Assembly: GCA_028282195.1 (NCBI GenBank)
Contig: JANQII010000084.1
Coordinates: 1-38,091 of the forward strand
From: Prolixibacteraceae bacterium
GTDB lineage: Bacteria > Bacteroidota > Bacteroidia > Bacteroidales > Prolixibacteraceae
Length of the DNA: 38,091 nucleotides
Direction of reading: 5' to 3'
Part shown: in pieces, positions 1 to 38,091 of the stretch
Position numbering within the stretch: the first letter of the stretch is position 1
Layout of the letters: each line of letters opens with the position of its first letter
Translations under genes and position numbers: made by a program
Notes under the pieces: generated by a model
Seen by the model: only the letters and a program-made list of their open reading frames with translations
Told to the model about the DNA's origin: nothing
Databases searched by the model: none

Positions 1-143
1 ACCATGAGATCCCGAATACTCCTCCGTCGTTTCGGGATCAATTCAACTTACAGATTTCAAGGTGCTTCGCACTTGAAACCTGAGTTTCATTGAAATAAAT
101 ACCATAAACTACTGAAAAACAACTTATTGAATCCAAAGCTCAC
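1..143. other. Non-coding stretch with two small palindromes
   Basis: No credible coding region is seen. Two hairpin-forming sequences stand out. GATCCCGAA (8-16) is repeated inverted as TTCGGGATC (31-39). An imperfect hairpin of about 10 bp with a TTC loop lies at 55-78. The GATCCCGA core recurs in other spacers of the window, so this is probably part of a dispersed palindromic repeat class rather than a local terminator. Confidence 0.5.
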
Positions 144-563
144 GTTAATATCATGAATTGTGACACTTTTTTTCAACTAACTCACCCTGATCCCGAGTAC
201 TCGGGATCGTCCCTGCCTGCTGCAGGCAGGCCTCTCTTCTCGAAGCTACCCTTTATACACATCTTTTATTTGGTAATAACAATCCATTTTATCAACATTT
301 AAATGTAAAATATTCAATTTTGAATACCCAATATTCTAAATTAACTCCGAATTGATGTGTTTTTCATAGTTCTACATTGTTTATTGAGTGTTGTATATTC
401 ATTATTTTCTTGCTTTCCCCTAAATTCATATTTCTGTATAAAGCATAGCTTCCCGAAGAGAGGCCTGCCTGCTGCAGGCAGGGACGATTGTGTCCCGATG
501 GTTATCGGGATCGCAATCAGGGTGAGTTAATAGAAAAAAAGTGCCAGCATTCATGATATTGAC
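144..563. repeat. Long nested inverted repeat, MITE-like, about 420 bp
   Basis: Left arm 144-259 and right arm 435-563 are imperfect inverted copies of more than 110 bp, from GTTAATATCATGAAT at the outer edge to CTTTATACA at the inner edge, around an AT-rich unique centre (260-434). Each arm holds its own palindromes: CCTGCCTGCTGCAGGCAGG is the same in both, while a second palindrome differs in sequence (CCCGAGTACTCGGG left, CCCGATAACCATCGGG right) but stays self-complementary. No transposase and no clear target duplication are visible. It could be a non-autonomous element or a fold-back structure built from dispersed repeats. Confidence 0.75.
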
Positions 564-622
564 AAATAGCACTATTTCATACAATTACAGCCACTTTCAG
601 CTTCTTTAAACAAGTTCATTAC

Positions 623-650
623 AAAGAGGCTACCATGTGGTAACCTCTTT
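623..650 (-). terminator. Terminator of the module A operon
   Basis: A 12-bp stem (AAAGAGGTTACC / GGTAGCCTCTTT read on the minus strand) with a 4-nt loop lies 58 bp past the stop of the module A susD. The single imperfect position pairs as G-U only in the minus-strand RNA and is a C-A mismatch in the plus-strand RNA, which supports a minus-strand terminator. The following T-tract is weak. Confidence 0.65.
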
Positions 651-707
651 GGTAAATATAAATGCAGTTTATACGCATCAAAACTATGATACAACAAATA
701 CAATATG

Positions 708-2465
708 CTACCAGCCTGGGTTCTGCCCTAAAGCAGGGTTCATTGATATTTCACTCAATGGCAATGGCATCAAATAATGCTTGTTCTCATCAAACTGGCG
801 GTTACCAACATCAGACCCCTGGTAAACATCGATGTATTTTTTACCATCAATTTCTATCCTTTTTATGTTTGCTTCCGGATACCTGGCAAGTTGGTCATCT
901 TCAAGCCGCATACCAATTACCGTTTTTGCCAGGTAGCTCCCTTTTTTCCAGCGCATAAGGTCGTCATATCTATACCCTTCAAAGGCTAATTCAATCCGCC
1001 GTTCACGGCGTATTTCAACAATAATTGAAGATAAGTCTTCATTCTCATATTTAGGGTCCATTGGTGGATTAACAGCTAAATGGGGCATACCGGCCCGGTC
1101 GCGCAATTTGTTAATCGATTTATCCAGGTCTGCCTGTGCTATTGTTCCCAATTCTGCTTTAGCCTCAGCAAATGCCAATAACACTTCTGCAAAACGGATT
1201 ACAGGGGCATCATTTTCTTCTTTTCCATACCCTTTCCTCCAATCTGATACTTCAAAGAACTTGGCAGGAGGATAACCTGTGGTAGTAATAAAACCACCTC
1301 CGGTTTGCCCGATTAAACGTGGGGCTGGTAATTTTCCCCATCCTATCCCCTCAAAAGGACCTGCTGTACCCGGTACAACAACCGTTTGTGCCATACGTGG
1401 GTCACGGTTAACAAACTCATCTTCAATGGTAGCATCGCCCAGGAATACATTTGAAAGTTGAACGGGCAGTCCATCGGTACAAAGGTAGTCTTCAATTAAA
1501 CTCTTGGTTGCTCCGTTTTTACGCCCATAGTAGCCTTTAAAACGATGCCCCAATGTACCGGTAATATATTTGCGGGCAAGGACAACTTCTTTGTGGCCCG
1601 ACAAGTCAAGCTGTGTAAACAGGCTTGCATAATCCGTTTCCGGGTTCCCTGTATTGAAGATCTCATATGGCCCGTTATTGATCAATTCCTCAGCAGCTGA
1701 AGCCGCATGGGTTAAGAATTTTTCAGCTTCTGCCAAGCCATGGTATTTCCTGAAAGTACCTTCATGGAGGCAAACCCTGGCTTTAAGTGCTAAGGCTGTC
1801 CAGCGGTTTAAACGGTCAGGGTCGCTGGTATACCAATCTTCTGACATATGCTCCACAGCAAAGTTAAGGTCTTCCAATACATGGTCCATAACCAGGCTCC
1901 GGTCGTTACGTTCTCCCAGCAATTCTGGCGAGTCAATATCCAATGCTGTTGGTATCCAGGGCACATTGCCAAAGCGTTTTACCTTGTCCCAATAAAACCA
2001 TGCCCTCCATAACCTCACTTCACCGGCGTACATATTTTTTACCGATTCGGGTTCTTCCACTTTTTCATAATTTTCCAGGAAAACGTTGCATATCCTTAAA
2101 AACTCCCAATACCAACCACCAAATTGCTTTTTGTCAGGTACGGTGTGTATCCCGGCTGCAATTTTCGCGTATTGGTCAAGCCTCCCATCTTTCGGGGCCA
2201 TATTATCGCTTTTGCAATCTTCCCAAAACATTCCATAGTATCCTGAATACCAGGCGCTATTGGTAAAACCCATATAAAACATGTAACGGTAAACATTGCC
2301 TGCCTGATGGTATAAATGGTTATTGTATGTTTTCAGGTCATTTGCAGTATTCCAAAAACTCTTTTCGTTTACCGAATCTTTCGGGTACTTTTCCAAAAAA
2401 TCATCGTTACAGCTAAGCAACATGATGGTTGCTATAAATGCTACATATATTTTTAGTTTCATCAT
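708..2465 (-). CDS. SusD/RagB-family outer-membrane nutrient-binding lipoprotein (module A)
   Basis: A surface lipoprotein of 585 aa that would cap the SusC channel and bind the ligand (glycan or oligosaccharide). The N-terminus has a lipoprotein signal ending in the lipobox LLSC, followed by the acidic NDDFLEKYPKDSV region usual for exported SusD proteins. The C-terminal RagB/SusD signature is present: IRRERRIELAFEGYRYDDLM, then LMPLPLSEISMNP and a final QNPGW. Aromatic-rich stretches near residues 60-85 fit a carbohydrate-binding face. It starts 17 bp after the module A susC stop and is the last gene before a terminator. Family assignment is firm; the substrate is unknown, and no catabolic enzyme lies next to it in this window. 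An ATG one codon downstream is an equally possible start. Confidence 0.93.
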   Translation of the reverse strand: MMKLKIYVAFIATIMLLSCNDDFLEKYPKDSVNEKSFWNTANDLKTYNNHLYHQAGNVYRYMFYMGFTNSAWYSGYYGMFWEDCKSDNMAPKDGRLDQYAKIAAGIHTVPDKKQFGGWYWEFLRICNVFLENYEKVEEPESVKNMYAGEVRLWRAWFYWDKVKRFGNVPWIPTALDIDSPELLGERNDRSLVMDHVLEDLNFAVEHMSEDWYTSDPDRLNRWTALALKARVCLHEGTFRKYHGLAEAEKFLTHAASAAEELINNGPYEIFNTGNPETDYASLFTQLDLSGHKEVVLARKYITGTLGHRFKGYYGRKNGATKSLIEDYLCTDGLPVQLSNVFLGDATIEDEFVNRDPRMAQTVVVPGTAGPFEGIGWGKLPAPRLIGQTGGGFITTTGYPPAKFFEVSDWRKGYGKEENDAPVIRFAEVLLAFAEAKAELGTIAQADLDKSINKLRDRAGMPHLAVNPPMDPKYENEDLSSIIVEIRRERRIELAFEGYRYDDLMRWKKGSYLAKTVIGMRLEDDQLARYPEANIKRIEIDGKKYIDVYQGSDVGNRQFDENKHYLMPLPLSEISMNPALGQNPGW

Positions 2466-2482
2466 TTAACTTTTTTAAGGTT

Positions 2483-5400
2483 TTAGAATGTAAGGTTTAC
2501 CCCAATTGAATAAGTTTTCTGGAAAGGATAGAGCAAGCCTCTGTTTTGCTTTGTCTCTCCACTCAGGTCATAACCCCGTGCTACATCAATCCCTTCCGGA
2601 TCGTATGGGCGTCCAACATTGGAATGTGTCCAGATGTTCTGTCCTGAAACAAACACTTTACCACCAACAAACCCTATTTTTTGCATAAGCCTTTTCGGTA
2701 TATTATATCCTACCGTAAGGTTTTTCAACCGGATATAAGAAGCATCCTGCATGTAACGGGACTGGACCTTACGGTTCCTGTCATCACGTGCCAGCAACCT
2801 GCCAAAATAGGCATCACGGTTATCTTCGCTCCAGCTATTGGGGATAAAATGGGTTTGTATTTGAAACCATTGAGAAGCAAAAGGCCAAAACAGTTGGTCG
2901 CCGGGCCAGAATTCACGTTTCCCTACACCCTGGAAAAACATATTGACAAAAAAGTTCTTATAACTGGTATTTATATTAATGCCGTAGCTATACCTTGGTG
3001 TTGTATTTCCAAGAAGGACCAGGTCACCCTTATTGTCAAGCGTATAGCTGCCCTGGTTGATTACCCCGTCACCTTCATCAGGTATACCATCCCCATTTGT
3101 ATCCACGGTTGGTTGGTCTTTATACATAATATCCCCGGGTTTCCAGTTAATGGCTATTTCTGATTGGTCGGCATGGTTGGCAATATCGTCTTCTGATTGG
3201 AAGATGCCTTCGGTTTCATACCCCCATATATCGCCAAACTTACGCCCTACGTACCAATCGCCCAAAGCTCCTGTTGGGTTTTCATAATCGGTGATTTCAG
3301 TTTCATAATCCGACAAGCTCAACTCTACATCATATTTAAAATCATTCCCAACTTTATCGCGCCAACTAACAACCAGCTCCCAACCATTGGTTTTTAATTC
3401 CGCTGCGTTTTCATAGGGGGCACTGGTCCCCAATACTTCGGGATAAGTTTTGGAGGTTTTATATATAAAGCGGACAGGTCATTAAATAAGTATCGTGAAG
3501 TGTTCCCTGAGCCCATCTCGGCAATATACTCATAATATGAATTTGTTCTTTGGTTACCCAATGAACCATATGAAGCCCTTAATTTCAGGTTGCTAACTGC
3601 AGGTAAGGCTGATTTCATAAAGTTTTCCTCGCTTACCCTCCAGCCTGCTGAAACTGATGGGAAGAAACCAAAACGGTCACTCTTTTTAAACCGGGAGGTG
3701 CCATCATAACGGCCATTAAACTCTACCAGGTATTTATCTTTATAGATGTAATTTAACCTGTAAAAAGCTCCCCTTATTGAATATTCCCCTTCTGAACCGC
3801 CGACAATTTGATCACCAAGTGCGAGGTTTATAGCAGGTATTTGATCGCTGATCAATTCCTTACGTTGGGCAGAAAACATTTGTTGGTGCCTCCATTCCTG
3901 GTTGTACCCAACCATTGCTTTTACATAGTGCCCACCTTCAAAACGGTTTTCGTATTGTCCATAAATATTAAAGGCATAGTGGTTACGCCTGAAATTCCTA
4001 AGCCATACGGAATCATCCCCGGTTTGCCCATAATATGTTTCAAATAATGAATTTATAAATTTAATCTTCGTAGCATTTTGTTGTTCATTAACTGCATAAT
4101 TCTGGTATGAGAAGTCGGTATTGATTTTTATCTTATCGGTAATTTTAAAAATTGCCTCAGCAGTTAACCACAGGTCATGGTTTATGTATGTATCCCTACC
4201 TGCCTTTTCCTGGTAAGTTGCAGGGTTCTCAAAATATAGCCCCTGGTATTCTTCGTTATCACCGGGGTACATTAATGGTTTGGTTGGCCTTGAAAATACA
4301 ATGGAATTAATGTAACTGGCATCTGATTTATAAATGTGCGGTTTATCGGTTTTTTTGTTATTATAAGCAATTTTAAAATTTAAATCCAACCATTCTTTTA
4401 CCTCATTATTTACATTAAACCGTACGTTATAACGTTCGAAAACATCTGTACCCTTCCTGTAAATACCTTCTTGTTTCAGATAACCCAGGGAAGTATAATA
4501 CGATGATTTTTCCCCACCACCAGTAACTTTGAAATTGTGCTGTTGGGTGGGTGCAAAATCCTTGATCAATTCATCTTTCCATTTGTAATGCCCATAGAAA
4601 TAAAACCGTCCGTCAATTTCTTCCCATTCAGGATTGTTGGCGGGATCTTCATAATAAGCTTTTATTTTGGCTATGGATTCCTCATTAAAAGCCAGGGAAC
4701 CGTCAAAGTTTTCCATTGCTTTGTTCACGGCCGTTGCATAATCATAACTATTATCAATAAGTTCAGGCATTTTTGTTGCTGTGTTCCATGATAATAAGCC
4801 GGAATAATCGATACGGGTTGGTGTATTTTTATTTGTGCGTTTGGTCGTTACCAGGATAACGCCAAATGCAGCCCTGGCACCATAAATGGCAGCTGAGCCT
4901 GCATCTTTCAATACCGTTACGCTTTCAATGTCATCCGGGTTGATCAATTCAATGTCTTGTTCAACCCCGTCAACTAAAATTAAAGGACTACCGCCATTAA
5001 TAGAAGTACCCCCACGGATATTGAATTGTGCCCCGGTATTTCCCGGATCGCCGCTAACAAACGAGATATTAAGGTTCGGTATCAAGCCCTGTAAACCTTG
5101 TGCAGAGGAGGTAATTGAACGGTTCTCCAACTTCTCAGATGAAACGCTTGCCACGGCACCCGTTAGGTTTGCTTTCTTTTGGGTCCCGTAACCAACTGCA
5201 ATTACTTCTTCTATACCAATGGCATCTTCTTCCATTGTAATATTAATAGTTGTTTTTCCTTCTACTAGAACCTCTTGGCTACGCATACCCACAAAAGAAA
5301 AAACAAGAGTTGCATCTCCCGGTACATTGTTAAGGTTAAAATTTCCATCAAAATCAGTAACTGTACCGTTGGTTGTTCCTTTAATAATAATTGATACCCC

Positions 5401-5847
5401 CGGTAGTGGTTGGCCTGAGGAATCTGTTACATTGCCTGAAATTGTATTGTTTTGACTTACGGCTGCAGACATGTTATCATCTCCGGAAATTACAATGTAC
5501 CGGTTAACTAGTTTATAGTTTAATCCCTGCCTTTTTACCAGTTTGTTCAGAACTTGTTCAAGTTCTTCATTTTTAATACGAATTGAAATTTCCTGTTCCG
5601 TGTCAAAAACATCGTTATCATACATAAACGAAAATTCAGTCTGACGTTCAATTTCATTGATAACATCTTTTACAGTTCCACGTTCTAATTTCAAATTTAA
5701 TTTAGTCGATTGAGCAATTGATTTGGCATGACTTATTGATAGTCCGACCATAAAAATCAAAACCAAAATCATTTTCATAATTAGTAGTCTTTTAAGCCAG
5801 GGAGAAAACCACTTTGGGCTACTTCCTGAATTCAATTTTTTTTTCAT
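2483..5847 (-). pseudogene. SusC-family TonB-dependent transporter, split by a one-base frameshift (module A)
   Basis: Outer-membrane TonB-dependent importer, partner of the adjacent SusD. The 5' part (3394-5847, 817 aa in its frame) has a signal segment (about 20-46), an STN domain (about 48-121) that talks to FecR, a carboxypeptidase-regulatory-like domain (about 135-200) and the plug (about 215-345, with GYGTQKK and LKDAGSAAIYGARA). The reading frame then shifts at 3448-3451: the minus strand reads CCTCCAAAACTTATCCC, where one more A would give PPKTYPEVLGTSAPYENA and join the barrel remainder, which ends IGVNLTF as expected for the last beta strand. Repaired length is about 1121 aa, normal for the family. 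As read, the barrel is cut and transport should be lost. The change is in a short A run, so an assembly error is possible. Confidence 0.88.
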
Positions 5848-5860
5848 AAATTTAGCCTAC

Positions 5861-5978
5861 GATTTTTGCGCATTTCACATTGCTTAGAGTTGGTGCTTGC
5901 AGCTTTGTGAAACTTGCGGTTAATAAAAATTGATATCCGGGAAGGTTTGTCATTAAAGACAGGCCTTCCTGTTTTTTT
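5861..5978 (+). ncRNA. Candidate cis-antisense RNA opposite the module A susC leader
   Basis: Predicted from a plus-strand intrinsic terminator (5940-5978) in the fecR-susC spacer plus a 5' structure (TTTCACA at about 5873 pairing with TGTGAAA at about 5906). A -7-like box TAAATTTA overlaps the susC start on the plus strand, one base off TAnnTTTG, but no -33 box is seen. Location and orientation match cis-antisense RNAs known from ECF/anti-sigma-controlled PULs in Bacteroides. The 5' end is a guess. Confidence 0.33.
5940..5978 (+). terminator. Plus-strand hairpin terminator in the fecR-susC spacer (module A)
   Basis: A 12-bp stem (GGAAGGTTTGTC / GACAGGCCTTCC, loop ATTAAA) is followed on the plus strand by TGTTTTTTT. 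Two positions pair as U-G only in the plus-strand RNA; in the minus-strand RNA they are C-A mismatches. The orientation opposes the operon and ends just before the fecR stop. Confidence 0.62.
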
Positions 5979-5979
5979 G

Positions 5980-6951
5980 TTAACTTTCTTTCATTATTCG
6001 TACTTCTTTGCCATCAATAGTATAGGTTACCGGGATAATATATTTAAAGGTTACTAATAGCTCCCTTAAACTTTCAGCCTTGACTTTGAAACTTAATCTT
6101 TGATCTTTGTTTACTGAATTATCTAAGGTTATTTTTACCCCATACCAACGTTCAAGGTACTTCACAACATCTTCAAGCCTTTCATTTTCAATGATTAATT
6201 CGCCTTCTTTCCATGATAAAATATGATTGATCCTGCCATTGCTGACTTGAAACTTATTTTGCTGTGTATCGAATGAAAGGATTTCCCCCGGCTTCATCTT
6301 TTTCAATAAATGATCTTTTTGCAGCACTTCTATACTGCCTTCAACTAAAACAACTTCTGATGTCTTGTCATCATCATAAGCTTTTACATTAAATGAGGTA
6401 CCAGATACAGCAATATCAAGGTCTTTTGATTGGACAACAAATTGCTTTGAATCATCTTTTTTTACCTTAAAAAATGCTTCACCGGTTAACTCTACATTCC
6501 TGGATTCTTTAAAATCAGCCAGGTATTTGATTTTTGAATTACCATTCAGCCAAACTTCAGATTGATCTGGTAGGATAACTTTGGTTTTGTGCCCATAAGG
6601 GGAATAAACCTCTGAATATGTTTCTGTGGTATTCAGTTTTGCCACCAATAAAGTTGCACTGATCCCTAAAAAAATTAGTAAGAAAGAAGCTGCAACACGA
6701 AGCAAAAACCGATGAAGTTCAATTCGGTTTCTATTCGCCGAAACCCGTTTTTCTACTTTTTGCCAGGCTTTATCTTTTTGGGGTATAAAAGAGTCTGGAA
6801 TATCTCCTGTCAGGGAGTAGGTCAACTTTAATTCTTCAACTATTTCTTTATTCCCTTCGTTTTCATTCATCCACTTGTCCAGATTTTCGTCTTTGGAATG
6901 ATCCGGATTAAGAATTCTTTTCTGAATATTTTCCCAGGGAATTTGGTTCAT
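5980..6951 (-). CDS. FecR-family anti-sigma factor (module A)
   Basis: Inner-membrane regulator of 323 aa that relays the SusC signal to the module A ECF sigma. Residues 1-80 are cytoplasmic and hold the sigma-binding part. One transmembrane helix lies at about 83-105. The periplasmic FecR core follows (about 117-215, with SPYGHKTKVILPDQSEVWLN, GEAFFKV and GTSFNVKAY), then a C-terminal DUF4974 region (about 250-323) that resembles the STN fold and is expected to contact SusC. The WLERWYGV-like pattern typical of this region appears as YLERWYGVKI. The gene lies 110 bp after the sigma gene, and its stop abuts the opposing terminator. Length and domain order are normal. Confidence 0.93.
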   Translation of the reverse strand: MNQIPWENIQKRILNPDHSKDENLDKWMNENEGNKEIVEELKLTYSLTGDIPDSFIPQKDKAWQKVEKRVSANRNRIELHRFLLRVAASFLLIFLGISATLLVAKLNTTETYSEVYSPYGHKTKVILPDQSEVWLNGNSKIKYLADFKESRNVELTGEAFFKVKKDDSKQFVVQSKDLDIAVSGTSFNVKAYDDDKTSEVVLVEGSIEVLQKDHLLKKMKPGEILSFDTQQNKFQVSNGRINHILSWKEGELIIENERLEDVVKYLERWYGVKITLDNSVNKDQRLSFKVKAESLRELLVTFKYIIPVTYTIDGKEVRIMKES

Positions 6952-7061
6952 ATACCTTGCTTTTTTGTATTAAGTAACGTGAGATTGGAATAACCCCTAA
7001 AAAAAAATAAATAAATTGAAATTTTATTTTAAGCTATTATTTGAATCGTGTAAGAAAGTAT

Positions 7062-7658
7062 TTAAGACAATAGAGAAATAAGAAAGAGAAGAAATATTTT
7101 CCCCCGATATGGCATTAAGGAGTTTCTAAGCTTTTTAAAGGCAATAGTCATTTGACTTTCAACAGTTTTTACAGACACATTTAATTGAGCTGCAATCTGC
7201 TTGTTTGAAAGATTCTTTTGTTTGCTTAATAGAAAGATTTCACGGCATTTAGGAGATAGGTTTTCAATAGCCGTGTTAAGTATCTGTTTCAATTCATCAG
7301 AATCCAAATAAGAATCTTGCTCTTCATAATAATTTTCAACTTCAGATTCGCCAATTTTTTTTTCGATTCTTTTTTGGTTTTTTAGATTGCGAAGAAGATT
7401 TAAACTTTTGTATTTTGAAGCTGAATATAAATAGGACTTCACAGAACCAGATATTTTTATTTTCTCCTTATTTTCCCAAAAATAAACGAAAATATCCTGA
7501 ACGATTTCTTCCGCAAGTACTTCATCATGCAAATAAATATTTACAAAGTTGCACAAATCATTATAGTACTTGTCAAAGAAATATTTAAATGAGTCGATGT
7601 CCCCATCAACCATTTTTCCAACAAGAAACAATTCATCGCTATTTAATTCTTTGATCAT
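7062..7658 (-). CDS. ECF-type sigma-70 factor (module A)
   Basis: Alternative sigma factor expected to direct RNA polymerase to the module A susCD promoter when FecR permits. Region 2 is seen around FKYFFDKYYNDLCNFV and the AEEIVQDIFVYFWEN helix. Region 4 is seen in LSPKCREIFLLSKQKNLSNK and the helix-turn-helix with VSVKTVESQ. I chose the ATG at 7656-7658 (198 aa, MIKELNSDEL); an upstream TTG would add seven unconvincing residues. The protein ends in a very hydrophobic tail (IFLLFLISLLS), as do the other two sigma factors here. Paired with the downstream FecR, hence its assignment. Confidence 0.92.
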   Translation of the reverse strand: MIKELNSDELFLVGKMVDGDIDSFKYFFDKYYNDLCNFVNIYLHDEVLAEEIVQDIFVYFWENKEKIKISGSVKSYLYSASKYKSLNLLRNLKNQKRIEKKIGESEVENYYEEQDSYLDSDELKQILNTAIENLSPKCREIFLLSKQKNLSNKQIAAQLNVSVKTVESQMTIAFKKLRNSLMPYRGKIFLLFLISLLS

Positions 7659-7765
7659 GCACACGTTTACGTGCCGCAAAATACAAATAAATTAGTGTTG
7701 CGTACAAATTAAATACAGAACTTAGTAACTGTTAGGAATTTATCCTTTCATTGTAATCTATAAAC

Positions 7766-7784
7766 CCACCTTCTTTGAAGGTGG
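7766..7784 (+). terminator. Small plus-strand hairpin with T-run upstream of sigma A
   Basis: CCACCTTC and GAAGGTGG form an 8-bp stem with a TTT loop, followed on the plus strand by ATATTTTTT. No plus-strand gene ends here; it could stop antisense transcription coming out of the module A sigma gene, or it may be a chance structure. Confidence 0.35.
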
Positions 7785-7806
7785 ATATTTTTTATGATGC
7801 GTCTTA

Positions 7807-7962
7807 CCTGCCAGCCGGCAGGCTGGTTTCGGTTAGGCTGCATTGAATTTTTCTTATCCCGGGCCACCGGGACGCTCAAATTCGCCTTCCCGGTTAAACC
7901 GGAACAAGTCGCCTAAGCAAACTTGTCTGCCGGACAAAATACATCACCCCGGATTCCCGGGG
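7807..7962. repeat. Cluster of GC-rich palindromes between modules A and B
   Basis: At least four self-complementary units lie within 160 bp of an otherwise AT-rich spacer: CCTGCCAGCCGGCAGG (7807-7822), a CCCGGGCCACCGGG unit near 7858, TTCCCGGTTAAACCGGAA near 7887-7904, and CCCCGGATTCCCGGGG (7947-7962). No coding sequence is apparent. They resemble the palindromes near 8-39, 180-240, 14438 and 37839-37916, so they look like dispersed intergenic repeat units. Confidence 0.55.
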
Positions 7963-8002
7963 ATAAAAACAATCTTTAACATCTCCACATAGCATATAAA
8001 AA

Positions 8003-8051
8003 AAGCATTGCCAATGAAGGATGTACATTATTCGCTTCATTGGCAATGCTT
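8003..8051 (-). terminator. Strong terminator of the module B operon
   Basis: AAGCATTGCCAATGAA and its exact inverted copy form a perfect 16-bp stem around a 17-nt loop; on the minus strand the stem is followed by a T7 run (complement of 7998-8004). It lies about 155 bp beyond the module B susD stop. The bases between it and the gene show nothing else recognisable. Confidence 0.8.
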
Positions 8052-8207
8052 ATTTTTATGAAAAATGCGAATCAAGAGTTGAAAATCTTGCCTTTAAATC
8101 CGGATTTTCCTGAATATTTAGAATAAACCCTTGATTCACATGAAAAATCTGTATTTAAAACCGCAAATAGTAAACTGTTACAATCAAAACAGTTTCTAAA
8201 ACCTCGT

Positions 8208-9800
8208 TTATTTCACATCCCACCAAACTTTAGTACCACCAACATCAGGACCACCAAGAAGTGATATTGCCTTGGTTACTTCATCCGTATTTGTACTGTA
8301 TTCGTTTGGCAGGTATGTAAGCCTCTTCATCAAACCACGTCCTACATTTGCATCAGTATTCTCAGTGGTCAAGAGAGGATACAGGATATTAGCATCTGTC
8401 CTTCGTAAATCAGACCATGCTTCCCACGATTCAGGATAAAGGGCCAGGTATTTCTGAACAGCTATCTGAGTTCGTTGATCATCAGCACTTGATGCCCAGC
8501 TAACAGAAACCTGGACCGGAGGGGTGGTGCTTAAACCCACAGCAGCATACTCTGCCACTAAGTTTGGTTCTACCGGCTTCGTTGTTCCTGCCGTATAGTC
8601 CGCAATGGCGGCAGCATCCGTAACCCCCCACTGGTTCATCGAAAGCTCAATGCCTTTCTCATAATAGCCCTGAGCAGTTCCTGCTCCCATATTCCAGCCA
8701 TTTAAAGCACCTTCAGACCGGTTAAAGAAACTTTCTGCAGCCATCATAAGCTCAATTGCTTTTGAGTTTCTTAGGTCAGATCCCCAGATAGCATCATTGT
8801 TTGCAGCAATATCTTCTTTCACCCAACTACGGACAGTTCCCCCTCCATTGGGTTGACCTCTAAATTCTCCATCTACAGGAGCAGGACTAAACCAAATAGC
8901 CAAACGTGGATCATTATAGCCTTTCAGTATACTTTCCATAGAAGCCGTCATGGTAAAGCCCCAACCATTATGCCCTGTAATAAAATTCATATTATTGGGG
9001 GTAACTTCAGAAACTTCATAGTATGCATTATCACCATTCACTTCCATGACCCCGGCTGCAACCGCTGCTTCGGCTTCCGTTTTTGCTTTTGAAGCATCAA
9101 CATCTGAGATTCTTAGTGCCAATCGCAAGCGTAATGAATTTCCAAACTTTCTCCAGGCTTCAATATTTCCATTATATATTCGGTCATAGCCAGTAAACAC
9201 AGATGCTGTGCTTGATGAAGCTGAACTTAAAACCGCATTTGCGTTTTTAAGTTTTTCAAAAAAGTCAGCATACATGGTCTCCTGTGAATCGTATGGGACA
9301 GCTACTCCGCCTTGTCCGGCCTGTGAATAAGGAACCGGTCCCCAATGGTCTGTAACCTTATGATACATAAAAACCTTCCATATGTCAACAATGGCAGTTG
9401 CTTCGGCATTGCCTTCTATCGCTTTATAGGTATTATTCAGGGCAGGAACTGCGAGTGTGTAAAACCTGGTCCAACCACGAGACCTCCAACCATCATTGAT
9501 CCCATTCCGGTCGGTTTGCCAGTTAGCAGGAAGAGCAGACTGATAATGTACAAAAAGCGTTGAATGTAAGTAGGTGATCAATCCATAAGTACCAATATCG
9601 TCTTGCACTCCTGTCCAAAAGCCATGGTGCGTTCCTTTATAAAGTGCATTTGTGAATGAGGCTCCAGCCAGGGTAGCATCAAGTTGGTCTGCAGTCAATA
9701 CATTCGGATTTGTATTTATTTCATCAAAATCATCGGTACATGCGAACAAAAATGCCAGCAAAACCAACAATATACCTTTATTATATTTCATTGTATTCAT
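8208..9800 (-). CDS. SusD_2-type nutrient-binding outer-membrane lipoprotein (module B)
   Basis: Lipoprotein of 530 aa that partners the adjacent SusC. The signal peptide ends in a lipobox LFAC at about residues 18-21, followed by TDDFDEINTNPN, the usual opening of the SusD_2 (SusD/RagB-like, PF12771-type) branch rather than classical RagB. The region around residues 45-60 (LDATLAGASFTNALYKG) and the helical WRKFGNSLRLRLALR segment also fit that branch. It starts 12 bp after the susC stop. Two ATG codons three apart are possible starts. SusD_2 proteins serve varied ligands, not only polysaccharides, so the substrate cannot be read from the sequence; the only nearby enzyme is the divergent GH16 hydrolase. 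Confidence 0.9.
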   Translation of the reverse strand: MNTMKYNKGILLVLLAFLFACTDDFDEINTNPNVLTADQLDATLAGASFTNALYKGTHHGFWTGVQDDIGTYGLITYLHSTLFVHYQSALPANWQTDRNGINDGWRSRGWTRFYTLAVPALNNTYKAIEGNAEATAIVDIWKVFMYHKVTDHWGPVPYSQAGQGGVAVPYDSQETMYADFFEKLKNANAVLSSASSSTASVFTGYDRIYNGNIEAWRKFGNSLRLRLALRISDVDASKAKTEAEAAVAAGVMEVNGDNAYYEVSEVTPNNMNFITGHNGWGFTMTASMESILKGYNDPRLAIWFSPAPVDGEFRGQPNGGGTVRSWVKEDIAANNDAIWGSDLRNSKAIELMMAAESFFNRSEGALNGWNMGAGTAQGYYEKGIELSMNQWGVTDAAAIADYTAGTTKPVEPNLVAEYAAVGLSTTPPVQVSVSWASSADDQRTQIAVQKYLALYPESWEAWSDLRRTDANILYPLLTTENTDANVGRGLMKRLTYLPNEYSTNTDEVTKAISLLGGPDVGGTKVWWDVK

Positions 9801-9812
9801 CTTGTATTACGT

Positions 9813-12800
9813 TTAAAAATCAATTTTAACATTAAACCCAAAATCTCTCGTAGTAGGTAAGTTGAATGACTCAACACCTTGCAGGTTTCCAATACCAACA
9901 CCCTGTTCAGGATCAAAGTATTTTGCTTTATTGGTGATAAAGAATAAGTTTCTACCTACAAGTGATAAATTCACAGATGAGAAAGGTAATTGTTTTAAAA
10001 GCCTTTTAGGCAGTGAATAGCCGAATACAAGTTCCCTCAACCTTATATTGGTTGCGTCGAAAACAAAATCTTCAGCCGACCTGGGGTCTCTTGGGGCAAC
10101 TGCTTTCCAATATGTTTCAGCGTCGATTGCAGTATTATTTGGAGCCGTTGAAACAATATCCCCATTGTCATTGTAAGTTGCGACAACACCATCTACAATT
10201 AAGCCACCATCCCTATTGGCGAGGGTTAGCCCGCTTACCCCAATACCTGCCTGTCTGGATTGGGTATACGAAATAACTTCCCCTCCAATACGCATATCAA
10301 TAAGGAAACTTAACGTTAGATTTTTATAGCTAAACCGGTTTTTAATACCTCCGGTCCAATCCGGGTTAAAATTACCAGCGAGCACATCAAAGCCATTTGT
10401 AAATTCAGGAATACCATTTGAATCAACGATAATCTCGCCCGATGAAGTCCTCTTGAAACCACGAATATAAAGGTCCCCATACTCTCCTCCTTTCGTAATT
10501 TTACTTTCCACTAAGCGGCCTGCACCAAAAATCAATTCTTCACGTTCTCCATTTATTTCAATGATCTCGCTCGTGTACTTCGCAAAATTTGCAGTAATGT
10601 CCCATGAAAAATCCTGTTTTTTTACAGGCATGGCATTAATAACAAATTCAACCCCTTTATTTTCTACCTCACCACCATTTATCACTTCTTGTGCATAACC
10701 CGAAGATTCAGGTGTATTGATGGTAAAAATTTGATCAACAGTGTTGGTTTTAAACCAGGTGAAGTCTATGCCTAAACGATTATCAAAAAAACGGATATCT
10801 GAACCAATCTCAACAGAAGTTGATATTTCAGGCTTCAAGTTCGCATTTTTAAGCAACGGAGAGCTGGTTACAATTCCTCCATTCCCTCCGAAATAAACTA
10901 AATCAGGGGCTAACTGGTATGGAGAGGTATCGTTACCAACCTGGGCATATGATGCTCTCAATTTAAAGAAGGATAATCCATTCGGGAGTTCTTTAAACAT
11001 ATCGGATATAATTGCGGTAACACCAGCTGAAGGGTAAAAGTAAGATCTGTTATCTGAAGGTAAAGTTGAAGACCAGTCATTCCTTGCGGTTACATCCAGG
11101 AATAAATAATCTTTAAAACCTAGCTGGGTAAACGCGTAAAGCGAGTTGATCTCTTTATGAGAAAAGCCTGAGTTTGCATTTGCATTATCAAGGTTTCCAA
11201 TGGCAAAAAAGTTTCTTCGACTAAGCATTCCCCCCGAGCTCAAAGAAGAGATTTTCCTTGAAAGCGAGTTTCCACCGGCACTAAGGTTAACTGAAAAATC
11301 TTCAAAATCATCATTAAATGATATTAAAAAATCATTGTTCATTTCCCTTGTTTCAGAAATACTTTCAGAATAATACCCCTTATCACTATTGTAAGCTTGT
11401 GCTGCATATCCTTTCCCCTTTGATTTATCTGTATATTGGTCAATTCCTGATCGGATTTGGAGGCTTAGTGATTTTGTTATTTCATACTTTAGGCTTGCAA
11501 AACCAATAAACCGGCTTCTTTCGTTGCTCATTGAATTTCTTCTTTGTGCCATCCAAAATGGGTTTCCGCCTACACCGCCTATTTCATCCCTGTTGACATA
11601 ATTATACTGTATCTGACCTGTGCCATCCAGGTACTCAAAATCCTTATATTGTTCATATGGTAAACTACGTGGGAGGTTATACGCAGCAGCACCAACTGCA
11701 ACTTCTCCTGTTTCAAGAGGATTGTCTATTTTTTGGACAATATAATTTGTTTTGATATCCAATTTAAACTTATCGGAAAGATCGCTTGTTAATCTTAAAT
11801 TTATATTATGCCGGTCTAGCTCATTTCCTCCAACGATACCCTCAGCATAAGTATTGGTATAAGAAAAATATCCTTGAACATTCTCTTTACCCATTGTGGC
11901 AGAAATACCATTTGTCCAGTTTGTTCCGGTCTGGAAAAAATCCATCACATTATTGGGCTGGGGACTTAAATTATAGGATGATGGACCTGAATAATCCGGA
12001 TTGTGTACTAATTGCCAGGCTCCTACAGATTGCCCTGTCATTTTTGGTCCCCAGCTTTCCCTGGAAGTTGCACTATATGTACCCTGATTACCCTGCCCAT
12101 AAACATTTTGAAGATCAAGTAGGTCGTATGCGCCGGATACCATCAGGTTACTGGTAACACTGACTTTAATACCAGAAGCTCCCTGCCCACTTTTTGTAGT
12201 GATGATGATAACACCATTACTTGCTCTTGATCCATACAGAGCAGAAGCAGATGGCCCCTTTAGAACGGATATGGATTCAATATCGTTTGGGTTAATATTT
12301 GAGATCCCATCAGAGCTTACAGAGCGCCCAACATCAGAAGTAGGGGTACTTACAGAATTATCAATTGGTACACCATCAATCACATATAATGGCTGGTTAT
12401 TACCCGTAAGAGACCTGTTTCCCCGGAGGGTGACCCTGGAAGGACTGCCAACCCCATTGGATGTTGTTGATAAATTAAGACCTGCAATTTTACCAGACAG
12501 CGAATTAATAACATTTAACGATCTTGCCTCAGAAATTTCCTCTACATCTACATTTTGAGTAGAATAGGTCACCGTTTTCTTTTCACGCTTTATTCCTAAA
12601 GCGGTAACGATTACTTCACCTACCCCAATGGCATCTTCTTCCATAACAATGTTAAATACAGATTGCCCTGCAACTGCAATTTCCTGTGTTTTCATTCCCA
12701 CAAAAGAAAATACCAGGGTCGCATCAGAAGAAATATAGGAAAGACTGAAATTACCATCAAAATCGGTAATTGTTCCTGTTGTAGTTCCTTTTATAACAAT

Positions 12801-13238
12801 AGATACACCAGGAAGTGAAGATCCGGATGAATCGGTTACCTTTCCTGTAACATCTTTTTGTTGTAGTATTTCATTTTTAGTATTAGCAGATAAAACAATC
12901 TGACGCCCTTTGATCTCATAATCGAAATCAGCGATTGCTGAAAGTTCTGAAAGAACTTTTGCAATTGATTCATTTTTGAAATCAGCATCAATTCGCTTTT
13001 CAACATCAACATTCCCCGTGTAGAAGAATCTGTATTCACTTTGATCTTCAATAACATTGAGTAATTTTTCCAATGTTATTTGGTTTGCAGATAATGTTAA
13101 TCGTGTTGATTGGGAATAACTTTCTCCTGCGAGAACACTAAAAAAGGAAATTAGAATTAGAAAAAAGGTCAGTCTCATGATCTTTAATAGTTTTAGAATC
13201 CACGGATATGATCCATGGAAAAATGCTTTTTTTTCCAT
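9813..13238 (-). CDS. SusC-family TonB-dependent transducer (module B)
   Basis: Intact outer-membrane importer of 1141 aa. A signal segment spans about residues 18-43, an STN signalling domain about 45-118, a carboxypeptidase-regulatory-like domain about 128-205 (LPGVSIVIKGTTTG, TDFDGNFSL) and the plug about 215-345 (SLSGKIAGLN, PLYVIDGVPIDNS, LKGPSASALYGSRASNGVI). The beta barrel fills the rest and ends with FGFNVKIDF, a standard final strand with terminal Phe. The plug opening is VTALGIKREKK instead of VGYGTQKK, the variant that commonly goes with SusD_2 partners. The STN domain and the upstream FecR/sigma pair show it also acts as the signal receptor. The start ATG sits in the shared AAATTTATG context. 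Confidence 0.95.
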   Translation of the reverse strand: MEKKAFFHGSYPWILKLLKIMRLTFFLILISFFSVLAGESYSQSTRLTLSANQITLEKLLNVIEDQSEYRFFYTGNVDVEKRIDADFKNESIAKVLSELSAIADFDYEIKGRQIVLSANTKNEILQQKDVTGKVTDSSGSSLPGVSIVIKGTTTGTITDFDGNFSLSYISSDATLVFSFVGMKTQEIAVAGQSVFNIVMEEDAIGVGEVIVTALGIKREKKTVTYSTQNVDVEEISEARSLNVINSLSGKIAGLNLSTTSNGVGSPSRVTLRGNRSLTGNNQPLYVIDGVPIDNSVSTPTSDVGRSVSSDGISNINPNDIESISVLKGPSASALYGSRASNGVIIITTKSGQGASGIKVSVTSNLMVSGAYDLLDLQNVYGQGNQGTYSATSRESWGPKMTGQSVGAWQLVHNPDYSGPSSYNLSPQPNNVMDFFQTGTNWTNGISATMGKENVQGYFSYTNTYAEGIVGGNELDRHNINLRLTSDLSDKFKLDIKTNYIVQKIDNPLETGEVAVGAAAYNLPRSLPYEQYKDFEYLDGTGQIQYNYVNRDEIGGVGGNPFWMAQRRNSMSNERSRFIGFASLKYEITKSLSLQIRSGIDQYTDKSKGKGYAAQAYNSDKGYYSESISETREMNNDFLISFNDDFEDFSVNLSAGGNSLSRKISSLSSGGMLSRRNFFAIGNLDNANANSGFSHKEINSLYAFTQLGFKDYLFLDVTARNDWSSTLPSDNRSYFYPSAGVTAIISDMFKELPNGLSFFKLRASYAQVGNDTSPYQLAPDLVYFGGNGGIVTSSPLLKNANLKPEISTSVEIGSDIRFFDNRLGIDFTWFKTNTVDQIFTINTPESSGYAQEVINGGEVENKGVEFVINAMPVKKQDFSWDITANFAKYTSEIIEINGEREELIFGAGRLVESKITKGGEYGDLYIRGFKRTSSGEIIVDSNGIPEFTNGFDVLAGNFNPDWTGGIKNRFSYKNLTLSFLIDMRIGGEVISYTQSRQAGIGVSGLTLANRDGGLIVDGVVATYNDNGDIVSTAPNNTAIDAETYWKAVAPRDPRSAEDFVFDATNIRLRELVFGYSLPKRLLKQLPFSSVNLSLVGRNLFFITNKAKYFDPEQGVGIGNLQGVESFNLPTTRDFGFNVKIDF

Positions 13239-13251
13239 AAATTTGAACTTA

Positions 13252-13326
13252 GTTTGATTAGTAATTATTTATTATTCAACTTAGTTGAGAAGTAGAAAGT
13301 GCCATTTTCTGCTTCTCATTTTTTTT
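13252..13326 (+). ncRNA. Candidate cis-antisense RNA opposite the module B susC leader
   Basis: A RNA of roughly 75 nt is predicted from a TAAATTTG box (13238-13245, matching the Bacteroidetes -7 consensus TAnnTTTG on the plus strand) and a plus-strand terminator at 13286-13326. It would cover the whole susC 5' leader. No -33 element is seen, and the box overlaps the susC start codon, so the promoter is uncertain. Confidence 0.35.
13286..13326 (+). terminator. Plus-strand hairpin terminator in the fecR-susC spacer (module B)
   Basis: A 13-bp stem (TGAGAAGTAGAAA with TTTCTGCTTCTCA) is followed by T8 on the plus strand. The only imperfect position is a U-G pair in the plus-strand RNA but a C-A mismatch in the minus-strand RNA, so the structure fits an RNA opposite to the operon. 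Confidence 0.62.
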
Positions 13327-13372
13327 GCAAGTTCGATTTGTTTGTTTGCTTTAATTTTTATCCATAGGCAAT

Positions 13373-14353
13373 CTATTTTGATTTTAATGTAAATATTCTT
13401 GTTGTATTATCGTAGCTGTAACTGATTGAAGCTGCTTTACTAACTAAATCCATAACTTCGCTTACTGTTTCCATCTCAATTGTACCTGAATACCACATCT
13501 CTTCAAGTTTAGGGTCATTGTATTCGATGTCGATATTGTACCAACGTTCCAATTTCCTAATAAAGCTTGGGAAAGGTTCCTTGTTAAAAATCATTTTTCC
13601 ATCTTTCCATGAGGTATAATATTGGGGTTCAATACTTTTTACTTTGAGTTGATTATTTTCCAGGTAGGCATGCTGATGAGGTTTTAAACGAACAGTTTGT
13701 TTGTTATCATTTTGCTGAATATCAACACTCCCTTCAACCAATGTTACTTCAAAATATTCTTCATCAGAATAGGCTTTAACATTGAAAGATGTTCCGTGAA
13801 CAGTGATATTGCCCAATCGGGTTGAGACAATAAACGGTTTCTTACTTTCTTTAACATCAAAAAAAGCTTCTCCTGCTAACTTTACATTCCTGGATTTGCC
13901 AAACTTCCCGGGAAAAGAAGCATTAGATCCTGAATTGATCCACATTACAGAACCATCTGGTAAACTCACATCGGTTTTTACGCCATAAGGTGTTTTTATG
14001 TGTCGTACGTCTTTGGCTATATTTTGTGATGAGAAATTATTGACCAAGAGCGAAGAACCAATTATCAATCCAACAACTAAAACTGCTGCAATTTTTAAAG
14101 CAGTCTTGTAAAGTTTTAGTTTCTTGTTTAATCGTAAATTGTCAGCATAGTTTATTTCACGAATAATACGTTTAAAAAGCGACGGGTTCGTTTTTGGCTC
14201 CTCTTCATCATTACTTAACTGGTTTTTCCAGTAAGGTTCCATATAACTAATGATTTCCGGATCATTAGCCTTGTTTTTCAGATAATCAATTACCGCACTG
14301 GCTTCTTCAGGATTGCATGTTGAATGAACGTATTTTGAAAAGAGTTTTTTCAT
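13373..14353 (-). CDS. FecR-family anti-sigma factor (module B)
   Basis: Single-pass inner-membrane regulator of 326 aa for the module B sigma. The cytoplasmic part (1-82) begins MKKLFSKYVHSTC. A transmembrane helix lies at about 85-105. The FecR core (about 118-220) shows TPYGVKTDVSLPDGSVMWIN, GEAFFDVKESKKPF and GTSFNVKAY; the C-terminal DUF4974 region (about 255-326) has LERWYNIDIEYNDP. The gene is separated from its sigma by 219 bp, longer than in the other modules, because of a palindrome-rich insert. Reads as intact and typical of the family. Confidence 0.93.
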   Translation of the reverse strand: MKKLFSKYVHSTCNPEEASAVIDYLKNKANDPEIISYMEPYWKNQLSNDEEEPKTNPSLFKRIIREINYADNLRLNKKLKLYKTALKIAAVLVVGLIIGSSLLVNNFSSQNIAKDVRHIKTPYGVKTDVSLPDGSVMWINSGSNASFPGKFGKSRNVKLAGEAFFDVKESKKPFIVSTRLGNITVHGTSFNVKAYSDEEYFEVTLVEGSVDIQQNDNKQTVRLKPHQHAYLENNQLKVKSIEPQYYTSWKDGKMIFNKEPFPSFIRKLERWYNIDIEYNDPKLEEMWYSGTIEMETVSEVMDLVSKAASISYSYDNTTRIFTLKSK

Positions 14354-14572
14354 CTGATTATTATTTGTTTTTCAATTGCCAGATGCCTGCCTGTCGGATT
14401 TCCTCCCGTAGGGATGGCAGACCGGGAACTTCCGATGCCCCGATAGCTATCGGGGTAATCATGCTCATGTGTATAGTTTAGCATGCAAAAATTCATGTTC
14501 GTTTCATTTGTAAGTGTATTTATTAATTAATACACATCTAATCGGGGTGTCCCTAAACAGAAAATGAAAAAA
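14354..14572. repeat. Sigma-FecR spacer with a perfect 18-bp palindrome
   Basis: Non-coding spacer holding CCCCGATAGCTATCGGGG (14438-14455), a perfect palindrome, plus GC-rich sequence at about 14380-14435 that resembles other dispersed units of the window (a TGCCTGCCTGTCGG stretch and CCCGTAGGG). The corresponding spacers in modules A and C are 110 and 79 bp, so the extra length is probably due to repeat insertion within the operon. Confidence 0.5.
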
Positions 14573-15151
14573 TTACAAAAAAAGATACAGGTATAGGATG
14601 GCAATTGTTCCAAAATCAGATATTTTGTTTTTTAAAATATTGATTGATTGTCTGATATGGTATTCTACAGTTTTCGTTGAAATTTTTAGTTTTTCTGCAA
14701 TTTCTTTATGGGATAATCCTTCTTTACGGCTTAGAATGAAAATTTCTTTTTGCTTTTCCGGCAGATTTTCAATTTCAAAATCCAACTTTTCTTTTAGCTC
14801 TTTGAACTCAATTTGTTCAAATTGATGGTATTCTTCAGCAAGGGATCGGTTTTGTATCTCACTCTTTGTTTTGGAATCACTTAGTTTTCTCCTGAGCTCG
14901 TTCAATAGTAAGTTTTTGGTTATCGTGAAAATATAAGAATTGAACGTATCCGGTTTTTTTATGGATTCCCTGTTTTGCCATATTTTAATAAAAACTTCTT
15001 GTAAAATATCGTCAATTCCTTCTTCAATTTTTAAGAAGGATTTGGAAAAGTTATATAATCGTGGATAATAATAATTGAACAGTTCTTCCAGGGCCGATTG
15101 ATCACCATTAATCAATTTATGAATGCTATTATCAAGTGTATTTGAAACCAT
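14573..15151 (-). CDS. ECF-type sigma-70 factor (module B)
   Basis: Sigma factor of 192 aa from the ATG at 15149-15151 (MVSNTLDNSIHKLINGD). A longer frame opening with a TTG at 15211 was rejected because it adds an uncharacteristic 20-residue leader that overlaps the likely promoter. Region 2 is at FNYYYPRLYNFSKSF and GIDDILQEVFIKIWQNR; region 4 is at LPEKQKEIFILSRKEGLSHK and EIAEKLKISTKTVEYHIR. The C-terminus is hydrophobic (TIAILYLYLFL). It lies head-to-head with the GH16 gene, so both may respond to the same signal. Confidence 0.92.
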   Translation of the reverse strand: MVSNTLDNSIHKLINGDQSALEELFNYYYPRLYNFSKSFLKIEEGIDDILQEVFIKIWQNRESIKKPDTFNSYIFTITKNLLLNELRRKLSDSKTKSEIQNRSLAEEYHQFEQIEFKELKEKLDFEIENLPEKQKEIFILSRKEGLSHKEIAEKLKISTKTVEYHIRQSINILKNKISDFGTIAILYLYLFL

Positions 15152-15171
15152 TCGTGAATTGTAGAGGGTGC

Positions 15172-15202
15172 TAAAGGTAAAAAAAGGAATCGAAAGTTCA
15201 AG
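15172..15202 (-). promoter_or_regulatory. Possible promoter of sigma B
   Basis: On the minus strand CTTG (15199-15202) and TACCTTTA (15172-15179) are separated by 19 nt, close to the Bacteroidetes housekeeping pattern TTTG-N19-TAnnTTTG, each with one mismatch. It lies 20 bp upstream of the chosen ATG. Confidence 0.3.
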
Positions 15203-15311
15203 AAAATACAACTGGCAATAGCTGCAGGTAGCTAATTGTATTTTTTTATCATATATGAATTGAAAATGAAAAAAATTGGATTTACCCCCTTATTTGTAAG
15301 GTAATTCACCT

Positions 15312-15342
15312 CTTTAAATCCGTCAGTTTTTAAATAGATTTG
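15312..15342 (+). promoter_or_regulatory. Possible promoter of the GH16 gene
   Basis: TAGATTTG (15335-15342) matches the TAnnTTTG -7 consensus exactly; a weak CTTT/TTTA -33-like element lies 18-19 nt upstream. A transcript starting a few bases downstream would begin after the TTG at 15340, so the ATG at 15364 must be the start codon. Confidence 0.42.
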
Positions 15343-15363
15343 AATTGTACTAATTCGAATCAG

Positions 15364-16287
15364 ATGAAGAAAATACTATTTGGCTTATCAATAATCTATT
15401 TGTTAGCATGTGGAGTAAAAACGACACCAAATGATGCTCAGGAAAACTCTATCATTAAACCAAAGAAACAGGCAAGTGAAGGATTGACTAAACCCAAAAA
15501 GAATTACAAGGATACAGTGGACTTTGCCAATGCGCCTGTACGCAAAAATCATGAGTTTCCTCTTTCCGATCAGGATAATTCAGGAAGCTGGGTTTTGTTA
15601 CCAGACTATACGGATGAGTTTAATGATGCGAGCCTCAATACAGTTAAATGGTATCCGAACAATCCTAAGTGGAAAGGCCGTAAGCCTACCTTTTTTCATG
15701 GTTCAAATGTTAGTTTGGAGAATGGTGAATTGATTATGCGCATCAATCAGCATGGGAATGAGAAATTACCGGAAGGTTATACACATACTGCAGGATTTAT
15801 AAAAAGTAAGAATAAAGTATTGTATGGCTATTTTGAGGCTCGTTTAAAACCAATGAATGCTCCATGGGTCAGTGGGTTCTGGATGACTAATGTTGGCAAG
15901 GACTGGTGGACTGAAATTGACATTTGCGAAAACTGTCCGGGGGTTGCTGATAACCGTCATGACTTAAACTCAAATATTCATGTGTTTAGAGCTCCAAAGG
16001 ATAAAGGAGATGTAAAAGAACATTTTTCACACAATGCAAAGTACTATATCCCTTTTGAGTTACAGAAAGATTATCACGTTTGGGGCTTGGAGTGGGACAA
16101 AGACTATATCCGTTTTTATATAGATGGGGTATTATTCCGTGAATCTGAAAATACCCATTGGCATCAACCTCTTGAAATCAATTTCAATAACGAATCCAAT
16201 AAATGGTTTGGAGCATTACCTGATGATAACCGTTTAAATGAATTATACCGGGTTGATTATTTTAGGGCGTGGAAGAAAGAGCAATAA
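15364..16287 (+). CDS. GH16-family glycoside hydrolase, predicted surface lipoprotein
   Basis: Endo-acting beta-glycan hydrolase or transglycosylase of the beta-jelly-roll GH16 family, 307 aa. The start is the ATG giving MKKILFGL; its signal peptide ends in the lipobox LLAC (Cys16), so the enzyme is lipid-anchored. An upstream TTG frame start lies inside the promoter box and was rejected. The catalytic motif ExDxxE is intact as EIDICE (E184 nucleophile, D186, E189 acid/base). Other family marks are YGYFEARLK, GFWMT just before it, and WGLEWDKDYIRFYIDG near residues 233-248. The ExDxxE bulge type includes agarases, porphyranases, carrageenases and laminarinases; which one cannot be decided here. 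It is divergent from module B, and probably supplies oligosaccharides to that SusC/SusD pair. Confidence 0.88.
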   Translation: MKKILFGLSIIYLLACGVKTTPNDAQENSIIKPKKQASEGLTKPKKNYKDTVDFANAPVRKNHEFPLSDQDNSGSWVLLPDYTDEFNDASLNTVKWYPNNPKWKGRKPTFFHGSNVSLENGELIMRINQHGNEKLPEGYTHTAGFIKSKNKVLYGYFEARLKPMNAPWVSGFWMTNVGKDWWTEIDICENCPGVADNRHDLNSNIHVFRAPKDKGDVKEHFSHNAKYYIPFELQKDYHVWGLEWDKDYIRFYIDGVLFRESENTHWHQPLEINFNNESNKWFGALPDDNRLNELYRVDYFRAWKKEQ

Positions 16288-16289
16288 TA

Positions 16290-16328
16290 GGATATTCAAG
16301 AAGTAAACCCCATCGGTTTAAGATATCC
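16290..16328 (+). terminator. Weak hairpin after the GH16 gene
   Basis: Nested inverted repeats (GGATAT/ATATCC outer, TAAACC/GGTTTA inner) follow the double stop of the GH16 gene. There is no T-tract, so a terminator role is tentative. Confidence 0.25.
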
Positions 16329-16381
16329 AGATCGTTATGAACTTGTCAAAAGTTTAGCTAAAAATAGCCTCTGATATAGCT

Positions 16382-16511
16382 TTAACCGAACATTAACCGG
16401 ATAAATGGATACCTCTGAATTCTCGGGGGAAACAATTGTCCTCCATTGTATTCGACGGTTTCCTGCTGTTTCCCATATTCTTCAATCAGGTACAAAACAG
16501 AAGGATGAATG
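16382..16511 (-). pseudogene. Possible C-terminal gene remnant abutting the insertion sequence
   Basis: On the minus strand, 42 codons are open from the edge of the insertion sequence to a TAA at 16382-16384. The translation looks protein-like (it starts IHPSVLYLIEEYGKQQ and ends FPPRIQRYPFIRLMFG). It may be the tail of a gene cut by the ISAs1 element, but I do not recognise the family and no matching 5' part is evident on the other side (17719-17826). Treat as a hint only. Confidence 0.25.
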
Positions 16512-17718
16512 CCAGGGCAAACGCATCTAATTTTTTAAAATTTTAATCAAATAGTTATTATCCCACCCCGCATCAAGCCTTTTCCCCTTCACGCTCCTCT
16601 TTTTAGGTTCATTTTTTAACAGGTTAAGGGCTATCCTGTTGATTATTGAAAAATTTTGTGCAGCATGCCCACTGCGTTTCCTGCTCTTGTCTTCCCCAAA
16701 TGCAACATCAAGTACCCAATGCAGGGAGTTTTCGATACCCCAATGTTCCCGGATGCTTTTGCCGATCTTCTCAGGGCCTGGGGGGGCAACTGCTAATGTC
16801 CAGGCGGGTTTCAGATTCTTCTTTCCCTGAGGACTTGTGGTACCTTGTTGCTTCTACTTTTACAATGCATTTTAACGACCCCCATTTTTCAGGGCTTTCA
16901 ATATGTGAAAGGTCCGTATAAACAGAACATTTCCTTGTTTCTATCCTACCGTGACCAAAATCCGAGCTTTCCCATTCGCTGTCAGGTCCTTCTAACTTTA
17001 CAGTGTCCCGGACTTGTCCTTCTAAACTTCCCTGGTTCCCTTTTACGGCCAGGATATAATTGGCCCCTTTCTTTATTATCTTTTCTGCGATTTTAGTTTG
17101 GCAGCCCATGGCATCTATTGTCACTATACACCCATTTATTACCAATACGTCCAATAGCTTTGGGATGGCTGTTATTTCATTGGATTTATCGTTTACTTTT
17201 ACCTGCCCAAGCGACAATTGGTTTTGGTTTGCCCATGCACTGACCATATGTACAATTGATTTTGGGCCCTTGGCCCTTGACCCACATATAGATTTGCCAT
17301 CTATGCCGATTACTTCACCTTGTGTTAAAACCGAAATAGAACGCACCCACTTCAGGAAACATTCTTCCAATTTTTCCGGGTCCAGTGCACTGTAAACCCT
17401 GTTAAAGGTATCATGGGAAGGGATACCGTTGGGCAATTGTAAAAAACCTTTTAACCAGGGTTCTTTTGATTTGCCATAGTTCTCTATATCGTTCCAGGTT
17501 TCCGCACCACAGATGACTGCTGCTATGGTAATAAAAATAATGTCCTGCAACCCATGTTCCTTTGTGCGTTCAACACGGGGGTCTTCTAATCCTGAAAAAT
17601 AATCAATCGGTGTTTTCATCGTTTTTCTTGTGAAGGAAACACACAAATATTGAATATCAATGAATTAATAACAAGAATTATAACAAGCAGGGTGTTAATT
17701 TAGATGCGTTTGCCCTGG
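16512..17718 (-). mobile_element. ISAs1-family insertion sequence, 1207 bp
   Basis: Bounded by perfect 19-bp terminal inverted repeats, CCAGGGCAAACGCATCTAA at 16512-16530 and its inverted copy at 17700-17718. The ends resemble the CAGGGC start common in the ISAs1 family, and the length is typical. It contains a single transposase gene that is frameshifted. No convincing 8-10 bp target duplication is seen in the flanks (GGATGAATG left, ACATTCGGA right). It sits at the 3' end of the module C operon. Confidence 0.88.
16527..17619 (-). pseudogene. ISAs1-family DDE transposase, frameshifted
   Basis: Transposase starting at the ATG 17617-17619 (MKTPIDYFSGLEDPRVERTK, the classic ISAs1 opening). The N-terminal DDE-associated domain includes IPSHDTFNRVYSALDP; the catalytic part includes EVIGIDGKSICGS (first Asp), VTIDAMGCQTKIAEKI (second Asp) and ILAVKGNQ. 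At 16780-16786 a run of seven G (C on the coding strand) breaks the frame: as read, translation stops after SSCPPRP at about 16771. With six it continues PPGPEKIGKSIREHWGIENS (holding the last catalytic Glu region) and on through LDVAFGEDKSRKRSG to the TAG at 16527-16529. So one inserted base, or a homopolymer error, inactivates it. Confidence 0.87.
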
Positions 17719-17775
17719 ACATTCGGAGTAATAATAGCAATTATTTTGATAAAGAATTTGCCGATGGGGCCCGTG

Positions 17776-17803
17776 CCGTCCCATATTATGGCATATGGGA
17801 CGG
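17776..17803. other. Perfect hairpin downstream of the module C operon
   Basis: CCGTCCCATAT and ATATGGGACGG form an 11-bp stem around a 6-nt loop in the 108 bp between the insertion sequence and the last gene of module C. No T-tract follows on the minus strand, so it could be a terminator of the non-canonical sort, or an RNA-stabilising 3' structure. Confidence 0.4.
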
Positions 17804-17826
17804 GGGACATATTGGGATAGTGTACC

Positions 17827-20007
17827 TTATGCCTTCAAGTCAACAGCGCACCTAAACCCAACGGTCGAGCACCTGTCAAGACCGGCCCAAATGAGCAACA
17901 TTTTAGCCAGAAAGTTATTCTTTTGCGGGCCCCCGTCCATATACCAATGGGAACCTACAGCCTTAAAGCACGAACCGCCTTTCAACATGACAAACCTACT
18001 CCTTCCGTCACTATGCTCACTTTCGGTCAATTCCCAGGTATTCCCGCACATGTCGTAACAACCGAAAGGTGAAACGCCATTAGGGAATGCTTTCACAGAA
18101 GTGGTCTTGCCATCAGCGTTTTGATTACACCTATTATCCTGCATTTCATTTCCCCAGGGATAATCCAACCCATCATTACCCTGCGCTGCAAGTTGCCATT
18201 CAAATTCGGTGGGAAGCCTTTTCCCTGACCACTTAGCATAAGCTCTTGCATCCTCCAGCCCAACATACACTACCGGATGATTCTCTTTACCTGGTGGGAT
18301 CTGCCCGTTTTCCCAATGTTTCAGAAAGTTTTCAGGAATCAGGGGGTTATAACCTGAATCATCGATAAATTCTTTGAACTGACTGTTGGTTACCGGGGTT
18401 TCATCAATACCAAATTTACCAATTTCCACTTCTTTCGAAATTTGGTGTGGCATGAATTGTTTATGAGAAGCCGAAATAGCTATATAATCCTGGACATTAT
18501 AATAAGCCCCTACTTCCCTGAGGGTATATTCCACTTTAAATTCAAGCTTTGTGGCGGGAACCTGCACCATCCCTTTTAAAGGGACAGAATGTTTGGCTAT
18601 TTCCCTTCTATTGATCAACCGGTTTGTTTTTAATGGAATGGTGGTGTCTTCGGTAAATGTTTGGTAATTTTCTTTCTGCCCGTTTAAAAACTTATCAAAC
18701 CCAAGGCTGGTCTTGGTGCCAGGTATTGAAAGGAAACAGGCAATCCCCCTGCTGCATATATCCCCGTAAAAAGAAAGGTCTTCGTTTTCATTGTCCACAA
18801 GCAATTCTTCCCCTTTTAACAAATCAAAACAACGGTCTCCTTTTTTTGGGGCCGTTTTCATTAGGATACCACTGACTGGGTATTCGTTCCTGTTTATTAA
18901 TGTCCACAGCCGGATACCGTCTTTTTCCCACAAGCTGATGTAGACCCGGGTTACCGGGGACTCCTGTGATAAAGGGATCCATCCATCCCCGGAAAACAGT
19001 TCGTGGTACTGGTGCTGGATAGCATACATTGCCCGATATATCGCTTTGTCCCTTTCACTCCAACCTATCCATTGTCCGAAAATATTTTCCCAGATCATGA
19101 TACCGCTCCCGTTCATCCATGCTGTTTGAAGTTGTGGTGTTTTGTCATTGCTCCACCGGTGTATGGCATGTTGTATATGTCGGTGCTCAAACCATTTATT
19201 GCGATAGACTCCGGGGACTTCGCTATCTTTAAACTCTTGTGCCCATGACAGGTGATGCCTTTCTACATGTTCCAATGGCAGTGCAAGTTCACTTTCCATC
19301 ACCACCCCGGGTTTTATCCCATCCAGCTTTACCCTAAATCCATCCGCTTCTTTCATCGTGTCCAAAAATACCCCGTCAGCATCTATATACTTGATAATAT
19401 CAATCAACACATCGATATCAAAACGTCCTTCCCTTCGGGTTCCGGTATCCCAGGGGTTATAATTGATAAAAACTTTAACACCGGCCCGGTGGAGCTGTGA
19501 TACCACTATCTGTACCCCCTCCAGTCCGTGGGGCATCTCACGGTAAAAATCAAACTGGTTACGCTCATCAAGGCCGATCCGGGGGTAAGCGTGCCACAGC
19601 ACGATGCTATCGTAACCGCCATATTTTTGTTTACCCTGTTCGATTAGGTTATCAATGGTATATTCATTTTTCTGGTGATCATAAAACTCTGAATCGCACA
19701 TCATGATAAACCCACAGGAAAAATTCGAAGTGACCCACTCAAAGGGCTCTGATCGGTATGAGTTGCCATCGTACGACAGTTCTACTTTTTTGTTTCTTTT
19801 CCATTCATGCAGTCTTTCCCGCCAAATCTGCCATTGAGCTGGGTCACCGGGCGCGGGGATAATATTATTTTTGTCCATCATCTCGTCCGGGAACAGATCC
19901 CCATGTGAACACGAGGCCAAAAGTTCCAGTAAATTTATGGTGACAAAGGAGGTCACCCCGACTGCTAATGATTGCCTGAAAAAATTCCGTCTGTTAATTT
20001 CTTTCAT
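17827..20007 (-). CDS. Tat-exported lipoprotein: hydrolase-like barrel fused to SUMF1/FGE-like domain
   Basis: A 726-aa protein from the ATG at 20005-20007; a TTG 51 bp upstream was rejected because it overlaps the preceding gene. The start reads MKEINRRNFFRQSLA, a twin-arginine signal (R6, R7), ending in a lipobox-like LASC (Cys33). Residues of about 50-330 look like a glycoside-hydrolase-type alpha/beta barrel, with VFINYNPWD, DADGVFLDTM and VVMESELALP as strand-end acidic segments; the exact family is not recognised. Residues 525-726 are a SUMF1/formylglycine-enzyme-like (C-type-lectin fold) domain: DETPVTNSQFKEFI, GKRLPTEFEWQLAA, YPWGNE, MCGNTWELTE, LKGGSCF, TVGFRC. The paired active-site cysteines of true formylglycine enzymes are not in their usual places, so substrate modification of sulfatases is unlikely. 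It is the last gene of the module C operon and probably processes its ligand outside the cytoplasm. Confidence 0.75.
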   Translation of the reverse strand: MKEINRRNFFRQSLAVGVTSFVTINLLELLASCSHGDLFPDEMMDKNNIIPAPGDPAQWQIWRERLHEWKRNKKVELSYDGNSYRSEPFEWVTSNFSCGFIMMCDSEFYDHQKNEYTIDNLIEQGKQKYGGYDSIVLWHAYPRIGLDERNQFDFYREMPHGLEGVQIVVSQLHRAGVKVFINYNPWDTGTRREGRFDIDVLIDIIKYIDADGVFLDTMKEADGFRVKLDGIKPGVVMESELALPLEHVERHHLSWAQEFKDSEVPGVYRNKWFEHRHIQHAIHRWSNDKTPQLQTAWMNGSGIMIWENIFGQWIGWSERDKAIYRAMYAIQHQYHELFSGDGWIPLSQESPVTRVYISLWEKDGIRLWTLINRNEYPVSGILMKTAPKKGDRCFDLLKGEELLVDNENEDLSFYGDICSRGIACFLSIPGTKTSLGFDKFLNGQKENYQTFTEDTTIPLKTNRLINRREIAKHSVPLKGMVQVPATKLEFKVEYTLREVGAYYNVQDYIAISASHKQFMPHQISKEVEIGKFGIDETPVTNSQFKEFIDDSGYNPLIPENFLKHWENGQIPPGKENHPVVYVGLEDARAYAKWSGKRLPTEFEWQLAAQGNDGLDYPWGNEMQDNRCNQNADGKTTSVKAFPNGVSPFGCYDMCGNTWELTESEHSDGRSRFVMLKGGSCFKAVGSHWYMDGGPQKNNFLAKMLLIWAGLDRCSTVGFRCAVDLKA

Positions 20008-20041
20008 AACGATACTGTTGTATTTATTAAATTGTGTTAAA

Positions 20042-21046
20042 CTAAAAATACCTGGCAAAGATCATGCACACCACACCACATGCAAAAAGCACGATCATAA
20101 AGGACAAGTAAACAGTGGATCTCCCGGGAGCCCCTTTGAATTCCCGCCAGGCAATGATGCCCCATAATGCAGCAATGATCGTAGCGCCCTGCCCCAACCC
20201 ATAGGAAATGGCAAAACCAGCCTTTGCGCCACCCAGGATATTAAACATCATACCGGCACACCAAACAATCCCGCCCAAAATCCCTGCAAGGTGATTTTTA
20301 ATGTTGCTTTTAAAATAATCGCTGTACGTTAGCGGTGCTCCTTCAACCGGTTTTTTCATAATAAATGTGTTAAGCACAAAATTGCTCAGGAAAACCCCCA
20401 GTGCAAAGATAAAGACTGCCGTGTACGGGTTAAGTTGTCCCGGTGGTTGGATTTGGGTAAAGTCGTCGGGCATTGTACGTGCCACAAACCGGTAAAAAAT
20501 ACCCATCAGAAGGCCACTGGAAACAGAAAGTAGTAAGCCTTTTGAAACCTTGTGGTTGTTCTTTTCAGCTTTACTTTTGTAAGCCAGGGCATTAAAAATG
20601 ATTGATCCTGTTACCAGAATGACCCCCAGAAAAAGCCATAGGGGGTTACCCGATGGCATCCCAAGGTAATTAACGATAACACCCAAAATCAGGGCTATAC
20701 CCACGGTTACCGGTACAGCAACGGCCATCCCGGCAACAGCAACAGCCATTACCATCAGGATGTTTGAAACATTAAATATTAACCCGCCCATCAAACTGTA
20801 GCCCACATTGGAAAGTGAAGCCTGCGAGATGTTGGCAAAAAAACCGGCATAGGCATTGTTGATGTTCCCTAGTGTCAACGCAAAAAGAACTGACATCAGC
20901 AGCACGCCCAGATTATAGTCCCAATAAAATAATTCGAAACGCCAGTTTTTAGCAGCAATCTTTTGGGAGTTAACCCAAGATCCCCAGCAAAGCATTGACA
21001 AAATGCTGAACAGTAAGGCGATGGTGTTCGATTCAACGAGGTACAT
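20042..21046 (-). CDS. GRP/RhaT-type sugar permease
   Basis: Inner-membrane carrier of 334 aa with about ten hydrophobic helices, in the drug/metabolite superfamily branch of glucose/ribose/rhamnose porters. The opening with SILSMLCWGSWVNSQKIA and later GYSLMGGLIFNVSNILMV, VAVPVTVGIALILGVIVNYL and SYGLGQGATIIAALWGIIAW match the pattern of GlcU/RbsU-like proteins (internal Gly-rich helices, a GxxxGPxT-like WGxWG motif replaced by WGSW). It probably takes the monosaccharide released in the periplasm into the cell. It lies 12 bp after the sugar kinase and 34 bp before the lipoprotein gene, within one transcript. The exact sugar is not readable from the sequence. Confidence 0.82.
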   Translation of the reverse strand: MYLVESNTIALLFSILSMLCWGSWVNSQKIAAKNWRFELFYWDYNLGVLLMSVLFALTLGNINNAYAGFFANISQASLSNVGYSLMGGLIFNVSNILMVMAVAVAGMAVAVPVTVGIALILGVIVNYLGMPSGNPLWLFLGVILVTGSIIFNALAYKSKAEKNNHKVSKGLLLSVSSGLLMGIFYRFVARTMPDDFTQIQPPGQLNPYTAVFIFALGVFLSNFVLNTFIMKKPVEGAPLTYSDYFKSNIKNHLAGILGGIVWCAGMMFNILGGAKAGFAISYGLGQGATIIAALWGIIAWREFKGAPGRSTVYLSFMIVLFACGVVCMIFARYF

Positions 21047-21058
21047 AATTAAATTTTT

Positions 21059-22003
21059 TTATTGGTTAGTTTTATCGTGATTGGAAACAAAAGCATCCAC
21101 CTCCCGGCGGTAGTGGTAGGAAGGGATTGTATTTTGCCTGGTGCACGAAAGCCCCGCGGCTGCATTGGCAAACCGACAGGCTTCAGATATTGACCGTCCT
21201 TCCAGGACAGCCACCGCCAGTGCGGCATTAAATGAATCACCGGCACCTGTCGAATCTGCAATTTCAGGAAGATCAACTGCCGGTATGTTTACCAGCCCAT
21301 CCCTGTTCTGTACAAGGCAGCCTTGTTCCCCTCTGGTGACAATTACATTTTCACATCCCCGGGCAAACAACTTTTCAACCACCTCTTCGTCTGATAAAGG
21401 AGTGTCAATACCGAGGCCACAGCATATCTTAGCCTCTGTTTCGTTGGGGGTTATAAAATTGATAAACGAAAGATCCCTACCGGAAAGGCCAGTCGTTGCC
21501 GGAGCCGGGTTCAAGAACACAACAGCACCCTTTTCCCTGGCAACTTTTGCTGCATACAGAGCTGATTCCACGGGAATTTCCAATTGTATCAGCACAATGT
21601 CCCCTGTCTTAATATCCCCTGTTAGTCCGTTAATTACACTTGGTATCATTTCATAGTTAGCACCTATATCAATGGTAATAATATTATGTCCATCTTTTGA
21701 ACAAACAATAAAACCTATCCCAGTGGGGTATTTCTCCGACCGTCTCAATTTGCCGATATCAATATTTTCATCCCTGCAAAGTTTCTCGAAGGAGCGGCCA
21801 TAGCTGTCGTTACCCACAAAACCGATAAAGCTTACAGGAGCCCCAAGCCGTGCGGCCTGCACTGCCTGATTAGAACCTTTCCCGCCATGTACCTGACGAA
21901 AATTACGTGCAAGAAGAGTTTCCCCTTTCAGAGGAATACGATCGGTTTCCATTACAAGGGCACCTAGATAGCTACCAATTACCACAATACGATTATTTTG
22001 CAT
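21059..22003 (-). CDS. PfkB-family sugar kinase (ribokinase/deoxyribokinase-like)
   Basis: Cytoplasmic ATP-dependent kinase of 314 aa that would phosphorylate the imported sugar. The first PfkB signature is GGKGSNQAVQAARLG (40-54), the second DSTGAGDSFNAALAVAV (250-266, catalytic D256 with the GAGD anion hole). NPAPAT (165-170) and TPNETEAK (185-192) are the standard ribokinase ATP-side motifs. Overall layout is that of RbsK. However, the N-terminal ribose-binding motif (GSINxDLV in RbsK) reads GSYLGALVMETD, so the Asn and Asp that grip ribose are missing and the substrate probably differs. Being next to a DeoC-family aldolase, a deoxy sugar is a reasonable guess. Gap to the aldolase gene is 21 bp. 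Confidence 0.88.
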   Translation of the reverse strand: MQNNRIVVIGSYLGALVMETDRIPLKGETLLARNFRQVHGGKGSNQAVQAARLGAPVSFIGFVGNDSYGRSFEKLCRDENIDIGKLRRSEKYPTGIGFIVCSKDGHNIITIDIGANYEMIPSVINGLTGDIKTGDIVLIQLEIPVESALYAAKVAREKGAVVFLNPAPATTGLSGRDLSFINFITPNETEAKICCGLGIDTPLSDEEVVEKLFARGCENVIVTRGEQGCLVQNRDGLVNIPAVDLPEIADSTGAGDSFNAALAVAVLEGRSISEACRFANAAAGLSCTRQNTIPSYHYRREVDAFVSNHDKTNQ

Positions 22004-22024
22004 CGTTATCTGTTTTTTAATTTT

Positions 22025-22726
22025 TTAATAGTTTTCAGTATTTCCTTGATGGCGGTTTAAAATATCGATCCCGCTGCTGGTTCCCACCATCACAGCTCCA
22101 GCATCGAACAGACTGGCCATTTTTTCAAACGTATTTACTTTGCCCGATGCTTTTACCTTGCAATTACTACTTACTGTTCTGTACAGGATCCCGATATCTT
22201 CGGCGATAGCCGGAATCCCAAACGACCCACCACCACTTGAATTTTTGATCCAGGGTAAGCCCGCTTCATCGATCAACTGAGCTATTCTTACCTTATCTTT
22301 TTCCGTTTTTAACATGCCCAATTCAAGCATCGGTTTAACAGGTATGCCTCCTGCTGTTTTGTTCAATTGGATGGCCTCATCGCGGAATTCGTCATACATC
22401 CCGGACATAAACCAGCTCATATTGGGTCCGTAGTCTACTTCATCTGCACCAAGGGCCAAACATTCGCGCATAAGTGCCAACTTGCCGGGCAAACTCTCAT
22501 AACCAGTACCAAAACCAAAAAAAGTGGCTACTTTCACCCCAGTACCTTGTAAAATATTTTTCACTTCGGGTACCCAACACATTGGTACCATGGCCGCATT
22601 AAAACCATATTGTGCACATAGCTCGGCGTGTTTTACAAGATCTACCCGTGTAGCAGCTGGGCTGGTGCAGGTAAATTGAATGTATTTTGCCAATTTCGCA
22701 TTATCTATGTTTCTTATATCTATCAT
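22025..22726 (-). CDS. DeoC-family (deoxyribose-phosphate aldolase) class I aldolase
   Basis: Predicted to cleave a phosphorylated (deoxy)sugar, in the canonical case 2-deoxyribose 5-phosphate to glyceraldehyde 3-phosphate and acetaldehyde. The 233-aa length is usual. The three catalytic residues of DERA are conserved in position: D98 in DEVDYGPN, the Schiff-base lysine K161 in WIKNSSGG (VKTSTGF in the classical enzyme) and K192 in VKASGKV. The C-terminus VGTSSGIDIL is the usual phosphate-binding end. It departs from typical DeoC at the N-terminus, with LAKYIQFTCTSP instead of the LAKYIDHTLLKP motif, and in the middle (FMSGMYDEFRDEAIQ). So it is a divergent member, and the aldehyde substrate may differ. 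Operon partner of the kinase. Confidence 0.85.
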   Translation of the reverse strand: MIDIRNIDNAKLAKYIQFTCTSPAATRVDLVKHAELCAQYGFNAAMVPMCWVPEVKNILQGTGVKVATFFGFGTGYESLPGKLALMRECLALGADEVDYGPNMSWFMSGMYDEFRDEAIQLNKTAGGIPVKPMLELGMLKTEKDKVRIAQLIDEAGLPWIKNSSGGGSFGIPAIAEDIGILYRTVSSNCKVKASGKVNTFEKMASLFDAGAVMVGTSSGIDILNRHQGNTENY

Positions 22727-22737
22727 TTTTATTCTTT

Positions 22738-23778
22738 TTAATTATTATTCATCTTTTCCCGAACTGCCTGAACCATTGCTTTCACATTATTTAACGGGAC
22801 ATTGGGCATCAATGCCTCATGGCTCGGGCCAACGATCAAGCCCGGAGAAAGCAGGTCTATGATTTTTTTTGTCCTATTTTTAACTTCTTCAGCACTCTTT
22901 TCAGGGAGCAGGTGCTGGGTATCGACCCCGCCCATAAATACCATCCTGCCCTTATAGTTTTCAGCCAGGTATTCAGCATTCATATTTGTCGCCAGAGCCT
23001 GAATGGGATGGAGACAATCGATCCCTATTTCTATCAATTTATCAATAATCCGGTATATCGATCCGCAACAATGCAATACACTTTGTAGACCATGTCCGTG
23101 TGCCTGGTCTACAAATTTCTTTAACCATGGCAAGAAGAATTCTTCGAAAAGTTCGGGGGATATTAACAGGTCGTTCTGAGAACCAAAATCATTACCCATA
23201 AAATGGGCGTCCACGAGATTCCCAGCCACCTTATAAAACAGTTCATTCGCTTCCAGGTAAAAACCGCACAGTTTTTCCAGCACAGCCTTTACAACTTCAG
23301 GGTGGGTGTACATTTTTACCAGTAGATCTTCTGTCCCAAACATGTAGGTCAAATCATGGAAAAATGGGGACCAGAAACCGCTTAGCCTGTAATAGTCCCC
23401 AATGTTCTCCAGCATTCTCACCACCTCTGTAAAATCAAGATACCGGGTTCGTGGCCAGTCATAGGCTTCTAATTCTTCAACCGTTTCAACACCTGAAAAC
23501 GGGCCATTGGCAAGTCCCATCGGGTTGGCCTCCTTCCACGGGCGCAATGCTTTGCTTTCGGGGTGCTTATAGGTGGACTTTATATATTGTGGTGTAACCC
23601 AACGAATATCATCGCCTAAAGCCAGACCAATACCTTCAAGGCCTTTGACCCCTAATTCTTCACTATATTTCTTTACCGTCTCCGGGGCAGGGGAACCAAG
23701 CCAAAAACCACACCTTTCTACCTGTTTCTTATCCATGATCCTCTTGACCAATTCCCGACTGTTCATTTGCTTTTTCAT
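22738..23778 (-). CDS. URO-D-family protein (methyltransferase/decarboxylase superfamily)
   Basis: A 346-aa protein with the (beta/alpha)8 fold of the uroporphyrinogen decarboxylase family, which also contains corrinoid-dependent methyltransferases such as MtaA/CmuA. Family marks: MNSRELVKRIMDKKQVERC at the N-terminus, WSPFFHDLTYMFGTEDLL (137-154), HFMGNDFGSQNDLLISPELF (192-211), LQSVLHCCGSIYRIID (231-246) and FMGGVDTQHLLPE (281-293). The H236-x-C238 pair matches the zinc-binding type of the methyltransferase branch rather than haem-pathway HemE. No haem genes are near. It is first after susD in the module C operon and 11 bp ahead of deoC, so it should act on the imported molecule; the reaction is unknown. 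Demethylation of an O-methylated sugar is one possibility, purely speculative. Confidence 0.78.
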   Translation of the reverse strand: MKKQMNSRELVKRIMDKKQVERCGFWLGSPAPETVKKYSEELGVKGLEGIGLALGDDIRWVTPQYIKSTYKHPESKALRPWKEANPMGLANGPFSGVETVEELEAYDWPRTRYLDFTEVVRMLENIGDYYRLSGFWSPFFHDLTYMFGTEDLLVKMYTHPEVVKAVLEKLCGFYLEANELFYKVAGNLVDAHFMGNDFGSQNDLLISPELFEEFFLPWLKKFVDQAHGHGLQSVLHCCGSIYRIIDKLIEIGIDCLHPIQALATNMNAEYLAENYKGRMVFMGGVDTQHLLPEKSAEEVKNRTKKIIDLLSPGLIVGPSHEALMPNVPLNNVKAMVQAVREKMNNN

Positions 23779-23807
23779 AATTGATTTTACAAAAAATAAA
23801 AAAGATA

Positions 23808-23867
23808 GGAGGCTATCGGTAAAGACGTTGTCAAGGTATCCTGATTTTTACTTTTGGATAGCCCCTC
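23808..23867 (-). terminator. Possible attenuator between susD and the catabolic genes (module C)
   Basis: In the 108-bp gap between the susD stop and the next gene, GGCTATC and GATAGCC form a 7-bp core stem with a long loop, and on the minus strand are followed by ATCTTTTTTATTTTTT. Such a leaky terminator would give more SusC/SusD than enzymes. The stem is short and the loop long, so this is tentative. Confidence 0.3.
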
Positions 23868-23886
23868 ATATCAAAAAATATTTAAA

Positions 23887-25470
23887 TTACCAGTTAGGGT
23901 TTTGTTCGAGTGAGGGATTAAGTTCCCTTTCCCTGTAAGGAATAGGCCATAAATAATCTCTATCTTTATCAAAAGTTTTCACAAACCCGGGCAATGAAAT
24001 AGTTTTTAAGTTCTCCCCATCTTCTGAGTAAGTCATTCCATAGATTATTCCGGGAACTACATCTTCAGCAATTCTCCATCTACGAATGTCAAAATACCTC
24101 AAACCCTCAAAAGCCAATTCCACCAGACGTTCGTTTCTGACAACCTCTCTCAGCTCGGTTTGAGAAGTTACATCTATAAGCGGCATATTCACATCAGGAC
24201 GTTGCCTAACTTCATTAATTGCATCTAAAACACTCTGATCAATCTGGTTAGCCTCAATTTTCGCTTCGGCATAGATTAATAATACTTCTGCATATCTCAA
24301 CATTATCAAATTGATACCACAATTTGAAGGGTCATCGAGATCTTCTATGTTTAGATATTTTTTTACATTAAAACCTGTGGCCGTAGTATTTTCTGAATAT
24401 CCCACTGCATCAGCGGTGCCACTGTTCGGCCTTGAATCATAAATTTCGCTATTAAGCATTTGGTCCCCTGGTGCTAAAATAGTATAATAAAACCGTGGAT
24501 CCCTATTGGAATATGGATCAAACGGATCGAAATTACTATCAGGATCATCAATGGACTTTCCATTTTTCATTTGATATGCATCAACTGCTATTTTTGTAGG
24601 CACAAAACTATTTATTTGGGGCCAAATACTGTTAGGAGTGGTTAGTTGAAAGATATTACTTGGCAAAATATTTTTTGAATATTGCCTGTCAAAAATAATT
24701 TCCTCACAATTCTCAGCTTCATAAGTAAATAGCTTCTCATAAGAAGGATACAAGCTATATACATCTAAATCCATTACCTCTTTTGCAACTGCAGCAGCTT
24801 CAGGATAACGACCGGCATAAAGCATTGCCCTTGCTTTAAGCGCCAATGCAGCTCCTTTGGTTATCCGCCCCTTTTCCACCTGAACCTCAGGTAATAATGC
24901 TGCAGCTTCAGTAAGTTCTTTACCAATGAAATCCCAAACATCAGAAATGGGGTTTCTTACCAGATTTTTACTTTCTTCCAGAGTCGTTTCTTTAGTCAAA
25001 AGAGGTACATCCCCGAATAAGGAAGCCAGCCTAATGTAAAACAAAGCGCGTAATGTTTTTACTTCTCCTTTAAGGCTTTCGATAACTTCAGGATAAAGTG
25101 TCTCAACGTTGTCAACATGATCTAAAAAAATATTGGCAGTCTGAATGCCCTTAAAGCACTCATTCCAATGCCCATGAATAACATTTTGTGCAGTTCCTGC
25201 ATTCAGGTCGCCTTTTTCAATCAGGGATTCCCCTCTCCATTGTAATGTAACGTGCCCAATATCGGACATTGCATCCCAATGTACGTATTTCCATACGTCT
25301 TCTATAAATAAATAAACCCCATTTGCTGCAAGTATAGCATCCTGTTCAGTTTGCCAAAATATTTCAGAAGAAATCCTGTCATTCGGGATAGTGGTCAGTA
25401 AATCTTTATCACAGCTTAAAAATGATAACATTGTAATTATCATTAATGTAATATTTTTAAAATGATCCAT
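23887..25470 (-). CDS. SusD/RagB-family outer-membrane nutrient-binding lipoprotein (module C)
   Basis: Surface lipoprotein of 527 aa, partner of the module C SusC. The signal ends in the lipobox LSC (MLSFLSC) followed by DKDLLTTIPNDRISSEIFW, the typical mature start. The RagB/SusD region includes LRALFYIRLASLFGDVPLLT and the C-terminal signature RNERLVELAFEGLRYFDIRR, then LWPIPYRERELNPSLEQNPNW. It begins 18 bp after susC. As the operon continues into sugar-metabolising genes, the ligand is likely a small sugar or glycoside carrying it, rather than a long polysaccharide. Confidence 0.94.
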   Translation of the reverse strand: MDHFKNITLMIITMLSFLSCDKDLLTTIPNDRISSEIFWQTEQDAILAANGVYLFIEDVWKYVHWDAMSDIGHVTLQWRGESLIEKGDLNAGTAQNVIHGHWNECFKGIQTANIFLDHVDNVETLYPEVIESLKGEVKTLRALFYIRLASLFGDVPLLTKETTLEESKNLVRNPISDVWDFIGKELTEAAALLPEVQVEKGRITKGAALALKARAMLYAGRYPEAAAVAKEVMDLDVYSLYPSYEKLFTYEAENCEEIIFDRQYSKNILPSNIFQLTTPNSIWPQINSFVPTKIAVDAYQMKNGKSIDDPDSNFDPFDPYSNRDPRFYYTILAPGDQMLNSEIYDSRPNSGTADAVGYSENTTATGFNVKKYLNIEDLDDPSNCGINLIMLRYAEVLLIYAEAKIEANQIDQSVLDAINEVRQRPDVNMPLIDVTSQTELREVVRNERLVELAFEGLRYFDIRRWRIAEDVVPGIIYGMTYSEDGENLKTISLPGFVKTFDKDRDYLWPIPYRERELNPSLEQNPNW

Positions 25471-25488
25471 ATTTCCTTTTTTTTAAAT

Positions 25489-28400
25489 TTAAAAATTGAT
25501 TTGTGCACCAAATGAATATACAGAAGTTTGAGGATATCTTGATTCTGCATCACGATTATCAACTTCTGGATCTACATCCCATTCATTAAGTTTTGAAAAG
25601 GTAAGCAGATTGGTTCCTGAGATAAAAATATTCATCATTTCAACACCTATCTTTTCAGTAATAACCGAAGGTATCTGATATGACAATTGGGCGACCTTTA
25701 GACGAAGGTAATTCCCATTCTGTATATTTCTGTCTGACAGTTGTGTATTACGCACTTCAAATTTAGTAGGACGAGGGAAACGTGCATCAGGATTATCCGG
25801 GGTCCAATAATTATCAGTGAAAATTTCATGCGTGAACCCGCCCCAAATACCCATTTGCATAATTGCTCCTCCAACATATCGTTTTGTACCTGCAGCACCT
25901 TGAAAAAATAAATTTAAACCAAAGTTTTTATAGCTTAGATTAATATCTGATGAGAATGTATATTTTGGGAAGAATGATCCACCAAGGTAAGTCATATCTC
26001 CATTATTAATTACACCATCATTATTCAAATCCAAATATTTTACATCTCCAGGTGCAGCTCCTGTCTGAAGGGTTGGATAATTTGCAACTTCCTCTTCAGT
26101 CTGGAATAAGCCGTCAGTTCTATATCCCCAAAATCCTCTATAGGGTAAACCTTCATCAATAACAAATCTTATTTCAACATCACCAACAATATTGGGACCT
26201 GTCCCTGCTAAATCAACTACCTCATTTTTGTTTGTACTAAAAGTTTGGGTAAAATCCAAACCAAAGTGGCCGAATCTGTTTCTCAAGCCTAGTTCAAATT
26301 CAAATCCCATATTATCAACAATTCCGGCATTTTGTACGGAAGGTCGTAATCCAAGTGTACCGGGAACCGGTAATCGCAATAATATCCCATCAGTTCTTTT
26401 CTTATAATAATCTGCAGTAAAAGAAATTTTATTATCTAAAAAAACGAGATCCATACCCACATCCCATTGCGAAGTTGTTTCCCAATGAATATCCTTATTC
26501 GCCAATGTATTTCTGTAATAACCTTCTGCAATGGTGTTATTAAAAGCATATAAACCTTTAGTTAACGTGTCAAAATAGCTATATAATCCAACTGCCTGAT
26601 TCCCTGTTACACCATACGACCCTCTAACTTTAAATTCATTAACAACATCCACAAGACTACTCCAGAACTTTTCTTGCGAAATACGCCAACCAGAAGAAAA
26701 AGAAGGGAAAAAACTATATTTATTGTCACCATAAAAGCGGGATGAACCATCATACCTGGCATTGGCCTCAAATAGGTATTTCCCGTTATATGAATAGTTC
26801 AGACGGGTAAAATAAGAACGTAATCCCCAAGTATATTCACTTCCAGAATTGTCTTTTGTTCCATCATCTGTTCCTTGACTTAATGATTGTATATCATTGC
26901 TATAAAAATTCCGACGATACGCTGACATGTTATTCCCCTCGTGAAAAATTTCAGAATAACCCAATAATACATCTATTTGATTATTATTGATTGCTTTTGT
27001 ATAGTTCAATATGTTGTTAATAGTTATCTCACTGGTATATTCTCTCCCCTCTGTCAGTGAATTTACTGACTGGGACTTTTTTATTATTTCCTGATTATAA
27101 TAATCATGTATTTCATATTTATTCTGGTATCTTTTTTTGTTTCCAAAATTTAAACTGCCTGCTATTTGTGATTTAAAGTGTAATCCTTCAACTATTTTCC
27201 AGTTAACATTTAAACCTCCAACTAAATAAGACCAAATTTCTTTATTAATTCCACTTTTTTCTGCATACATAAGTGGACTATGTCCATCGGAACTAATACC
27301 ATATGTTCCATCCGGATACCTGGGAACTGTCCATTGCGATGTTTGAAGCATTGTATAAACTGACCTAAATTCCTCTACTGGCCTGATTATTTTCTTTCTT
27401 CGAAAATTTAAATCAGCTGAAACATTTAACTGATCGGAAATTTTAAAATCAGTATTAGAACGAACCTCATAGATGTCTGAACTAAAATTGGTTATAACAC
27501 CTTCCTGGTCTACGTAACGTAAGCTTAAATACGACTTAGTTTTATCATTTCCACCAGTAGCAGAGATTGTATGACTGTGCATTGGGGCAATCTTCAACAT
27601 AGCATCATGCCATTTATTAGGAAACGGATATTTTATACGATCTGTAGCATTAACGTATTCTTCTATATAACTTTCAGTGTATATTGGTTCACCAGTAGTA
27701 TTTATCCAGGCAGTATTTTGCATTCTCATATAATCTTCCATTTCCATATGAATGGGTATATTATTGGACTTTTGTAAGCCGAAATAACCATTATATGAAA
27801 TTTTAACACTACCCTCTTTTGCTCTTTTGGTTGTAATAAGTATTACGCCATTTGCGGCTCTTGAACCGTATATGGCTGTAGAAGAAGCGTCCTTTAATAC
27901 CGAAACAGACTCTATATCCTGCGGATTAACATCTTCAAAATATTGTTCAATTCCATCAACAATTACTAATGGATTGGTGTCCCCCAAAGATGTTATTCCC
28001 CTTATGTTTAAACTTAAGTTTTGTCCTCCCGGAGCGCCTCCTTTATCAGTTATTGTTAGACCTGTCAAACGCCCCTGAAGTAATTGCCTGACATCGGTCG
28101 AAGGCCTGGCTTTTAATGTTTCTCCGTCAAGTGCGCCTACTGCACTGGTAAGACTAACTTTCTTTTGGGTTCCATAACCAACAGCAACAACTTCCTCAAT
28201 ACCAATGGCATCTTCTTCCATAACAACGTTAAAGACAGATTGTGCCGCTGCTTCAACTTCCTGAGTTTTCATACCCAAAAAGGAAAAAATCAAAGTTGCA
28301 TCTTCAGGTACATTTGTAAGACTGAAATTTCCATCAAAATCAGTAACAGTACCTATAGTGGTGCCTTTAATTATAATCGAAACACCAGGAAGTGGTTGGC

Positions 28401-28821
28401 TCGAAGAATCGGATACATTACCTGTTACATTTTTTTGTTGAACAGAGTTTGACTTTATTTCTTTAGGATAAAGTACAATTCTGCGATCCGTTACTTTGTA
28501 AGTAATTTCTTTGCCATTCAATAACTCATCCAGAATCTCGCTAACTGATTTGTTTACAAAGCTTAAGTTTACTTTGTCATCCAGCTCGATTTGATCTGCG
28601 TTGTAAAAGAAAACGTAGTTTGATTGATCTTCAATCAATCCTAAAGCATCTTTTAAAGCCAAATTGTGAACATTCATGGTTAGTTTCGATTGTTGAGAAT
28701 AACTAACAGCTGAAACTTTCATTAAACCAATAAGAATGATCAAAAATGTAAGTCGCATAATCCTTAATAGTTTAGTTATGCCATTCCAGGGAAAGGCACA
28801 AGGTTTTTCCTTTTTTTTCAT
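25489..28821 (-). CDS. SusC-family TonB-dependent transducer (module C)
   Basis: Intact outer-membrane importer and signal receptor of 1110 aa. A signal segment covers about 18-42, STN domain 45-115 (ALGLIEDQSNYVFFYNADQ), carboxypeptidase-regulatory-like domain about 130-205 (QPLPGVSIIIKGTTIG), plug about 215-345 (VAVGYGTQKKVSLTSAVGAL, LVIVDGIEQY, LKDASSTAIYGSRAANGVI). The barrel ends SFGAQINF. The STN domain places it under the FecR/sigma pair upstream. Start codon in the CAAATTTATGAAAAAA context shared by all four susC genes. Nothing is broken. Confidence 0.96.
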   Translation of the reverse strand: MKKKEKPCAFPWNGITKLLRIMRLTFLIILIGLMKVSAVSYSQQSKLTMNVHNLALKDALGLIEDQSNYVFFYNADQIELDDKVNLSFVNKSVSEILDELLNGKEITYKVTDRRIVLYPKEIKSNSVQQKNVTGNVSDSSSQPLPGVSIIIKGTTIGTVTDFDGNFSLTNVPEDATLIFSFLGMKTQEVEAAAQSVFNVVMEEDAIGIEEVVAVGYGTQKKVSLTSAVGALDGETLKARPSTDVRQLLQGRLTGLTITDKGGAPGGQNLSLNIRGITSLGDTNPLVIVDGIEQYFEDVNPQDIESVSVLKDASSTAIYGSRAANGVILITTKRAKEGSVKISYNGYFGLQKSNNIPIHMEMEDYMRMQNTAWINTTGEPIYTESYIEEYVNATDRIKYPFPNKWHDAMLKIAPMHSHTISATGGNDKTKSYLSLRYVDQEGVITNFSSDIYEVRSNTDFKISDQLNVSADLNFRRKKIIRPVEEFRSVYTMLQTSQWTVPRYPDGTYGISSDGHSPLMYAEKSGINKEIWSYLVGGLNVNWKIVEGLHFKSQIAGSLNFGNKKRYQNKYEIHDYYNQEIIKKSQSVNSLTEGREYTSEITINNILNYTKAINNNQIDVLLGYSEIFHEGNNMSAYRRNFYSNDIQSLSQGTDDGTKDNSGSEYTWGLRSYFTRLNYSYNGKYLFEANARYDGSSRFYGDNKYSFFPSFSSGWRISQEKFWSSLVDVVNEFKVRGSYGVTGNQAVGLYSYFDTLTKGLYAFNNTIAEGYYRNTLANKDIHWETTSQWDVGMDLVFLDNKISFTADYYKKRTDGILLRLPVPGTLGLRPSVQNAGIVDNMGFEFELGLRNRFGHFGLDFTQTFSTNKNEVVDLAGTGPNIVGDVEIRFVIDEGLPYRGFWGYRTDGLFQTEEEVANYPTLQTGAAPGDVKYLDLNNDGVINNGDMTYLGGSFFPKYTFSSDINLSYKNFGLNLFFQGAAGTKRYVGGAIMQMGIWGGFTHEIFTDNYWTPDNPDARFPRPTKFEVRNTQLSDRNIQNGNYLRLKVAQLSYQIPSVITEKIGVEMMNIFISGTNLLTFSKLNEWDVDPEVDNRDAESRYPQTSVYSFGAQINF

Positions 28822-28834
28822 AAATTTGTGTTAC

Positions 28835-28918
28835 TTGATTAATAAATAATGAATAGCTCGAACTATTCGTTAATTAATTGATTCCGGGAAATGCTCGAAC
28901 ATTTCCCGGTTTTTTTTT
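28835..28918 (+). ncRNA. Candidate cis-antisense RNA with twin CUCGAA loops (module C)
   Basis: About 84 nt predicted on the plus strand, from a TAAATTTG box at 28821-28828 to a T9 tract at 28918. It contains hairpin 1, GAATAG-CTCGAA-CTATTC (28851-28868), and hairpin 2, the terminator CCGGGAAATG-CTCGAA-CATTTCCCGG (28884-28909). Both carry the same loop. The RNA would be antisense to the susC leader and end in the fecR stop codon. The 5' end is inferred; no -33 box is seen. Confidence 0.42.
28884..28918 (+). terminator. Plus-strand terminator overlapping the fecR stop (module C)
   Basis: Perfect 10-bp GC-rich stem, 6-nt loop, then T9 (28910-28918) on the plus strand. The T-tract runs into the TAA stop of fecR (28917-28919). 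On the operon strand the run is A's ahead of the stem and no T-tract follows, so it works as a terminator only for opposite-strand transcription. Confidence 0.7.
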
Positions 28919-29927
28919 ATCGTTTATCTATCCATATTTCATCGTTGTTTTTTCTAACATTAATTGGAATTGTGAGGCTGATCGCTTCAATTAACTCATC
29001 AATGGTTTCATCGCTATAAAGACTACCGGAGTATCTCTCATTTTTCAAACTTTCATCTTCAAAAATGATGGTTGTGTTATAAGCCCTTTCTATTGTTTTT
29101 GCAAGATCTTCCAATGTAATATCCTCGAAGTAGTACTCACCATTTCGCCAAAGCGTTGATATTTGCGTATCCACTTCTTTCACATTCATTTTCCGGTTAG
29201 ATTTATTAAGTTGCCACTTTTGTCCGGGTTTTAGCAAAACAGGTTCTTTATGCCCTAAAATGTGATCTATCTGAATACTGCCTTCTATCAAAGTAGTTTC
29301 TATGTTTTTGTTGGTTTTGTATGCATTCACATTAAACTCAGTACCCAGAACATTAATGTTCATATCAGGAGTTTTCACTCTGAAAGTTCTCTTTTTGTTT
29401 TTATTCACTTTAAAAAATGCTTCTCCTTCCAGTTTTACTTCCTGCAGTTTTTTATTTTGATCAATTTTGTAGTGTAAACGGGTATCGTAATTTAAAGCAA
29501 CAAAAGTTCCATCGGGTAAGCTTATTTCTGATTGCTGCCCTTTTGGTGTCTTAATTTCAATGTACTCCGATTGTGAAACTTTGGAAGTAAACAAGTTTGA
29601 TTCTCCAATAAGAAATCCACCAATAGTAAAAAGAAGTAAAACTGAAGCTGCAGCTGCAACCTGGGAATATTTCTTAAATTGTGATGAACCGGAAGGACTG
29701 TTTAAGAATATTTCTTTTGAATGTTCTTTTATTTCTGAAAAATCACCTGAACCTACTGTGTTGTTTTCTAATTCTTTTCTTTTGAATTTTAGTACATATG
29801 TAATCAGTGTAGCCCAGGCATTTTCTTTATCTTCTTTCTTTAAACGGGCATAATCCTGAATGGAGTTTTTTGATACCCCTTCCTGAAATTTGCGGCTGAA
29901 TAAGCGATCAATTAATGTTGATTTCAT
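28917..29927 (-). CDS. FecR-family anti-sigma factor (module C)
   Basis: Single-pass regulator of 336 aa. Cytoplasmic N-terminus (1-86) rich in Lys/Glu, transmembrane helix about 88-108 (VAAAASVLLLFTIGGFLIG), FecR core about 120-225 (TPKGQQSEISLPDGTFVALN, GEAFFKVNKNKKRTF, GTEFNVNAYKTN) and a DUF4974 end (about 265-336, EDITLEDLAKTIERAYNTTI, NERYSGSL). It should hold the module C sigma factor until the SusC STN domain signals ligand. Gap to the sigma gene is 79 bp. Typical length; no defect. Confidence 0.93.
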   Translation of the reverse strand: MKSTLIDRLFSRKFQEGVSKNSIQDYARLKKEDKENAWATLITYVLKFKRKELENNTVGSGDFSEIKEHSKEIFLNSPSGSSQFKKYSQVAAAASVLLLFTIGGFLIGESNLFTSKVSQSEYIEIKTPKGQQSEISLPDGTFVALNYDTRLHYKIDQNKKLQEVKLEGEAFFKVNKNKKRTFRVKTPDMNINVLGTEFNVNAYKTNKNIETTLIEGSIQIDHILGHKEPVLLKPGQKWQLNKSNRKMNVKEVDTQISTLWRNGEYYFEDITLEDLAKTIERAYNTTIIFEDESLKNERYSGSLYSDETIDELIEAISLTIPINVRKNNDEIWIDKR

Positions 29928-30006
29928 ATGCTTTTATCTTAAATGGTATTCATAAAAGCACAGAGATGGGAAATATACCCTTTAAAAAAACATGCTCTGG
30001 AACATG

Positions 30007-30588
30007 TTATTGAATGAAGTTCTGAAGAAGAAGAATTACAGCGTCGGTATCTGAGTTTAAGATTGACTTTAATTTTGAAATAGCCTTTTGCAGATTGTTT
30101 CCAACAGATTGGTAATTAATCTGCATAATATCAGAGACTTCTTTGTTTGATAATTTTTTATAAAACTTTAGGTATATGGCTTCTTTTTGCCGCGGAGGTA
30201 ATTGGTTGATTGCTTCTGCTAATTGATCTAAACGGAGTTCTTTTTCTTGTTGATCAACTTCCGTAGAATAGGACAAACGAAATTCACTGACCTGGTGATC
30301 TTCTTCCCGGGTAATTATTCCCTTTTTTTTAAGGTTTACAATTATTTTCTGACGAATGGATTTCAGCAGATAAAACAGAATATTGTTAGTTGGGGATAGT
30401 TTTTGCCTTTTTCGTGCCAATTCAAAAAATAAATCCTGAATACTATCTTTAACTAAGTGTTCATCATTAGTAAATCTCTGTCCATACTCAAATAATTGTA
30501 GGTGGTATGTATCAAAAATATAAGAAAATGATTTTTCATCTCCTTTCCGAAAACGCTCCCATATTTCGTAATCGAAATTTTTTTCCAT
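30007..30588 (-). CDS. ECF-type sigma-70 factor (module C)
   Basis: Sigma factor of 193 aa and the first gene of the longest operon in the window. Region 2: SFSYIFDTYHLQLFEYGQRF and LVKDSIQDLFFELARKRQ. Region 4: LPPRQKEAIYLKFYKKLSNK and EVSDIMQINYQSVGNNLQ. C-terminal end hydrophobic but milder than in A and B (AVILLLQNFIQ). The ATG (MEKNFDYEIW) has a good promoter box 24 bp upstream. Region 2/4 sequence differs clearly from sigma A and B, so cross-talk is not implied. Confidence 0.93.
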   Translation of the reverse strand: MEKNFDYEIWERFRKGDEKSFSYIFDTYHLQLFEYGQRFTNDEHLVKDSIQDLFFELARKRQKLSPTNNILFYLLKSIRQKIIVNLKKKGIITREEDHQVSEFRLSYSTEVDQQEKELRLDQLAEAINQLPPRQKEAIYLKFYKKLSNKEVSDIMQINYQSVGNNLQKAISKLKSILNSDTDAVILLLQNFIQ

Positions 30589-30611
30589 TGCTCCATTTCA
30601 CAAACAGTTTA

Positions 30612-30619
30612 CAAAACTA
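30612..30619 (-). promoter_or_regulatory. -7 promoter box of sigma C
   Basis: TAGTTTTG on the minus strand matches TAnnTTTG exactly. A partial -33 element (ATTG) lies about 22 nt upstream. The MITE-like repeat begins at 30657, close to the -33 position, so its insertion may have set the upstream boundary of this promoter. Confidence 0.45.
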
Positions 30620-30656
30620 GAGGTTTTTTATTAAAACAGACCAATGCAAAAAGTAA

Positions 30657-30796
30657 GAGGGTGTATCAAAAGCCTATCAATAACCTTTTAAAATTCGACC
30701 ACCAACCTTAAAAGTTTACTTGCCAGGATATTACAACTGGACAATTGGCTATTAAGAGATCAGAAATCAACATTTTTGACCTTTTGATACACCCTC
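30657..30796. repeat. 140-bp MITE-like element
   Basis: Perfect 16-bp terminal inverted repeats, GAGGGTGTATCAAAAG (30657-30672) and its inverted copy (30781-30796), around about 108 bp of AT-rich non-coding sequence. The GAGGGTGT...CAAAAG type of end is common in bacterial insertion sequences. No transposase inside. No clear target duplication (GTAA left, GTGA right). Confidence 0.8.
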
Positions 30797-30866
30797 GTGA
30801 AACCTGCCGGGTAGAGTTAAATAACGCCCATAAAGGCACAGTATTAATTATAAAAATTAGTGAATT

Positions 30867-31604
30867 ATGGCAAACATTGAAGACTACAATGCTAAATTAG
30901 AAACAATTAAAGCAATTTCTGACGAAGAAGTTAAACAACCCAACATTCCTGTAGATGCAGCACTGCAGGAAAATGAAAACCTGTACCAATGGTGCCTGAA
31001 GAATGCTGCAAGGTTGGCAACAGCAGGGATTACACAGGAAATGCTGGATGACTTTCCTGTCCGTATTGGTACTTGTTGTGAAGCTGAATCAATCTGGAAC
31101 AAAGATTTCCGTTCACAAAAGGAAGCTCAAAAACAATGGAGCGAACAATCGCCTTTGGTCTATGAACTTCGAGACAGGCTTTTGCACACCATGTGCTTTG
31201 CTTACAGAAAAGATGTAGCATTACTAAAACGGGTAGCTGCTATTGCAGATGGAAATGGTCATGCAGATATGATCCAGGATCTAAATGATTTGTCTGTGTT
31301 GGGAAAAGAAAATCCAGACCCGTTAACAGCTGTAAGTTTTGATTTAACAGAACTTGACACCTCAGCAGCAACCTCTGATGATATGGCAACTCTACTGGCT
31401 GAAGTCAATGGGGATAGGGCAGGGCAAAATGAATCGAAGGTTATCCGTGATAAAGCTTATCATTACATGAAGGAATTGGCTGATGAGATTTGTGCAGCTG
31501 GGAAGTTTTTGTTTTGGAAGAATGAGAACAGGTACAAAGGGTATATCATTCAATACAGGAAAAAACATAGGAAAAGTAAGTCCGTTGCTGAATATAATGC
31601 ATAA
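30867..31604 (+). CDS. Hypothetical protein, helical, unknown function
   Basis: A 245-aa plus-strand protein that I do not recognise. It starts MANIEDYNAKLETIKAISDE, is charged and mostly predicted helical, without signal peptide or membrane segment, so probably cytoplasmic. Notable are a GTCCEAES cysteine pair near residues 68-75, an Ala-rich helical middle, an acidic stretch (TELDTSAATSDDMATLLAEV) and a strongly basic tail (RKKHRKSKSV) after an aromatic FLFWKNENRYKGYI segment, which could bind nucleic acid. It stands alone between the MITE and module D, opposite in strand to everything around, so an inserted cargo gene is possible. An A/T-rich leader without Shine-Dalgarno precedes the ATG. 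Codon use resembles the neighbours. Confidence 0.75.
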   Translation: MANIEDYNAKLETIKAISDEEVKQPNIPVDAALQENENLYQWCLKNAARLATAGITQEMLDDFPVRIGTCCEAESIWNKDFRSQKEAQKQWSEQSPLVYELRDRLLHTMCFAYRKDVALLKRVAAIADGNGHADMIQDLNDLSVLGKENPDPLTAVSFDLTELDTSAATSDDMATLLAEVNGDRAGQNESKVIRDKAYHYMKELADEICAAGKFLFWKNENRYKGYIIQYRKKHRKSKSVAEYNA

Positions 31605-31795
31605 TTCCTAATTATAAGTTTAAGAGACGACAACCTGACAGCTTCTAAGGAAAGGTTCCGTTTTTTATTGGAAAGATACCTCATGAAGCTGGAAAGATTG
31701 ACTTTTTAATAGGAATGAATGACTGATTATGCTGGAATCATCGATTAAATCTTTGCAATAATTCCTTCTTATACTGGAAAAAAAGAAATTAAATA

Positions 31796-31831
31796 AGAAA
31801 AAAAGGCTACTCTTTTGTTAAGCAGCCTTTT
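31796..31831 (-). terminator. Terminator of module D, probably bidirectional
   Basis: An 11-bp stem (AAAAGGCTGCT / AGTAGCCTTTT on the minus strand, with one G-U pair) is followed by a T-rich run on the minus strand, 13 bp beyond the module D susD stop. On the plus strand T's also follow, so it can end the plus-strand gene too. The remainder of 31605-31795 shows no gene. Confidence 0.75.
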
Positions 31832-31844
31832 TTCTATGCTTGAA

Positions 31845-33176
31845 TTATAATCCCATTCGACTCATTTCAATCTCAGGAACTTCATATGTTTTTCCAATAC
31901 CTTTGGTATTATCAGTACGAACCTGATCCCACCAACGTTGCCCTTCCATTACCAACTCACTCCTTCTCTCTTTCAAAATATCATTTTTTGTAACACCCGG
32001 CAATGCATTCAATCCTGCTCTTTCCCGGACCCTATTCACAATCCCTAATGCTGTCCAGTTATTCATACCTGTTGAAGAACCCAGTGTTTCAGCATAATAC
32101 AATAACATATCTGTATATCGTAAGAAAATAAGGTCACCCGTTCCCTGGTTTTTTCCATTGTTCCCATTCTCTAATTTTATATTTCTGAATTCATTTTCAG
32201 CAGCCGTGAATGTTTTCCCGGATACAGGGCTTGTCCATTCCCCGGTTTCAAGTGTTGCTGTTTTTCTTAAATCATTATCCTCAAAATGATTGAGAAGATC
32301 ATTCGTAAAAGATATATAACCATCAACCAATTGTCCGTTTACTGTAACAAAAACCTGGGGATAGGTATTTGCAATATCGTCACCATCAGCAAAAGTTGCA
32401 GCAAATATAACTTCCTGATTGTGGTCTTCTTTATGAATATTAGCGTAAACCGGTTCAAATGAAGCCCCTGCGTTTTTCAGCACACTCTCCAGTAAAGGTT
32501 TTGCTTTAGAAAGTTGACCGGTAAACATATAACAATCGGCCAGGAATGATTCAGCTACATAGCGTGTTACCCTCCCATATTCAGCGGTTGCAGGTAATAA
32601 CCCTATTGCTTTCCCGAAGTCATTTTCTGCCTGGCTGAAAAATGCATCCTGATCATGTAATGAACCAACATTTTTTGCATTTCCCAAATTAATGGTTGCA
32701 GTTAACACGATTCCCTGCCCAAAAAACTTACCGATATAGTAGTGCCCCAGCCCCCTGAAAAATACAGCTTCCCCTTTCGACTGATTTTTAATTTCCGGAT
32801 CTTTGAATTCAACATCATCAATACGTTCTAAAATTGTATTTGAAAGATATACAATTCTGTAAAGGTTCTGCCACAGTTCGTTGGTAATACCGGTATTTAA
32901 TGAAGGTGAATCGTTGCTGATATCCTCCAGGTCAGCTTGTTTTGCACCATTTGCATTATCACTCCTCAGCTCAGAAAAACGAAGGTAATTACGATCTGCA
33001 AATGTTTGAAAAGCATCATAAATTCCGACAACAGCCTCCTGGAAGTCACTTTGTGAATTATAATAGTTTGCAATGGAGAGATTATCGATAGGTTTCTGAT
33101 CTAATAGATCTTCTTCGCAAGCAGTCATAAAGCTTGTAATGACCAACAATAAAAATATAAATTTATAATTTTTCAT
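31845..33176 (-). CDS. SusD/RagB-family outer-membrane lipoprotein, short form (module D)
   Basis: Lipoprotein of 443 aa with signal lipobox MTAC, then EEDLLDQKPIDNLSIANYY. The RagB/SusD segments are present: GEAVFFRGLGHYYIGKFFG (about 130-150), IFLRYTDMLLYYAETLG (about 345-361) and ILKERRSELVMEGQRWWDQV (about 405-424). It is shorter than its relatives here (527-585 aa) and stops at EVPEIEMSRMGL, without the usual NPxLxQNPGY tail. The stop is a clean TAA and the next frame does not restore the tail, so it appears a natural short end or a small truncation. It starts 17 bp after susC. Confidence 0.92.
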   Translation of the reverse strand: MKNYKFIFLLLVITSFMTACEEDLLDQKPIDNLSIANYYNSQSDFQEAVVGIYDAFQTFADRNYLRFSELRSDNANGAKQADLEDISNDSPSLNTGITNELWQNLYRIVYLSNTILERIDDVEFKDPEIKNQSKGEAVFFRGLGHYYIGKFFGQGIVLTATINLGNAKNVGSLHDQDAFFSQAENDFGKAIGLLPATAEYGRVTRYVAESFLADCYMFTGQLSKAKPLLESVLKNAGASFEPVYANIHKEDHNQEVIFAATFADGDDIANTYPQVFVTVNGQLVDGYISFTNDLLNHFEDNDLRKTATLETGEWTSPVSGKTFTAAENEFRNIKLENGNNGKNQGTGDLIFLRYTDMLLYYAETLGSSTGMNNWTALGIVNRVRERAGLNALPGVTKNDILKERRSELVMEGQRWWDQVRTDNTKGIGKTYEVPEIEMSRMGL

Positions 33177-33193
33177 AATTCTTAAGATTAACT

Positions 33194-36100
33194 TTAAAAA
33201 CTCAGGTTCACGCCTAGTGTAAATGTTTTTGGATTTGGGAAAGATGCATAGTCCATACCTGCACCATTAATTGCAGATGAACCTCCACCCTCAGGGCTAT
33301 TGGCTTCTGGGTTAAAACCAACTACGTACTTGTCATGCAAGTATAAATTTTCAGCAGAAAAATAGACCCTTGCTTTAGAAATATATTTACCAAGTAGGTT
33401 TTGGTCAATTTCATAACCTATCGTTAAATTTTTTATCCGCCAGTAATCCCCATCAAACAAATCCAAGGTAGTTTCCTTTGCATTTCCATCTGAGTACGGA
33501 AATTGTCCACCAGACACTCTCGGGTATTTTGCATCTGTGTTTTCAGTTGTCCAACGATCAGCAAAGTAAGCATACTTATTGTGCCTTCTTCCAATCGAGT
33601 TAAAGTTCCCGGGCTCCCTTCCAGCTGCATTGTATATTTTATTTCCCCCGGCACCTGCAATCACCATGCTTACATCAAAGTTTTTGTATTTTAAGGTATT
33701 TGTAATACCGAAGGTATATTTTGCCATAGGTTGTCCTACTACGGCACGATCCTCTTCATTTATCTTTCCATCATTATTTATATCTGCAATTTTAACATCG
33801 CCAACGCGGGGGGTACCCACATCATATTCAACATTATGGGCATCCAATTCAGCCTGATCATTGTAGATACCATCTGCTTTCCACATATATAAAGAACCAA
33901 TTGCTTCGCCCACACGTGTAAGGTTGCTTTTGGCATACCAGGGACCATCCAGTATTTCAGCATCCGGCTCATTCATTTTTGTTACTTCGTTATCATTAAT
34001 ATTGAATACAAAAGTAGTCCTCCATGATAAGTCGTTCTTTAAAATATTTACGGACGTAATTTCCAGGTCAATACCTTTATTTACAACCTCTCCAACATTT
34101 TGCCTTCCCTGGCTGTATCCTGAGATTGTGGGAAGGGGTACGTTCAACAGAAGATCCGAGGTCGTATTTTTGTAGTAGTCAGCATTTAGCTGTAATCGCC
34201 CATTCCATAAGCCTGCATCCAGTCCCAGGTTAATCGAATTGTTTTTTTCCCATTTTAATTCAGGGTTTTCTACCTGGCTTGAATTTACAGCATATCCCCC
34301 TACGGGTGAACCATTGAAAACAGCAGTTACTGGTGACAACAATCCATATTGGTCATAATCCCCGATTTGATTATTTCCTGTCTGCCCCCATGAAAAGCGC
34401 AGTTTTAATAAATTCATTATTGGAATGTTAAAGAATTCCTCATTATTGATTTTCCAACCAACAGAAGCAGCAGGAAATATCCCCCAGCGTGTATTGGAAC
34501 CAAAACGGGAACTACCATCCCTTCTGACGCTTACACTTAAAAGGTATTTATTTTCATAACCGTACATCACTCTTCCTAAATAGGAAACCAGCCCCCAATT
34601 ATTGATATTATTGCTTACATTGCTGAAAGTTGTTGCTCCATTCAACGTTGGAACCGTACCATTGGCGAATCCATCACCCCTGATTGCAGAATTCTCAGTA
34701 TTTTGTTTCTGTGAAGTGTACCCTAATAATAAGTCAACATTATGCTTTTCAAATGATTTATCATAATGAAGAGTTGTTTCACTAAGCCAGTTCGTCGAAC
34801 GAGTTGTCCACCGCTCAGCCCTGATGGCATCCCAACGGTTACCAGGGTTAAATTTACGCCTGTCTGTACTTACATAAATAAACCCGAAGCTTGATTTTAA
34901 TGCCAGGCCAGGTAATAATTCGACATTGATATAAGTATTACTAAGTATCTGACCTCTTTTTAAATGATCATCAATAAATTCGGCCCTATCCAGTGATCTT
35001 GATCCTTCAACACTTAATCCATATAAAGGATTTTCGTAAACCATAGCTTTTGCCGGATCATAACTATTAACTCGATATACATCAAGTGGGACAAAAGCAG
35101 CATGGGCCAAAATATGGTTCAATGCATTCCCTTTACCATGTGTCTGGGTTTCTTGTTTATCACTGTAGCCCGCTTCAATACTGGAGCCAATCTCAACATG
35201 AGGGTTAATTTTGAAACTTGCATTCATGCGCGATGTAAGTTTTTCAAAACCGGCACCTTGAATAATACCATCCTGATCATAATAATTGATACTTGCGAAA
35301 AAATTAGATTTGTCGGTTCCACTGCTCAACGAAATCTCATGCCCCTGGACATTACCAGACTTGAAGAAATCTTCAATATGGTCATAACTTTCATCTTCGG
35401 GAATATTCCAATCCACAAAAGAGCCGGTTCCGTTTACATCTTCATAAGCTTCTTTGATTAAGCTCCTTTGCTCCGGGCCACTAAGCATATCTATTAACTT
35501 TTCGGCACGCTGGATTCCAACATATCCATTGTATGAAACGTCGATTTTCCCCTTTTGCCCTTTCTTTGTTGTAATTATTACAACCCCACCAGCACCTCTG
35601 GATCCGTATATTGCAGCAGCAGAAGCATCTTTTAACACTTCAATTGATTCCACCGCATTCATATTCAGGGTTCCAATAATACTTGCATCAAGTATTGGAA
35701 GTCCATCAATTACATACAATGGACCGCTCCCAGCATTAATCGAATTTACCCCTCGGATCATGAACTGAGGCGAACTGCCCGGACCTCCATTTCCCTGCCT
35801 GACAGTGACACCAGCTAATTGCCCTTGTAATGCAGTTTCCAAACGCCCAACGGGCCTGTTTCCCAAAACTTCAGATTTTACTTTAGATACGGAATAAGTA
35901 AGGTCAGCACTTTTTTTAAAACCATATCCTACTGCAACAACCTCTTCAATGCCAATTGCATCAGCTACTAGCGTAACATTTATTAAGGTCTGATCGCCAA
36001 TTTGAAGTTCCTGTGAAATCATCCCCACAAAGGAAAAAATCAGAGTCGCATCATCTGGGACATTCCCCAAAGCAAAGTTTCCATCAAAATCAGTAATCGT

Positions 36101-36577
36101 TCCCTGAGTCGTACCTTTAATAATGATTGAAACGCCAGGTAAAGGTTGCCCTGAAGAATCAGATACATTTCCTGTTACATTTTTCTGTTGAGTTGAATTA
36201 ATAATGGATTTTGAAGACTTTAGTACAATAAAGTTATTTTCCATGATTTTGTACACAACACTCTTTTGCTTAAATAATTCATCAAGAACTTCTTTAATGG
36301 TACTATTTTCAACATCCAGGTTTAGTTTTTCATTGACATTGAGCTTTGCCTCTTCATAAAAGAACCGGTATTCACTTTGTTCTTCAATCAGTTCAATTAC
36401 TTCACGAATTGAGATATTTTCTTCATTTAAGCTAAACCGTTTATTCTGGGAATAGACGGAAGCTGTACTTTGGAGAATTCCCAATACCATAAAAATCAGA
36501 AATAGTTTCATAATTAAAAATCCTTTTCGAATCAGACGAATTGCTCCGTCATCATCCATTTTCTTGTTTTTTTTCAT
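33194..36577 (-). CDS. SusC-family TonB-dependent transducer (module D)
   Basis: Intact importer of 1127 aa. Signal segment about 20-44, STN domain about 47-118 (VIELIEEQSEYRFFYEEAKL), carboxypeptidase-regulatory-like domain about 132-207 (QPLPGVSIIIKGTTQG), plug about 213-345 (VAVGYGFKKSADLTYSVSKV, LYVIDGLPILDA, LKDASAAAIYGSRGAGGVVI). The barrel ends TLGVNLSF. The periplasmic-side domains are very like those of modules A and C, while the barrel differs, as expected for different ligands. STN and the adjacent FecR imply ECF control, although no sigma gene is in view. Confidence 0.96.
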   Translation of the reverse strand: MKKNKKMDDDGAIRLIRKGFLIMKLFLIFMVLGILQSTASVYSQNKRFSLNEENISIREVIELIEEQSEYRFFYEEAKLNVNEKLNLDVENSTIKEVLDELFKQKSVVYKIMENNFIVLKSSKSIINSTQQKNVTGNVSDSSGQPLPGVSIIIKGTTQGTITDFDGNFALGNVPDDATLIFSFVGMISQELQIGDQTLINVTLVADAIGIEEVVAVGYGFKKSADLTYSVSKVKSEVLGNRPVGRLETALQGQLAGVTVRQGNGGPGSSPQFMIRGVNSINAGSGPLYVIDGLPILDASIIGTLNMNAVESIEVLKDASAAAIYGSRGAGGVVIITTKKGQKGKIDVSYNGYVGIQRAEKLIDMLSGPEQRSLIKEAYEDVNGTGSFVDWNIPEDESYDHIEDFFKSGNVQGHEISLSSGTDKSNFFASINYYDQDGIIQGAGFEKLTSRMNASFKINPHVEIGSSIEAGYSDKQETQTHGKGNALNHILAHAAFVPLDVYRVNSYDPAKAMVYENPLYGLSVEGSRSLDRAEFIDDHLKRGQILSNTYINVELLPGLALKSSFGFIYVSTDRRKFNPGNRWDAIRAERWTTRSTNWLSETTLHYDKSFEKHNVDLLLGYTSQKQNTENSAIRGDGFANGTVPTLNGATTFSNVSNNINNWGLVSYLGRVMYGYENKYLLSVSVRRDGSSRFGSNTRWGIFPAASVGWKINNEEFFNIPIMNLLKLRFSWGQTGNNQIGDYDQYGLLSPVTAVFNGSPVGGYAVNSSQVENPELKWEKNNSINLGLDAGLWNGRLQLNADYYKNTTSDLLLNVPLPTISGYSQGRQNVGEVVNKGIDLEITSVNILKNDLSWRTTFVFNINDNEVTKMNEPDAEILDGPWYAKSNLTRVGEAIGSLYMWKADGIYNDQAELDAHNVEYDVGTPRVGDVKIADINNDGKINEEDRAVVGQPMAKYTFGITNTLKYKNFDVSMVIAGAGGNKIYNAAGREPGNFNSIGRRHNKYAYFADRWTTENTDAKYPRVSGGQFPYSDGNAKETTLDLFDGDYWRIKNLTIGYEIDQNLLGKYISKARVYFSAENLYLHDKYVVGFNPEANSPEGGGSSAINGAGMDYASFPNPKTFTLGVNLSF

Positions 36578-36590
36578 AAATTTGAAAACT

Positions 36591-36688
36591 GTTAGTTAAA
36601 CATGGTGCTATTGACTGCGAATCGATTAGCACGGTTAATTATCACTAGCGAAGCCGGAAAATACTGCGAATATTTCCCGGCTTTTTTT
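36591..36688 (+). ncRNA. Candidate cis-antisense RNA with twin CUGCGAA loops (module D)
   Basis: About 98 nt predicted on the plus strand between a TAAATTTG box (36577-36584) and a T7 tract ending at 36688. Hairpin 1 is GCTATTGA-CTGCGAA-TCGATTAGC (36607-36630, one bulge and one U-G pair); hairpin 2 is the terminator GCCGGAAAATA-CTGCGAA-TATTTCCCGGC (36653-36681). Both have the loop CUGCGAA, and a GGTTAATT stretch lies between, parallel to module C. The 5' end is inferred. Confidence 0.42.
36653..36688 (+). terminator. Plus-strand terminator overlapping the fecR stop (module D)
   Basis: 11-bp stem with a 7-nt loop followed by T7 on the plus strand, running into the fecR TAA (36687-36689). One internal position is an A-C mismatch on the plus strand but a G-U pair on the minus strand, so unlike modules A and B this single site favours the other strand; the T-tract still points to plus. 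Confidence 0.62.
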
Positions 36689-37676
36689 ATTTGGCTGAGT
36701 AGATTGTTATTTGATCTCCTTTTTTAGTATAGTTCAATGATGATGTAAACTTAATGGCCTCAAGAACAGTTTTTAAATCCTGGTCTTTGATGGATCCTGT
36801 ATAAATTCGTTGTTTGACTGTATCGTCGCTAAAAGCAATTTGAACCCCAAATCTTCGTTCAAGTTTTTTTGACAATTCTTCAATTGTTTCCCCGTTGAAT
36901 GTTAAGATTCCCCTGGTCCAGTCTGTATATCTGCTATCGTCGTACGCGAATTTCCGGATTGTATTTGTTGTTTTATTATATTCCGCAGATTCAGTAGGTT
37001 TCAATAGTATACTTTGACCATCTTCCAGATTAATCTTCACTTTACCACTTTCCAGGTAAGCAGTTGTACTTTCATCATTTTTGTAACTTGAAACATTGAA
37101 TTTTGTACCAATTACTTCAACCTGAAAATGGTTTGTTTCAACAAAAAATGGTTTGGATTTATCGTGACTTACCTCAAAATAACCTTCTCCATAAAGGGAA
37201 ACTGTTCTATTGTTCGAGTCGAAAGAAGATTTAAATTTCAAAATTGAACCACTATTGAGTTGCACCGTGGAGCCATCTGGTAAAAGAACGGTGGAGCGCT
37301 CACTATTTGGAACGATAATTTCAGTATAAGCCGACTGGTAAATATTGTTTTCAGATTGAAATACAAAGTATCCGATTGTCCCCGAGAATAATGCAACCAG
37401 AACAATGATAGCTGCATATTTCAACCCATTCAATTGAATGGTTTTTCTTTCGGGGGTATTGTTCAGTTCTTTTATCCTTGCCAGGATTTGCTGAATGGCC
37501 TGTTGTTTTTGCTCAGGATTAATTTCATTATTTAGGCCTGAAAGAATCCAGATGTTCTTAATCCGGGAAAGTTCTTTTTGGCGTTCTTCCGATTCGGCTG
37601 CCCACTTTTTAACGACTTCTTTTTCTTGTTCAGAAGCTTCACTTAAAATATAATTGTAGATTAACTGATCAGTCAT
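36687..37676 (-). CDS. FecR-family anti-sigma factor (module D), sigma partner not in window
   Basis: Regulator of 329 aa. Cytoplasmic part 1-84 (MTDQLIYNYILSEASEQEKE opens like a FecR N-terminus), transmembrane helix about 86-106, FecR core about 118-220 (VPNSERSTVLLPDGSTVQLN, GEGYFEVSHDKSKPF, GTKFNVSSYKND), DUF4974 end about 255-329 (LSKKLERRFGVQIAFSDD, YTGSIKDQDLKTVLEAI). In the other modules the sigma gene lies directly upstream; here 277 bp of non-coding sequence and then the tail of another gene are found instead. Confidence 0.93.
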   Translation of the reverse strand: MTDQLIYNYILSEASEQEKEVVKKWAAESEERQKELSRIKNIWILSGLNNEINPEQKQQAIQQILARIKELNNTPERKTIQLNGLKYAAIIVLVALFSGTIGYFVFQSENNIYQSAYTEIIVPNSERSTVLLPDGSTVQLNSGSILKFKSSFDSNNRTVSLYGEGYFEVSHDKSKPFFVETNHFQVEVIGTKFNVSSYKNDESTTAYLESGKVKINLEDGQSILLKPTESAEYNKTTNTIRKFAYDDSRYTDWTRGILTFNGETIEELSKKLERRFGVQIAFSDDTVKQRIYTGSIKDQDLKTVLEAIKFTSSLNYTKKGDQITIYSAK

Positions 37677-37953
37677 TTTTTTCGCTTTTATATAAACTAA
37701 AGCGAATAAGTCAAAAAATACCCTGAGTCGATTTTTGATTTTTTTTTTGGATTAGGTCAGACTTAAGTTATGGATTAAGGAATAAAGTCCGATGATGGGT
37801 TTCAGTGAGCTGCCCAAAAAAGTAAAAGAATATTTGTCATTCCGTTCGGCAGCTGCCGGATCGGAATCTGTTTCGAGTTACGTTTTACTTGATTGATATA
37901 CCCCGATGCTTCGGGGCTGAATCAAGTTACCAATGATATATTTTTGCAATACA
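37677..37953. repeat. Spacer with two palindromes upstream of fecR D
   Basis: No gene is seen. It contains an imperfect palindrome ATTCCG...CGGAAT with GGCAGCTGCC at its centre (37839-37867) and the hairpin CCCCGATGCTTCGGGG (37901-37916), of the same GC-rich kind as elsewhere in the window; the latter may end the gene to the right. A minus-strand TTTG-N19-TATAAAAG just ahead of fecR is a weak promoter candidate. Confidence 0.45.
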
Positions 37954-38091
37954 TTAATATTCAGTAATTACAAGATTAAGCTCAGAAGCTAACCGGTTCA
38001 TGGTCTTTAGTTTCTGTAGCTTAATTTGTTCTTCATATTTCTTTACCCCGATTTCTGCATAATTTACTCCTTTTACCATTACCCGCCAGTA
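37954..38091 (-). CDS. 3' end of an unidentified gene, cut by the window edge
   Basis: Forty-five codons are open on the minus strand from the window edge to a TAA at 37954-37956. The residues (YWRVMVKGVNYAEIGVKK, then YEEQIKLQKLKTMNRLASEL) form a basic, probably helical tail that reminds me of the C-terminal ends of some insertion-sequence transposases, but I cannot name a family. If it is a mobile element, it may have displaced the sigma gene of module D. Confidence 0.5.
   Translation of the reverse strand, partial: YWRVMVKGVNYAEIGVKKYEEQIKLQKLKTMNRLASELNLVITEY

Follow-up and report, generated by a model that had tools for sequence, protein, structure and literature searches.

Why does each fecR-susC spacer in this stretch of DNA carry a terminator that points against its own operon? 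The window, i.e., the whole stretch of 38,091 nucleotides that was analyzed, holds four such modules (A to D), which the preliminary description read as a set of cis-antisense RNAs made from the plus strand. That set is strongly supported by the present analysis, which also revealed, over the start codon of susC, a promoter-like box absent from the preliminary description. Judging by these features, it is very probable that each fecR-susC spacer holds a DonS-type cis-antisense RNA gene with a start-codon promoter, likely lowering susC-susD expression.

Gene Modules and Terminator Hairpins

By Pfam, FecR was placed upstream and an STN-type SusC downstream in 4/4 modules, all on the minus strand. 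In module A, the FecR anti-sigma factor (5980..6951; PF04773 and PF16344) is followed by the N-terminal part of SusC (3394..5847; Pfam and ORFs), with another frame next at 2483-3433. FecR and SusC were found at 13373..14353 and 9813..13238 in module B, at 28917..29927 and 25489..28821 in module C, and at 36687..37676 and 33194..36577 in module D. ECF sigma genes are present in modules A, B, and C, whereas that of module D, if there is one, would be located past the end of the window.

All four spacers contain a hairpin followed by 7-9 T on the plus strand, as was described before, with stems of 10-15 bp instead of 10-13 bp. The terminator hairpins lie at 5938-5971 (T tract 5972-5978) in module A, 13286-13318 (T tract 13319-13326) in module B, 28884-28909 (T tract to 28918) in module C, and about 36650-36684 (imperfect stem, T tract to 36688) in module D. 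The fecR stop codons of modules C and D extend into the antisense T tract. No T tract directly follows the stem on the operon strand at the four sites, in agreement with the earlier reading; in module A a T5 run lies about 9 nt past the stem. The number of U-G positions in modules A and B, given earlier as three, has to be corrected to five, i.e., three in A and two in B. The single stem position of module D favoring the other strand was found again, being A-C on the plus and G-U on the minus strand.

When the window was scanned for terminators in a simple way, the counts were close to background (24 vs. 17.3 ± 3.9; 16 vs. 13.6 ± 4.1), and the imperfect module D stem is absent from the output. 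The evidence therefore is the repetition of the arrangement. The four-spacer arrangement is not due to chance, as the same signs recur across the genome, through its 58 fecR-susC spacers, and in relatives.

Probable Promoter Box over the Start of susC

The sequence CAAATTTATG reads in the antisense direction as TAAATTTG, the Bacteroidota -7 box, and is located on the susC start codon. The plus strand at the four susC starts reads TTTTTT(T/C)CATAAATTT(G/A). Plus-strand TAAATTTG covers the start codon in modules B (13238..13245), C (28821..28828), and D (36577..36584). In module A, TAAATTTA (5847..5854, plus strand) has one mismatch to TAnnTTTG and begins with a T that is complementary to A in the susC ATG. 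TAnnTTTG is given in PMC7366714 as the -7 element of the Bacteroidota primary sigma factor, and PMC9723704 places the box of Flavobacterium psychrophilum at -12 to -5.

The box was counted over the whole genome (5.84 Mb, 348 contigs). The 81 FecR_C matches were taken as 63 FecR genes and 18 STN domains of SusC, and SusC lies directly downstream in 58/63 FecR genes. The remaining five (C37, C263, C33, C251, and C279) were left out by eye as having no following SusC. No receptor lies directly downstream in C37 and C263. In C33, C251, and C279 the next gene is a different receptor- or STN-like frame (519, 848, and 886 aa; spacers of 18, -29, and 74 nt), and no start-codon box was seen in these three, as judged by eye. 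Of the 58 SusC, 43 were among the TIGR04056 matches listed (56 of 142 candidates scored), and the others were assigned by N-terminal similarity and position. For six of the 58 genes, the start codon was set further downstream, at the first M[KE][KLIEN]; a seventh shift, in C279, belongs to the left-out genes. As controls, 57 fecR starts and 12 susC without fecR were used, the latter being 13 genes from the TIGR04056 list minus one truncated by a contig end.

TAnnTTTG was exact in 50/58 of the fecR-susC spacers and present with at most one mismatch in 58/58, module A being among the eight inexact ones. Among the susC without fecR it was exact in 0/12 and within one mismatch in 2/12, and among the fecR starts it was within one mismatch in 0/57. 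The pattern TTTTTTCATANNTTTG had 47 matches genome-wide and its reversed form three. Of the 47, 42 were at the fecR-linked susC starts, and the other five were at open frames of only 5-25 aa.

The box could be thought of as the mere translation-initiation context of STN-type susC (CAAATTTATGAAA), the terminators then ending longer antisense transcripts from inside susC. The match does coincide with the start codon, and a -33 element was not seen, i.e., no element is conserved in the -33 region across the 58 loci. However, the exact box is missing from the other susC and fecR starts, and its terminal G, the sense-strand C 7 nt before ATG, is kept in 52/58. This C is not known as a part of the initiation context of Bacteroidota. 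This explanation is thus considered improbable. Just past the predicted antisense start, a weak A/T-rich preference (about TTTAGTTAATAAT) was noticed in the 58 loci. On the sense strand, the motif TGCCTATG was tried as a susC promoter and rejected, as its partner element was not found.

Terminator Census and RNA Model

A strong antisense hairpin was found in 52/58 spacers of the genome, and a strong hairpin with at least five T in nine in 44/58. All of these 44 also had the box within one mismatch. In the controls, hairpin and T tract together occurred at 1/57 fecR starts and 1/12 susC without fecR. The combination of box and strong terminator was thus found in 44/58 spacers vs. 0/69 controls (0/57 and 0/12).

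A covariance model (R1) was built from 18 of the terminator hairpins, which match it by construction, and its E-values are rough. It gave 61 matches in the genome at E ≤ 10, of which 59 were within 35 distinct fecR-susC spacers and two were elsewhere (E 0.56 and 3.3). The model misses 23/58 spacers, including modules A and B. Where a spacer was matched on both strands, the antisense score was higher in 24/24. Module C scored 46.0 bits on the plus vs. 34.2 on the minus strand, its sequence itself being among the 18 of the model, and module D scored 28.2 vs. 25.0 bits.

Distribution in Relatives

Genome contigs were scanned for exact matches to a start-codon pattern of 22 nt; as such a scan selects for the box, it is no measure of box frequency. 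Of the 40 loci obtained, 37 were SusC starts, with FecR directly upstream in 32/37. Among the five SusC starts without FecR, four were at the end of the available stretch and one (L109) had another ORF upstream. The FecR-linked loci include Maribellus, Draconibacterium, Sunxiuqinia, Mariniphaga, and Puteibacter, and further ones were found in Marinifilum, Chitinophaga, Litoribacter, Algoriphagus, and Parapedobacter, several records being metagenome bins.

In family relatives (presumably Prolixibacteraceae), which were picked by high FecR_C score and not at random, the box was exact in 58/87 spacers and within one mismatch in 81/87. This set and that of the named genomes may share genomes, only identical spacers being removed. 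Outside the family the box was uncommon, i.e., 4/26 in the class sample and 8/31 FecR ends in the order sample, with boxes cut short left out of these counts (three in the class sample, by overlapping genes, and one in the order sample) and with 3 of 29 order-sample loci also in the class sample.

The RNA model matched 34/41 family genomes and, at E ≤ 0.001, 20/99 class genomes, the own genome being included in both. The class matches were in fecR-susC spacers in 3 of the 11 non-own loci returned. Both further matches in G167 were fecR-susC spacers, and of the seven further matches in G175 none had a FecR or SusC match.

Strand of the RNA

Stem positions pairing as G-U on one strand pair as A-C on the other, and the stem finder was strand-neutral, treating G-T and A-C alike. 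Among the 703 pairs from the 58 loci of the own genome, G-U exceeded A-C on the antisense strand by 58:3, a count in which the stem picked is weak or another spacer hairpin in six loci. The ratio was 25:1 in 27/31 spacers of the named genomes and 78:13 in 80/87 spacers of the family relatives, where the A-C share is not negligible; the rows left out were those without a strong hairpin or beyond the mismatch or spacer-length limits. Pooled over the relatives, the wobble pairs favor the antisense RNA 103 to 14. More T after the stem than A before it was counted in 49/58 own spacers, 25/27 of the named genomes, and 77/80 of the family relatives. The relatives were also checked for loss of the T tract with a stem conserved on the minus strand only, an outcome that the preliminary description had named as contrary to its reading. 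The opposite was found, i.e., both wobble pairs and T tract favor the antisense strand.

An upstream hairpin was detected in 80/165 spacers, compared with 13.6 in letter-shuffled spacers, and its pairs on the antisense strand were 75 G-U vs. 4 A-C. Because the wobble asymmetry favors the antisense strand, both hairpins look as if they were selected as RNA of that strand. In 134 stems with loops of 5-8 nt, 12 positions keep pairing and their letters vary. Since the stems were picked for pairing, the wobble asymmetry is a better test than pairing kept across stems.

These ratios bear on two other explanations. The hairpin might be a leader or attenuator of the sense fecR-susC mRNA, with the plus-strand T tract a by-product of A-rich sequence past the fecR stop. 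Such A-rich sequence is often found there, and the sense folds also beat their shuffles (z -3.5 to -6.1). Nevertheless, a sense leader is very improbable. The wobble pairs lie on the antisense strand in all three sets, every spacer matched on both strands by the RNA model has its higher score on the antisense strand, and a sense leader would not account for the box found across the spacer from the hairpin. It is hardly credible at all that the palindromes are DNA operators, bound by the ECF sigma or another regulator, and not RNA structures. Although they sit where a susC promoter could be, an operator gives no reason for the preference of G-T over A-C on one strand or for a one-sided T tract, and the stem letters differ between loci while pairing is kept.

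Predicted RNAs and Proposed Mode of Action

The antisense starts were placed from the box at -12 to -5, the position given in PMC9723704, at about 5859, 13250, 28833, and 36589. The predicted plus-strand RNAs are of 120 nt in module A (5859..5978; 5' hairpin 5860-5932), 77 nt in module B (13250..13326), 86 nt in module C (28833..28918; 5' hairpin 28847-28872), and 100 nt in module D (36589..36688; 5' hairpin about 36605-36632). They were predicted from box position and fold, and in modules C and D also from the RNA model. All four end at or near the fecR stop. Among the 52/58 loci with a strong hairpin, the predicted length is 71-121 nt with a median of 83, the ends being predicted and some lengths falling a few nt below 78.

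The predicted RNA of module A folds at -47.2 kcal/mol (z -7.0; opposite strand -29.6, z -4.2), that of module B at -24.0 kcal/mol (z -6.4; opposite strand -12.7, z -3.5), and that of module D at -28.9 kcal/mol (z -3.6; opposite strand -27.2, z -3.8). In module C, z is -6.1 for both antisense and sense. The two strands of modules C and D have nearly equal z and so cannot be distinguished by folding energy alone.

In the proposed mechanism, the housekeeping sigma factor would initiate opposite to the operon at the -7 box that overlies the first codon of susC. The product, an RNA of about 71-121 nt, would be the complement of the spacer, with a variable 5' hairpin in about half of the loci and the 3' terminator hairpin. 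With its terminal U tract at the stop codon of fecR or close to it, this RNA would be confined to the spacer and leave the start codon uncovered. As the RNA starts short of the start codon and ends at fecR, it would pair with the leader of susC, possibly with the hairpin loops first. In addition, polymerase loading on the start codon for antisense transcription would occlude sense transcription or run into it. Expression of susC-susD would be kept low until sense transcription driven by the ECF sigma exceeds antisense transcription. The sequence supports the box, the antisense-strand RNA structure, the terminator, the specificity for the fecR-susC junction, and the conservation; from these we infer transcription, its exact start, repression, and loop-first pairing. 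That each RNA represses its own module, as the preliminary description suggested, would follow by analogy with DonS.

It is also conceivable, albeit unlikely, that the RNA as such has little effect. The act of antisense transcription, begun at the start codon, would then occlude or collide with sense transcription, and the terminator would only insulate fecR from read-through. A box on the start codon, a transcript confined to the spacer, and a terminator at the fecR stop all agree with this, but such interference needs neither the upstream hairpin of the antisense RNA (80/165 loci) nor the non-random loops described below.

Comparison with Known Antisense RNAs

The DonS family of Bacteroides fragilis consists of RNAs of 78-128 nt that negatively affect susC homologues, according to PMC7366714, and PMC11697453 states its mechanism as unknown. 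An antisense RNA divergent to a susC homologue is common to DonS (Cao et al., 2016), as described in PMC7366714, PMC11697453, and PMC10994844, and to the RNAs predicted here, and the length of 78-128 nt reported in PMC7366714 compares with the 71-121 nt predicted. The trait of being antisense to the 5' end or leader of susC recurs here at the sequence level, as the box coincides with the start of susC and the terminator lies where fecR ends. Control of the PUL by ECF sigma and anti-sigma factors is likewise seen, with FecR in 4/4 modules and an ECF sigma in A, B, and C. An own promoter and intrinsic terminator are indicated by sequence features, both strictly in 44/58. What may set the present RNAs apart from DonS is the box within one mismatch at 58/58 modules of one genome, located on the start codon.

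In B. thetaiotaomicron, 10 and later 32 PUL-associated antisense RNAs are given, of which five, then two more, were validated by Northern blotting (PMC7366714 and PMC10994844). Their described orientation opposite to susC is DonS-like, as here, and they were found from expression, whereas the present RNAs are predicted by a sequence rule, i.e., start-codon box and hairpin. Both inverse and positive correlations of such RNAs with their PULs are described in PMC10994844. Because some correlate positively, repression may not be universal.

The FopS RNAs are described as repressing susC at the translation start region, and 4/14 FopS as antisense RNAs (PMC7366714 and PMC11697453). The GibS/FopS family resembles the present RNAs in being small RNAs with terminator hairpins. 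The FopS RNAs have a common single-stranded 5' seed and act on several PULs, whereas only a weak A/T-rich 5' preference is seen here, a distinction that goes by description. A FopS model was deposited in Rfam according to PMC11697453; the Rfam 15 scan of the window gave no match at the gathering threshold and may lack that model.

The DonS-type kind of RNA thus is already known from gut Bacteroides, and its signs appear here at nearly every such cluster of one genome. Each cluster appears to come with a tiny antisense RNA gene, which by analogy probably keeps the cluster silent as long as its sugar is absent. Possibly new are the merging of the box with the start codon, the excess of YUNR loops, and the twin hairpins with one loop in modules C and D. 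In the portions of the literature consulted, no report was found of such RNAs in Prolixibacteraceae, of a start-codon box, or of their U-turn loops, and such reports may still be in print. If the reading is right, the sigma/FecR/SusC modules by which one environmental Bacteroidota family takes up glycans would have an antisense RNA as a standard, near-obligatory component, and such an RNA would not be a special case of gut Bacteroides. In genomes that lack RNA data, the rule of start-codon box and hairpin at the fecR stop would then predict these RNAs, with up to 58 of them for the present genome, and the specificity of antisense systems working in parallel could be tested directly.

Hairpin Loops

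The motif YUNR, on either strand, was found in 107/165 loops compared with 61.2 ± 5.9 in shuffled ones. In unique 8-mers it was found in 77/131 vs. 50.1 ± 5.3, and the excess weakens in strand-collapsed unique 6-mers (38/101 vs. 27.9 ± 4.4). Ordinary terminators gave 27/48 vs. 24.1 ± 3.2, i.e., no excess. The counts fit, without proving, loop-first pairing. The kissing-loop systems hok/Sok and pIP501 RNAII/III, as presented in PMC6562991, are likewise cis-antisense with YUNR loops on either partner; compared with them, the present loops offer sequence-level YUNR enrichment only.

In module C, both plus-strand hairpins have the identical 8-nt loop GCTCGAAC (28856-28863 and 28893-28900, within 28856..28900), and in module D the identical 9-nt loop ACTGCGAAT (36614-36622 and 36663-36671, within 36614..36671). 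One could speculate that the first codon of susC is the -7 element of its own antisense RNA, which would tie receptor gene and repressor to each other at single-base level, that the loops recognize the leader, and that the locus-specific twin loops of modules C and D are an address against cross-talk among nearly 60 systems of the same cell. This combined idea is held as a tentative and rather doubtful one.

Loop identity between both hairpins was rejected as a general rule (mean longest match 4.0 vs. 3.78 ± 0.11 permuted, own genome). The slightly raised mean is due to a minority of 5/58 own loci (0.35 expected) in which terminator loop and upstream spacer share at least seven identical bases; in relatives this was seen in 1/27 and 2/80 (0.04 and 0.51 expected). 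Complementary loops within one RNA were also rejected, with an own value of 3.40 below the permutation mean of 3.74. As a sign of twin-loop upkeep, two orthologues of module C are suggestive only: in G008 the two loops are no longer equal, and in G012 they differ from those of the window by the same joint change (CTCGAA to CTCCAA).

Sense-strand motif and genes of the window

On the minus strand of the window, TGCCTATG was found at 13363-13370, near the stop codon of the module B fecR gene (13373-14353). Of the 58 modules of the genome, i.e., FecR genes with SusC directly downstream, 21 (13363-13370 and 20 other loci) carry this motif or a closely similar one in the vicinity of the fecR stop, with A-rich sequence after it. 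Its distance to the fecR stop or to the hairpin was not fixed among these 21 modules. The motif is possibly a sense promoter element.

The FecR_C profile also matched the STN domain of SusC proteins, i.e., at 12894-13085 (minus strand) in SusC of module B, and in other SusC proteins. SusC of module A appears to be split over two overlapping minus-strand frames, 3394-5847 and 2483-3433 (817 and 316 aa), and no Pfam match was detected in the second frame. This split appears to result from either a frameshift or an error in the sequence.

Between modules B and C, a transposase-like ORF with DDE_Tnp_1_assoc and DDE_Tnp_1 domains was predicted at 16771-17646 (minus). The genes after module C (17827-23778, minus) encode a URO-D-like protein, one product that matched no Pfam family, a kinase of the pfkB type, a ureide-permease/sugar-transport-like protein, and a protein with an FGE-sulfatase domain. 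An ORF of 245 aa, also without Pfam match, was placed on the plus strand, opposite to the operons, at 30867-31604, between the sigma gene of module C and module D.

Similar unit in another family

A similar promoter-hairpin unit with a conserved body was observed at approximately 1435-1560 of L266 and L267, two loci of f10, another family of the order. No fecR match was found beside this unit, and the product of the neighboring gene, as judged by eye, resembles butyrate kinase. The f10 unit appears to represent an unrelated small RNA of an intergenic region.
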